Shown in pieces: positions 1-64,000 of a DNA stretch of 64,000 bases. This DNA comes from Aphrocallistes beatrix (taxonomy: Eukaryota > Porifera > Hexactinellida > Sceptrulophora > Aphrocallistidae). The notes below the pieces were generated by a model. That model made no database searches and was not told the DNA's origin. It worked only from the letters and a program-made list of their open reading frames with translations. The position numbers were made by a program, and so were the translations under genes. The stretch's first letter is position 1. Every line of letters starts with the position of its first letter. The DNA is taken from NCBI GenBank assembly GCA_963281255.1, contig OY725497.1, forward strand, positions 4,766,968 through 4,830,967, given 5' to 3'.

Positions 1-89
1 TCTTAGTGCGATTAAACAAGTTGAATTTCTTGTTCAATAGTTTATTATTAGCGATTTAACAGCTGTTTTCAGATACAGTCTATTTTTAG

Positions 90-298
90 AAACACACGTC
101 ATGCGATCAGAAAGTGTAACTAAACGGACTCACTCAACAGTAAAACCTCTCCCCTCTGAAACCCCCCTGGTCCCCCTTGGCCCCTCTCAGCCGGTCCCTA
201 AGGAGCATTCCTTGCAGAGTATTTCTATTTTTATCTACCTCCTTCTTCCGGTGTTCGCTGTCAGTTTCCTGATTCTAATATTATACATTCTGATCTAA
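90..298 (+). CDS. Terminal exon of a tail-anchored membrane protein (5' part outside window)
   Basis: An open frame begins directly after a good 3' splice site (CTATTTTTAG, AG at 88-89) and ends at a TAA at 296-298. From the first ATG (101) it encodes 65 residues: a Thr/Pro-rich linker (LVPLGPSQPVP) followed by about 22 hydrophobic residues (IYLLLPVFAVSFLILILYIL) ending two residues before the stop. A C-terminal hydrophobic segment with almost nothing after it is the layout of a tail-anchored protein facing the cytosol. I see no recognisable domain, so the family is unknown. It could be a free-standing 65-residue protein starting at 101, but the acceptor site makes a last exon more likely. 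Confidence 0.4.
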
Positions 299-1134
299 CT
301 CCTGTTCTATTTATAGCATCATATCGCCGAATTTGGTTTGTTTGATGTACAAGTATTTATATTTTATTGATACATAGCTTCCTCAGAGTATTGTTGTTCA
401 TTCTCGGATATTTGATTAGAATATAGGATATACAACTCTAGATTACGAGTCTAAGTCAACTTTCTTAAATAACTGTGTAACTATGGATACTTAACACCTT
501 TCTAAACCATCTGAATTAGTGTATACCGAATTAGTGAATACTTCCATTGTCTGAAGTTAGTATGTATATACTTCATATCACAATAGCTCTGAGGTGAGAT
601 GATGCAGCTTAATCAACAACTGATGCTGATTGGCTTAGAGCTGTGTTTGTTTGGCTCAAGATTATTGCTTTGTGAACAGAAACACTTTAATTAATTAATT
701 AATGCTAATTGAAGAAACTATTCAATACTAGCTTACTTTAACCATACAATTTATACTCAGCCAAACTCTCCATTAATCTTTGCAAATTGAAATTTTGGAA
801 CAAGCATGGTGGTGCCTTGGAATATTAGTAATCGATGCCAATTTTTATTTTTAGAGAAAAACATGGCAACTAGAAATCTTCTTTATTAAAGTCCCTATGA
901 AGTCTCGTCTGACTTTTATGGCCATTAATATTAAGTTATTTCAGATAAAGCCACCCAACTATTCCGAATTACTGCCATTGCTACGAGCAATCAAATTAGA
1001 TGCGTGTTTTAACTAACAATTTTGTAGGAGTCTAGCATTGGTATAAACTAACTATGAAATAGGTTTCCTCTGTTTCGAAAATGACACTAATTAGAATACT
1101 AATTTTAGAGTATTCAAAGTGTGAAATAGGAGTT
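299..1134. other. AT-rich intergenic stretch, no gene seen
   Basis: No long open frame and no recognised element. It contains a short TTAA/ATTA-rich run near 688-705 and isolated CCAAT-type words, nothing more that I can support. Confidence 0.5.
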
Positions 1135-1400
1135 CCTAGTATTAAGTAACCATGGATGATTTAGTACCGTGATATCTTGAGATATCGTAGCATTCTTAGA
1201 TTTAGTTTGACTTACTCAAATGGCCTTGTGGTTCAATCGGTTTCATCGTGGCACTAAATTGGGGCACATGACACAATTTGATGGCACGATGAAACCGATT
1301 GAACCACAAGGCCATTTGAGTAAGTCAAACAAAATCTAAGAATGCTACGATATCTCAAGATATCACGGTACTAAATCATCCATGGTTACTTAATACTAGG
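1135..1400. repeat. Long foldback (hairpin) element
   Basis: The left arm (1135 to about 1254, starting CCTAGTATTAAGTAACC) is repeated in reverse complement by the right arm (about 1281-1400) with only one or two mismatches, around a short centre containing a diverged inner repeat (GCACTAAATTGGGGCAC versus CAATTTGATGGCAC). Related half-copies lie near 25803-25975 and 32718-32920. This is a non-autonomous foldback or MITE family with no coding capacity. The near-perfect arms suggest it is young or maintained by conversion. Confidence 0.8.
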
Positions 1401-1725
1401 ATCTCAAGATATCACGCAACAGACTTATTCTGTGTTAAAATAATGGGACATCTTAATGTGGTGGGTTATTGTATACTATCATGAGATGTGGCATTATTAG
1501 TTGACAGTACATTTAGATACTAACACAGCCATGCAATTTACTAGGACAATTTGATAATAAATATTAAGATACATTTATTAATTACCTTCCATGCTGTTTT
1601 GTCAAGTACGCTGTGCAGTTAGTTAAGGAGTGTATGTATATGTATATATGTGTAAATGTATATGTAAGCTTAGTGGCATTTAAGATAAGGTACAGATGGA
1701 AGAACTGGGACTGTTTTCTAAGAAT

Positions 1726-2043
1726 CTAAGGGTGCAGGTTCAAAAGATTCTTATAATCTCCGATCTCTTCAATCAGAGATTCTCTTTCCTTTTTTAGATC
1801 AGATATTTCCTGTTTCAGTTCTCTCACTTTATTTTCCACTCTTAAGCCCTCCCCACTCTTTCGAAGTCGAGATTTTTGGGTATTTCTTTTTGAGATTTCT
1901 TTCATTCTGTCTTTCTCAATTTTCTCCGCTTCGCCCTGAGTCACGTTTGCATTGGCCATTATGACTCTCAACTCCCTCATTCCTACATTCGCTATTCTTT
2001 CCCGCGTAAAGTCTTCGATGCCGTTGAGATTTGCATTTTCCAT
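1726..2043 (-). CDS. Small single-exon bZIP-like protein (mini-bZIP 1)
   Basis: Encodes 105 residues from the ATG at 2043-2041. The C-terminal half is a bZIP-like helix: a basic stretch (KRNTQKSRLRK) followed at the canonical spacing by heptad positions V, L, L, L, Y within VENKVRE-LKQEISD-LKKERES-LIEEIGD-Y. The Asn that normally contacts DNA is Ser (SKRNTQKSR against the N-x7-R pattern), so DNA binding may be altered. There is nothing else in the protein but a short acidic N-terminus. A TATAAATA box lies about 65 bp upstream. It belongs with the similar genes at 5878, 23127 and 52855 (minus). Function by family is nuclear dimeric DNA binding; target and partner are unknown. Confidence 0.75.
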   Translation of the reverse strand: MENANLNGIEDFTRERIANVGMRELRVIMANANVTQGEAEKIEKDRMKEISKRNTQKSRLRKSGEGLRVENKVRELKQEISDLKKERESLIEEIGDYKNLLNLHP

Positions 2044-2105
2044 TATTATTGTTTTATTTAATTTTTTTTTAAATTTTTTTCATATTTCTGTCGCAGAATT
2101 GTTTG

Positions 2106-2113
2106 TATTTATA
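2106..2113 (-). promoter_or_regulatory. TATA box of mini-bZIP 1
   Basis: TATTTATA on the plus strand reads TATAAATA on the minus strand, 63-70 bp upstream of the ATG at 2043. The same octamer precedes the bZIP-like genes at 23127 and 52855. Confidence 0.6.
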
Positions 2114-2394
2114 CTTGGAGGTGTTTCTCTGAATTCCTCCGTTTTCGAACTTGCCGAAATGTGGATAGGAGCAATGTATCCACATTTGGATATTGACAAA
2201 ATTTGCATTTCTTATCCACATTTGTGTTGCTAGGAACCTAACTCTGGATTCCTATCCACAATTTTTAACCGCTTGCTACTAGCCAACGTAAACCACATAA
2301 TTATGTTTGCATAATTAGTGGATCGGTTTTGAAGGTAACGAGTAGCTATTTCAACTGGAAGATCGAGGGAGTGATGAAACCGTAACTCTTTTTA

Positions 2395-2490
2395 TTTCAA
2401 GAATTACGAGCGCGCTTCGCTTGCTTGGCTGCGCGGCTGGCGAGCATTTCGTGTCCGCTTCAGTCGCCCTCAGGGCGCCTGTGCTAATGT
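2395..2490 (+). repeat. Fragment of the GC-rich hairpin repeat family
   Basis: A short GC-rich block (GAGCGCGCTTCGCTTGCTTGG, GCGCGGCTGGCGAGCA, CGTGTCCGCTT, CAGTCGCCCTCAGGGCGCC) matches the left end of the longer copies at 13661 and 49828. It is degenerate in the GGCGGACAC hairpin. Confidence 0.6.
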
Positions 2491-3624
2491 ATCAACAAAG
2501 CCTAAACCGTAAACAAAAACAATAACTTATTATGGGACAGCCCACGTCACTTTTCAGCCATTAAGGATTATCACACAGTTACGTATACGTGTAACAAAAG
2601 CCAGGTAAATGATTGGTTAAATGCGCCCAAAAAAAGTATGCATTGAAATGTCTCTTATTTATACCTCCCAGGAAGGCATTGTATTGAATGCTAAAACACT
2701 CGAAGTTGATTGGTCAGATATAAAAGTGACATATTTTCGGAGTACCTCATGTACCCAGACAACATTTCTAAACCTTGCCAGTTATCCCAGACGTCTGGAC
2801 AAACAAACAAACAAACATGACTCGTAATCACCTTACTTCAATAATCGCCGGGAATTTCATGGATCCGAAAAAAATGAACGTGAGGGGGAATTGTCCATGG
2901 ACACAGTATAATGTTTATTTATAGAATTTGCTAATATTATCTTTCAAGTATTTGAGGCAGTCCTTCAGATTCTGTGAGAATAGAAACTTCCATTGCATGG
3001 AAGTTCTCTGATATGAACCAATCAACTCCCCATCTTCTATCGACTGACGAACTGACCAATCAATTCACTGGGGCTGCTACTAACATTAGACTTACGTAGA
3101 GCTGCGATTGATTGGAGGTGATTCTCTAGATTCAAATTGTGCAGTTAGAAATGTATAGATTGAACATTCCTATGTATAATGTATTCGCATTCCTAGTATG
3201 TTGCTATAGTTACACTATCGATATGTCCACTGGAACTGACAGTGGTAGAATGTGTCCTGATTTGTCAAAGATTGCTCAAACCGTTAATGTAAAGTTCTAA
3301 TGATTATAAGTATTTGATAAAACTATTCTAATTCAGTTTACATCATTTTGTTAGAAATATTTTAAAATTGTGGTGCTCTGTGTTTCAATTTAAGTAGCTC
3401 GTCTCTTTAAATTTGTGTCGACGTGGAGATGTCCACGTAGACACAATCCACTTGATTATATCAACGAAGGATTTTTTCGTTTCATTACTTCGTTAGTCCT
3501 CGTCCATGCTTGCTATATAATCGTGTGCCGTATATCCCTGATGAATTATTGGTTGCTGAATGTTATTGTATCAGATTTAAACAAACCCGCTGTAAATATC
3601 TAGCCAATCAGTTTTCGAGTTGAG
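2491..3624. other. Intergenic region upstream of the first ABHD gene, no gene seen
   Basis: No supported coding region. A small ORF at 2621 ends in a CAAA repeat and is not convincing. The last roughly 35 bp (GCTGTAAATATCTAGCCAATCAG from 3590) are shared with the 5' flank of the second ABHD gene. Confidence 0.5.
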
Positions 3625-4707
3625 ATGGCAAATCAGGACACATTCTACCTATCTTCTCGTCCGAATTTCTGGCGTAGCTTTTGGAACATTTTTTACAGAA
3701 TCAGTTTCTCCCCCTCCCTCCTTGCCCAATCAGAGTCCAGGATGCTTCAGTCTCTGAAGTCACATGTGATTATTCGAGATCTAAAAATAGGTCCTGACAC
3801 ACACATCCACACCATCCACTTGGAGAGTTCCCAGCACAGCCTTGCGATCCCATTGGTCATCCTCCCAGGAATGGGGGCGGGGGTTGGCTTCTTTGTGAAG
3901 AATCTTGACACCTTTAGTGAGAAATCAGACGTGTACTCCATGGACCTTCTAGGATTCGGTCGCAGCTCTAAACCTAATTTTAGTAGCGATCCCAGCGAAG
4001 TGATTGGTCAGTTCGTCCAGTCGCTAGAAGATTGGAGAGTTAGTGTAGGTTTGGATAAATTCATTTTATTGGGGCATAGTTTCGGTGGTTACTTAGCAAC
4101 CTGGTACGCATGCCAATACCCCAATCGTGTTGCTAAGCTGATTTTAGCAGAGCCTTGGGGGTTTCCATCCATCGCAGAACCAAAACCGCAAACTGATAAA
4201 AGCGCCCATTTCACGAGTAAGCTTTTCAGCACTGGCTTATCCATGGTTATCTTCTATCTAAAGTTATTTTTACCCTATTTCTTCTTCCGATTTGGTTCCA
4301 GAATCGCGAAATATTTTTTGAGTTTTGTTCGAGCCGATTTTTTTAATTTATTTGAAAATTTCGTTGATCCAATCTTTTTCTGTGATTATCTCTTTCATTA
4401 TAACTGCCAGTACCCGTCTGGAGAAATGGCATTCTCCAGACTACACATTCCTTTCGCCTGGAGCAATCACCCCCTACTGCCTGATTCTATAAAAAGAATC
4501 GACCCTTCCATTCCAATCCACTTCATTTACGGGAGTCATTCTTGGATGCACTCCACTTCTGGGTTCAGCGTGAAACACCTGTTAGAGAACGAAGTGGCGG
4601 TAGATGTCATTGAAGGAGGAACCCACCATGTTTATGCTGAGAACTCAGGAATGTTCAATAAGGTTGTGTGTGAGTCGATAGAGAAAGTGACCAATCAGAA
4701 TTCCTGA
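3625..4707 (+). CDS. ABHD4/ABHD5-type alpha/beta hydrolase, copy 1
   Basis: A 360-residue intronless alpha/beta-hydrolase. Signals: oxyanion region LVILPGMGAG, DLLGFGRSSKP, nucleophile elbow GHSFGG at about residue 150, EPWGFP, PSGEMAFSRL, and a C-terminal GGTHHVYAEN. These together are specific to the ABHD4/ABHD5 (CGI-58) group, which acts on N-acyl phospholipids or controls triglyceride lipolysis. The nucleophilic Ser is present, as in ABHD4. Two deviations: the position where ABHD4/5 carry the catalytic Asp after the GS/GA-x4 turn reads His (GSHSWMHSTSG), and the HX4D motif is HX4E. So activity is uncertain. The N-terminus (RPNFWRSFWNIFYRI) is amphipathic or hydrophobic and may associate with membranes. 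It is near-identical to the gene at 8324 outside the lid. Confidence 0.85.
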   Translation: MANQDTFYLSSRPNFWRSFWNIFYRISFSPSLLAQSESRMLQSLKSHVIIRDLKIGPDTHIHTIHLESSQHSLAIPLVILPGMGAGVGFFVKNLDTFSEKSDVYSMDLLGFGRSSKPNFSSDPSEVIGQFVQSLEDWRVSVGLDKFILLGHSFGGYLATWYACQYPNRVAKLILAEPWGFPSIAEPKPQTDKSAHFTSKLFSTGLSMVIFYLKLFLPYFFFRFGSRIAKYFLSFVRADFFNLFENFVDPIFFCDYLFHYNCQYPSGEMAFSRLHIPFAWSNHPLLPDSIKRIDPSIPIHFIYGSHSWMHSTSGFSVKHLLENEVAVDVIEGGTHHVYAENSGMFNKVVCESIEKVTNQNS

Positions 4708-4869
4708 ATATATAGCATTGTGTGTGTATTTAGAATCTCGGATATTTTGTCTTAAAATACTCTGGATCTGAGGGACATTTATTAGAGAAATGTCGATCAA
4801 CAGTGGGAGAAATAATACAAAGAAATCTCATTTCTAGCGTAAAATATTACTTAATTTTAAAATTCAAAC

Positions 4870-5211
4870 CAGGGATGGGGTTGGCTAACCGATTTCAGGG
4901 TTCGTTTATTTTGGTTTCCTCCAGGGCGTTTAACCGATGTCAATACTAATTGGTTGAAATATGGATTTTGGACCAATCTTTAAGGTGATATTGAAAAATT
5001 TAGTGATTTTCTATGGGCTCGAATATACTATTTGGTTAGAAAAATAGAAATTATATTATATTATCAAATTTTTAGAAGTAATATTCTTGAATCTCCGTAG
5101 AAAAACAATGAAATTAGTGTAAATATTTCGAAATTGAGCAGATCGGCTAACCGATCTAAGATTCGCTCACCGTTAACCGAGATTGATGGCGGTTAGCCGA
5201 ATCCAGCCTTG
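4870..5211. mobile_element. hAT-like MITE
   Basis: Ends are imperfect inverted repeats: CAGGGATGGGGTTGGCTAACC on the left and, read in reverse complement, CAAGGCTGGATTCGGCTAACC on the right. Flanks TTCAAACC and TTCAAACA form an 8-bp target duplication with one mismatch. No ORF. The 8-bp duplication points to hAT mobilisation. Confidence 0.6.
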
Positions 5212-5791
5212 TTCAAACAATAAATGTTTGTTTCAATATTGATTTTGAAATTCGACAAATCTTAGCGCAGAAGCAAAGTTTCAAAATCCATATTCGCCTC
5301 TCTAGAAAAGTACCTAAATGCCTATAACAATATAACTTTGTATATTTTTAGAATTGCAAGCTAGTTGGTATCCCTTCTCTGATCCATAATCACACTTCCA
5401 GATACGTATGCAGGCATTTCGATATAGTGTTTGAACCTTGGGAAACTGTGGGTAACAGAATGTTGAATAAGATTAACGATTGTTTATTTTGAACTTAGTT
5501 TATACTCATCAACATTATTTATTATTTACTATTAGTAGTTAGTTTAAAACATAAATGATAATATAAAACAAGTAAAGTTTCTTCTTTCCATTTCTTTTGA
5601 AGTTTTGAAAAATGGCTACCGATCTTATAATTTCTTAGTATAAATCTGTGTTCTGACTCACCTTGAAAAGCTGTCATTTTGTCCTCTTTTTCAATCTCTG
5701 ACCTAGATTTCATTCAGTATTATTATTGAACAATTTAGATATCTGGAAAATACAGGCCTTTGGTGCAATTTGGGACAGATGCAAATTAAGT
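5212..5791. other. AT-rich intergenic stretch, no gene seen
   Basis: Nothing recognisable. The open frames here on the minus strand are shadows that continue under the next gene. Confidence 0.5.
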
Positions 5792-5800
5792 TATATAAAT
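5792..5800 (+). promoter_or_regulatory. TATA box of mini-bZIP 2
   Basis: TATATAAAT lies 78-86 bp upstream of the ATG at 5878, the same arrangement as the related bZIP-like genes, though here not the exact octamer. Confidence 0.5.
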
Positions 5801-5877
5801 GAAGAGGTTGCAGAGAATGATAAATAGCATCAACAAAACAACTTGTAGAGACATAAAAGCGCTTTTGGATTCTTAGC

Positions 5878-6231
5878 ATGTCCTCTCTGAATAATGCCAG
5901 GAGTTGTGTCTTTAACGAGCTGTGTGGTCCACTTAGTGGCATGTTTAATTTTAACGTTTGTCTGGAGAGAAATGCAGCAGCCTCGCTTTCCCTGAAGGAG
6001 ATAGACGCGATGAATACTTCTGAGGAGGGAAAGGATCTGATTCGGAAACTCAGGAAAGTGGAGCGAGGCAGAAGAGCCACTGCAGAAAGTCGGATTAAGG
6101 AGAAAGATCGGTTCGAAGAGCTTATGAGAAACGTCGCGAGTTTGGAATTGGAAAAGCAGGTTTGGCTGCTAGAACGCGATAAATTGATTAAAGAATTAGA
6201 ATTCCTCAAGGTTGCTATGGAAAGGCAATAA
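5878..6231 (+). CDS. Small single-exon bZIP-like protein (mini-bZIP 2)
   Basis: Encodes 117 residues. The last 60 form a bZIP-like helix: basic part RGRRATAESRIKEKDR, then heptad positions L, L, W, L, L in LMRNVAS-LELEKQV-WLLERDK-LIKELEF-L. The AxAESR core is bZIP-like, but the invariant Asn is Gly. The N-terminal 55 residues have no recognised domain and include several Cys. The zipper aligns without gaps to the other three mini-bZIPs. An antisense ORF of 181 codons covers the same bases but has no such features. Confidence 0.75.
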   Translation: MSSLNNARSCVFNELCGPLSGMFNFNVCLERNAAASLSLKEIDAMNTSEEGKDLIRKLRKVERGRRATAESRIKEKDRFEELMRNVASLELEKQVWLLERDKLIKELEFLKVAMERQ

Positions 6232-8290
6232 CTAACAACAGCTGACACAGGAACTTATTAACTACGCACATGCTATCTATTATTAGGCTTGCTATTCTAG
6301 AACCATTTCCATAATGTTATGTATAATTTTACTTAATTTATTAAAATTAGTTTTGTTCCTTAAATCGTTCACGTTCAAAGGATAAATTTCCTTCCTTAAC
6401 AATCGTTACAAATTACAACGCATTTTAGGTAAAAACTTTTTCTCCTTAAAACTTGTAAATATTCCTTGAATTTCCGGATATCATCAACTAACACAAGTGT
6501 CAAATTTGTAATAATTACTAACCAATCAATCCAAGACTTTTAAATAATTGACTAATGTGGATTAGACCTAACTTAATGGATGCAAATAACTACTCTGAAC
6601 TGAAATCTGATTGGATGAAATTGTTTACTACTCGAAGGTTGGCCTGGGTTTTCGGGTGTAGATACGTATCGTATTTATGATAAACATTTTATTTGCTTTC
6701 GTGTACAATGGATGCATAAAGTAAATACGTTTATAATGTGCTAGAGACCAGCTTCCATAGTGGAACAGTTGAACTAGGTTGAATAATATCTTTGACAAAC
6801 TAAGCGCGCTCAGAAAGGAACACTCCAAAATTCCTTTATGACAAATTTGTTGTCAGTGAGTCCTATTTCTAGGAATGTATCGGACACTTGGACTCTCATT
6901 CCAGGTTGTTACTAGTGTTGTTAGGATAACCAGAGTATCCATGTTGCGTTCGCCGCTCTTACATAATATTGCGAAAGAATAAGGCAACTCAAAAAATAGA
7001 GAATTTACAATCATTGAAAAGATAGTGTTTCAATCTGTTGAGGAAAATGTTATCTCTTCGAAAATTCGAAACCTTTCTATTAAGGATCAACTAGACATGA
7101 CTATTTAACTCTAACCATATAAGGAATGTATGATCCAAGTTTGATAAGAATCGGTCAGGGAGATTTTCGAGAAATCTAGACGAACGGACGTCGCACACCA
7201 TCCACGCTACTAGGATATCTCCTGCTTAGGAACTATTTTAAGAACAATAATTTGAATGTGTTATTATTTTAGAATTGAATATACGATGTCTCGCCTGGTT
7301 TATTGTAAACTTATCGGTTCAGTGATGTCTCCCTTCAATGAATAACATTTGGTGTCCAGTATATATCCAAAACAAAGTAGACACAAATGCATATTGAACT
7401 GTTGAGGAGATGATTGGTATAACTAGCTACCTAACAGCTGATGCTACCTTCATCTCATCTTATTGAGATCTCACAAACATTGCAACTTTACCGCATTCCA
7501 ATTGATACTTGTTATCACTAACAGAGATCACTGCTAGCTCATTGATAAAATAACCCGAGTACTAGGCTCCCACTAATTCCAGCTAGCTCTATCCATAAAC
7601 AGATTCAAAGACTAATAATAATGCAATTCCCTCGAATTTTTGAACTCAACACAGACAGTATCTACAGGTGCCGGCAGTAATAGTGTGTCGCGAATAATGC
7701 AAATCGATTGGATTCCTAGTTTTATAATTTGATTGGCGAATTTGTGAACTTTGTGGTCCAAATTGTGAAATGTAGCCAAAACTTAAGTGGAAAGTAAATA
7801 GAAATTTCCAAAATTAGAAAGTTTCATTGGCAGAAGCAGTTAGTGCATATAGCACCTCTAAATTCCCCAGTCACGGAGGTAAATATGTATAAGTACTTTG
7901 TTGTTATTCATGAATTAGTTCAACTGAGGTAGACCCTTTGCTTACGTGAAGTTGAAAGTTTTTAAATTATTATTATTAAACTTATTTCACACCATTCCTA
8001 AAGCACGTAGCAGTTACTAACATATGTGCTTCAAGCTCAAACATCTGAAAGCTTACCCAAATCTTATCAACCAATGCTATCAGTAAGCTTACTGAGCTTT
8101 AGGAAGATAATAATCAGAATAACCTTGACACTATAGTTCATTATTCTGCTAACTCGCGTTTTCCGCAAAATATTTCTGAAGTAATCTCATTGTTGTGCCA
8201 TTTTTACGTGAATTCAGCTGAGGATATTTCTCATTAACTTCGTTTATTTTATCCTGAATTTGTCAGTAATCATTTACCAGATTTAGCTGC
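6232..8290. other. Intergenic region with a degenerate dispersed repeat
   Basis: No gene seen. About 6505-7235 carries diverged pieces of the dispersed family seen at 12585, 16665 and 27360 (CCAATCAATCC, ATTAGACCTAACTTAATGG, CATATAAGGAATGTATG). The rest is unremarkable AT-rich DNA. Confidence 0.45.
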
Positions 8291-8323
8291 TGTAAATATC
8301 TAGCCAATCAGCTTTCAGTTGAG

Positions 8324-9400
8324 ATGACAAATCAGGACACTTTCTACCAATCTTCTCGTCCGAATTTCTGGCGTAGCTTCTTGAACATTTTCTACAGAAT
8401 AAGCTCGTCCCCCTCCCTCCTTGCCCAATCAGAATCCAGGGTGCTTCAGTCTCTGAAGTCACGCTTCACACTTCGAGATCTAAAAATAGGTCCTGACACA
8501 CACATCCACACCATCCACTTGGAGAGTTCCCAGTACAGCCCTGCGATCCCATTGGTCATCCTCCCAGGAATGGGGGCGGGGGTTGGCTTCTTTGTGAAGA
8601 ATCTTGACACCTTTAGTGAGAAATCAGACGTGTACTCCATGGACCTTCTAGGATTCGGTCGCAGCTCTAAACCTAATTTTAGTAGCGATCCCAGCGAAGT
8701 GATTGGTCAGTTCGTCCAGTCGCTAGAAGATTGGAGAGTTAGTGCAGATTTGGAGAAATTCATTTTATTGGGGCATAGTTTCGGTGGTTACTTAGCAACC
8801 TGGTACGCATGCCAATACCCCAATCGTGTTGCTAAGCTAATCCTATCAGAGCCTTGGGGGTTTCCATCCATAACAGAACGAAAACCGAGAAGAAGTTTCA
8901 GAAGCTTAAGTTTCACTGGCATTCTTTGGAGAATAATGGTTTATTTGATAATATTCTATCTAAAATTCTCTCAGCCGTATTCTGCCATACGCACGAGCTT
9001 CGGAGCTGTGAAATACTTTTGGAGGTTTTTGCGAAGCGATTTTTTCGATTTATTTAAAGGTTTCGTTGATCCAATCACACTCGGGGATTATATCTTTCAT
9101 TATAACTGCCAGTACCCGTCTGGAGAAATGGCATTCTCCAGACTACACATTCCTTTCACCTGGTGCAATCACCCCCTACTGCCTGATTCTATAAAAAGAA
9201 TCGACCCTTCCATTCCAATCCACTTCATTTACGGGAGTCATTCTTGGATGCACTCCACTTCTGGGTTCAGCGTGAAACACCTGTTAGAGAATGAAGTGGC
9301 GGTAGATGTCATTGAAGGAGGAACCCACCATGTTTATGCTGAGAACTCAGGAATGTTCAATCAGATTGTGTGTGAGTCGATAGAGAAAGTTTCCAGTTAG
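8324..9400 (+). CDS. ABHD4/ABHD5-type alpha/beta hydrolase, copy 2
   Basis: A 358-residue intronless paralog of the gene at 3625. It keeps LVILPGMGAG, DLLGFGRSSKP, the GHSFGG nucleophile, PSGEMAFSRL and GGTHHVYAEN, and shares the unusual His in GSHSWMHSTSG and Glu in HX4E. Residues about 52-172 and 257-350 are nearly identical to copy 1 at the DNA level. Residues about 180-255, the lid that normally shapes the acyl pocket, differ strongly (RKPRRSFRSLSFTGILWR against PKPQTDKSAHFTSKLFST). Homology to copy 1 starts only about 35 bp before the ATG and stops near the stop codon. Substrate is unknown; the two may be specialised versions. Confidence 0.85.
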   Translation: MTNQDTFYQSSRPNFWRSFLNIFYRISSSPSLLAQSESRVLQSLKSRFTLRDLKIGPDTHIHTIHLESSQYSPAIPLVILPGMGAGVGFFVKNLDTFSEKSDVYSMDLLGFGRSSKPNFSSDPSEVIGQFVQSLEDWRVSADLEKFILLGHSFGGYLATWYACQYPNRVAKLILSEPWGFPSITERKPRRSFRSLSFTGILWRIMVYLIIFYLKFSQPYSAIRTSFGAVKYFWRFLRSDFFDLFKGFVDPITLGDYIFHYNCQYPSGEMAFSRLHIPFTWCNHPLLPDSIKRIDPSIPIHFIYGSHSWMHSTSGFSVKHLLENEVAVDVIEGGTHHVYAENSGMFNQIVCESIEKVSS

Positions 9401-10885
9401 AATTGAATGCAACTATTTGATATGTGAGTATTTTTGTATATTCATATGTTGTTGTGTTAGGAAAGATTATTCATATCCAAAACTGCTTAGTTATATCTCA
9501 TCATTTAGTTATGTAAGTATTCTGACCAATGAGATTCCTTGTTTGATTCTAGTATCCGTCTCGCCCAATCATTTCTTCGACTCTGCCTTTGAGAGCCGAG
9601 GCAAGACAAGTCCAGCCAATCAAATTGTCGGATTTTTAATCGCTTAATCGGAAAATAAATTACCCAAATCGGAGAATCAATTATCTACTTAACTGAAGTC
9701 AAATAAACTTTGAAATATTAGGTTTGTAACTTCGTTAGGTGTTTTATTGTTTGCTGCTGAACGCCTATTTCAACACTGATGACAGTAAACTCAAGGTTTG
9801 ATGGCCCATTTTACTTAAGTAATTACTTTTAGGTCATAATTTTTTTATTTTTTAGAAATTTCTACCAACCTATTTCGAGTTTACTGAAGCAATGCTTTAT
9901 AATTTACTGCTCATGTAATCTACTATTTTAATAGGATGATGGAATATTGAACTTTGCTTGATTTATGCATTGAATTTTTCTAAAATAAGATTACATCTGC
10001 AAAAAAACACCTTAATTTATATTTGAATCACTCAGCCCTCGAAAACTCCTTGTGATCGAACTCTGCTCTTAGTATACGGATTTAGATCTTACTCGAAAAG
10101 ATTCATTTTACAAATGAAAGCTTGCCTCATATGATTGATTTGGAACTGAAACTAACTCAGTTCTTGTGGACTCTGTTGCTTGCATCATCGAATTTGATAT
10201 TTCTTTTGTTTTTGTTGTCGACAAACTAGCTTCACATCTGTTTTTCTGTTTATGATTAGAAACAACTTTTTAGATTTATATTCACGTGAATTTATTTGTT
10301 TTCAGTTCGATTCAGAATGTTTACCATATATGAATATGTTTTGTAAATAATTATAATAATAGACCAATGAACAATGTATACTCAAAGTATTGAAACTTCT
10401 CATTGCATTGAATGAGAACGAATTTGATTTGTTACTGTGTCTTAATACAAGAGTTCATATTATCTATTTCCCAATAAATTGAATGAACATACATTTGTTG
10501 GTTGAAAGTGTCTCCTGACACATTTATGTTCCAATTACACTGCACCAATTAATGTTTCCATAATTTCGCTGACCATCAAATTTAAACTCAGACAATCCGA
10601 AGAAATTCCATATTTTGCTCATTGCATAATAATGTTGATTCTACCTAAGCTCCTCCGTCCATTCTCATTACGAGACAGTCAAGTTTCATACTCGCCTATC
10701 GCATCTGTTCTATCTGGATTTCATTCTGATTTCAGTCTGGATTAATTAGGTCTACAAACTGGAACTATGATTATTAGTTTCATTTGCTGACTCAGCTAGT
10801 GGACGATATTAAGATTTAATCGCAATCCTATATTTCTATGAAATCTTGCAATCACTCCACTAATGCAACTACACAGCTCAGTTAG
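9401..10885. other. Intergenic region, no gene seen
   Basis: AT-rich DNA between the second hydrolase and the PH-domain gene. A short ORF at 9417 directly after the hydrolase is not supported by any motif. AATAAATT at about 9655 and AATAAAC at 9704 could serve as polyadenylation signals for the hydrolase. Confidence 0.4.
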
Positions 10886-10895
10886 TATATAAATA
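10886..10895 (+). promoter_or_regulatory. TATA box of the PH-domain gene
   Basis: TATATAAATA lies 37-46 bp upstream of the ATG at 10932, implying a very short 5' UTR. Confidence 0.5.
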
Positions 10896-10931
10896 GAAGT
10901 ATCAGCCATCTCTGTAGATAATCAACACACA

Positions 10932-12350
10932 ATGTCTTTCAATACTTTGATCATACAAACAATTTCTTGCCTTGAAGATGTGCTCAAGTTCATGCACAAA
11001 GTTTCTGTGGACAAAGATGAGGATTCCTATCTCGAATCCGTTGTTTCGAATTTAGTGGAGGAATGGAAGCAACACGCTGAAGGCGCCAAAGAATCGAAAC
11101 ATAAACGACAGATGTCAGATCATGTTGTCTGTTCTAAAAAAAGCTATGAAGACACTTTGCAGAGGTTGAGGCGGTCGTCGAATTTAGAGGGCAGAACGGC
11201 GCGAAAGAGTGAAGACCATTCGTCCACTCATCTCACGATTCCTTCAGAAAACGCGCCCATTCTCCCTCCCAGGAATAATATTACGCGGGGAAATGTCATC
11301 CGAGAGCGGAAAACACCTCCACACCGACACAATCTGCTCAAAAGCAGCAATTCAGCCACCGAACTCGAGTTGGAAAGAAAAGTATCAGACCCCCCACAGA
11401 GAGTTAGCACCCCTGAAAACAGCGACACTCTTGTCTGCAGCTACGATTCCTTGCTGAAGATAAGAATGAAGTGCCTGACCCCAGAAGTGGGATTCAGAGC
11501 TGAAAGTCCTTTGGAATTAACGAAAAACTCCCTCGACAATAGCGTAGAGCTGGAGCACCTGACCCCGCCGGAACTTTCGAAAGCGCAGAGCTGTTCTGAT
11601 TTGGCGGATAAAGTGGCGGAAGAATCGACTGGGGACTCAACTCTGCTCTCAAACTCTCTTCGCTCCTCCTACGTCAAGTTCAAACCCAAGAACGGGAGAT
11701 GGTCCAAAATGTACTTAACGCTGATTGGCAAGAATATCTACGTTTCGCGCAACTACGCGGACGACCAAACTGAGCTAATCTATTCGCTGGAAAACTTTGA
11801 AATTGTCCCGAAAGATGACGGAAAGTCGAAGCTGCTTATTTTGCTGAAGACGAACAACGTCACTCAATGCTCCATTTGGATGAAGAGTTCTGACATCAGA
11901 GATGATTGGTACAAATCCATGGTCCGAGCTAAGTACCGACAGAGACACAAGTCGTCCGAGTCTCTGGACACTTCTCCCAGTGAGGGCGAAAGGACCAATA
12001 GGAGTCGAGAGGCCATTTATGTGTCACCGAATACTGTGAATCCCAATGCTGCAAGAAACCTTGGCATAAAAGTGGTCATAAACGACCACAGTCGTGCCAC
12101 TTTAGAAAGGAAAAAGGTGTCAAAAGAAGATGAGAACACAGTTCCAGTTGCAGATAAATCGAAACTAGACAGTTCGAGTGGTGAGTATGTCGTGAATGAA
12201 TGGGATGAATTTGGAGGAAGTGACGATGAGGAGAACTATCTTAGTGTAATAAGCTCGCCACTCAACAATGGACGGACATCTTGCAGCTTAGCCTTTGAAC
12301 AGAAAACTCAAACTTCTTTTGAGAATTCCCATTTTTATTTGCAACATTAG
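10932..12350 (+). CDS. Intronless PH-domain protein, AFAP-like
   Basis: Encodes 472 residues with one PH fold at about 247-335: YVKFKPKNGRWSKMYLTLI, then a strand-rich core and the closing Trp helix DDWYKSMVRAKYRQRH. The N-terminal helix (CLEDVLKFMHKVSVDKDEDS) followed by a Ser/Pro-rich disordered linker with PPR/PPH motifs and then PH resembles the first half of actin-filament-associated protein (AFAP1), where the PH includes a similar QWTKL..IPKD pattern. AFAP has a second PH domain and a coiled coil that are absent here. By family it would be a cytosolic adaptor binding phosphoinositides or SH3 domains. The C-terminal 140 residues are acidic, Ser-rich and disordered. The AFAP link is tentative; a PH domain of some kind is well supported. 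Confidence 0.7.
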   Translation: MSFNTLIIQTISCLEDVLKFMHKVSVDKDEDSYLESVVSNLVEEWKQHAEGAKESKHKRQMSDHVVCSKKSYEDTLQRLRRSSNLEGRTARKSEDHSSTHLTIPSENAPILPPRNNITRGNVIRERKTPPHRHNLLKSSNSATELELERKVSDPPQRVSTPENSDTLVCSYDSLLKIRMKCLTPEVGFRAESPLELTKNSLDNSVELEHLTPPELSKAQSCSDLADKVAEESTGDSTLLSNSLRSSYVKFKPKNGRWSKMYLTLIGKNIYVSRNYADDQTELIYSLENFEIVPKDDGKSKLLILLKTNNVTQCSIWMKSSDIRDDWYKSMVRAKYRQRHKSSESLDTSPSEGERTNRSREAIYVSPNTVNPNAARNLGIKVVINDHSRATLERKKVSKEDENTVPVADKSKLDSSSGEYVVNEWDEFGGSDDEENYLSVISSPLNNGRTSCSLAFEQKTQTSFENSHFYLQH

Positions 12351-12584
12351 TTTGTTGTTTATTTGTTTATTTATTTTGAGATTACAGAGCTTGTTTTTAA
12401 TGTAAATTCTGTTAGACGATGTTTATTTGTCTTTTCTTTTGTTTACAATTGTAAGAAACAATTTTCAATGTTGAACCTTTCCAAACGTTTCAATTTATTG
12501 TCTGAAATGGGTTTATTCTGAATGGCTTTTAATCTATTTTTAGTGCAGTTCCTAGAATGGGATGCCTTATGTCATGATCCTGGG

Positions 12585-12850
12585 TCATTGTCATTGGGAC
12601 ATTTTCACAAAAGGTGTCAAAATGTATAGCCAATCAGAATCCAGGATTTAACATTACAGTTGGCTTTCATTTTATTAACTAATATGGATTAGACCTAACT
12701 CAATGCGTATAAATGATTTACAATGTCTCTCTAAACTTGAAATCTGATTGGTTGACATGGAGAAAATGTTGTATATTATGCAAATGCCCTACGAGTCAAG
12801 TTACTTAATTAATGGAGCTGCACTATCATCCTGTGACTGACATTTCTTTA
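12585..12850 (+). repeat. Dispersed repeat family R1 (copy)
   Basis: Contains the family marks: ACAAAAGGTGTCAAAATG, AGCCAATCAGAATCCAGG, ATTAGACCTAACTCAATG, CTGATTGGTTGACATGG and the end AATGGAGCTGCACTATCAT. Other copies lie at 15765, 16665, 17380, 20430, 23855, 27360 and 56150. There is no ORF, so a non-autonomous element. Confidence 0.6.
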
Positions 12851-13660
12851 GCCATATAATCGCGTCTAACATTTGTAAGACAGTTTTGCCATTGCTAGGT
12901 ACAGGATTAGGATGTGCCACTAAATGGCTTTAGTTGCACCCATGTTTCAGACAGCTGGACACTTTTCAATAAACAAAACAACATCGATACAGCAAATAGC
13001 ATTTGGAATGTCGAAGTTTAATTGTTAACTTGTTAATACTCAATTCACAGTTTGGTCGTCGTTTGTGTGTTTGCGGACTATTTACGGTTGATGAGCTAAG
13101 TTTTTTAATTAATTAAAACCTCAACTTGTACTTTGTGTTATTTAATACAGCAGATTGGTCTCGTGTTTCATTGGTTAGGAATCATCGCTATTTAAAGCCT
13201 CAATCTTTTGAGCAAACATAAAAATTGCTGAGGAGACTGATTCTACAACTGATAAACGTCCAGTACACAGATTGTGTCACACAGCGATTAGCTGGCCTAT
13301 TACATTGTCAGACTCGGTTAGGAGAAATCCGATTTTTAAGAATTAGATAATAATTTTATTTTAATTGATTTTCGCCGAATTTGATTTATGATTATTCAGC
13401 CTAATTTCAATTGTTTAGTGTGGCATGTCTCAACAATGAACCCTCTTCATACAGCCAATCAACGTGTGTGTTTTAGAAGTGGTATTTCACGAATATTCTT
13501 AATCGAAACTCTGACTGACTGAATTGAGTGAGAATTTGAATCTTTGATAAAATACTTCGGTGCAATCCTTCAATCAATTATTCAGAGATAATCACTACTG
13601 AAAATACTTTCTAACCCAAGCGAGTCTCAAATGAATAAGAATTAGTCACTCTTTACTGAT
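12851..13660. other. Intergenic stretch, no gene seen
   Basis: AT-rich with no supported gene or complete element. Confidence 0.45.
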
Positions 13661-14201
13661 AACAAGCGCGCTTCGCGCTTGCTCGCTGCGCGGCTGGCGG
13701 ACACTTTGTGTCCGCCGGAGGCTCCCTTCGGTCGCCTGGAGTCACATTGGTTAATTATAAGGGAGATAACATCTCTAAATATGTCTGTCCTACTGTGCTA
13801 ATCGATATCACTCGAAAAATCACCAAATTTGTGAATTTAAAATTTTTTGATGCGTAATGATGACGTCATAACAAAGTGATGAGTCATCATTTTTTGATGA
13901 AAGTCGCATCATATGTGAGGTATGTTAGTATACAGATTCTATTAAAATTTCAGCCTTCTATCTCCTATAATGGCTGAGTTATGCCCGAATAACTGTGTTG
14001 CTTAACTTTTAAAAATGTGACAATGACGTCATAATTCCATGATGAGTCGACATTTTCGTCTGAGTTCAGAACTTACTGGAGCCATAGCCAAAAGACTCCC
14101 ACATGCCAAAAATCAGCTTTCTGCGCCTGGCAGTTTCTTCAATCAATTCGTAACAGAGATATATATATACAAATATTAATCGAGTTTTAATAGTAAGGAT
14201 A
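13661..14201 (+). repeat. GC-rich hairpin repeat family R2, long copy
   Basis: Starts with a GC-rich block (AACAAGCGCGCTTCGCGC, GCTGCGCGGCTGGCGGACAC) that includes the perfect hairpin GGCGGACAC-TTT-GTGTCCGCC, continues through TAATTATAAGGGAGATAAC and two TGACGTCATAA (CRE-like) words, and ends TTAATCGAGTTTTAATAG. A second long copy is at 49828-50359, a reverse partial copy at 15185-15488, and end fragments at 2395, 16730, 25985 and 29680. No ORF. The class is unclear: a Helitron-like or SINE-like non-autonomous element. Confidence 0.75.
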
Positions 14202-14232
14202 ATTTCTAAGCATTTCAAGGTTTAGCCAATGA

Positions 14233-14625
14233 ATGAGAACTAGAGGAACAGTGGCGCCACAAGAGACCGAAATTCTAAGAAAAGTCAAAGCTCAAGCGTA
14301 TCCCGAAACATTTTTTCCTAGAATAGTCGAATCCTTGATTCTTCTCTTCACACCTGTTAAGGATTGCCTCTCTTTGGATATGGCATTCTCTCTGATTCCC
14401 AGGAAGCAACCCTCGCGAATGGCGATGGATTCCCTTTACGAATGTGGTGCAGAAATGTGGCGTGTGGACATACTTGGTATAAAGATTGGTTCGATAACGC
14501 TGTTAGTTTCTTGTAAGATTTTCTCTTGGCTCCTAGATAATTCCTTGGTTGTGACTATTGAACCATGGATGCAAGAAAGAGTTTTGTATGACATACCGAA
14601 ATGGTTGCTGTGTGGTTACTACTAA
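14233..14625 (+). CDS. Unrecognised 130-codon ORF
   Basis: An ATG-initiated frame of 130 codons beginning just 31 bp after the end of the R2 repeat. It shows no domain, signal peptide or convincing composition. An ORF of this length is expected about once by chance in a window of this size and composition, so I list it only for completeness. Confidence 0.12.
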   Translation: MRTRGTVAPQETEILRKVKAQAYPETFFPRIVESLILLFTPVKDCLSLDMAFSLIPRKQPSRMAMDSLYECGAEMWRVDILGIKIGSITLLVSCKIFSWLLDNSLVVTIEPWMQERVLYDIPKWLLCGYY

Positions 14626-15184
14626 ACTCATAAATAATTATATTCCACACCATGGATGAGTTGAGTTCAGATAATACATATCTATGACTACAGAAGTGTA
14701 CCATTACAGTTGCCCAGTCTAATTATCCATGGTTAAAAAGTTATTATAGTTGAATCCTGTACGTGATAGGACGTTATCTTTATTTTCTTCTCCAGTGAGT
14801 TCAATCTTTCATAAAATTTCCCTCAGAAGGTGTTGAGTTGTGTCAACCAATCAACTGTCAGGTATTAACAGAGACTAAATTGTATACATCTTGGTGAGTG
14901 TTTTTTGTGTGTGGATATAATGTGTAAAACCACAAAATCATAGTTCCACCCTTAGAAGATAGTCCCCTCTGTTTCCCTGTCACCCCCAAATTATATATTA
15001 TCAGAATGTCACCTTGAAAAGTCTGTTCTTATTTCCAAAATGGATCTTAATCACAATTCTCATACGCGGTATGCTTCCTCATCAGACCATAGCAGCTAAC
15101 TAGCATTATAATCCATAGCATTCTGCTTTCAGAGTGCAATCGACTGAATATCTCCTCGAATGGTGCATGGGCGGTAATTGATTT
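14626..15184. other. Intergenic stretch, no gene seen
   Basis: No supported features. Confidence 0.45.
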
Positions 15185-15488
15185 TTAGCTGAGGTGATAA
15201 GAGGCTGAAATTTTAATAGAATGTGTATATTAATATTCTCACATATGATACAACTACCATCAACAAATGTTGACTCATCACTCTGTTATGACGTCATCTT
15301 TGCGCATTTTTTTAAAAAAAAAAGTGAAAATTTGACAATTTTTGTGATTTTTCGAGTGATATCGATTATAACAGAAGTATTTATCTATCTTATAATAAAT
15401 CAATGCGAGCCTAGGCGCCCAAATGACGCCTCTGGCGGACACAAAGTGTCCGCCAGCTCCGCAGCGCAAGCAAGCGAAGCGCGGTTGT
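15185..15488 (-). repeat. R2 hairpin repeat, reverse partial copy
   Basis: Reverse-complement counterpart of 13661-14201: TGACGTCATCTT at about 15290 in reverse sense, the TTTTTCGAGTGATATCGAT segment, and the hairpin GGCGGACAC-AAA-GTGTCCGCC at about 15434-15454, ending in AGCAAGCGAAGCGCGG. Confidence 0.65.
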
Positions 15489-15764
15489 GTATAATAAATA
15501 TGACGATGCTATTGTATAGGCTAATAAATCGCATAGCAAATCACCACTTACGTTACCATGGCAACCCCTAGTATTTCTAGTTATTAAATGGAGCGAATAA
15601 TAGTGAGGTGTAAATGAAAATGTGTCCCAACCACTTCGCTGAATAATCAGATCCTGTCTTTACAGCTAATCTGACTGTCACCATTCTTATCTCTAGAAAC
15701 TCCATTTAAGCTAGTGTCATTTACATCTAGCTATCTACTCATCAGTTCATGATGATTTTAAAGA

Positions 15765-15960
15765 TTTCAGTCGACAGAATGATAGTGCAGCTCCATTAAT
15801 TGACTCGTAGGGCATTTGCTTAATATACATCCTTAATTGCGTTTTAAACATTTTCTCCATGTCAACCAATCAGATTTCAAGTTTAGAGAGACATTGTAAA
15901 TCATTTATATTTATTGAGTTAGGTCTAATCCATATCTTATATATTAAAACTCTAGGATTT
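15765..15960 (-). repeat. R1 repeat, reverse copy
   Basis: Carries ATGATAGTGCAGCTCCATTAA, ACTCGTAGGGCATTTGC and AACCAATCAGATTTCAAG, the reverse of the order at 12585-12850. A short GTTT run (15962-15988) follows. Confidence 0.6.
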
Positions 15961-16664
15961 TTTTTGTTTTGTTTGTTTGTTTGTTTGTCCGAATTGATTG
16001 AAGAATTGGCAAGTCGTAGAGGTACGAAAATTGGCATGTAGGTGTCAAATGATGAATCTAGGGTTAAGTTCGAAGATCTAAGCGAAATGTTCACACCTCG
16101 CCGAGATAGGTGACAAAATGTGCTGACCAATCAAATTCGATTATTTTATGATGCAAATACATTGGAATAAAATAGAGTGACTTATGCATACAATCAAAAG
16201 AACTATTTGTGATCGAAATTCATTGGTTTATGTTAGAACCAATCAATTATCAGCCTTTTATAATGCCATTCATTATTGTTATTGATACTTCAAAGTCACA
16301 ATTAATGTTTGATATCTTAAATGTATTATAGTGTATAGCAATAAAAAAGATTATGTACATATTTTCACACCATTTGAAGAATTTTGAAAAATATGCTAGA
16401 GACTAGCTTCCAACGGGTGACATAGGGTTTTGAGGGGTGTAGATTTCGAATATCATATTTTCGAGTATGTTTGATAATTAATTTGTTTACTTTTGTTTAC
16501 ATTTGATATATAAAGTAAACAAATTACAAAAATAGGCTAGAAGCTGACTTCCAACGAGTATCATGAGGTATTCAGGGGTGTAGATTTCGAATATTCCATT
16601 TCAGATCAATATGATAAATTCCGTATTTGTTTACTTTTGTTTAAATGGAATGGACAAAAGATAA

Positions 16665-16990
16665 TATAACATCATAGTTCATTTTACCTAATTAATGTGG
16701 CCATTAATTAGTGAGAGTGATCAATCAAGCAAGCGAAGCGCGCTTGTTAGTTAATAAAATGAAAGCCAACTGTAATGTTAAATCCTGGAGTCTGATTGGC
16801 TAATACATTTTGACACCTTTTGTGAAAAGGTGTAAACATTTTTCAGAATTTGGACCCAGGTTCAAATCTCCACCATATAAGGAATATATGGTCCAAATTT
16901 GGTGCAATTTGATCCAATAGATTTTCCAGGATACCGATCATGCCATAAGACATCTCCATACTAGGAGCTGCACTAAATACACTCATTCCA
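16665..16990 (-). repeat. R1 repeat copy with an R2 fragment
   Basis: Shares CCTGGAGTCTGATTGGC, GACACCTTTTGTG, CACCATATAAGGAATATATG and AGGAGCTGCACT with the other R1 copies. A piece of the R2 end (AAGCAAGCGAAGCGCGCTTG) sits at 16728-16748. Confidence 0.55.
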
Positions 16991-17379
16991 ACTTGTTTAC
17001 TCAAAATTAATTGTTTAGAATAACATTTTGAGACAAAAATCATTGCATTTGTTCATTTCCTATGATTGTTATATTTTTAGAAGTGTCCGCTATTTTTAAC
17101 ATCTTTTCCTTTTGGAAAATTTCTCTCTTATCAGTGTTTTACGTGAAATGATTGGTCACACGTATGATAAGTTGAATTAAGCAGTTGTTCTAACTGATTT
17201 TAATTCTTATTAGGTGTAAGGGAATGTTTTCTTTTTTTGCTGATATTTTGTTTACTTGTAGTGTAAATTTATTGATTATATATTATAAAATTTAAATTTG
17301 TATTTATCCGAATCTACAAGTTATTTATTATATTTTTAGAATGATCAAGTTCTTGTTAAGGTAGGACAATGTTTAAAAA

Positions 17380-17600
17380 TTGATTATAGTAAACATTCCT
17401 ATTTCCACAATTTGTAGTTATTGACCCGAATTACACCAAATTTGGAACATATTTTTATTATATGGTGGAGATTTGCAACTGGGTTCAAGTTTTGTATAAT
17501 CTTCACACCTTTACACAGAAGGTGTTAGATTGTATTGACCAATCAGAATCCAGCTATTTAGCATCACAGCTGGCATTGAATATAATTGATTAAGGGCTGC
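17380..17600 (-). repeat. R1 repeat copy
   Basis: Reads TTATATGGTGGAGATTTGC, TTCACACCTTTACACAG and GACCAATCAGAATCCAG, matching the R1 core in the opposite orientation to 16665. Confidence 0.5.
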
Positions 17601-19959
17601 ACAGACGGAACAGGAGTAGGAGTTAAAGCTTTTTGAACAGAGAACATATCTGGTTGTGAAAGATAAAGTTGTTATCTACGAAATTACTACTTTATTCTGA
17701 CTACTCTTCTACTCTGCTTGACTGATTACTGAATTTGAAACTAGGTCCTCAAATTTATAGCTCACAGGGGTGCATGGGTTGAAAGGGGTTGGGAACCACT
17801 GGCTTAATGGAAGCTGGACACTCACTGTCGTGTACACAGACAACTAACTCAAATATTCCCTAACAGATCTCTGTCTAACATAGTTTTATATTAGCGAGTA
17901 TGTAATGTCTCCTCTAATCGAGGAAGTAGGTTAATTACTTTCTTGAATCTATACGTGTATTTCCAATTGAGTAAACGATACAGTTTTAATGGACTGCCAA
18001 GTGGTTAGGTGGCACAATATCCCACATTTGCACGTATCACTTTCCCACCTATCTGCTAGGCTTCTAGCTTATCTCTCTAGCACAGTAGCAATGAGTTGAA
18101 GTTTTACAACGAAGCATTTCAAACCCTGAATGACGCATTTATAACTGGCACTCTCTTCTCTGATGATTAATGTTTCAGATTAATATAACTATTCTTATTT
18201 CAATCTATAATAGCTGCAATTCGATACTTGTATTATGAGACATGTTGAAATGTTTTAAACCAAGCTGGTGGTGGTTAATGGCGAATGGGTCTCTAAACGA
18301 ATTCTGAGATTGAACTCGCTTTTGAAATCGAGAGGAATGTCTTCAGACTTTCTACGTCATATCTACTTAATTGAATAAATCAATTTTCAGTTTATCAAAT
18401 GTGGTTTTGTATAAGTTACACAATTTGTGCCATTTGAACTTCATGCAAATCTCCGTGACCTGAGCTCTGTCTCCCTGTTAGGGATGAACCCTCTGCCACA
18501 AAAGCAATGGTTAAACTCCACCTGGCCACTCCTCCTTTGGCGCCTATAGCTTTAATACATGGTCTTGCCATTCCATTGTGTCCATCAAGGAATGGTTACT
18601 TACAATAATAATAATTACGATCCGCATTCCTCCTTCAGGTTTTGCTAATAATAGAACAATGCTATTTTTAGAAAGTAATCTGTCCATCTCAAGAGTAAAA
18701 TCTATTATTTAATAAAATCATCGTTTCCCTGGGTCCATTCAGGAATGCACAGTTATAACGCTAGCTAGCTGAAACCCAATATCTCACCACTCCCAGGTTA
18801 CATCACCCGGAGGTATAATCTGCTCTGTATAACAATTCCCTTTATCCATTACCTCACACAACTATCTTGTTTCTTAAATGGATGACCCAATCAAGCCTCA
18901 ACTTTGATTATGACCTCTCTTATTATTGTATCGTCTAATATAACCTGCCTACTTTGGTGAAGAATTAGTGATTAAGTTCTTTGTTAGTTTAAGCTGACTC
19001 AATTATTCTTGTTCCAGTGTTGTGCCATAGGATGTGGGTAAAGGAAGGAATAAACCTTCAAGATTCTTTCATGAGTGCAAATCAATTTCGTTTATAATCA
19101 TGTTATGTCTTAATACTCAATTTCTAGAGACTCCAACATATTTCAGTTTGGAGAAAATGCGTAAGGAATGAACTCGCAATAGTATTTTTAGTTCGATTTG
19201 AAAACAAAACGTCAATATTTACAATACACATGATTATCTATCTCACTTCCCAAACTGAAACAAATTTCGAGTTTGCATCCTAATAATACGTATTTAACTT
19301 TCAAATGATTACTTCCACTAAAACACTTCGACACCTAACCGAAACAGTTTCACTTTCTAACTTCCACAATTTCACTCTAAAATGATTGAAACTGTCTTAA
19401 AGTTCGTGAGTTTTCGTGTCACAGCCTAAAATTAGCTCAACGCTTAGCTGATCAAGAATATAATTTCATTGATAATTTCAATTTTCATGAAATTTTTTAA
19501 TTTGAATATTTGTGGCAGTTTTTCAGAAAAATATAATAGGGAGATATCCAAGAGTAGTTTATTTTTCTAAAAATATGCATACATTTACTTCGCAACAGTT
19601 CATCTGGATAGGAATGTATTTCATTTGCATTTTACACTAAAAACAACAAACACAAAATTCAATTTTGGATCATTCAGCGGATATAGGAATGCTCAGCTAT
19701 TTTGCTCTGTGTATATATCACAGCTTATTGCACCAACTTTCTTGAATTCTATTGGCTATTTCCCTGTATTCCAAACCTTCCTGAACTGTAATGTCAGATA
19801 TTCACCAGTTAATATAGAATGCCCAGCATTTATATGGCTTCGCACTTTTATGGCTTCACTTGCATAGAAAATGGTTGGGAGACATCTTCGATATCAGGGA
19901 CACTGTCCCCAGTGGGTATTCTACGGTTAAATTCTTCATTCTCAGTAGAACACTTCGAG
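17601..19959. other. Intergenic region, no gene seen
   Basis: No supported gene. GGGTTGGGAACCACTGG near 17788-17804 looks like one end of a hAT-type element (CAGTGGTTCCCAA in reverse), but I cannot find its partner. Small ORFs at 19625 and 19819 show no protein-like signal. Confidence 0.4.
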
Positions 19960-20244
19960 CATAGGCGTCGTAAACTTTATTTCCTACCCTTGGACTGCCC
20001 GGCCACAATAATCCAGGGCCGTTCAGTCAGTTAATCGGGCCGTATCTTCAGCTGATCCAGCGTTACCGTCAGCCAAATGGGCCGTGAACCCTTGATCTAC
20101 ATGAGGAATTAGTAACAGCCAATTACCAGTACATAATAGCACTAAGCTTTTTACCGGTAGCACCCGGGAGACCGGGTACTACCCGGCATTCCCTCTGGGC
20201 CGCCCGGCCATTGCCGGGTAACCGGGTGGGTTACGACGCCTATG
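19960..20244. mobile_element. hAT-type MITE with perfect 8-bp target duplication
   Basis: Terminal inverted repeats CATAGGCGTCGTAA at both ends, flanked by identical 8-bp direct repeats ACTTCGAG (19952-19959 and 20245-20252). The interior is rich in CCCGG and GGCCG words and has no ORF. The 8-bp duplication is diagnostic for hAT-like transposition. Confidence 0.8.
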
Positions 20245-20429
20245 ACTTCGAGTCCTTATTTCCCAGTCAGGAGTAGCTATGGATATTACATCTTCATTCT
20301 TTTTAAAAATACTTTTTCATCCACAAAAGAATGGAATAATGCATTGAAATTCACTTAAAATTTCCAGGAAGCTCGAAGGGATTCAACCAACATACAATTT
20401 CACAATAAGAATTATTGGACTATTGAACT

Positions 20430-20760
20430 TGATTAAAAATGTCGGTCGATAGGCCGATAGTGCAGCTCCATTAAGAGAGGAGAAGAATGCGACGTAATAC
20501 ACTAATACAGCGGGAATACTCAAATTAGAGTCTTAGTTGCTGTAACTTGTTTATATGCGTTGAGTTAGGTCCAATCTCTGTGATGTTAAATTCCTGGATT
20601 CTGGTTGGCTAAAACATTTTGACATCTTATGTGTAGTAAAGGTGTAAAGATTTTTGCACACAGGTACAAATCTCCACCATATAAAGAATACACATATGGT
20701 CCAAATTTGTTGCAATTTGGTCCAATAGGTTTGTCAGTGACGAGCAGACGTAATGAGTAC
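20430..20760 (-). repeat. R1 repeat copy
   Basis: GATAGTGCAGCTCCATTAA, CCTGGATTCTGGTTGGC, CTCCACCATATAAAGAAT and GTCCAAATTTGTTGC match the R1 family. Confidence 0.5.
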
Positions 20761-21522
20761 TTTATAATTCACGTTCCTGCTTTAAGGCAGCGTTATTCAA
20801 ACTATTTTGGCTGTGATGAGTGATCCCTGATAAGTGAGACCCGTGCACACCTGATGTGTCCGAAAAGTGGCTCTTTTATGCTCTGCTATTAATAGAATCT
20901 AAGAAATCACTACTTTAATCACTGTAACTCATGTTATATTACAGAGAACTGTTATCTCAAGATTCGGCCAACTTGTCAATCGTTTCATTTCAGTGTGGAG
21001 ATTCACTGAATCGCTACACACAGAAATCATCGTGCTTAGCACAGTCATAGAGAACTAACATAGTTTCACTGTTTGGACGTATCGATGCTGTGTTAGAGCT
21101 ATTTTTAGTAACATGATGCTATTTCAGGATTATGTACGTATTTTGATGTATCCTGGAAACAAGAAAAATCTACTAGAATGATTTGTGCTAAACTTAGAAC
21201 AGTCAATCTTTGTATTATATAGATTTGCACCTGGGGTAACGATTTTTCATATTTTCACACCTTCCCTCAAAACCTCCCTGACCAATGACATTTCAAGTTT
21301 TGAGACTTTTCTTCCTTATCAATGCGTGTTACAGTTTTTATTGAATTCATTGTAAGGAATGTTTTGAGTGAAATCACGATTGATTTTAATTCTAACAGAT
21401 GTTTGATTTTGTGTTGAAATTAGGTTTAAACACGCGTGACTGTTTACCAAAATATCTCTGATTACTCTCAAACGGAAATAATACGCATTTCCGTTCTGAA
21501 CACTCATTAGTTCTATTTTAAT

Positions 21523-21560
<38 letters not shown>

Positions 21561-22544
21561 TTATATATATATATATTTATTTATGATCATATTAGTTTCA
21601 CTTTTATTTAAATCTGCTCTAATTGACATCAACAGAAAGTCTACTTTAATTTAAATATCATTTTAGCTTAAATCATCTATTTCTTCACTAGTCGACTCGA
21701 TCAGCAACTTATACAGGAGAACTCCGTTAGTACTCGGATAAAACGTTCTTCGGTTTAGTACGAACTCATTTCTCTGAACCAAAATCCATCTATAAGATAG
21801 ATTTCTATGTAGTACAGACTCGGCTAGTACGTACTAATAATTCCTTCCCGAAGGGGTACGTCTTTTTCAACATTTGTTAAAATTTGGAGTCCAAAATAAG
21901 GTTTCTCATTTATTGCGGATTGAAATTTATTAATATTTCCGTAAACTTTCACAGTAAACACGAAGATGCAACATTCCTCTCTCACTGATTTCCCCAATGC
22001 GCATACATGGGACACCTATGTATGGAAATAGCCAATATAAAGTCTTGTTTCAGTTTCCACTCTTAGAAAATGAACGTATGGTGTGTCATTCAAATAATTT
22101 ACACTTTAAAACGCATATAGATGATGTGAGTAGATTAAAATAGATTTAAATATTTGACTATCGCAGTATATATCCGGTGTCTACCTGTAAGCTGGAGATT
22201 GTTACTGATTCCTCACCAAATTGCTAATTCTATTTTCCATGAGTAATGAGAATTGTATTTTAATTTCGTCAGTGGAATTATCTCACAGCTGTTTCAACCA
22301 ATAATCTTCTCGTCTCTGTTTGCATTTTGCAACTCTGATCTAATATTTTAATTATACTTAGAATTCTTTGATCACATCATCGACTAAATTTAGCTCAGAT
22401 ATTTTTAGTTATTTTTTGTTGATATTTTTAGTTTATTTTTGTGGTTTTTTATTTGGAATTGCTTGGTGTTAGTGGGAGAACTTACGCCAGCTGTTTGACA
22501 TCTTACGCGCAAGGGAGAATTATAACAACAACAACAATAACAAT

Positions 22545-22589
<45 letters not shown>

Positions 22590-23069
22590 ATTAATATTCT
22601 AGCAACATTTATTCTTCACTCAAACTAACAGAAACACAGATGAGAGAAAAAGATTTCACAACGAACAATTTCATTAGACCCAAATCCGCTTTCTTAATTA
22701 ATTTTATCAGTATGATGCAAGAATGTGGGTAACACTGGGATATAGATATGGTACTTTTAGTTTCAACATGTTGCCAGAGGAAGAGGGAACAGACACATAC
22801 CAGTATCCAATAATAATTGTTGTCTTGTTTACCACAGTCGATTGACGCACAAACTTTTGACCTCTCTTTCTTTCTGATATCATCCACATTCCTCAAGCAA
22901 CAACAATTTATATTTAGTTTATCAATCTTCTCTTAATTTAGATTGCCCACTCAACCACGTACGAATCTAAGCATTTTAAGCAGCTACAATGATTTTATTA
23001 CTTTCAATTCGCTTGAATCTCGTCATTATAAAAAATGATTGAGTAATCCGTTATTAATAACCACTCAAG
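20761..23069. other. Intergenic region with microsatellites, no gene seen
   Basis: Includes a CA/TA microsatellite at 21522-21580 and an AAC run at 22523-22590. No supported gene. ORFs crossing the CA run are artefacts of the repeat. Confidence 0.45.
22523..22590. repeat. AAC trinucleotide microsatellite
   Basis: About 20 units of AAC with two AAT interruptions near the left end. Confidence 0.9.
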
Positions 23070-23077
23070 TATAAATA
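23070..23077 (+). promoter_or_regulatory. TATA box of mini-bZIP 3
   Basis: TATAAATA lies 50-57 bp upstream of the ATG at 23127. Confidence 0.6.
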
Positions 23078-23126
23078 CTATTCAAAACTGTTGAAAATTA
23101 CAAACACAAATAAATCACTAAAAACA

Positions 23127-23600
23127 ATGTCTTCGGTAAGTTTCGAGTTTGACAGCGAAAGAGAAAACTTAAAAGCAAAATGCAATCGAGCTTACTCAAT
23201 ACTGAAGAACAAACACTATCCACTCCTCTTCGAGAATGAAAGTGATTTCTTGGATCTCATCGATGTCAACAAACTGGTCTACACCAAAGCTTCCGAACTT
23301 AATCCCATCTTGGACACCAAACTGTTCACTGAACATGAAAAAAACTGGATTCGCGAAAGTAGGCGAAAGGCCATTAACAGAAAAACGGCTGCTGAGTCAA
23401 GGGACCGCAAAAAGGCCGAATTTTTGGAACTGAAATTCGGACTGACAGACTTGAAAGATGAGAAATTGGCTCTGGAGCAAATGCAAATCGCGTTTCTGCG
23501 AGAAATTAATTTTTACAAGCAAGGATTGGACAAAATGGCCCGCGGAGTGAACCCACGTAGACGCGCCCCAATATTCACCTCAGTGGAAACCTACCAGTAA
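23127..23600 (+). CDS. Small single-exon bZIP protein (mini-bZIP 3)
   Basis: Encodes 157 residues from the first true ATG (the open frame extends upstream to a TTG at 23091 but without ATG). It has the best bZIP of the four: NRKTAAESR matches N-x7-R exactly, followed nine residues later by heptads L, L, L, F, Y in LKFGLTD-LKDEKLA-LEQMQIA-FLREINF-Y. The N-terminal 85 residues are unrecognised, and a basic PRRRAP patch follows the zipper. It likely acts as a nuclear DNA-binding dimer and is a candidate canonical partner for the mini-bZIPs with altered basic regions. Confidence 0.85.
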   Translation: MSSVSFEFDSERENLKAKCNRAYSILKNKHYPLLFENESDFLDLIDVNKLVYTKASELNPILDTKLFTEHEKNWIRESRRKAINRKTAAESRDRKKAEFLELKFGLTDLKDEKLALEQMQIAFLREINFYKQGLDKMARGVNPRRRAPIFTSVETYQ

Positions 23601-23854
23601 CACCCTCCACCACCTAACACTTAAGAGTGCAAAGTATCCTTAACTAACTCGTATCACTGTATTTCTATTAGTTAGAAATCAACACATCCCTCCTTATAGA
23701 GTGGGACTCGCTCATGTTGTGTATATTCATGCTCTTATTATTAAATACATTCATTTCCATTGTAACCTGATAGATGGGAGATATAACATAGAATAATGAC
23801 TTACAGGACTATTGTGAAATTCTCAGTATTGTGTCATAGTGAATAGTTTCAGGT

Positions 23855-24330
23855 ATCATTATAGGAGATATCTTATGACAATTCCTGGAAATCTACTGGA
23901 CAGAATTGCACCAAATTTGGACCATATGTTCCTTATATGTTGCAAAATTGCATCTGGGTGCAACTTTTGTAAATCGTTACACATTTTCACAGAAGGTGTT
24001 GAATTGTATTAGCCAATCAGAATCCAGGGATTTAATTCAAGTTGGCTTTTGGTACAGTGGAACCTGTATATAACGGCCATCCAAGGGACTGGACAAAATT
24101 GGCCGCGTTGAGCAGGTGACCGCTATACACAGGTTCAATATTATGGAATTTCGGACGGGACTGTTCATTGGCGACCGCTATAGACAGGTGACCGTTATAT
24201 AGAGTGGCCGTTATAGCAGGTTCGACTGTTATTATTGACCAATAGGAATCAGACCTAATTCAATGCATACAAACAAGTTATGATTACTCACTAAACTTAA
24301 ATCTGATTGGTCGAGTAAATACAAAATGTT
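23855..24330. repeat. R1 repeat interrupted by a MITE
   Basis: ACCATATGTTCCTTATATG, AGCCAATCAGAATCCAGGG and GACCTAATTCAATGCATAC belong to R1. The family is split here by the insertion at 24055-24228, giving a relative age: the R1 copy is older. Confidence 0.55.
24055..24228. mobile_element. MITE with CAGT(G/C)GAACCTG ends
   Basis: Left end CAGTGGAACCTGTATATAAC, right end in reverse complement CAGTCGAACCTGCTATAAC. The layout (CAG start, about 170 bp, ACCGCTATA words inside) is that of pogo/Tigger-type MITEs. No ORF. Confidence 0.7.
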
Positions 24331-26247
24331 AGCCCAATAATAATTGTCGGATATTAACACGAATAATGCAATCATATTTCACACTTTTAACTTTCATATT
24401 TAAAAGAAAGACGCTGTTCCATTGGTTACATAGGGTAGGTATTCCACTATGAGAATTTTGTACAAATTTCAGAATTGGAAAGCTCGAATATGAGTGGCAG
24501 ATAAACTTCTAAACGCGACACGAAGTCAGTCACTCATTGGAATCCCTCTACAGTACGAACTCCCAAACTGGGATTCAATTCGGGATAAAACCAAAGTTAA
24601 TGATCGCCGAGTTTCTAATGTTAATCTGGCAGCAGTTTTATTGGATCGTTAACTAAGCCATTTGATTGGTTGCACCAATAGAGCATTGCAGGTTTCACTA
24701 TACGATCCAACCAATCAATTCTCTGGAGAATAGCATGCTAATATTGCTGTGATTAGTATAGTGATTTGGACCAATCAAATTTCATCCTTTTAGAGTCATT
24801 GTAGACTATAATGAAAGCACAGTATGCATGATTAAACCTGGCATTTGATTGATCAAAATAAGTTGTCACGTTTTGGAGCGAAATGAAAATATGAATTCTG
24901 TCCGCTAGATTTGCAGAATTGCTTGAATGAATGTCAGACGTTGCTACATTTGAAATTGAATTAGGGTAATTTCTGATTAAAAATCTTGAAAGTTAGTCAC
25001 ACACATCTCTTAAAACACAAATTATCCACCTTTATCACCTAAACGAATTTTTGAAGTATTTTCCATTTAAGATAAATCCAGTTCTGCCTATGGAACGTGT
25101 TTGATTGTGGCACGAGGTGGTTAATTCCTCTATTTTTGCTCTTTCATTAAAAAATCAAAACCGAGAAATAATATATCTCTTGAAACCATGATTCAACAAA
25201 ATTATTTTTTTGTTAAAATTATGCAGGATAATTTGAATTTCGCAGAGATGTCTCCAGGAAGGATAGGATTGCCAGTTTACAGATAACTTTCAATTAAAAG
25301 CGATATTCTCTGTGGTAGTTATGTTGACGTCTCTTATACAGTGCTTCAACTAAAATGTTTGTATTTATATATACCGGCATTTTTGGGCAAGGATCAGATG
25401 GTCCGGCTTTTGGCCGGACTTCTTTTTTAGCCGGTCTGGCGGGTCCGGTTTTTGGCCGGACCATGAATTTTCCTATTTGCTGACTTATAAGTTTGTGCTA
25501 TTGCATTCCAATGTATGTATATCTTTTGTCTGACCTTATTTATCAAGTTTGCTAGCTGAATTATCTCTCAATGGCATCTAATAAATTTTGTAGTAGCGAA
25601 CACCGAATGGATATTTTTGGTACATTTTCAAGTCAAGATACGTAACTTAGTATTTATATAATAAATAATGTGATTGTTTCTCTAATATTAGTAATTTTAT
25701 TTTTATTGGACAAATGATATAGCAAAATTCCGAGTCCAACTCATGGTTTACATGTTTTTAGCCGGACCACTTTTTGAGTCAGTGCTACGCCACTGATACC
25801 TATACCTCAAATTGTGTCATGTGCCACAATTTGGTGGTGGTAGTTACGATGAAACCGATTGAACCACAATGCCATTGAGAATCCGAAACGAAATCTCAGA
25901 ATACTACGATATATCTCAAATACCACGGCACTAATTAATCCATGGTTAGTTAATACTAGAATCTCAAAATACGACACAACAGGCTATGGACGTCCGAAGA
26001 GTGGCTCAGACAGACACAAAGTGTCCGCAAGCCTCGCAGTGCAAACAACGAAGCTGAATAGTTCTATAATACAAGCAGTGGCAGTCTATTCATGATTTAG
26101 ACCAGGGATGAATTAATATAACGTCTCAGGGATCTTCACGATATGAGAAAAGGTATTTCTGTGTAAATATAATTCAAACAAAAAGCCAAAAATACAAATT
26201 TCATATAAACAATTAAATATACAAATATAAATAGAAATCTAAATTTT
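24331..26247. other. Intergenic region with degenerate elements, no gene seen
   Basis: Contains several CCAATCA words, a CCGG-rich element at about 25374-25796 ending in GCTACGCCACTGA (a hAT-like end in reverse), a half-copy of the 1135 foldback family at 25803-25975, and a degenerate R2 end (CAGACACAAAGTGTCCGC) at about 26009-26030. Confidence 0.45.
25374..25796. mobile_element. Degenerate hAT-like element
   Basis: Repeated GGTCCGG/TTTTGGCCGGAC words at both sides and a right end reading TCAGTGGCGTAGC in reverse complement, a common hAT terminus. I could not define a matching left end or target duplication. Confidence 0.35.
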
Positions 26248-27964
26248 TCAATTCATTTGGGTGTATTTGAATACTTTCTTTTCATCTGATCTGGCGCGTA
26301 TTTTCTTACACTGTCTCCTCATACAAAATACAGCCACCAGAATAACAACTATAATTAGAACCAAGGCTATAAAAATAGCCACAACGCTGATTGACACCCT
26401 CGCAGCCATTGTGAATCCTAGTGGCTGACACTCTGCCACAAAAGTGAGCAGCAGACACACTGGTGGATCGTGGTAGTCACATTGAATGTAGACAGTTTTA
26501 TCCATGAAATTTGGTTCCTCATCACTTGTGAAGTTAACATAAAGATATGCATTTCCAACGCCACCCAGTGTGAACGTTATCGAGTTCATGTTCTTGTTTG
26601 GGTCGCACGTGGCGGCTGGGTTGTATATCTCACAAGAACTCTCTTCGAGTGCTGGCAGTTTGTGGTTGATCAACAACCCGGGTTTGTCCGGGAATCGAAT
26701 CCAAGGGTTGTACCCCAGACCTTCGAATCTGTCCAGACATGAACGGCAGAAGTAAGGGATGGAGTTGTTCGTCTTAGTCTGACAGACCTACAGAACAATG
26801 CATATTGATTGGACAGTTACGTTTGATAAACCCAAATTTGGAACTATTCTACTGCTACTCTTAAGTGCACAAATAAGTCAGTACTTTTGGGGTTATTTCC
26901 ATCAACTTTAATTGGCTGGATTATAGTAGCAATCTTGTAAGATTCTAACCAATCAAATCGGATGATTTCTCTAAAATTCTTAGAAACTGCCATAATTCAA
27001 TCAATTGAATCCCTACAGATTCCAATGTACAAGTACAGTTGTTAAGAACCTAATTGAGACACGAACCACGAATAAGAGTAGCAACCTGAACTCAGCCGTA
27101 CAAGGGCGATTCTTATTGGTTGTCTGACATCATTCTTAAAAAGTCATTTCAGTTCGCATGATCCATTCTATCAGGAATGGAATGTCAATTATTAAATATT
27201 TCGCGCAAGCAATTTGGGAACTATGAGGTGTCACTAAATAGTGGCATTCTGTCATCCAAAGATGATTTTGACATAATTAGCATTTTAGTTATTCAAACTC
27301 TTCTAAATGCAATTCTTATAAGTATCCAACAGATCTAGATGATGAGTAAGGTCAGCTTTCCTAGTGATGTTAAATCCCTGTATTCTGATTGGCTAATACA
27401 ATTTGGTACCTTTGGTGGAAAGATGTGAAAATTAGGACTCCGCCGTATAAGGAATTAAGGTCCAAATTTGGTCCAATAGAATTTCCAGGAAAGAGCAGAC
27501 CAACTTTCGACGCCGATACATAAGACACCTCCCAAGATAGGAGCTGCACTGAAACTCGGATTATGCAGCAATTGTACAGTCCAATGCTAATTATGGTAGA
27601 AATCTATTTGGGTTATAGAGGTTCTACTTTATACAGTGGACCAAGGGGACACAGTAACATATTAAGTATGAAGGATCACTCCCCCTATCTCCCCTATCTC
27701 TCCTATCTCTCCTATGACCCTATCTCCCCTAGCTCTCCTATGTCCCCCTATCTCCCCTATGACCCTATCTCCCCTAGCTCTCCTATGTCCCCCTATCTCC
27801 CCTATCTCCCCCTATCCCCTTATGTTCCCCTATCTCCCCTATGTCCCCTATGTCCCCCTAGCTGGAGTTTACTCACCTCTCCTACGCTCTCTTCTGCGGT
27901 AGAAAGTGCCAAGAGGAAGGTGGATAGTGTCAGTATTGTTTGTGTTCTCCAGCAAGTAAACAAC
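26248..27964 (-). CDS. Single-pass (type I) membrane protein, unrecognised; 5' end incomplete
   Basis: Two joined exons on the minus strand: 27964-27877 (88 nt) and 26787-26248 (stop TGA), with a GTGAGT donor and CTGTAG acceptor that keep phase 0. The first carries a signal-peptide-like run (TILTLSTFLLALSTA) and the second a Cys-containing ectodomain with N-glycosylation sequon NFT, then a transmembrane segment (VAIFIALVLIIVVILVAVF) and a short basic cytoplasmic tail (MRRQCKKIRARSDEKK). The initiator ATG is not in the 27964 exon (in-frame stop just upstream), so a further 5' exon must lie to the right. I do not recognise the ectodomain. The intron holds an R1 repeat and a C-rich minisatellite. 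Confidence 0.6.
27360..27555 (-). repeat. R1 repeat copy inside the membrane-protein intron
   Basis: TGTATTCTGATTGGCTAAT, CGCCGTATAAGGAATTAAG and TAGGAGCTGCACTGAAAC match R1. Confidence 0.5.
27681..27860. repeat. C-rich minisatellite (CCCTATCTC-type)
   Basis: About 180 bp of imperfect CCCTATCTCC / CCTATGTCC / CCTAGCTCT units. The minus strand, which is the sense strand of the surrounding intron, is therefore a series of GGGG and GGGGG runs. Confidence 0.85.
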
Positions 27965-28986
27965 CTAGAAACACAGTAACATCAACAATGTTTACTTTCT
28001 CTATCGTTAAATCACACCAGAATTCAATTGTTAACTGCTAGAAGAACCATGGATGAGAACAGTGATAATAAGAAAATATTTCAGATCATTCATTCAGTTA
28101 TAATTCTAACAGTAATTCTCCATAGTGATTGGTTAATCGTAAATTATCCATATTTCTCAGTCAAATAGTATAACAGATATCTCAGACATTTTTTTTTTTA
28201 AAAATATTTGTTTTTTTTATTAAATATTCCAAGAATTTAGGACATTTATTTCTAAAATAGAAGAATTACTTCTAAGAAATATTGATTTCGACTGATCATA
28301 GCTACAATTTAGGCACAAAAATGCAAGAATTCTCCACCTATGGAAAGTAGTTTTGAAGGTGTGAAGTATTGTTAGCCTTAAAAGTGTCCCCAATCACCCC
28401 TTATATCCGTATCCTCACTGATTGAGGAAGACTTCTATGTAAAATGGTGAATTTCTCAGTCAACAATGGAACAATTGTTTCCAAACAAAATGTGTCTGAA
28501 ATTATACAATTTCGGCTCTGAGTAAATTCGGTGCAGAATATTTCTGAGGTATCAGTTTGTGGGTATACCTGTCATATGTAAACAAACAAACAAACAAACA
28601 AACAAACAAACAAACAATGAACTCACATTTTTCCCATAAATTATTCGTATTGTCCTCAACTCTCACAAATGTAACCAATCATCAACGAGATTATTTATAA
28701 ACCTCAGAGGTGAGTGAATGCAGTTATTAGGCCTATCAGGGAAACTGCAGGAATGCCAATCAGGACATTCGTCGAAAATCGTCGTTTTCTATTCATTCAG
28801 TGACGCAGATTATTATAGAATTCAGTTGGCGACAAGATGTTGAATGCAGAGTCCATGCATTGTTGAATCCATTTGGAGAGCAGTGATTGAGACTATGTAA
28901 GGAATCGCATGGAACTAATCAGGGATTGGTGCGAATGCCATTGCGGCTGTCGGTTACTAGGGACGAGCAGAATCTGGTTGGTGTTG

Positions 28987-29018
<32 letters not shown>

Positions 29019-29680
29019 GGTGTTTTAGAAGCTTCATTTGTGAAATGGAATGTTTCTAGAAACAACCAATCAGAACTTCAGACTTTTCGGAAAAGATTTG
29101 TTAAAAATCCAAAACAATTCATCCAATCAAATCGATTTCTAGGTTGAACTTAAAACTAAAAAATGTCGGTCAACAGACCAATCAGAAGTCTGTGTAAAGG
29201 TGTGAAATATGCATTTCCTATCTAGCAAGTGCGAAAATTGGATTATACACAGCGAGAATCCTACAAATATGTATATTGCAATGCAAATAATTGTGTTTAT
29301 AATTAGATAAATATAATACTCCTTAGTAACCGTATGGCTCATTGTTATGTGTTCAAGGAAGGTTGGATGGAATTATAAACACAAACAATTAAAAACCTTG
29401 GAGACCAAAACTAAAATCAGGAATGCACACGAGATAATGCTCAAGAATATCAGCGTCTAACGTAAGTTCATAACTTCACACCCTTCAGGATATGCATTGA
29501 TCTTACAGAGTGGCGTGATGGCATTCATTGAATTTGCCATTCTTTGAAATCCTAGCTCCTCCCTCATTGGCTGTCTGAACAGACCTTATTAGTAGGCAAG
29601 GATAGAGCGTATTTTATTATTAAAGATTAAATTTCATGCTTCGATAGCTCCGAGATTACTATATACACAGAGTTGTATAT
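27965..29680. other. Region right of the membrane-protein gene, no gene resolved
   Basis: It should contain the missing first exon of the minus-strand membrane protein, but I cannot pick it out. It holds an AAAC microsatellite (28580-28616), a GTT/GGT run (28981-29022) and a reverse R2 end (about 29680-29710). Confidence 0.4.
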
Positions 29681-29704
29681 ATCCTTACTATTAAAACTCG
29701 ATTA

Positions 29705-29737
<33 letters not shown>

Positions 29738-29740
<3 letters not shown>

Positions 29741-29925
29741 TCGACTCCGCTTAATAGGGCCACATCTGTCAGAGGACATTTTGCCCCGATTAAGCGGAGG
29801 ACCCTATTAACCGAAAATATTTTTTATTAGCTTCTATGTGTGAGAGCTATTCCGGTCCTGCCAAAAGTGGCCCGATTAAGCGGCTGACCCGATTAAACAG
29901 TGGCCCTATTAAGCGGAGTCGACTG
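29738..29925. mobile_element. 188-bp MITE of the CAGTCGACTCC family (M1)
   Basis: Inverted ends CAGTCGACTCCGCTTAAT, TA on both sides, interior words TCAGAGGACATTTTGCC and TATTCCGGTCCTGCC. Near-identical full copy at 50694-50881; others at 37374, 40380, 51596 and 59051. The TA duplication and CAG ends fit a pogo/Tigger-like (Tc1/mariner superfamily) origin. Confidence 0.85.
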
Positions 29926-29933
29926 TATATATA

Positions 29934-31302
29934 CAGTTTGTCCCATAATTATTGCAACATACATTTTTGATATAAATTTGATTATATAGGAAGAGTGAAT
30001 CGTCTTAAACTAATTCTATTGAGTCTAAAAGTTAATGATAGACATAGTAACTAATAATTAATTTTAAAACCATTGTTTGTGACACACAATTCGCAACGTC
30101 GCCTCATTGATTTATAGTAGGGCTTTAGAAACTCCGGGGTGATAGAATTCCAAATTTCTTCAAGGCGAGTTTTCATGTCACCAATTGTCTTTGGACAATT
30201 CCTTTTCAGTTGATTTTTTATCCATGCGAATAGGTTTTCGATGGGGTTTAAGTCTGGGCTCTGACTGGGCCAATCTAAGACATTATTAGGAATGTTGTCT
30301 GATATCCACTTCTTCGCCCGCTTGCTGGTATGCTTGGGATCATTGTCCTGTATCAAGAACCACTTCTTATCGTGGTAAACCTTGGCGTTTTCTACCAAAT
30401 GCCACTCTAATATCTTCACGTAGAAAGCGGCATCCAAATTATGACTAAAAATGCATAAGGGAAACGTCCCCATTGAGGAAAAGGCAGCCCATATGTGGAC
30501 TTTACTGGAATGTTTAACAGTAGGAATAACCCATTTTTGGTTCCCTTTAGTCCACATTCGTACTTTCCCCGCATGCAACCAAAAACTAGCCTCATCAGAG
30601 AATACTGCATGGCACCAATGCTTATTTTTGTTTCTTAGTGCCCACTCAATCCGTTTCAGCCTATTTTTCTCTGACAACATCGGAACCAAACTAGGATAAG
30701 GCTTCGAGTATTTCATCTTCTGAAGGGTCCTATGCACGGTGCTCTTGGACACACTGGTACCATGTTTGGCTTCTATATCATTCGATATTTCTCTGACTGG
30801 CTTTTGCAAATCAGTGTTTACATATTTAGCACATTTATACTTGACGCTCTGATAGAGTTTTGCTGGTCTTCCTGCTCCCTTTCTGTGTTCAACCGTACCA
30901 GTCGAATTGTGTCTCTTAAGAACCCTCCAAACTGTTGTCCGGTTGACACCGATAATGGAAGAAATTTCCTTGACACTGTGCTTCTCACCTTCGGAAAGTG
31001 TAAGGATCTGTTTACGGATATCCTCTCTTGACATTTTATGACTGGTTAAACGAAAATGATGATTCTCTATGTTAGAACACTATCTCAGAAGGAATTCAGA
31101 CAAAAATGATGACGTAACAGGAAAAAAATATGGATAATACGAAAAAAAAATTCTTCAAAAAAATATACCCAAGCTGAAAAATATCGAATAACGTACATAG
31201 GAACTAAAAATAATGCCTTAGTAGCTTATGCAATGTAAACATAGCTGAAACGTATAGTTCAATGAGAAATAGCATATGTTGCAATAATTATGGGACAAAC
31301 TG
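29934..31302 (-). mobile_element. Complete Tc1/mariner-type transposon
   Basis: A 1369-bp element with perfect 28-bp terminal inverted repeats starting CAGTTTGTCCCATAATTATT, flanked by TA within a TA-rich tail of the adjacent M1 MITE. The single intact transposase gene lies inside on the minus strand. No internal damage is visible. Confidence 0.93.
30051..31034 (-). CDS. Tc1/mariner transposase (DD35E spacing)
   Basis: A 327-residue intact transposase. The N-terminal paired-like helix-turn-helix region (VKEISSIIGVNRTTVWRVL and a second HTH KSTVHRTLQKM) includes a GRPAK hook. Catalytic residues: D in VFSDEASFW, D in IQDNDPKHTSK, E in SPDLNPIENLF. By my count there are 35 residues between the second D and the E, one more than the 34 of classical Tc1, because the WISDNIPNNVLDW segment is one residue longer. 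The enzyme cuts and pastes the element at TA sites. Full length, intact TIRs and no stop codons suggest recent activity. Confidence 0.93.
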   Translation of the reverse strand: MSREDIRKQILTLSEGEKHSVKEISSIIGVNRTTVWRVLKRHNSTGTVEHRKGAGRPAKLYQSVKYKCAKYVNTDLQKPVREISNDIEAKHGTSVSKSTVHRTLQKMKYSKPYPSLVPMLSEKNRLKRIEWALRNKNKHWCHAVFSDEASFWLHAGKVRMWTKGNQKWVIPTVKHSSKVHIWAAFSSMGTFPLCIFSHNLDAAFYVKILEWHLVENAKVYHDKKWFLIQDNDPKHTSKRAKKWISDNIPNNVLDWPSQSPDLNPIENLFAWIKNQLKRNCPKTIGDMKTRLEEIWNSITPEFLKPYYKSMRRRCELCVTNNGFKINY

Positions 31303-31437
31303 TATATATATATATATATAGTATACAGATTACAGAGCTATGAGACTTTTGAATGTGTGAGACAAAAGCGTGACACAATACTGTATACTAAAAATAGTAA
31401 CGTCAGACAAGAAAACAGCTGTCGCAGGAACAGCGCA

Positions 31438-32661
31438 TCAGATTCTCCTCAAGAAATACATGAAACATTTCTTCCATATAAGGAAACCGACTAGAACTAT
31501 ATTTAGTAACAGCGACATATACCAATTGAACCTGTATCGATACTCCGCAACTGTCCTCGGACAGAAATATATCTGATTGATCGGGTTAGCTTGTTTGGGA
31601 CGTTCTCTGTGGGTGGCCTCTAAGTCCAGTTTGGCGCCTTCCTTGTGGGTGTTTTGAGTTTCTGATTTGGAGCCATCTTCGTGGGTGGTCTCGGTGTCGG
31701 ATTTGGCGCGTTGTCTGAGGTGGTCCCATTCCAAGCCACGTTTCAACGCGTCCACAAAGTAGCAGGAGCGACACTGGAAAGATTCTGTCCACAGAACTCG
31801 GTTCTCTTCCTCAAACTCGGGATCCAGTGGCTTCTTCTTCCATTCGAAGTAGCTGGCGTAGAGTGTCTCGTTGTCGAGGAGCATTTTCAGATAGTTAGCG
31901 ACATCATATGGTCCGTCAAACTCTGCCACATCGATGTAAGAACCAGGTGGCACAACTTCTGCCACTTCTCGTGTGCCCATCCATACAGGAAGCACTCCAG
32001 CTTCGAATGAGTGGTAGATTCTGTCAGTAATGAAACCAGGAGAATCCCCATTCTCGAATGCCAAGTGGAATTTGTAGTCATGAATCATCTCCGTTTTAGT
32101 GCAAGGCTTTGTGCCACATTGAGGCCACTCCGCGTTGTTGAGGCAGGAAGAGGGCGACACTACTCCGACCACATCATCGATTGCCTTCACGTAGTCTTTG
32201 CGGTTATTCATGGCTCTACAATTTCTTGCCACAAAAGTGGCTTTCGGTTGAGCTTGTGCTGACACTTCAATTAATCGCAGCCTATTCAGATCTCCTCCTG
32301 GACGTAAGAGCCACGGAATGTCAGAATGTCGGTAGAGGAAACTGGTGCCGTGGAAGTGGTGCTTTAGAAACTCAGGTTTCATCAGGTGGTAATAATGTGG
32401 CGGTTCTTGTCCACCAATCAGTCGGAATGGAGCAGATGGAGGAGTGGCAATCGCATCTCTCACATAATCATCATTCATCACGATGAAGAACTCTGCATCC
32501 GGACTACTAGGATTGCCAGAGAACTGACACGGAATCTCACAACTGCCATCGAAATTGTGGTCGACACCATTCAGTATTTCAGGAATAATCTTAATGACAA
32601 TGGCAGAGTTTGGAGCAGAAAATAGAATCAGAATGAAAGTGAATATCACCACAAATCCCAT
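31438..32661 (-). CDS. GT10 alpha-fucosyltransferase-like protein, copy A
   Basis: Encodes 407 residues; the ATG at 32661 (MGFVVIFTFILILFSAP, a signal peptide or anchor) is preferred over upstream in-frame codons without support. The GT10 signature is clear: SCEIPCQF, YRHSDIPWLLRPGG, then YKFHLAFENGDSPGFITDRI, GVLPVWMGT, PPGSYIDVAEF and YFEWKKKPLD, the donor-binding half of alpha-1,3-fucosyltransferases (GDP-fucose, Golgi lumen). A C-terminal hydrophobic segment (WYMSLLLNIVLVGFLIW) with a basic tail follows a short Thr/Glu/His-rich linker. It is almost identical to the gene at 37646 through the catalytic domain but diverges in the tail. Confidence 0.88.
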   Translation of the reverse strand: MGFVVIFTFILILFSAPNSAIVIKIIPEILNGVDHNFDGSCEIPCQFSGNPSSPDAEFFIVMNDDYVRDAIATPPSAPFRLIGGQEPPHYYHLMKPEFLKHHFHGTSFLYRHSDIPWLLRPGGDLNRLRLIEVSAQAQPKATFVARNCRAMNNRKDYVKAIDDVVGVVSPSSCLNNAEWPQCGTKPCTKTEMIHDYKFHLAFENGDSPGFITDRIYHSFEAGVLPVWMGTREVAEVVPPGSYIDVAEFDGPYDVANYLKMLLDNETLYASYFEWKKKPLDPEFEEENRVLWTESFQCRSCYFVDALKRGLEWDHLRQRAKSDTETTHEDGSKSETQNTHKEGAKLDLEATHRERPKQANPINQIYFCPRTVAEYRYRFNWYMSLLLNIVLVGFLIWKKCFMYFLRRI

Positions 32662-32717
32662 TTTGACAGCTGACTTCTCACCAACCAATCTAATTGGGGA
32701 TAGAAAGTAAATTTTAG

Positions 32718-32920
32718 ATGTGTCGCGTACCATTAAATTGTGTCGCGTACCATTAAATTGTGTCGCGTGCCACAATTTTGTGGCGGTGTTTATCAAGTTA
32801 CGGTGAAACTGATTGAACCATAAGGCTATTTGAGTAAACGGAACAAAATCTCATAATTCTACGCTAGAAAACAATCCATGGTTATATAGTATAAGAATCT
32901 CACGAATCTACGCAACAGTA
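32718..32920. repeat. Relative of the 1135 foldback family with a 20-bp tandem repeat
   Basis: GTGTCGCGTACCATTAAATT is repeated in tandem near 32718-32757, followed by CCACAATTTTGTGGC and segments (GATTGAACCATAAGGC, CAATCCATGGTTA) shared with the arms at 1135-1400. Confidence 0.6.
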
Positions 32921-32927
32921 CTTCTAC

Positions 32928-33159
32928 CACCATATTCTTACTACCATTAGTTTAACCAAACATTCGCTACTGAATTATGCCGAGTAATTTAATATGGTAA
33001 GGTCCATATGGACCATGAATGATTTTTTTGCATTCATGGTCCATATGGGTTTTACCATATTAAAGTATGTCGTGTGCCACCAAAATGTGACACTCGGCAC
33101 AATTCGATGGCGAATGTTTGGCTAAATTAATGGTAGTAAGAATATTGTGGTAGAAGTAC
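32928..33159. repeat. Foldback repeat with inner hairpin
   Basis: Outer arms GTACTTCTACCACCATATTC and its reverse complement close the element; the centre holds a second hairpin (GGTCCATATGGACCATGAAT against ATTCATGGTCCATATGG). No coding capacity. Confidence 0.7.
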
Positions 33160-33474
33160 CATGGAACAGAACTAGGATTCAATCTAAGTTAGTAAATCTG
33201 TCATAGTATGTACTCATCCATGGTACCGTAATAGAAGACAATATGTTTCAGGCCAAGAGATATGAAGTTGAATAAATATGTTTCAACTTCATATCTCGAA
33301 AGGCAACGAAAGAAATGTATTTTCAATTTGTTTATTGCATTCGTTAGAGGATTATTGGGCCTAATGACTCACAATGCGAATAATTCCTAAGTTAGGCGCC
33401 AAGTTTTTCCATAATCTTAAACCAGGCTGAACCTAGTGACTGGGAAGTGACAGTATTAATTGTACAGTGGATGA

Positions 33475-33773
33475 GACATACCTAATTTACGGAACGGAAC
33501 GGAACCATTCCGGGAATTCTGAGCGCCTAATTTACGGAATGGAACGGAATCATTCCGGGAATTCTGAGCGCCTAATTTACGGAATTTGACGGAACGGTTC
33601 CGGAAATTAAAATGCCTATTTTACGGAATATTCCATTCCGTATATTATAAATGCCTAATTTACGGAACATTCCGTAAATTAGGCATTTTAATTTTCGGAA
33701 CTGTTCCGTCAAATTCCGTAAATTAGGCGCTCAGAATTCCCGGAATGGTTCCGTTCCGTAAATTAGGCATGTC
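33475..33773. repeat. CGGAA-rich palindromic repeat
   Basis: Built from alternating TAATTTACGGAA and CCATTCCGGGAATTC words arranged as one large imperfect palindrome from GACATACCTAATTTACGG to CCGTAAATTAGGCATGTC. A relative lies at 34124-34379 and a short piece at 37563-37590. The left end of the second contig (41468) starts inside the counterpart of this palindrome. Confidence 0.8.
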
Positions 33774-33913
33774 CAGCGGATGCCGGTTATAAGAACACCG
33801 TTGGGAACTGCATATAATGTTCTTATAACCGGCATAAATTATATGGGATATATGTCAAACGTTTTCTAGTAGAATGTTCTTATAACCGGTTTTCTTATAT
33901 CCGGCATCTACTG
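33774..33913. mobile_element. 140-bp MITE with ATGCCGGTTATAAG ends
   Basis: Left end CAGCGGATGCCGGTTATAAG, right end in reverse complement CAGTAGATGCCGGATATAAG, followed by TA. Interior repeats GTTCTTATAACCGG. Repeated at 41486-41625 in the second copy of the segment. Confidence 0.65.
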
Positions 33914-34123
33914 TATTAGTAAACCATGGATGCCTTAGAATTTATTCCAGATCGCGTTTTCCTATAATAAGGTACGTGTTAGTTTTGTCACTCCAAATTC
34001 AACGGCATCCAGGGCTTACTAAACAATCAATACCGTCACTCAAAATTCTACGTAACACACCTACTCACCACTCTATATAGCGGTCACCTGTACATCACAG
34101 TCACTAATAATAGTCCCGTGGTC

Positions 34124-34379
34124 GGGACATACCTAATTTACAGAATGGAACGGAACGGAACCATTCCGGGAATTCTGAGCGCCTAATTTACGGAATTTGA
34201 CGGTACGGTTCCGGAAATTAAAATGCCTATTTTACGGAATATTCCATTCCGGAAATTAAAATGCCTATTTTACGGAATATTCCATTCCGGATATTATAAA
34301 TGCCTAATTTACGGAATGTTCCGTAAATTAAGCGCTCAGATTTCCCGGAATGGTTCCGTTCCGTAAATTAGGTATGTTC
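34124..34379. repeat. CGGAA-rich palindromic repeat, second copy
   Basis: Same composition as 33475-33773 (GGGACATACCTAATTTAC ... CCGTAAATTAGGTATGTTCC), with an internal tandem duplication of TGCCTATTTTACGGAATATT. Confidence 0.75.
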
Positions 34380-34988
34380 CTATTACAATTGACCTCTGTA
34401 AACGTTGTTCCATACATTTCAGTAGAACACTGAAATATTGGTTCCGAGAGGTCCAAATATTTCGAAATATAAGGACCGGGGGAACCATTCTTAGGAGATC
34501 CAAATATTTCAAACGGTAGCAATTTGGGTCAAAGGCCATTCATCCCGAATCGATGATGGGACAGTGGCAATGAACCATTTTCGTTGTTTGGCTCTGCTAC
34601 TTTACAGAGGCCTTAGCAACCCTAATGACGTCTAGCAATGCTATTGATTTGCCGAATAGAGTGAAGCTATATATCCAAACGAGATTGTTATTTATCTCAA
34701 TTAGTCTTCAGTGTGAGATAAACGAATCTAAAAAATACAGATAACAACAAAGTTATATAATTAGTAACACAGCAATTGTGCCAGTAAACAGCGCCACTTG
34801 TGTCATGTGCCGCGTGCGGAATTCTAGAAGTGTCCTTCTGTTATGCTGTATCTCTCCCCTGGCCGGATTCAAATGATAATTTCCACTAATAACCGGGAAT
34901 AGGGTTTCACAGTTGATTATTCAATGTGAGGGATTTGCCGATCAAACATTTGATTCATTGGCCGGCTTCCATGAAAGCCGGGAAGAAC

Positions 34989-34996
34989 TATAAATA
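34989..34996 (+). promoter_or_regulatory. TATA box of the RNase T2 gene
   Basis: TATAAATA 31-38 bp upstream of the ATG at 35027; the 5' UTR must be only a few bases if this is the used box. Repeated at 42701-42708. Confidence 0.5.
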
Positions 34997-35026
34997 GAGA
35001 GTGGCATAGTTCCATATGGAACTAAA

Positions 35027-35797
35027 ATGCTAATTCCAAAGTTAATTCTCCTCTCCATTCTTCTGCCCTATCTCCTGGAATCAGCTGAAGACGACGATGA
35101 TGATAATACATACGATTATTTGGTGCTCGCGTTAACTTGGCCTGAAGGCTACTGTGACAGTATCGGGGATGGTTGCAACAGAACCAAGCTCTCCAACACG
35201 TGGACAATCCATGGTCTATGGCCCACTTTGGGCGACCAGATAACTAAACCCGCTTTCTGTTCAGGGGGAGCTTTCAACTCGCAATCGATTGGGAGTCAAT
35301 TGAGATCTAAATTAAGAACGGCATGGCCTAATTATAGGGTTGATTCGAGCGACGAATCGTTTTGGAGTTACGAGTGGAGTAAACATGGCACATGTGCACT
35401 CATCGGCGATCCTGACACATTCCCGACACAAACTTCATATTTCTCAAAAACGCTTCAACTCTATGAGAAGTTTAACTTCAATAATATTCTCCAGAAGAGT
35501 GACATCACACCTGGCACCATAACCACCTTATCAGAACTGAAATCCATCTTCAATCGACACTTCGGAGTGAAAGGCACCGTAGCATTCCAATGCTCCAGTT
35601 CTAGCAACCACCAGATGCTGACCGGGTCTCATTTCTGTCTGAGCGACAACTTCACGGTGGTCAGTTGTCCCTCCGGGAAGACAGATCGCTGTTCTTACTC
35701 TACTCCAGTTCTCTACGCCAGTGGAGCAGACACAACACTTGTGTCGCTATTCCTAATGCTGCTTGCCATCACTCAATTGTTTGTATTTATCTCTTAA
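35027..35797 (+). CDS. Secreted or membrane-tethered RNase T2, first copy
   Basis: Encodes 256 residues. Signal peptide MLIPKLILLSILLPYLLESA, then an acidic patch (EDDDDD) and an RNase T2 fold with both catalytic segments: WTIHGLWP (CAS I His, about residue 59) and FWSYEWSKHGTC (CAS II Glu, Lys, His, about 112-123). It cuts single-stranded RNA in lysosomes or outside the cell. Two N-glycosylation sequons (NRT, NFT). The C-terminus is a hydrophobic run (TLVSLFLMLLAITQLFVFIS) preceded by SGAD, which looks like a GPI-attachment signal or tail anchor and is unusual for animal RNase T2. The sequence repeats exactly at 42739. Confidence 0.93.
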   Translation: MLIPKLILLSILLPYLLESAEDDDDDNTYDYLVLALTWPEGYCDSIGDGCNRTKLSNTWTIHGLWPTLGDQITKPAFCSGGAFNSQSIGSQLRSKLRTAWPNYRVDSSDESFWSYEWSKHGTCALIGDPDTFPTQTSYFSKTLQLYEKFNFNNILQKSDITPGTITTLSELKSIFNRHFGVKGTVAFQCSSSSNHQMLTGSHFCLSDNFTVVSCPSGKTDRCSYSTPVLYASGADTTLVSLFLMLLAITQLFVFIS

Positions 35798-36040
35798 ATG
35801 TTTGTGAACATTCCAATGCCCATTTTGTGTATATTTAGTCAGTGTGAGAAACTATACGCTATTCATTTTCACACCTCGACGCTAAATTTATGAACTTCCA
35901 ATATGGTCCAATATATGCTCAAGTTTTGTCCAAATATTGTATGCATTTATTTAATTAATTTACTCGGCGCCTATTTTCGAGCGCTGGAATTATTTTAGCG
36001 CGCAAGGGTTGCAATAAAGTCATACGCGCCAACTTGAGTC

Positions 36041-36724
36041 ATATGCATCTAATAAAAAAGCGGGACAAAATGAACAAATTTCATGTAAAAATGGGACACT
36101 TGTGAAAATTAGCTCAATTGAAGAGCGAAAAAGGCGGAATGTCCCGGAAAGAAGGGACGATTGGCAAGTATGCAGAGTACTGGAGCCTCATTCACTAAAG
36201 TTCTAAACTGAAATTCTTAGAATTTTTCTTAATTCTAAGAAATTTTAAGTCGAATTCTTAGAATTTTTTCTTAGAGTATTCACTAAAGTCTAAAGTCAAA
36301 TTCTTAGAATTTAGCGAATTATTAGAAAATCCTTGAATTCTAAGAGAAGTTTTAAGTGAGGTAGGGGTTTGACTTAAATTAATTCTTTATGAATTCTAAG
36401 TATTCTTAGAATGGCGTTTAGAATTAAATTAAGAAAAATTATAAGAACTTTAGTGAATGAGGCCTCAGGCCTCCATGAGTGGGGAGCTCGGGACGGCGAA
36501 AATATGCCCATTCACACTCATGTGTGACTATGTATGCATACTTGCCAACTGTCCCGTTTTTGGCGGGACGTCCAGCTTTTTTCACCCTTCTCTTGACCTA
36601 ATTTTCTCGAGTGTCCCGCTTTTTTGACTCTATGTATAATACTTTTCTATTGTGTCCCGCCATGTCCCGCGAAATTCAACGCTGCGTCCCGCTTTTATCA
36701 TGACTCAGGTTGGCATGTATGTGT
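36041..36724. repeat. Nested foldback elements
   Basis: Outer arms share GGCAAGTATGCA / TGCATACTTGCC and several GTCCCG / CGGGAC words (36041-36180 and 36527-36724). Inside sits a second foldback, 36183-36466, with arms GCCTCATTCACTAAAGTTCT and its reverse complement and an interior of repeated TTCTTAGAATTT words. The inner unit inserted into or expanded within the outer. No ORF. Confidence 0.7.
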
Positions 36725-36820
36725 ATGCAATCACAAGACACTAATGGCAAAAATGGTTTGAATGTTTACCAAAGTAGTAATTTCAAGTTGAAGTTAGCTA
36801 TTCCGTTCATTTTCAGACTA

Positions 36821-36988
36821 CAGTCAGGTTCGCTTAATATGAACATTCGTTTATTATGAACTAATTCTCTGGTCCCAATTCAACAGGTTCCATAGGATTT
36901 GTATTAGGTCGAGTTCGCTTAATATGAAGTCTCTATTATGAACAGACTTTTTGGTCTCCAAGGTGTTCATAATAAGCGACCCTGACTG
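36821..36988. mobile_element. 168-bp MITE with CAGTCAGG(T/G)TCGCTTA ends (M2)
   Basis: Left CAGTCAGGTTCGCTTAATA, right in reverse complement CAGTCAGGGTCGCTTATTA, TA on both sides. A diverged relative is at 40917-41085. Confidence 0.8.
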
Positions 36989-37373
36989 TATTTAGATCAA
37001 AATGTCGTCAACATACTTCTGAAAATTACTTTCTAGTTCAAGAACCGACCTTGTGAAAACAAAATTGTACCTGGAGTCTTTTCTATTTATAGTCTGGACC
37101 CCAAATTTATATGGCTTCCCCGCCCAAAATGGCTTAAACGGAATGACGCAACAGATTCCTTGTATAGGCGTGGTTTTAAAGAGGTTCTTTTGAAAAGGAA
37201 AATAATTTCTGAAATTTTTGACTCTCCCATTGACCACTTTCACTGATAGAGGTTCATTTGTGTGGAAACAAATAAAGATGGCTCAAAATTGCCACAAAGT
37301 GGTTCCCCTTTCTTAGAGATAACACTTATAGAGGTTCTATATTTTTCACAAATGTAGTGAATGCCTCTTTTTT

Positions 37374-37546
37374 AATAGGGCCACTGTTTAATCGGGTCAA
37401 CCGCTTAATCGGGACACTTTTGGCAGGACCGGAATAGCTCTCACACATAGAAGCTAATACAAAATATTTTCGGTTAATAGGGTTCTCCGCTTAATCGGGG
37501 CAAAACGTCCTCTGACCGATGTGACCCTATTAAGCGGAGTCGACTG
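37374..37546. mobile_element. M1 MITE lacking its left end
   Basis: Matches 29738-29925 in reverse order from AATAGGGCCACTG to GGAGTCGACTG, but the left terminal bases are replaced by a T-run. Confidence 0.75.
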
Positions 37547-37645
37547 TATTATTATATAAATTTTGGACATACCTAATTTACGGAATGTCCAAATTTTTAC
37601 TTTCTACTCCCAATTAGATTGGTTGCTGAGAAGTCAGCTGTCAAA

Positions 37646-38998
37646 ATGGGATTTGTGGTGATATTCACTTTCATTCTGATTCTATTTTCTGCTCCAAACT
37701 CTGCCATTGTCATTAAGATTATTCCTGAAATACTGAATGGTTTCAACCACAATTTCGATGGCAGTTGTGAGATTCCGTGTCAGTTCTCTGGCAATCCTAG
37801 TAGTCCGGATGCAGAGTTCTTCATCGTGATGAATGATGACTATGTGAGAGATGCGATTGCCACTCCTCCATCTGCTCCATTCCGACTGATTGGTGGACAA
37901 GAACCGCCACATTATTACCACCTGATGAAACCTGAGTTTCTAAAGCACCACTTCCACGGCACCAGTTTCCTCTACCGACATTCTGACATTCCGTGGCTCT
38001 TACGTCCAGGAGGAGATCTGAATAGGCTGCGATTAATTGAAGTGTCAGCACAAGCTCAACCGAAAGCCACTTTTGTGGCAAGAAATTGTAATGCTATGAA
38101 TAACCGAAAAGACTACGTGAAGGCAATCGATGAAGTGGTCGGAGTAGTGTCGCCCTCTTCCTGCCTCAACAACGCGGAGTGGCCTCAATGTGGCACAAAG
38201 CCTTGCACTAAAACGGAGACGATTCATGACTACAAATTCCACTTGGCATTCGAGAATGGGGATTCTCCTGGTTTCATTACTGACAGAATCTACCACTCAT
38301 TCGAAGCTGGAGTGCTTCCTGTATGGATGGGCACACGAGAAGTGGCAGAAGTTGTGCCACCTGGTTCTTACATCGATGTGGCAGAGTTTGACGGACCATA
38401 TGATGTCGCTAACTATCTGAAAATGCTCCTCGACAACGAGACACTCTACGCCAGCTACTTCGAATGGAAGAAGAAGCCACTGGATCCCGAGTTTGAGGAA
38501 GAGAACCGAGTTCTGTGGACAGAATCTTTCCAGTGTCGCTCCTGCTACTTCGTGGACGCGTTGAAACGTGGCTTGGAATGGGACCACCTCAGACAACGCG
38601 CCAAATCCGACACCGAGACCACCCACGAAGTTGGCTCCAAATCAGAAACTCAAAACACCCACAAGGAAGCCAAACTGGACTCAGAGACCACCCACGGAGA
38701 ACCTGCCAACCTGGACTCAGAGACCACCCACGGAGAACCTGTCAGCCTTGGCTCAGAGACCACCCACGGAGAACCTGCCAGCCTTGGCTCAGAGACCACC
38801 CACGGAGAACCTGCCAGCCTGGACTTAGAGACCACCCACGTTGAAGCGCCTGAACCAACCAATCCGACGATTGTTTATATTACAGTTCGTGATTATAGCT
38901 ACAGATCCTATTTATACTTGTCAATGTTCCTAAATTTAGTTCTACTCGCTCTCCTTACATGGAAGAAGTGTTTCAAGAATTTTGGGAGACATTTTTGA
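37646..38998 (+). CDS. GT10 alpha-fucosyltransferase-like protein, copy B (first assembly copy)
   Basis: Encodes 450 residues from the ATG at 37646; the in-frame upstream extension begins with TTG. N-terminal hydrophobic segment, then the same GT10 catalytic domain as copy A: SCEIPCQF (about 40-47), YKFHLAFENGDSPGFITDRI (about 196-215), GVLPVWMGT, PPGSYIDV, YFEWKK. After the catalytic domain come five 12-residue units of the form LDSETTHGEPAN (residues about 344-403, 38675-38854), then a C-terminal transmembrane segment (LYLSMFLNLVLLALLTW) and a basic tail. Known animal fucosyltransferases are type II with the stem on the N-terminal side; here the stem-like repeat and likely anchor are C-terminal. 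Reaction by family: fucose transfer from GDP-fucose in the Golgi. Confidence 0.88.
   Translation: MGFVVIFTFILILFSAPNSAIVIKIIPEILNGFNHNFDGSCEIPCQFSGNPSSPDAEFFIVMNDDYVRDAIATPPSAPFRLIGGQEPPHYYHLMKPEFLKHHFHGTSFLYRHSDIPWLLRPGGDLNRLRLIEVSAQAQPKATFVARNCNAMNNRKDYVKAIDEVVGVVSPSSCLNNAEWPQCGTKPCTKTETIHDYKFHLAFENGDSPGFITDRIYHSFEAGVLPVWMGTREVAEVVPPGSYIDVAEFDGPYDVANYLKMLLDNETLYASYFEWKKKPLDPEFEEENRVLWTESFQCRSCYFVDALKRGLEWDHLRQRAKSDTETTHEVGSKSETQNTHKEAKLDSETTHGEPANLDSETTHGEPVSLGSETTHGEPASLGSETTHGEPASLDLETTHVEAPEPTNPTIVYITVRDYSYRSYLYLSMFLNLVLLALLTWKKCFKNFGRHF
38675..38854 (+). repeat. 36-bp coding tandem repeat in fucosyltransferase B
   Basis: Five units of 36 bp encoding L(D/G)(S/L)ETTHxExxx. The inverted paralog at 31438 has only diverged single copies, so the repeat expanded after the paralogs separated. 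Confidence 0.9.
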
Positions 38999-39277
38999 TC
39001 TGATTTTTCTCGCACAGCTGTAGTCTGATGTTACTCTTATTGCCGTTTCTATATATAGAAAGCTATTTTTAGTTCATTATTGAAATTCCACATTTCAGAT
39101 CAAAATATACAATTTTGCCTTCCCAAGTTCCCATACTTAGCTATAGATTATGCCAAAGACTAGCAATTGATTGGTTAGCTTAATTAGTGACTTTTCAACA
39201 TTATATGAGGCGGACTGAATGCGTTAGTTTATATTTAGTATCATTGCTAAATTTAGCTATTCTAGTTCGCTTGTCAG

Positions 39278-39555
39278 ATGGGACTGACCAAGTGTCTCAG
39301 AATTCTGAAAGTGAATACCGGAAATAAAATATCAACTCTCGTCTCCAATAAGACAGGTTAGCACACCTCGTTACCAAACTGTAGCTAAGGAATGTTACTA
39401 TAATTGACAGGTGTTTGTAGATTCCAGATGTCTCCTCTTCGAGAACAATCAGCTGATGGAGTTGAGTAATGTGGAATTCACGAATCGGAAACGAGAGTTC
39501 GGATATCTTCCAGAGTTGGATGCTTATGGTCTGATCGGAGTCCTCAACACCGTAG
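39278..39555 (+). CDS. Synaptojanin exons 1-2, first assembly copy (orphaned)
   Basis: Exon 1 39278-39356 (ATG; in-frame TAG five codons upstream) and exon 2 39421-39555 join in frame (ACA G / AT TCC) to give [12 protein letters not shown] ... [10 protein letters not shown] ... [12 protein letters not shown], the start of a synaptojanin Sac1 domain. The sequence recurs at 46990-47267, from which the remaining exons follow. This copy leads only into the assembly gap. It is most likely the same locus seen twice, not a pseudogene. Confidence 0.8.
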
Positions 39556-40379
39556 GTTAGGTGTGAATTGATTTTGATTGGCTATAATATTATTAATAAT
39601 ATATATATATATATAGAATAAACCCCGATTTAACCCGATTTAGCCTTTGAGTGTTTTCTATTTTAGCATAGACCCCGCACTTTTAGGGATTCCCGCCCGA
39701 AATGAGTTAGCAACATTCCTAGTCCAAATCGGGATTTATTAACCTGCGGTTGGCTTAGTGTTTTTTTCTATTTATAGTAAGATCCCAAACTTGTATGGCT
39801 TCCCCGCCCAAAATGGCTTAAAACGGAAATTACGCTACAAAACACCTCGCAAAGCTCGGGTTTAACAGTCACCTTATAATGGAATGGAAATGCACAGCGA
39901 TGTATGCTGTCTCTTATCCATGGTCCTAGTATTGTTAATCAGAACAGGAATCAGACAATTTTAGTCGTTTTTGAGTTCTATTAATAGGCAACCACAAGAT
40001 TGGTTTTAAAATTCAGTTTTTAGGATTTCTTAGCTTTGCTGCTTCGCTCCCTGGAAAGCTTGGGTCGGATTCTTCCCGCTCAATGTCGTTGGGAGGAAAT
40101 CATCTCTTGTGGGTGAGTGTCCGTTCTCTTTCTGGCACCTCAATACAAGTGGCACATTCCAGTTCTATTTTTAGACTCTGTTATGTTGCGCTGTCGTTGG
40201 TGTGAGGTCCGTATAGTTTGAATGTTATTCAGAAGTGTAGACACGATTTGAAAGTTGGAGGAGGCTTGAAGCAGGAACCAAGGATGTAACAGAGAAAAAC
40301 GCCTGCCCTTCGTGGAAGTAAAAACCTATTCGCTAATGCTGCATGGCTAAAAGTCCGTGAATTTCTTGATTCAAATGCT
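39556..40379. other. Spacer, no gene seen
   Basis: AT-rich with two degenerate terminal-repeat-like segments (AACCCCGATTTAACCCG, GGCTTCCCCGCCCAAAATGG) that suggest old MITE fragments; no gene. Confidence 0.4.
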
Positions 40380-40754
40380 TCGACTCCGCTTAATAGGGTC
40401 ACATCTGTCCATGGGTTTATCTAGGATTTTCCAATCCGGCACTTTTTTGGAGGTGATAAAAGCTATATGGCACCCAAACAGTGGTTTATCTTGTAATTCC
40501 AGGGGTGATAGCAACCCGGGACCAAAATCGAATCACACTGCAAGCACCTTGGCTCCTCGGACGATACCAGGCCGGCACCTATTAGTGCCGACCGAGCACC
40601 TAGATAAACCCCTGCATCGGTCAGAGGACTTTTTCCCGATTAAGTGGAGGATCTAACTGAAAATATTTTGTATTAGCTTCTATGTGTGAGAGCTATTCCG
40701 GTCCTGCCAAAAGTGTCCCGATTAAACAGTGGCCCTATTAAGCTGAGTCGACTG
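40380..40754. mobile_element. M1 MITE carrying a nested hAT MITE
   Basis: Outer M1 ends (CGACTCCGCTTAATAGGG ... AAGCTGAGTCGACTG) with M1 interior words (TATTCCGGTCCTGCC). It is split at 40410-40614 by the inner element. Confidence 0.75.
40410..40614. mobile_element. hAT-type MITE nested in M1
   Basis: 205 bp; ends CATGGGTTTATCTAGG and, in reverse complement, CAGGGGTTTATCTAGG; flanks CATCTGTC and CATCGGTC are an 8-bp target duplication with one mismatch, matching the M1 sequence at that point. Mirrored at 48122-48326. Confidence 0.75.
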
Positions 40755-40916
40755 TATAATAAAGATGATTGGTTGACTCACATGCAGGGCATTAGAGTGT
40801 TTGTAAGACGGTTATTTATTGCAAGATGAGGGACCTTACAGAATCTCTCATATGACCGCAGAGGGTGCAAATAAGTCTGCCCATCCTATCTCCACACTTC
40901 TCTTTCTATAGAAATA

Positions 40917-41085
40917 CAATCAGGGTCGCTTATTGTGAACCACCAGGGGACAAAAAAATCTGTTCATAATAGAGATACTTCATATTAAGCGAACTTGATT
41001 CAATACAAATCCTATCTAAAAATGAAATTGTGACCAGGAGGTTAGTCCATAATAAACGAATGTTCATAATAAGCGACCCTGACTG
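40917..41085. mobile_element. M2 MITE relative
   Basis: CAGGGTCGCTTATTGTGAAC on the left, CAGTCAGGGTCGCTTATTA in reverse complement on the right. More diverged than the copy at 36821. Confidence 0.65.
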
Positions 41086-41267
41086 TATGGTACCGTTTTC
41101 AATTGCAAAACTTTCGAATTCAAAATTTTCCTCTTCGCTGTCTATTTCTGAAATTGAATTCTTCTTTACTATAGCGTGCATGCTAGCTGTACTCATCCAT
41201 GGTGTGGATGCCTTTAGCTATGCGCTGTGCGTTTTTTGAGTAAATTGAGAAATACCTTGTAACTGTG

Positions 41268-41467
41268 NNNNNNNNNNNNNNNNNNNNNNNNNNNNNNNNN
41301 NNNNNNNNNNNNNNNNNNNNNNNNNNNNNNNNNNNNNNNNNNNNNNNNNNNNNNNNNNNNNNNNNNNNNNNNNNNNNNNNNNNNNNNNNNNNNNNNNNNN
41401 NNNNNNNNNNNNNNNNNNNNNNNNNNNNNNNNNNNNNNNNNNNNNNNNNNNNNNNNNNNNNNNNNNN
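41268..41467. other. Assembly gap (exactly 200 N)
   Basis: A run of 200 N. The sequence immediately left (ending AATACCTTGTAACTGTG) matches 48963-48979 and the sequence immediately right (CCGTAAATTAGGCATG) matches 33756-33771, so the two sides overlap by 7512 bp. Confidence 0.97.
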
Positions 41468-42700
41468 CCGTAAATTAGGCATGTCCAGCGGATGCCGGTT
41501 ATAAGAACACCGTTGGGAACTGCATATAATGTTCTTATAACCGGCATAAATTATATGGGATATATGTCAAACGTTTTCTAGTAGAATGTTCTTATAACCG
41601 GTTTTCTTATATCCGGCATCTACTGTATTAGTAAACCATGGATGCCTTAGAATTTATTCCAGATCGCGTTTTCCTATAATAAGGTACGTGTTAGTTTTGT
41701 CACTCCAAATTCAACGGCATCCAGGGCTTACTAAACAATCAATACCGTCACTCAAAATTCTACGTAACACACCTACTCACCACTCTATATAGCGGTCACC
41801 TGTACATCACAGTCACTAATAATAGTCCCGTGGTCGGGACATACCTAATTTACAGAATGGAACGGAACGGAACCATTCCGGGAATTCTGAGCGCCTAATT
41901 TACGGAATTTGACGGTACGGTTCCGGAAATTAAAATGCCTATTTTACGGAATATTCCATTCCGGAAATTAAAATGCCTATTTTACGGAATATTCCATTCC
42001 GGATATTATAAATGCCTAATTTACGGAATGTTCCGTAAATTAAGCGCTCAGATTTCCCGGAATGGTTCCGTTCCGTAAATTAGGTATGTTCCTATTACAA
42101 TTGACCTCTGTAAACGTTGTTCCATACATTTCAGTAGAACACTGAAATATTGGTTCCGAGAGGTCCAAATATTTCGAAATATAAGGACCGGGGGAACCAT
42201 TCTTAGGAGATCCAAATATTTCAAACGGTAGCAATTTGGGTCAAAGGCCATTCATCCCGAATCGATGATGGGACAGTGGCAATGAACCATTTTCGTTGTT
42301 TGGCTCTGCTACTTTACAGAGGCCTTAGCAACCCTAATGACGTCTAGCAATGCTATTGATTTGCCGAATAGAGTGAAGCTATATATCCAAACGAGATTGT
42401 TATTTATCTCAATTAGTCTTCAGTGTGAGATAAACGAATCTAAAAAATACAGATAACAACAAAGTTATATAATTAGTAACACAGCAATTGTGCCAGTAAA
42501 CAGCGCCACTTGTGTCATGTGCCGCGTGCGGAATTCTAGAAGTGTCCTTCTGTTATGCTGTATCTCTCCCCTGGCCGGATTCAAATGATAATTTCCACTA
42601 ATAACCGGGAATAGGGTTTCACAGTTGATTATTCAATGTGAGGGATTTGCCGATCAAACATTTGATTCATTGGCCGGCTTCCATGAAAGCCGGGAAGAAC

Positions 42701-42708
42701 TATAAATA
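42701..42708 (+). promoter_or_regulatory. TATA box of RNase T2, second copy
   Basis: TATAAATA, identical context to 34989-34996. Confidence 0.5.
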
Positions 42709-42738
42709 GAGAGTGGCATAGTTCCATATGGAACTAAA

Positions 42739-43509
42739 ATGCTAATTCCAAAGTTAATTCTCCTCTCCATTCTTCTGCCCTATCTCCTGGAATCAGCTGA
42801 AGACGACGATGATGATAATACATACGATTATTTGGTGCTCGCGTTAACTTGGCCTGAAGGCTACTGTGACAGTATCGGGGATGGTTGCAACAGAACCAAG
42901 CTCTCCAACACGTGGACAATCCATGGTCTATGGCCCACTTTGGGCGACCAGATAACTAAACCCGCTTTCTGTTCAGGGGGAGCTTTCAACTCGCAATCGA
43001 TTGGGAGTCAATTGAGATCTAAATTAAGAACGGCATGGCCTAATTATAGGGTTGATTCGAGCGACGAATCGTTTTGGAGTTACGAGTGGAGTAAACATGG
43101 CACATGTGCACTCATCGGCGATCCTGACACATTCCCGACACAAACTTCATATTTCTCAAAAACGCTTCAACTCTATGAGAAGTTTAACTTCAATAATATT
43201 CTCCAGAAGAGTGACATCACACCTGGCACCATAACCACCTTATCAGAACTGAAATCCATCTTCAATCGACACTTCGGAGTGAAAGGCACCGTAGCATTCC
43301 AATGCTCCAGTTCTAGCAACCACCAGATGCTGACCGGGTCTCATTTCTGTCTGAGCGACAACTTCACGGTGGTCAGTTGTCCCTCCGGGAAGACAGATCG
43401 CTGTTCTTACTCTACTCCAGTTCTCTACGCCAGTGGAGCAGACACAACACTTGTGTCGCTATTCCTAATGCTGCTTGCCATCACTCAATTGTTTGTATTT
43501 ATCTCTTAA
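42739..43509 (+). CDS. RNase T2, second assembly copy
   Basis: Identical 256-residue product to the gene at 35027, with WTIHGLWP and FWSYEWSKHGTC motifs, signal peptide and hydrophobic C-terminus. Given the gap and the perfect identity, I treat it as the same gene assembled twice. Confidence 0.9.
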   Translation: MLIPKLILLSILLPYLLESAEDDDDDNTYDYLVLALTWPEGYCDSIGDGCNRTKLSNTWTIHGLWPTLGDQITKPAFCSGGAFNSQSIGSQLRSKLRTAWPNYRVDSSDESFWSYEWSKHGTCALIGDPDTFPTQTSYFSKTLQLYEKFNFNNILQKSDITPGTITTLSELKSIFNRHFGVKGTVAFQCSSSSNHQMLTGSHFCLSDNFTVVSCPSGKTDRCSYSTPVLYASGADTTLVSLFLMLLAITQLFVFIS

Positions 43510-45357
43510 ATGTTTGTGAACATTCCAATGCCCATTTTGTGTATATTTAGTCAGTGTGAGAAACTATACGCTATTCATTTTCACACCTCGACGCTAAATT
43601 TATGAACTTCCAATATGGTCCAATATATGCTCAAGTTTTGTCCAAATATTGTATGCATTTATTTAATTAATTTACTCGGCGCCTATTTTCGAGCGCTGGA
43701 ATTATTTTAGCGCGCAAGGGTTGCAATAAAGTCATACGCGCCAACTTGAGTCATATGCATCTAATAAAAAAGCGGGACAAAATGAACAAATTTCATGTAA
43801 AAATGGGACACTTGTGAAAATTAGCTCAATTGAAGAGCGAAAAAGGCGGAATGTCCCGGAAAGAAGGGACGATTGGCAAGTATGCAGAGTACTGGAGCCT
43901 CATTCACTAAAGTTCTAAACTGAAATTCTTAGAATTTTTCTTAATTCTAAGAAATTTTAAGTCGAATTCTTAGAATTTTTTCTTAGAGTATTCACTAAAG
44001 TCTAAAGTCAAATTCTTAGAATTTAGCGAATTATTAGAAAATCCTTGAATTCTAAGAGAAGTTTTAAGTGAGGTAGGGGTTTGACTTAAATTAATTCTTT
44101 ATGAATTCTAAGTATTCTTAGAATGGCGTTTAGAATTAAATTAAGAAAAATTATAAGAACTTTAGTGAATGAGGCCTCAGGCCTCCATGAGTGGGGAGCT
44201 CGGGACGGCGAAAATATGCCCATTCACACTCATGTGTGACTATGTATGCATACTTGCCAACTGTCCCGTTTTTGGCGGGACGTCCAGCTTTTTTCACCCT
44301 TCTCTTGACCTAATTTTCTCGAGTGTCCCGCTTTTTTGACTCTATGTATAATACTTTTCTATTGTGTCCCGCCATGTCCCGCGAAATTCAACGCTGCGTC
44401 CCGCTTTTATCATGACTCAGGTTGGCATGTATGTGTATGCAATCACAAGACACTAATGGCAAAAATGGTTTGAATGTTTACCAAAGTAGTAATTTCAAGT
44501 TGAAGTTAGCTATTCCGTTCATTTTCAGACTACAGTCAGGTTCGCTTAATATGAACATTCGTTTATTATGAACTAATTCTCTGGTCCCAATTCAACAGGT
44601 TCCATAGGATTTGTATTAGGTCGAGTTCGCTTAATATGAAGTCTCTATTATGAACAGACTTTTTGGTCTCCAAGGTGTTCATAATAAGCGACCCTGACTG
44701 TATTTAGATCAAAATGTCGTCAACATACTTCTGAAAATTACTTTCTAGTTCAAGAACCGACCTTGTGAAAACAAAATTGTACCTGGAGTCTTTTCTATTT
44801 ATAGTCTGGACCCCAAATTTATATGGCTTCCCCGCCCAAAATGGCTTAAACGGAATGACGCAACAGATTCCTTGTATAGGCGTGGTTTTAAAGAGGTTCT
44901 TTTGAAAAGGAAAATAATTTCTGAAATTTTTGACTCTCCCATTGACCACTTTCACTGATAGAGGTTCATTTGTGTGGAAACAAATAAAGATGGCTCAAAA
45001 TTGCCACAAAGTGGTTCCCCTTTCTTAGAGATAACACTTATAGAGGTTCTATATTTTTCACAAATGTAGTGAATGCCTCTTTTTTAATAGGGCCACTGTT
45101 TAATCGGGTCAACCGCTTAATCGGGACACTTTTGGCAGGACCGGAATAGCTCTCACACATAGAAGCTAATACAAAATATTTTCGGTTAATAGGGTTCTCC
45201 GCTTAATCGGGGCAAAACGTCCTCTGACCGATGTGACCCTATTAAGCGGAGTCGACTGTATTATTATATAAATTTTGGACATACCTAATTTACGGAATGT
45301 CCAAATTTTTACTTTCTACTCCCAATTAGATTGGTTGCTGAGAAGTCAGCTGTCAAA

Positions 45358-46710
45358 ATGGGATTTGTGGTGATATTCACTTTCATTCTGATTCTATTTT
45401 CTGCTCCAAACTCTGCCATTGTCATTAAGATTATTCCTGAAATACTGAATGGTTTCAACCACAATTTCGATGGCAGTTGTGAGATTCCGTGTCAGTTCTC
45501 TGGCAATCCTAGTAGTCCGGATGCAGAGTTCTTCATCGTGATGAATGATGACTATGTGAGAGATGCGATTGCCACTCCTCCATCTGCTCCATTCCGACTG
45601 ATTGGTGGACAAGAACCGCCACATTATTACCACCTGATGAAACCTGAGTTTCTAAAGCACCACTTCCACGGCACCAGTTTCCTCTACCGACATTCTGACA
45701 TTCCGTGGCTCTTACGTCCAGGAGGAGATCTGAATAGGCTGCGATTAATTGAAGTGTCAGCACAAGCTCAACCGAAAGCCACTTTTGTGGCAAGAAATTG
45801 TAATGCTATGAATAACCGAAAAGACTACGTGAAGGCAATCGATGAAGTGGTCGGAGTAGTGTCGCCCTCTTCCTGCCTCAACAACGCGGAGTGGCCTCAA
45901 TGTGGCACAAAGCCTTGCACTAAAACGGAGACGATTCATGACTACAAATTCCACTTGGCATTCGAGAATGGGGATTCTCCTGGTTTCATTACTGACAGAA
46001 TCTACCACTCATTCGAAGCTGGAGTGCTTCCTGTATGGATGGGCACACGAGAAGTGGCAGAAGTTGTGCCACCTGGTTCTTACATCGATGTGGCAGAGTT
46101 TGACGGACCATATGATGTCGCTAACTATCTGAAAATGCTCCTCGACAACGAGACACTCTACGCCAGCTACTTCGAATGGAAGAAGAAGCCACTGGATCCC
46201 GAGTTTGAGGAAGAGAACCGAGTTCTGTGGACAGAATCTTTCCAGTGTCGCTCCTGCTACTTCGTGGACGCGTTGAAACGTGGCTTGGAATGGGACCACC
46301 TCAGACAACGCGCCAAATCCGACACCGAGACCACCCACGAAGTTGGCTCCAAATCAGAAACTCAAAACACCCACAAGGAAGCCAAACTGGACTCAGAGAC
46401 CACCCACGGAGAACCTGCCAACCTGGACTCAGAGACCACCCACGGAGAACCTGTCAGCCTTGGCTCAGAGACCACCCACGGAGAACCTGCCAGCCTTGGC
46501 TCAGAGACCACCCACGGAGAACCTGCCAGCCTGGACTTAGAGACCACCCACGTTGAAGCGCCTGAACCAACCAATCCGACGATTGTTTATATTACAGTTC
46601 GTGATTATAGCTACAGATCCTATTTATACTTGTCAATGTTCCTAAATTTAGTTCTACTCGCTCTCCTTACATGGAAGAAGTGTTTCAAGAATTTTGGGAG
46701 ACATTTTTGA
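45358..46710 (+). CDS. GT10 alpha-fucosyltransferase-like protein, copy B (second assembly copy)
   Basis: Identical 450-residue product to the gene at 37646, including the five 12-residue repeats at 46387-46566. Probably the same gene. In the merged order it lies about 280 bp upstream of synaptojanin exon 1 on the same strand. Confidence 0.88.
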   Translation: MGFVVIFTFILILFSAPNSAIVIKIIPEILNGFNHNFDGSCEIPCQFSGNPSSPDAEFFIVMNDDYVRDAIATPPSAPFRLIGGQEPPHYYHLMKPEFLKHHFHGTSFLYRHSDIPWLLRPGGDLNRLRLIEVSAQAQPKATFVARNCNAMNNRKDYVKAIDEVVGVVSPSSCLNNAEWPQCGTKPCTKTETIHDYKFHLAFENGDSPGFITDRIYHSFEAGVLPVWMGTREVAEVVPPGSYIDVAEFDGPYDVANYLKMLLDNETLYASYFEWKKKPLDPEFEEENRVLWTESFQCRSCYFVDALKRGLEWDHLRQRAKSDTETTHEVGSKSETQNTHKEAKLDSETTHGEPANLDSETTHGEPVSLGSETTHGEPASLGSETTHGEPASLDLETTHVEAPEPTNPTIVYITVRDYSYRSYLYLSMFLNLVLLALLTWKKCFKNFGRHF

Positions 46711-46989
46711 TCTGATTTTTCTCGCACAGCTGTAGTCTGATGTTACTCTTATTGCCGTTTCTATATATAGAAAGCTATTTTTAGTTCATTATTGAAATTC
46801 CACATTTCAGATCAAAATATACAATTTTGCCTTCCCAAGTTCCCATACTTAGCTATAGATTATGCCAAAGACTAGCAATTGATTGGTTAGCTTAATTAGT
46901 GACTTTTCAACATTATATGAGGCGGACTGAATGCGTTAGTTTATATTTAGTATCATTGCTAAATTTAGCTATTCTAGTTCGCTTGTCAG

Positions 46990-49900
46990 ATGGGACTGAC
47001 CAAGTGTCTCAGAATTCTGAAAGTGAATACCGGAAATAAAATATCAACTCTCGTCTCCAATAAGACAGGTTAGCACACCTCGTTACCAAACTGTAGCTAA
47101 GGAATGTTACTATAATTGACAGGTGTTTGTAGATTCCAGATGTCTCCTCTTCGAGAACAATCAGCTGATGGAGTTGAGTAATGTGGAATTCACGAATCGG
47201 AAACGAGAGTTCGGATATCTTCCAGAGTTGGATGCTTATGGTCTGATCGGAGTCCTCAACACCGTAGGTTAGGTGTGAATTGATTTTGATTGGCTATAAT
47301 ATTATTAATAATATATATATATATATAGAATAAACCCCGATTTAACCCGATTTAGCCTTTGAGTGTTTTCTATTTTAGCATAGACCCCGCACTTTTAGGG
47401 ATTCCCGCCCGAAATGAGTTAGCAACATTCCTAGTCCAAATCGGGATTTATTAACCTGCGGTTGGCTTAGTGTTTTTTTCTATTTATAGTAAGATCCCAA
47501 ACTTGTATGGCTTCCCCGCCCAAAATGGCTTAAAACGGAAATTACGCTACAAAACACCTCGCAAAGCTCGGGTTTAACAGTCACCTTATAATGGAATGGA
47601 AATGCACAGCGATGTATGCTGTCTCTTATCCATGGTCCTAGTATTGTTAATCAGAACAGGAATCAGACAATTTTAGTCGTTTTTGAGTTCTATTAATAGG
47701 CAACCACAAGATTGGTTTTAAAATTCAGTTTTTAGGATTTCTTAGCTTTGCTGCTTCGCTCCCTGGAAAGCTTGGGTCGGATTCTTCCCGCTCAATGTCG
47801 TTGGGAGGAAATCATCTCTTGTGGGTGAGTGTCCGTTCTCTTTCTGGCACCTCAATACAAGTGGCACATTCCAGTTCTATTTTTAGACTCTGTTATGTTG
47901 CGCTGTCGTTGGTGTGAGGTCCGTATAGTTTGAATGTTATTCAGAAGTGTAGACACGATTTGAAAGTTGGAGGAGGCTTGAAGCAGGAACCAAGGATGTA
48001 ACAGAGAAAAACGCCTGCCCTTCGTGGAAGTAAAAACCTATTCGCTAATGCTGCATGGCTAAAAGTCCGTGAATTTCTTGATTCAAATGCTTCGACTCCG
48101 CTTAATAGGGTCACATCTGTCCATGGGTTTATCTAGGATTTTCCAATCCGGCACTTTTTTGGAGGTGATAAAAGCTATATGGCACCCAAACAGTGGTTTA
48201 TCTTGTAATTCCAGGGGTGATAGCAACCCGGGACCAAAATCGAATCACACTGCAAGCACCTTGGCTCCTCGGACGATACCAGGCCGGCACCTATTAGTGC
48301 CGACCGAGCACCTAGATAAACCCCTGCATCGGTCAGAGGACTTTTTCCCGATTAAGTGGAGGATCTAACTGAAAATATTTTGTATTAGCTTCTATGTGTG
48401 AGAGCTATTCCGGTCCTGCCAAAAGTGTCCCGATTAAACAGTGGCCCTATTAAGCTGAGTCGACTGTATAATAAAGATGATTGGTTGACTCACATGCAGG
48501 GCATTAGAGTGTTTGTAAGACGGTTATTTATTGCAAGATGAGGGACCTTACAGAATCTCTCATATGACCGCAGAGGGTGCAAATAAGTCTGCCCATCCTA
48601 TCTCCACACTTCTCTTTCTATAGAAATACAATCAGGGTCGCTTATTGTGAACCACCAGGGGACAAAAAAATCTGTTCATAATAGAGATACTTCATATTAA
48701 GCGAACTTGATTCAATACAAATCCTATCTAAAAATGAAATTGTGACCAGGAGGTTAGTCCATAATAAACGAATGTTCATAATAAGCGACCCTGACTGTAT
48801 GGTACCGTTTTCAATTGCAAAACTTTCGAATTCAAAATTTTCCTCTTCGCTGTCTATTTCTGAAATTGAATTCTTCTTTACTATAGCGTGCATGCTAGCT
48901 GTACTCATCCATGGTGTGGATGCCTTTAGCTATGCGCTGTGCGTTTTTTGAGTAAATTGAGAAATACCTTGTAACTGTGTGCATCAATGAATGTTTGTTT
49001 ACTTTATCCATGGTCCAAACTCTAACTTTTGATTGGCTATGGTTTGCATTTAGATCTGTGACCTTACTAGAGATAATTTTCAAAATGTATATTTATCATT
49101 TTAATTCTAAATATTATAAATCTGTATATTTGTGTTCTTGTGACTAAACTATACAACTTGATTAATCATATTTTCGCACTCTTGTGATTAACGATGATTA
49201 TATGTTAGAGGTTTATATACTTTAATTTCATATAATTTGGTTCTCAATTTGAAAAGAATTCATAATTTTGCAATTATCTCAATCTGGAACCAAATGCTTT
49301 GAGGTTCCAGTTGCATTGACCACCAGAAGCCCACGGGTGCGATCAAGAGTGTTGGGTTCGTAGATTTCCTTCTCGTGACAGAATGGGGGGGACAGCGCAA
49401 CCCTAGTTACCAGAATAGTGCATAGGAATTGATTTTCTAACCATTATAGTTTGTAAATGATTGCAAACTTTACGATTAACAGTAATAACTTGCTTTGCTT
49501 GACGCAAATCTAGCTCGGAATATTCTTTCCAGAAAAATTCATGAAAATATGTTTTATTTTAATAAATTGCTTTCTGTTAGTGATACTTTCGTTCTATCAA
49601 ACATTTCCTTTTATGCTCAGAGCTAATGCAATCCTTCCAGGGAGAATTATAAGACTGAAGTTTCTATTTTCCAGTTTTTCAGTTAATTAATGGAAAAATG
49701 TCAGTCGACAGACAATGTGATTACTCTAATACATCTGGAAATGTTCATTTTAAAGCTTTCTAAATGTGAAATTTTAAATCTACATAATGAAAACCACAGT
49801 AATCGTTGAGATCTAGTTTCTATAGTTAACAAGCGCGCTTCGCTTGCTTGCGCTGCGCGGCTGGCGGACACTTCGTGTCCGCCGGAGGCTCCCTTCGGTC

Positions 49901-52900
49901 GCCTGGGGTCACATTGGTTAATTATAAGGGAGATAACATCTCTAAATATGTCTGTCCTACTGTTATAATCTATAACACTCGAAAAATCACCAAATTTATC
50001 AATTTTAAATTTTTTGATGCGTAATGGTGACGTCATAACAAAGTGATGAGTCATCATTTGTGAGGTATGTTAGTATACAGATTCTATTAAAATTTCAGCC
50101 TTCTATCTCCTATAATGGCTGAGTTATGCTCGAATAACTGTATTGCTTAACTTTTAAAATGTGACAATGACGTCATAATTCCATGATGAGTCGACATTTT
50201 GCTCTGAGCTCAGAACTTACTGGAGTCATAGTCAAAAAGCTCCCACATGCCAAAAATTAGCTTTCTATGACCGGCAGTTTCTTCAATCAATTCGTTACAG
50301 ATATATATACACACACATACACACACACAAACATTAATCGGGTTTTAATAGTAAGGATTAGCTAAATGTCAAAAGCGTTGAAAAATGATTTTATTTGCAT
50401 AAATTCAACTATAATTGCGTTGTAAATAATTTTGTTTGCAATAACTGTCTTATCAGCCAACAGATTTCAAGTTTGAGAGTCATTATTGTAGCCAATCTCT
50501 ATTACACAATTGTGTTAACTTCGGCTGTGATATTAAACCCTGCAATTTCATTGGTCAGCACAATTTATCTCGTTTTCAGGCCTTTCAGCCAATTAGATTT
50601 CAAGTTTAGAGAGTGATTGTTACTCATGTAAAGCACTGGATTAGCTCTAATCTTATTGGTCAATGACTCTCAATCGTGTCAAATTATGAAATACAGTCGA
50701 CTCCGCTTAATAGGGCCACTGTTTAATCGGGTCAGCCGCTTAATCGGGACACTTTTGGCAGGACCGGAATAGCTCTCACACATAGAAGCTAATACAAAAT
50801 ATTTTCGGTTAATAGAGTTCTCCGCTTAATCGGGGCAAAATGTCCTCTGACAGATGTGGCCCTATTAAGCGGAGTCGACTGTACCTCGATTCTGATTGGC
50901 TAATACAATTTGACTCTCAAGATCAGGGATATTTTCCAGGGAACGGGAGGGAAAGATTCCAGAGCCCAGCTGGCTCTGTTTATTCGCGTTAGTTATTCCT
51001 GATTCAAAGACTCAGAAAATGAAAGCTGTCCCAAACTGTGACTATTTTTAGGTTAATTTAGTCGCGGAGTGTGCCACTCAACTCGATTTGAACATTGTTT
51101 ATTTGCGATAGATTCGTCCCTTCTTAAATTGAGCCACAATGCCAGAATTCATTTCTATTTTAATTGTTGAAATCCACCTGAAGTGTCTCAGTTTAACAGA
51201 CCTCTCTCTAGGACACTTTTCCACAGCCACCGTAGTTCCACTTGAATTCATTAATTCAGTTAATTTACAATCGACTTTTGATAGCAGACGCTGTGCTATT
51301 TATAGAGACGGGAGTATTCCACATGACTTCTGTACTGCTTTTCTTCCATCAGTGAACCCTCGCAGTTGATTGGTTGATGCAATTCATTATTCTTCAAGTT
51401 TCAGTGTAAAACAGAATTATTTGTGCTAAACATAGAACATTGCACCACATTGTAATTAAAAAATTCCCTATATTTTTGTTCTATTAATAGATTTTGTGAC
51501 TAATTTTAATTTTAAGTAAATACTGATTTTTTCCATGGAAACACTTATAATCCCTGGAATGTGGGTTTCGATCTTTGAACTGCAGATAAGGAACACAGTC
51601 GACTCCGCTTAATAGGGTCACATCGGTCAGAGGACATTTTGCCCGATTAAGCGGAGAACTCTATTAACCGAAATATTTTGTATTAGCTTCTATGTGTGAG
51701 AGATATTCCGGTCCTGCCAAAAGTGGCCCGATTAAGCGGTTGACCCGATTAAGCGGAGTAGAGTGTACAGTCCCGGCAAAAAGTCTGGAATATCGTATGT
51801 AAAATATGAATATTCTAGTTTTAGCAAAAAAAAAATTTTTAATATTGCAGAATATTTTTTGAAAATCTAGAGTCTACTCTTTTATAACACGAAAAGTATG
51901 AAATATTTAGTTAATAAAATATATTATATGTTTATTCCCGGGTAAATTTTAAAAATTGGAAAATACTAAAATATTCCAGACTTTTGCCGGGACTGTACAT
52001 GTACTTTGATAGTGAGTCTAAAAATAGCCACCTCTACCTATATAGCAGTTAATGGATAATGTAATGGCACAGTTAACTCTAAAAATAGAATTTATAAATT
52101 TATAATTAATGTTATTTTTAGTAGTGCTTTATCCTCGTTGCTTTATAGAGAAAGAATTTGAATGGAAGAATTTAATCATTCAAACATTTCTAAAATTAGC
52201 TCAGATGAACTATTCTAACCAATCAGACATTTGCATTTCTAGATGTTAATTCCAATGGAGGCTATGCGTTGCTAAGCAGATTTACTCTCGTAATCTGATA
52301 TTTAATTTATAAAATGCAATTTGATTCGTCGGAGCAATGTTTCTACTTTGTTGTGTCATCAAACTGTTTATTTTTATTTTTATTTTTATTTACAATTTGA
52401 GAAGTATTTATTGGGAAAGGAATTGCCCTAACAGAAAACTGCAGGAATTACATTTTAAGTGAGATTTCTAGGTTCAGTTTCCCTTTGTAGAATTTTATTT
52501 CTTCCTCAAGGGTGAATCTTTTCGTTTCGAGACTTCTCTTCTCTTCGACCAGAATTCTCAATTCATCATTGAATTTCCTGTCCGAGAGTACCGTGCGCAT
52601 CTTATTGATCTCTGCATAATCTCGGATTTTCATCTTCCGCCGCCTCATTTTGATTTTTTTAATTTGATTTTTGTCGAAATTCTTCATCTTTAGAACTGTG
52701 TTGAGGTACTTTATCGGCATTTCCTTGATGTGCTGGTCTTGTAGGTTCAGATACACCGGACTTAGGAGCACTCCTTCAGTCGCATAGCTTCCGTCTGTTT
52801 CTACGTATCCGTTTCCGTGGAAAACTGCTGAGACTCTATTGCAATTGTAAGACATTCTATTAAGTTCTTTTATTTTATCATTTACAATTCTTTTTCTTAT

Positions 52901-55900
52901 TTATACAAAACTGTTCTACTCGATTGCGTGCGTTCATGTGTCCTCTTCTCTCAAATTCACGCGGGCTTCTTAGGACAGTTCTAATAATAGATTTATTCCC
53001 GCTAATAAAATATTTCACTTTCCCTTTCTGGCATTCTATTGGCTGCACATCTCACATTACAATGTCTCCTTATTAGCCCGAGTAACTCTATCCACCGCTG
53101 CATAGTGAAAGGAGCAACAGAGTGAGATTCAATGTAGAGTGGACACGAGTGGTTTCGATATCTATATTCCTTATTACTGGTATTGCTAGCTTAGTTGACT
53201 CAGTTTATTCTGAGAAGTATTTTTATTTGATCGAATTTATCACTGTGAGCTGTATGTGAGTTTTTCTCGGAATTCCTCTCTCGAGTTTCTCAATTCTCCT
53301 TTTAGGAGTTAAACGGCCTTCTGCATGTGATTGTAATTCAGGATTATTTTGGAGAATTTGCAGGTGGATTATCACATTGATCTGTCCTGACACACATGAT
53401 GCATTTTGCTTTTTAGAAAGGAAATTTCTGATTGGCTATTTCCAAAGGGTCTTTCTATTAAATAATTATGATATATCTGCATATTTTCAAGATTGTATGT
53501 GAGCATTTTCATTGGTTAGCGTGCAAGAGAGCTTTCATTGGCTGCGTTGCATCAAGATTCGCCATTAGTGTCTTCTTCTGTCGCCTTCAAACAACCACTC
53601 TCATTTATACAAAGATTGAAATTGCTAATCTGTAGTAGCGAATAGAATTCAACTTTCCCAACCCAGTACTTTATCATTTATATCCTCAGCCATTGTCCTA
53701 CTGGCTAATGTATGCGTACATTCTGCTGACTCCCCAGTAAGCTAAATTTAAACCCTTTGAACTAACCTCACAAATCCAGTGAATTGATTGGTTTAGACGA
53801 GCCAATAGGTTTTCATCTCATAAAGTAAACCCTAAAGCTGATTGAGCACTTCCATATAAGGAAATATCCGTTCCACATTTAGTGCAAAGTTTCAATTTCT
53901 AATAATGGAAGAAATATTCTATATTTTGTAACTCGTTTAGAGGAACAGCTGATCGCTATTTGAGTTTTCAATTTATTTTTAGAAGATGGATCAAATGCTG
54001 CTGAAATAAGGACCGTTAGTTACCTGATTGCTGTTAAGGAATGTCAGAGAGTGGCGCTGATTAAATCAACAGAAGTGTTTCTTGTGACTTCAGTACAAGT
54101 TGTGCCACTCACTGAGGATGCCACTCCGGAAATAGCACATTCCATTAAACGCATCCTGTCACTAAAGGTAGGACGAAATCCAATTTTACCAATCAATTCT
54201 GAGAATTAGACATGCATATCTTAATGAGAGTTCTGATTGGTCAGGTGTTCTATTTCGCGTGGAGTGCAGATGTGTCCGCAAAGTGGGACCTGACAAAACC
54301 CGCCTCAAAACAGTCCCGCCCTCTCCTCCCAGACAGCAAGTACGTGTGGAATGAATACCTGATGACTCCATTCTCACAGTTCGGAATCCGGGCTTCTGAT
54401 TGGCTGGTTAGTCTGGTGTGCGGATTCGTCGAAGATAAGATTGTCTATTCCGGCTCAGCTCAGGTTAGAAACTGTAAGTTAACATTGGAATTTACAGCCA
54501 TTAGCAAATCTGAATGCTCCTTTCACTATCCCTGTATACTGTCCCTATGGCGCCAGCACATGCTCCGTGAATACCCGACTCATGATCAAGTTGCTAATTT
54601 ATGATATCTCCATTGGAGCAATTCCATATATTATGTAATACACTAGAAATGTCCAGTAGGAACAGCCAATCAGTTTTCAGGAATCCCCATTGGCTAATTC
54701 CATCGCGTAGCACCTGATAGGATAGGATTGTTGTTTCAGCTAAATAATTTCCCTGATTTATTTTTGGATAAATTTCTTAATTACAGAATTGTGATCAGAG
54801 TTGAGAATGTTGTTTATTTATGTATAATTGTTGTTGTTGTTGTTGTTTAGGTTCGCTGTTGTTTACTCACTCGCCTGAGTTCTTCTCGCGCGGGCGCCAG
54901 ACTTTCCACGCGGGGAATCGACACCGAGGGAAGAGTGGCAGTTTTCGCGGAAACGGAGCAGATTCTTTGGGTGGAAGAGGAAGGGTATTTGGCGTCATTC
55001 TTGCAGGTAACCACCCAGCCACATCCTCGGTGGCTTAGCCAGGATTCTGCCACTGTGGGGAGGGGCACACACCCAGCTGGGGGGTCTGGGACCCTGTAAG
55101 ATCCCCGTTGGGTCCAGGGTACTTGCCCCTGGAAGCCGACAGCATCGTTTTATACTCATATTCATAAGTTAGGATATATTTATCCATCAAAATACAAAAT
55201 ATTATATTAGATTCTGTCGGACGTGAATGTGTCCCTATGCCACCTGGCCACGCCACTGCACCTCCTCATAAATCAGCTGATTAGCTCTGGCACATATAAA
55301 TTTTAATTATAATTACGTTGTGCCTTTGTGCCAGCATTTGAGCTATTCCAGCATTTGTGGCAGCTATTCCAGCATTTGAGCTATTCCAGCATTTGTGGCA
55401 GCTATTCCTTGTGTGGCGTAGACCTTGCATGAAATTGAAACTTTCCGGGGATTTGTGCCAATGACTGCTGAGAATGACAAACAGCTGTAGCAAACTGCTG
55501 TTTTGATTCTAGTCAATGAGTCTATATCAGCAAACTGAGCACGGAGTGAGACACTTGTGTACAGAGACATTTGTGTACAGGATTAGGAAGACAGTTGTGT
55601 ACAAGCATTAGAGAGACAGTTGTGTACAAGAATTAGAAAGATACGTTGTAGACAGCCCTAATATTATCAGTGGTTCTCTAACTAGGGTACTAGGGGTACA
55701 CCAGTGTAACGTAGGGTATTTGGGGTACCGAATTAACCGCTACCTGTGAATATGAGTTTAAAAAATATTCCTACCTGTTTTTTTTGTTTTTAAACAACAG
55801 ATTATTATGTGTTCAGAAACCAAAGAAGTAGATAAATACAGTTCACGATTCAACTCATATTCACAGGTAGCAGTTAATTATGTACCCAAAATACCCTACG

Positions 55901-58900
55901 TTACACTGGTGTACCTCTAGTACCCTAGTTAAAGAACCACTGATATTATTAGGGCTGTCTACAACTATGTATCTTTCTAATGCTTGTACACAACTGTCCC
56001 ACAAACCTTGTACACAACTGTCTCTGTACACAAGTGTCATACTCCCAACTGAGCAAGCTTATTGGTTGAATCCCGAAATGGATTGGCCAGAATGAATTTT
56101 ATTTTTACAATTAACAATTTACAGAGCAACTCTTGTAATACTAAACCCTGCAATTTCATAGGTCAACCTCCTTAGTAACGTTTTGAGGCAAGGTGTGAAA
56201 ATATGCATAATCGTTACCCCGGGTACAAAACTACACCATATAAGGAATGTATGCTCCAAGTTTGACAAAAATGTCCAATAGACTTCTCAAAAAGTCTGGA
56301 CGGAATAAGTCATCTCCGATATTAGGAGCTGCACAGGAAATGAACAATTATATGCAAACTCAATTCATAGTTTGGGTCATGTTCTTCTAAATCAGTGTTT
56401 CTCAAACTAATTTAGCACACCGTCCCCTAATCATGATTTTACTCTTGACACCGCCCCCTCCCCTCCCCTTACTCATGATCCGTAAGCCATCAACAGTGTA
56501 ATTATTGTATTAATTAGTCACGGGAAACCATTGACAGTGTAATTATTGTACTTTCTAGCTCTAACAACTACAGTGAATGTTGAAATTTGTTTCAAAGATT
56601 GACCATCAAATTCTGGAATACACTTTTTTTTTGAGGTTCAAATATCGTAGATGTTGTTGTTGTTGTTGTTGTTAGATAAGAGGGTCGGTGCCGCTGTTCT
56701 GGGAGCAGAGGAATTACCAGGCTGAGCAGCACAGGATCAGTCTCACGCGGAGGTTCCACTGCACCACTCCAGCTCTCATCCGACACTTCTCACACCTCCA
56801 GCGAAGATACGGAAAAATACTGATCCTGGACCTCCTAGGTAGGTGGCGGCGACACATTGTGTCGCCTGATTGGGTGGTTGATTAGGATAGTTGATCTAGA
56901 AATTCTTTTTTGTCGATAGTCAGAATTCTCTCCTCCCTTCCTCCAGAAACAGATCCTTCTACGATTCTATAATTAGATTTCAGGAAGTGGTTTAGTGATT
57001 TTTTGTTTCATAAAATGGTTTATTCCGAGTTCGATTCCTGAAAGAATGAAATTATAAAACACTTTTTAAGTTCTCGTGTGAGGTGGTTTGTTACTTAATG
57101 ACTCAGTCCTTTTAACCAATCAGATACCAGTATTGCCAGGTCATTTCCTAAACTTGATGCTCATTGGTGGACCTGAAAGACATCAATTCGAATTTGCATA
57201 TTTTCAATTTGAACATTTTTCGTTTCCATTTTTGGAAAAATTCAGTAAGAAAAATTTCAATTTTTTCAATTTTCTCGAAGTTGAATTGTTTCAATAATGT
57301 CGAATCTATGGAATTCAGTTTATTCCAAATTTGGGCAGAGGTTTCGCGCATGGGTTATAACTCATGGCAGTGGTAGGAATCCTTGAAATGTCTCCGCGCC
57401 TCATACGCAGCTGATCTGTTGGAAATGTGATAATTTAGATAACAGGTGTGAGATGTGTCGCATTTATTTGCTTAGCAACGATTTTGCATCTGCGGAATCT
57501 AGATTTGGTTACTTTATTGTTTTAGACAACGAAGTTAATTGTTAAACTCTCGCAACAAATTTGAAATTATGAAAATACACAAACTTTAACTTTGACCTAC
57601 TGAAGAGAACTAAACTGTCCACATTCTAAAAATAGGAATTATTTACAAATATATCTCTTCCCTTTCATATTATTTATAAATAGAATCAACTTATCATATC
57701 CAAAAGAACTTTGTATTTTGATAATTTAAGATTTGAGTTTAATTTGGTGCTATCAAGTTTCCCACACATTTAACTCATCAGCATCTCAACGCTAATTCTG
57801 AAATGGATACTTTCCATGGTAAATTTCTCTGAGAATAACTTTCAGTGTAAGACACATGCTCTAGTGGTTCAGTGTCACAAACTTTCAATGGCCCTGAGAC
57901 GTCCACTTCACGGGAACTTCTCAATTTAGCTCATAATTTCTCCCATTTTGGAGAAATATTTATTTAGCTATTTAGTATATCTACAAAGGTGAATTTAGAG
58001 GTGAATTTGTGTTCACCTTTCTAGGTCGACACTGGTTTCCTGGGTCGACTCGAGGAGTTCACTTGTGCCACTTGTGTTGTCTTTATTATAATCATGAGTT
58101 CAGCGTGTGTGTTGTATTTAAATATATCTTTATGATCATATGAATATGGTGGAGCAAGCAGTGGAGAACTTTGACATTCCAATACATTAACTCTGTTGTT
58201 AAGTAATGAAAATGTTTTGGAATTTTATTAATCAACATTTGATATATCATGTTCTTATATCCATGTGTATGTTTCAATTGTGTCACAATATCGACAAATC
58301 AATTCTAATGGCAAAGCCAAGAACGTATAATACATTTCTGATTCTATTTATATCTTTTCACACCTCTTAGGCATGCGAGAGGCAGAGCATCAGCTGAGTT
58401 CTGAGTTGAAGGAACATCTGAGGGAGAGTAGCGAGTTGAAAGGTGTGAAATATGTGAACTTCGACTTCTTAGAGTTGTGCAAGGGAGGTAAGCGCGACAA
58501 GCTTGACGTGTTGTGGAACAATCAGCTGATCGACCACGTGCAGGCTAGCAGCTGTTACCTGGAGAGGTGTGAAAGGAATGTGGTCATTTCCGGACAAGCA
58601 GGAGTGGTTCGCACCAACTGCTTCGACTGTCTGGACAGGACCAACGCCTTGCAGACCTACATCGGTGAGCTCACGGGTCCAACTCTCAGTTCTGTTCTGC
58701 TCTTTTATAGTTCTTAAACCGACCAATCAGGTTTGGTTCCCACTTTTAAAGCAGCTCCTATTACATATGTCTTAGCTGTGTAGCGTCCGTACTTACGTAT
58801 GTTCGTTCAAGAAAAAGTTGTTAGACAGAATACACCAAATTTGGACGATTCCTCCTTATAAGTACCCCTTTTGAACCTCTCCGATCCAAGTTTTATTCCT

Positions 58901-60056
58901 TCACACCTTATTTAAAGTTCCCCGAGAACTGTTAAGTGAATCTTTCAGTCTACCTCGGTATTATGACTAATTCTTACATTATGACGACTCATCGTTACAG
59001 CTTTATGACAATTTGATTTGTTTGTGAATATTTTGTGTCTAATTTAAGTACGGTAGACTCCGCTTAATAGAGTCACTGTTTAATCGGGCCACTTTTGGCA
59101 GGACCGGAATAGCTCTCACACATAGAAGCTAATACAAAATATTTTCGGTTAATAGGGTTCTCCGCTTAATCGGGCCAAAATGTCCTCTGACCGATGTGAC
59201 CCTATTAAGCGGGGTCGACTGTACTTACTTTTGCATTGATTAAAATGTTAAATATTTTTTGCATAATAAGCACAATTTTATTCACAAATGCTGCCAGCAG
59301 GAAGTCGATCATTGAGCTTATGCTCGGACTTATAAACTCTTACACTTTAACTAATTTAAATTTTGCATTATACACCTAGGTATCAGGGAGAATTCTATTT
59401 TAAGCATTTCTAATAATAACTACTTTCCACAGGTCTAAAAATGGCACAGGCTCAAACGGAGCAGATTCTTTCTGAGATCCGACAGAGCTCTGGCGAAAAA
59501 TCGGATTTTTCCGAGGAGGAGAAGAAGCGAGGCGTTGAAGAGAGAGTCTCACAAATGGAAGCGAGACTCGAAGAGGCATTTTCTTCTCTGTGGCACCACA
59601 ATGGAAATAATCTAGCCAGGCTTTTCACAGGTGGGACCATGGATATCCTCTAACTTATTCTGAATACTGACCAGTGCAAATACTAACTAGAATAATCGAA
59701 TATATTTAATTCCAATCCACTCAAGTTCACTTGTTCCAAGTTTCAAGTGGCCTCTTAATTCTATTGGTCATATATCGATCTGAATGATTTGAATGTACAA
59801 ATGTACATCCAATCGTTAAATGCTATAGAATCTCTATTACACTGCTGGACCATGGATGTGTAGGAACCACCGCACTCCACTCCTCTCACACCAAAAGCAA
59901 ACTCAGCGACACCAGCGCTTCTGTCGCGCGGGCTTTCAAAGCCACTCAGCTGGAAGGCGTGATGCAAGGCGCCATCGATCTGTTGCTAGGGCAGCACACG
60001 TTCGGAATTAAGAGCATTCTCAACGGAGTCACTCTGCTAGGTACTGTTGGTGTTGG

Positions 60057-60115
<59 letters not shown>

Positions 60116-63100
60116 GTTTGTTTGTTTGTTTGTTTGTTTGTTTTTTTGTTTGTTTGTTTGCTTGTTTGTTTATTCTACATTAAGTCATATTATTTATGAT
60201 AATTTATGGAATCTGAGTGGTCGATTATTGAGCTGCACCAAGGATTCATTGGTTAGAATTTCTAAGTTATCGGATTGGTTATATCCTTACGATCACAAAA
60301 TCCGCGAATCTGATTGGCTATTCTCTCCAGGTAAGAACACCATCAGAGAGCCAGTGTCCTTCCTTCAGCTGCTCTCCTCGCGGGCTGAAGAGGTGTTGGA
60401 GAGGAACACCCAGTTCGTAGTGGCAGTGGCCACCTACAATGTGAACGGAGGGCGCCACACGAGGAGCTACCTGGACAAGGAGAACTCACTCAGCGAGTGG
60501 CTCAACATCCAAGATCAGCCTGTGCCAGATGTGTTCGCTATCGGTGAGTTCTGACCAATCAAATGCTCGGATCAATAATGAATTCCTCTGTTTCTAATGT
60601 GACCAATATGTGACACAATTTCACACCTAGGATTTGAGGAACTGGTCGAGATAACCACTAAGAACATCATCTCCACCAGCTCGTCCCACCGGAAGTCATG
60701 GGAGCAAGAACTGACCAATGTGATCTCGGCTAGACACCCTTACTTCCTGCTGACCTCAGAGCAGCTGGTGGGGACGTGTCTGTGCGTGTTCATCAAGCAG
60801 GAGTTGGTGGAATGTGTCCGCGACACAGCCGTCAGCGTCATCAAGACGGGAATGTCGGGCAAGGCGGGGAACAAAGGTTCCATCGCCGTGTACCTCCAGC
60901 TGATGGGCGGGAGGTACGCCTTCGTGTGTTCACACTTCGCCGCGCATCAGGACAAGGTGATAGAGCGGAACGCCGACTTCGTGGAGGCCTGCAAGAAGAT
61001 AGAATTCTCCTCTCACTACGGACCAATCACCTTGACGGACATGGACTATGTGTTCTGGTGCGGAGACCTCAACTACAGGATTGACATGAGCAGGGAGCAG
61101 GTTGCAGTCTTTCTCTTTAATTTGATTGGTTGAGCGCGTCTGTGATTCATTCTCGGCACAGGTGCACTCTCACATTCAGAACAAGGCCTATTCGGAACTG
61201 ATGAAAGCGGACCAATTGAGAACTCAGATTTACGACGGATATGTCTTCCACGGTTTCTTGGAAGGAGAGATTGGGTTCGCTCCTACTTTCAAATACGACG
61301 TGTTCACGGACAGATACGACACCAGCGACAAACAGCGGATCCCCGCCTGGACAGACCGAGTGTTGTGGCGTTCTAATCACAACTACTCTCTACAGGATAA
61401 GGTAAACAAATATATAAACAAACAAACAAACAAACGAACGAACAAACAAACAAACAAACAAATGAACAAACAAACAAACAAACGAACAAACAAACAAACT
61501 AACAAACTAACAAACAAACAAACAAACAAACGAACAAACAAACAAACAAACAAACAAACAAACAAACAAACAAACAAACTAACAAACTAACAAACAAACA
61601 AACAAACAAACAAACAAACAAACAAACAAACAAACAAACAAACAAACAAACAAATGAACAAACAAACAAACAAACAAACAAACAAATGAACAAACAAACA
61701 AACAAACAAACGAACAAACAAACAAACTAACAAACTAACAAACAAACAAACAAACAAACGAACAAACAAACAAACAAACAAACAAACAAACAAACAAATG
61801 AACGAACAAACAAACAAACAAACAAATGAATGAACGAACTTAAATACAATTTATCACTCAGGTTTCTCGCTACAAATTCCTAGAAGCGAAGAAGAAGGCG
61901 AAAGGTTCATTCGTACTGGGAGATGTTGAAGTAGTCGTGGATACCAACTGGAGCGAAGGAATGTGTCTCTACTATGGTAGATCTGAACTGAAGGCTTCAG
62001 ACCACAGACCTGTGGTGGCTTACATTCGCTGTGACAGCATCAAGGTAACCGCCCTAAGGGCGCCTATGAATACTTCCATTGTCTAAACCATGGATGCATT
62101 CTATTGGACACAGATAACATTCTCCACATGATATCTCCGTTTACATTCGAATACCACCCATCACGAGCGAAGCGAGTTTGTTTCATAAATCGTAAATTAT
62201 CGGTTGTGAGATTTCAAATGAGGTGTGAAGTGTCGCTAGGTTAATGAAGAGAAGCTTCTGGCTTGTGTGGAGAAGATCAAAGAACAGCTGGGACCTCTGG
62301 ACTTCAGTGTGAAGCTAGAAATTGATCCAATCAAATCTCCCAATTCTCAGCTCTTGTTAGGCACAATCATCGACTCCATCAGTGGACTGGGTAGCATTAA
62401 CTCGATCAAGGTGTGTGTTTGTTTGTTTGTTTGTTTGTTTATGGATACTAACAAGCGTGTTGTCATTTGTTATTTACTGTGCGTAGTTGTTTATTGTTGT
62501 TGTTTACGTCAGATCCTGGATGAATACAGCCTGCAGGTAAGATTTGCAGAGTACAGGAATGCATGCAGTATGCTGGCGCTGAATGGATGCCAGATAGACG
62601 GGAAGTTCATGAGAATAACAGCTGTTGACACCTGGAGTGTTCTGATGGATACGATTGGTCAGAATTTCTCGTCAAACGATGTGCTTAGCCCTGAAGTTAA
62701 GTTGGTTAGTGAGTTTCCTACTTTGTACTCTTAAGACCAATAACTGACCAATGAGAAGAGACTGGATCCTCTTGCTCGTTGTAAGAATAGTATTCTATAA
62801 ATACACCGGATGTGGTATTATCAGCTGATTTCTAGCAGTCGACATTGGCGGAGGAGAACGCACTCCCATTGGTTGGGGCTCCTCTCCTGAATCTGCCACT
62901 GAAGAAGGCGGCCATTCCGCTGAACAGGTCGCCACTGCCCTCGCGACACAGAACAGCTGACTCTACGCCCGCAGTTGATATCGTCATGGAACAGCTGGAG
63001 TTGAGTGAGGCGGGGAAGCTAGAGGAACCATTGGTTCCCACTTCTGTCCTGGACAAACCCGCCAAGCTCTCTTCGCCAATGAGACCGCCTCTCAGACCCA

Positions 63101-64000
63101 ATAGGCCTATGTCTGTATCCTTAAGCGCCAAATCAAAATCCGAGTTTCTTTTTCTCGCGCCTGACAAAAAGCCATCCGATCTCTCTCAATCCATTTCCCC
63201 GGTCAGTCTTCTATTTATAGAATGTCTAGTACTTCTTTACTCGATTTAGAAGATCAGCTGATTGAAGCTATTTTTATCTCTTCACACCTCAGGCAAGACC
63301 TCCGCGACCAGCCCGCTACTCGCCAGAAGTGCCATCTGCCACTTCCCACCCGCCAATCCCGCCCATTCCCCGCTCATACACCGTGTCGAGTGGCAGAGGC
63401 GCGGGTAGAAAGAGAAGCGACACCTCCGACCTCTACTCTGTCCCCCACAAGGACAGGACTCAGCCCCAGCTCTGCTCTCTCAACTCCATCGAGCTGACTC
63501 TAGACGCAGCTCTACACAGGGTAAACAAACGTTATTGTTTGCTTCTTCATTTGTTTAGCTTCTGTTTTTCCCGTTATTCTGATTGGCTAATTCTAAAAGT
63601 GCGCATGAATGAAAGACAGCAATCTTAGCACTCACTTCCAATGACTGACATTATTGTAACAAAACTTTTTGATGGAACAAGCATAGTTATTCACTAATTA
63701 CCGTTTAAACTCTGAAACGCATTCAATCTAGTCTGTGTATTTGTTATTGTTATTGTTATTGTTGTTTACAGGCTTCTCAGCACTTCTCAGACGATTCAGA
63801 TTCAGATTATTCAGATGTGTCAGATGAAGATACACTTTCTGTACCACTAACAACTGATAACACAGCTGATCAAATAACTGATCAAACAGTTGATAAAAAA
63901 ACTGATCAAACAGCTGATCAAACTGCTAGTCAAACAGCTGATCAAACAGCTGATAAAACTGCTAATCCAACAGCTGATCAAGTAACTGATCAAACTGCTA
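46990..64000 (+). CDS. synj: Synaptojanin (phosphoinositide phosphatase), 3' end outside window
   Basis: At least 18 exons, all with GT-AG borders and matching phases: 46990-47068, 47133-47267, 53983-54167, 54245-54463, 54851-55006, 56676-56838, 58371-58664, 59433-59630, 59864-60040, 60331-60543, 60631-61100, 61162-61401, 61862-62044, 62240-62410, 62513-62704, 62836-63201 (or 62839), 63293-63520, 63772 to beyond the edge. About 1299 codons are visible. Domain order Sac1, inositol 5-phosphatase, RRM-like, proline-rich is unique to synaptojanin, which dephosphorylates PI(4,5)P2 to uncoat clathrin vesicles in endocytosis and synaptic recycling. Exons are richer in G+C than the introns. Intron 2 is 6.7 kb and holds MITEs and an antisense bZIP-like gene; the others range from about 60 bp to 1.7 kb. 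Confidence 0.95.
48980..49827. other. Synaptojanin intron 2, unique part without features
   Basis: AT-rich; no gene or clear element. A G-run (GGGGGG near 49385) is the only notable composition change. Confidence 0.4.
49828..50359 (+). repeat. R2 hairpin repeat, second long copy
   Basis: Matches 13661-14201 end to end, with the hairpin now GGCGGACAC-TTC-GTGTCCGCC, both TGACGTCATAA words, and the same terminal TTTTAATAGTAAGGAT. It lies within synaptojanin intron 2. Confidence 0.8.
50360..50693. other. Synaptojanin intron 2, R1-like fragments
   Basis: AGCCAATTAGATTTCAAG and TTAGCTCTAATCTTATTGG resemble degraded R1 repeat. No gene. Confidence 0.4.
50694..50881. mobile_element. M1 MITE, full length
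   Basis: 188 bp, CAGTCGACTCCGCTTAAT at both ends, TA duplication; reverse orientation relative to 29738. Confidence 0.85.
50882..51595. other. Synaptojanin intron 2, no feature
   Basis: A 76-codon ORF at 51139 has no recognisable content. Nothing else supported. Confidence 0.4.
51596..51765. mobile_element. M1 MITE with internal deletion
   Basis: CAGTCGACTCCGCTTAAT on the left; the right part lacks the AACAGTGGCCCTATT segment and ends GGAGTAGAGTG. Confidence 0.75.
51768..51995. mobile_element. 228-bp Tc1/mariner-type MITE
   Basis: Ends CAGTCCCGGCAAAAAGTCTG and, in reverse complement, CAGTCCCGGCAAAAGTCTGG, with TA on both sides. It directly abuts the M1 copy on its left, sharing the TA. No ORF. 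Confidence 0.85.
52448..52855 (-). CDS. Small single-exon bZIP-like protein (mini-bZIP 4)
   Basis: Encodes 135 residues from the ATG at 52855. The zipper heptads are F, L, L, L, Y ([29 protein letters not shown]), in gapless register with the other mini-bZIPs. The basic region is Lys/Arg-rich ([13 protein letters not shown]), but the position of the invariant Asn is Ile and that of the Arg is Lys, so it may bind DNA poorly and act as a dimer partner. The N-terminal 60 residues are unrecognised. It lies antisense inside synaptojanin intron 2. Confidence 0.65.
   Translation of the reverse strand: MSYNCNRVSAVFHGNGYVETDGSYATEGVLLSPVYLNLQDQHIKEMPIKYLNTVLKMKNFDKNQIKKIKMRRRKMKIRDYAEINKMRTVLSDRKFNDELRILVEEKRSLETKRFTLEEEIKFYKGKLNLEISLKM
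52898..52905 (-). promoter_or_regulatory. TATA box of mini-bZIP 4
   Basis: TATTTATA on the plus strand, i.e. TATAAATA on the minus strand, 43-50 bp upstream of the ATG at 52855. Confidence 0.6.
52906..53982. other. Synaptojanin intron 2, 3' part
   Basis: No gene or element seen. The acceptor is TTTATTTTTAG ending at 53982. Confidence 0.45.
55028..55258. mobile_element. hAT-type MITE in a synaptojanin intron
   Basis: Ends CGGTGGCTTAGCCAGG and, in reverse complement, CAGTGGCGTGGCCAGG; flanks CACATCCT and CACCTCCT form an 8-bp duplication with one mismatch. G/C-rich interior. Confidence 0.75.
55327..55411. repeat. 38-bp tandem repeat
   Basis: CCAGCATTTGAGCTATTCC followed by CAGCATTTGTGGCAGCTATT occurs twice in succession. 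Confidence 0.8.
55550..56038. repeat. Long inverted repeat with hAT-like core
   Basis: Arms of about 200 bp (GACACTTGTGTACAGAGACA ... and its reverse complement, with tandem CAGTTGTGTACAAG words) close a 489-bp foldback. Within it, CAGTGGTTCTCTAACTAGGG at 55668 and its reverse complement ending 55942 look like hAT termini. Confidence 0.7.
56150..56340 (-). repeat. R1 repeat copy in a synaptojanin intron
   Basis: AAGGTGTGAAAATATGC, CACCATATAAGGAATGTATG and TTAGGAGCTGCAC match R1. Confidence 0.5.
59051..59221. mobile_element. M1 MITE, shortened, in a synaptojanin intron
   Basis: CGGTAGACTCCGCTTAATAG to GGGGTCGACTG with TA flanks; lacks the GGGTCAGCCGCTTAATC segment. Confidence 0.8.
60041..60178. 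repeat. GTT then GTTT microsatellite after an exon donor
   Basis: Starts at the donor itself (GTACTGTTGGTGTTGG), then about 20 GTT units and about 15 GTTT units. Confidence 0.9.
60331..62044 (+). other. synj: Synaptojanin inositol 5-phosphatase domain, exons 10-13
   Basis: Motifs in order: [87 protein letters not shown] and SDHRPVVAY. These supply the Mg-binding Asn and Glu and the catalytic Asp and His residues of the 5-phosphatase family. The intron between exons 12 and 13 is almost entirely a CAAA microsatellite. Confidence 0.93.
61402..61838. repeat. CAAA microsatellite filling a synaptojanin intron
   Basis: Roughly 430 bp of AAAC units with GAAC, TAAC and TGAAC variants recurring in blocks, which suggests higher-order duplication. 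It begins just after the exon 12 donor and ends about 20 bp before the exon 13 acceptor. Confidence 0.93.
62045..62200. repeat. R2 end fragments in a synaptojanin intron
   Basis: CCGCCCTAAGGGCGCC at 62050 and CACGAGCGAAGCGAG at 62162 resemble broken R2 ends. Confidence 0.35.
62240..62704 (+). other. synj: Synaptojanin RRM-like domain, exons 14-15
   Basis: [32 protein letters not shown] and [17 protein letters not shown] form the RRM-like fold that follows the 5-phosphatase domain in synaptojanins. Its presence excludes the OCRL and INPP5B families. Confidence 0.85.
62836..64000 (+). other. synj: Synaptojanin proline-rich tail, exons 16-18 (open at edge)
   Basis: Pro/Ser/Arg-rich with likely SH3 ligands ([27 protein letters not shown]). 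Exon 18 encodes an acidic Ser/Asp stretch, then a degenerate four-residue repeat of the form T-A-D-Q running to the window edge. The last region is low-complexity and probably disordered. Confidence 0.8.

What the first reader, a model, noticed from the sequence alone, without database searches (positions are those of the whole stretch)
1726..52855. A dispersed family of four tiny intronless bZIP-like genes
Genes at 1726 (-), 5878 (+), 23127 (+) and 52448 (-) encode 105-157 residue proteins containing little but a bZIP. From the Asn position to the last heptad (about 47 residues) all four align without gaps: heptads V-L-L-L-Y, L-L-W-L-L, L-L-L-F-Y, F-L-L-L-Y, and three end E-I-x-(F/D)-Y-K. Only the 23127 protein keeps the N-x7-R DNA-contact pattern; the others carry Ser, Gly or Ile at Asn. 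Outside the zipper they are unrelated. This looks like a fast-evolving lineage-specific bZIP expansion with one canonical and several altered members, possibly forming a heterodimer network.
Basis: partly seen in the sequence, partly recalled or inferred. Interest (0 to 1): 0.85.

Follow-up and report, generated by a model that had tools for sequence, protein, structure and literature searches.

The report
Over 130 tiny Maf/CNC-like bZIP genes
Four tiny gene-switch (bZIP) genes noticed in one stretch of an unnamed, sponge-like animal genome turn out to belong to a family of more than 130 small Maf/CNC-type genes, most with an altered DNA-contact residue, an unusual expansion of a normally small animal gene family.

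Summary
The four ORFs exist as described and their gapless basic-zipper block is real. Upstream of the zipper they are not unrelated: three of four match Pfam bZIP_Maf from its first positions, through the extended homology region (EHR) typical of Maf/CNC factors. And the family is not four genes: six-frame searches of the 100.5-Mb host genome plus own profiles give at least 131 short ORFs (median 121 aa) with this domain, besides four longer Maf-like genes.

They look like real genes: 124 of 131 have a TATA-like box within 150 bp of the first ATG (shuffles average 40), few copies are broken, and pooled dN/dS over 22 close pairs is 0.45. Neighbouring genes also have TATA boxes, so these say 'gene', not 'special regulation'. 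Only 37 of 131 keep the bZIP Asn; of 60 with the Maf-type Tyr, one keeps it; at least 11 have lost part of the basic region. Family sites are enriched near contig ends.

Best reading: a lineage-specific radiation of small EHR-bZIP dimer partners, some probably with altered DNA specificity, some zipper-only inhibitors. Expression, binding and dimerisation are untested. An IRF-site link is only a weak lead.

The parts
1726..2043 (-). 105-aa EHR-bZIP ORF; Ser at the Asn position, Arg kept; EHR-bZIP at about 1744-2025
   Evidence: bZIP_Maf E 3.8e-4; independent profile 6.9e-5
2106..2113 (-). TATAAATA box, starts 70 bp before the ATG
5794..5801 (+). TATAAATG box, starts 84 bp before the ATG
5878..6231 (+). 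117-aa bZIP ORF with partial EHR; Gly at the Asn position, Arg kept; the most divergent of the four
   Evidence: bZIP_1 E 0.034; family matches 5.1e-5 and 7.4e-4
23070..23077 (+). TATAAATA box, starts 57 bp before the ATG
23127..23600 (+). 157-aa CNC-like EHR-bZIP ORF, N-x7-R kept; EHR-bZIP at about 23247-23528
   Evidence: (NRF2 E 6.1e-4)
52448..52855 (-). 135-aa Maf-like EHR-bZIP ORF; Ile at the Asn position, Lys in place of the Arg; EHR-bZIP at about 52475-52756
   Evidence: bZIP_Maf E 6.6e-5; C9:402352 E 1.3e-6
52898..52905 (-). TATAAATA box, starts 50 bp before the ATG
53013..53028 (-). two overlapping GAAANNGAAA (IRF/ISRE-like) words upstream of the 52448 gene; weak lead only

Best explanation
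The four ORFs belong to a radiation of at least 131 small single-ORF genes of the EHR-bZIP (Maf/CNC) superfamily. Shown: EHR, basic region and zipper are shared across the family, little else is encoded, a TATA-like box lies just upstream, and selection on close pairs is purifying. Inferred: each protein works as a dimer through its zipper and, having little room for an activation domain, acts as a small-Maf-like partner or repressor that tunes the few longer Maf/CNC factors and other members. The CNC-like class (Ala at Asn+3, mostly with Asn) should still bind MARE/ARE-like half sites. The Maf-like class (Tyr at Asn+3) has nearly always replaced the Asn, most often by Met or Ser, and probably reads changed half sites or binds only beside an intact partner. 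Members with a deleted basic region should be zipper-only inhibitors.
For: Pfam bZIP_Maf through the EHR; nearest solved sequence of 23127 is NRF2, E 6.1e-4, of a C18 homologue MafA, E 3.4e-12; the model of 23127 has the EHR helices and one long helix, and the top rows are Nrf2-MafG chains in Foldseek and eight Maf chains in VIA-align. Size: 131 members, 127 of them at most 200 aa. Gene reality: TATAWA within 150 bp in 124/131 against 40.4 in shuffles; dN/dS 0.38 in the domain, 0.60 outside. Class pattern: Asn in 1 of 60 Tyr-class and 22 of 30 Ala-class members. Basic-region gaps of 3 or more columns in 11 of 129. Core 'a' positions Lys or Arg in 56/131, 86/131 and 68/128, which by recalled coiled-coil rules disfavours homodimers.
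Against: No transcript, binding or dimer data. The four window genes have long end branches and no starred clade in an 81-column tree. Some close pairs have dN/dS near or above 1. MARE- and ARE-like words are not enriched upstream, so there is no sign of Maf/CNC self-regulation. The Foldseek E-values are weak (0.03 and up) and helical models score middling Z by default. The deep order of Maf-like and CNC-like members is unresolved.
Confidence: 0.55

Rival explanations
1. Mostly a birth-and-death family under weak constraint: tandem and subtelomeric duplication keeps making short bZIP copies, many of which are drifting and have no distinct role.
For: Near-identical tandem copies on C1, C8 and C15; enrichment near contig ends; basic regions altered or deleted in many members; some pairs with dN/dS about 1; six members start inside the EHR or lack its first part (my count on the print).
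Against: Pooled dN/dS 0.45 (0.39-0.52) and lower in the domain than outside; one clearly stop-broken fragment noted (C1:9163994) against 131 open frames; TATA boxes kept in 124/131.
Confidence: 0.2
2. The expansion serves an inducible immune or stress programme: IRF-type factors bind GAAANNGAAA words upstream and switch on sets of small bZIPs, by analogy (recalled) with BATF-type small bZIPs and interferon-regulated genes of vertebrates.
For: GAAANNGAAA in 18/116 upstream regions against 3.0 in shuffles, max 8; density 0.763 per kb against 0.135 and 0.139 in two local backgrounds; two IRF-domain loci, one 2-4 kb from two family genes.
Against: Only 15% of promoters; against genomic pieces 18/118 versus 16/450, nominal p 1.8e-5 among 70,991 motifs tallied, not significant after correction; found after looking; no promoters of other genes as control.
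Confidence: 0.12
3. An early-embryo or germline set: short intronless TATA genes suited to fast cell cycles.
For: Short single ORFs with TATA boxes; short intronless early zygotic genes are a known theme (search listing only).
Against: Unrelated neighbours and the longer Mafs have the same TATA layout, so the architecture is not special; no expression data.
Confidence: 0.1
4. Chance coiled-coil ORFs with no relationship.
For: Pairwise identity in the window is low, 23-26%.
Against: 0 of 7,100 shuffled proteins match; EHR, basic and zipper positions conserved over 131 ORFs; TATA boxes and purifying selection.
Confidence: 0.01

Closest known systems
Small Maf proteins (MafF/G/K) and large Mafs
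   Same: EHR plus bZIP; Tyr at Asn+3 in 60 of 131; tiny, without an evident activation domain, like small Mafs (recalled); Maf chains top the structural re-alignment
   Different: 131 or more instead of a handful; Asn replaced in 59 of 60 Tyr-class members; zippers of two lengths; some without a whole basic region
CNC factors (NRF2, NF-E2)
   Same: 23127 and its nearest paralogues resemble NRF2 through EHR and basic region
   Different: About 140-180 aa instead of several hundred; no Neh-type regulatory domains seen (Pfam)
BATF-type small bZIPs and zipper-only inhibitors (recalled)
   Same: A very small protein that is nearly only a dimerisation module
   Different: These have an EHR and are Maf/CNC-like, not AP-1-like; inhibition untested
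Single-exon tandem expansions in the glass sponge Aphrocallistes vastus (PMC10282587; sections 5 and 8 and passages read)
   Same: Lineage-specific clusters of single-exon genes in a small sponge genome, there with AIG1 domains
   Different: Another gene family; the text seen mentions one up-regulated bZIP and no bZIP expansion; supplements not seen

Membership tests
EHR-bZIP superfamily (Maf/CNC, Pfam PF03131) | EHR directly upstream of the basic region | tested here: met
   1726, 23127 and 52448 match from profile position 2-4; conserved over 131 ORFs. 5878: inconclusive, partial EHR
EHR-bZIP superfamily (Maf/CNC, Pfam PF03131) | Leucine zipper in register with the basic region | tested here: met
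   d positions Leu in 94/130, 115/131, 109/129 and 104/124; all four window proteins in register
bZIP DNA contact signature | N-x7-R | tested here: not met
   Met by 23127 alone in the window and by 33 of 131 in the family
Small Maf | Basic region with Asn, Tyr at Asn+3 and Arg | tested here: not met
   1 of 60 Tyr-class members has Asn and Arg; none of the four window proteins
Small Maf | Small protein without activation domain | tested here: inconclusive
   127 of 131 at most 200 aa; no other strong Pfam domain in the four; activation not assayed
CNC factor | CNC-like EHR and basic region (Asn, Ala at Asn+3, Arg) | tested here: met
   For 23127: NRF2 is the best of two PDB sequence matches; 20 of 131 have Asn, Ala and Arg. 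Not for the other three window proteins
CNC factor | Large protein with activation and regulatory domains | tested here: not met
   157 aa at 23127 as a single ORF; spliced extensions not tested
Maf/CNC function | Maf-CNC heterodimer on MARE/ARE | not testable with these tools
   No binding or dimer assay

The most novel reading that the evidence does not exclude
A sponge-like animal has turned the Maf/CNC module into a combinatorial network of well over 100 mini-bZIPs, with new DNA half-site specificities made by replacing the otherwise near-invariant Asn, natural zipper-only inhibitors, and possibly shared inducible (IRF-type) control.
Probability: 0.2. Interest if true: 0.85.

Novelty: new variant of a known kind. 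Interest (0 to 1): 0.6.

Why it matters
Animal bZIP repertoires are small and conserved (PMC4736632, passages read, infers 12 bZIPs in the ancestral metazoan). A genome with at least 131 small EHR-bZIPs, most without the contact Asn, is a natural mutagenesis series for bZIP DNA contacts and partner choice, and asks what an early-branching animal does with so many. I saw no description of it in the listings; that library holds open-licence papers only and no preprints.

Tried and rejected
Rejected: chance coiled coils. Rejected as a special mark: the TATA box. Six of nine window neighbours examined have TATAWA within 150 bp of the ATG (two pairs of these six are recent duplicates) and so do 8 of 11 set-aside bZIPs, among them all four longer Maf-like genes. 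Not supported: MARE or ARE self-regulation (4/116 against 4.0; 9/116 against 10.3). Retrocopying is not needed to explain the lack of introns, because the longer Maf-like genes at C18 are single ORFs too; inference. Led nowhere: deep tree (81 columns); search of viral contigs (could not run), so viral or horizontal kinship is untested.

Counting notes. Eighteen places with every E above 0.5 were not fetched. The last search made one of these significant (C8:4967038, E 2.5e-5), so 131 is a lower bound. The E-values of the iterated profiles are circular for included members; the uniterated profiles gave 124 and 113 there (125 and 116 by whole-protein score). Searches used 129 genes or subsets, because my filter wrongly dropped two on C16. 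The TATA counts, basic-region counts and pooled dN/dS were redone from the 131. The deletion count and the contig-end test were not; the latter used 127 genes in 69 groups, without C16, C3 and C4. The 22 pairs were chosen by me to be independent. The tree left out five rows that I judged short or near-duplicate.

Full report
What is there. The four ORFs are at the stated places with the stated lengths. The window is G000:C11:4766968-4830967 of a 100.5-Mb genome in 28 contigs; C11 is 4,865,527 bp long, so the window ends about 35 kb from the contig's end. The zipper block aligns as described, but three of the four also share the region upstream: bZIP_Maf covers 1726, 23127 and 52448 almost end to end. 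The 5878 protein is the outlier, tied to the family by own-genome matches and not by bZIP_Maf or by the profile made without window sequences.

How large the family is. PF00170 gave 15 matches at E<=1e-3, PF03131 109 at E<=1, PF07716 45 at E<=1. The proteins 23127, 1726, 5878 and 52448 gave 48, 67, 10 and 49 at E<=10, themselves included, and a C1 member 47 at E<=1. The rows I pooled make 163 places. After fetching my profiles accepted 142 of 1,033 ORFs of 60 aa or more. I set aside 11, the four longer Maf-like genes on C18 and seven other bZIPs, leaving 131. From the first Met they are 75-277 aa, median 121. It is a lower bound.

What they look like. At Asn+3, 60 of 131 have Tyr as in Maf and 30 have Ala as in CNC; 40 have another residue and one a gap. 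The Asn place holds N 37, M 24, S 22, K 16 and others 32. Arg eight residues on is kept in 92; both in 33. Eleven of 129 have lost three or more columns of the basic region while the zipper stays (alignment). Zippers end in an E-I/V block in two registers one heptad apart; all four window proteins have the longer form (my reading). Core 'a' positions are often Lys or Arg, and Glu stands at three 'g' positions in 61/131, 91/131 and 106/128. By recalled coiled-coil rules this disfavours homodimers; that step is inference.

Are they genes? TATAWA lies within 150 bp of the first ATG in 124 of 131 (shuffles mean 40.4, max 53; 30 of 127 at -400..-250) and in 112 of 119 non-redundant cases. In random 150-bp pieces of local DNA it is in 147 of 842. 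But RNase T2, fucosyltransferases and all four longer Mafs have such boxes too, so this shows promoters, not special control. AATAAA or ATTAAA follows within 250 bp in 87 of 117 against 62.2 in shuffles, max 73. Pooled dN/dS over 22 pairs is 0.45 (0.39-0.52), 0.38 in the domain and 0.60 outside; single pairs range from 0 to 1.46, with few changes each. Broken copies are few among those read: C1:9163994 has a stop, and several members lack the first part of the EHR. Matches running over a stop were also flagged elsewhere; I did not examine each.

Where they lie. Of 69 groups (genes under 30 kb apart, 127 genes), 28 lie within 500 kb of a contig end (expected 13.2; no one of 5,000 simulations reached it) and 10 within 100 kb (expected 2.6, p 0.0006). 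The simulation spread groups over 16 contigs of known length only. Ends of C11 and C18 carry a related satellite, so at least these two look subtelomeric.

Regulation. The k-mer list against shuffles put TGAAAGT and ACTGAAA next after TATA-related words. That led me to the IRF-type word GAAANNGAAA, enriched against shuffles and local background. The genome has two IRF-domain loci, one of them 2-4 kb from two family genes. Against 450 genomic pieces the count is 18/118 versus 16/450, nominal p 1.8e-5, which does not survive correction for the 70,991 motifs tallied. I keep it as a lead.

Which animal. The source is unnamed. Homeodomain matches are few (17 at E<=1e-4); the six I read look Msx-, NK-, POU- and PRD-like, none Hox-like, by my own reading. 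No Wnt matched, but the tool warns that this does not show absence. With genome size and many single-ORF genes this resembles a sponge, perhaps a glass sponge: PMC10282587 reports 80 Mb, many single-exon genes and no Wnts for Aphrocallistes. This is inference. No other animal genome could be searched, so 'lineage-specific' rests on the scale of the expansion and on the literature.

Relationships. In an 81-column tree human MafA falls with the four longer Mafs (99/99), NRF2 weakly with C1:2971945 (91/60), and 23127 with a CNC-like set (90/84, not starred). The other three window genes have no firm place.

Verdict. A real, large and unusual expansion of small Maf/CNC-type bZIP genes. The heterodimer network is plausible and untested.

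Noticed in passing
window 35027-38998 and 42739-46710: An RNase T2 gene followed by a GT10 fucosyltransferase gene is present twice, 7,712 bp apart, with identical proteins; a third fucosyltransferase lies at 31438-32733(-).
   Followed up: partly
window 3625-4707 and 8324-9400: Two tandem alpha/beta-hydrolase genes of 360 and 358 aa interleaved with the first two bZIP genes.
   Followed up: no
window 30051-31034(-): Open 327-aa Tc1/mariner-like transposase (DDE_3, HTH_Tnp_Tc3_2).
   Followed up: no
window 10932-12350: 472-aa ORF without a Pfam match at E<=1e-5.
   Followed up: no
L046 (C11 end) and L047 (C18 start): A satellite of roughly 180 bp units shared by the ends of two contigs; it also contains a GAAAGTGA word.
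   Followed up: no
G000:C11:488959-489252(-), L153: One of two IRF DNA-binding-domain loci lies 2-4 kb from two members of this bZIP family.
   Followed up: partly
G000:C18:38694-54250: Four longer Maf-like single-ORF genes (255-365 aa) clustered within 16 kb near the contig start.
   Followed up: partly
window neighbours and canonical Mafs: TATA boxes 38-111 bp before the ATG of several unrelated single-ORF genes suggest that TATA promoters are common for such genes in this genome.
   Followed up: partly
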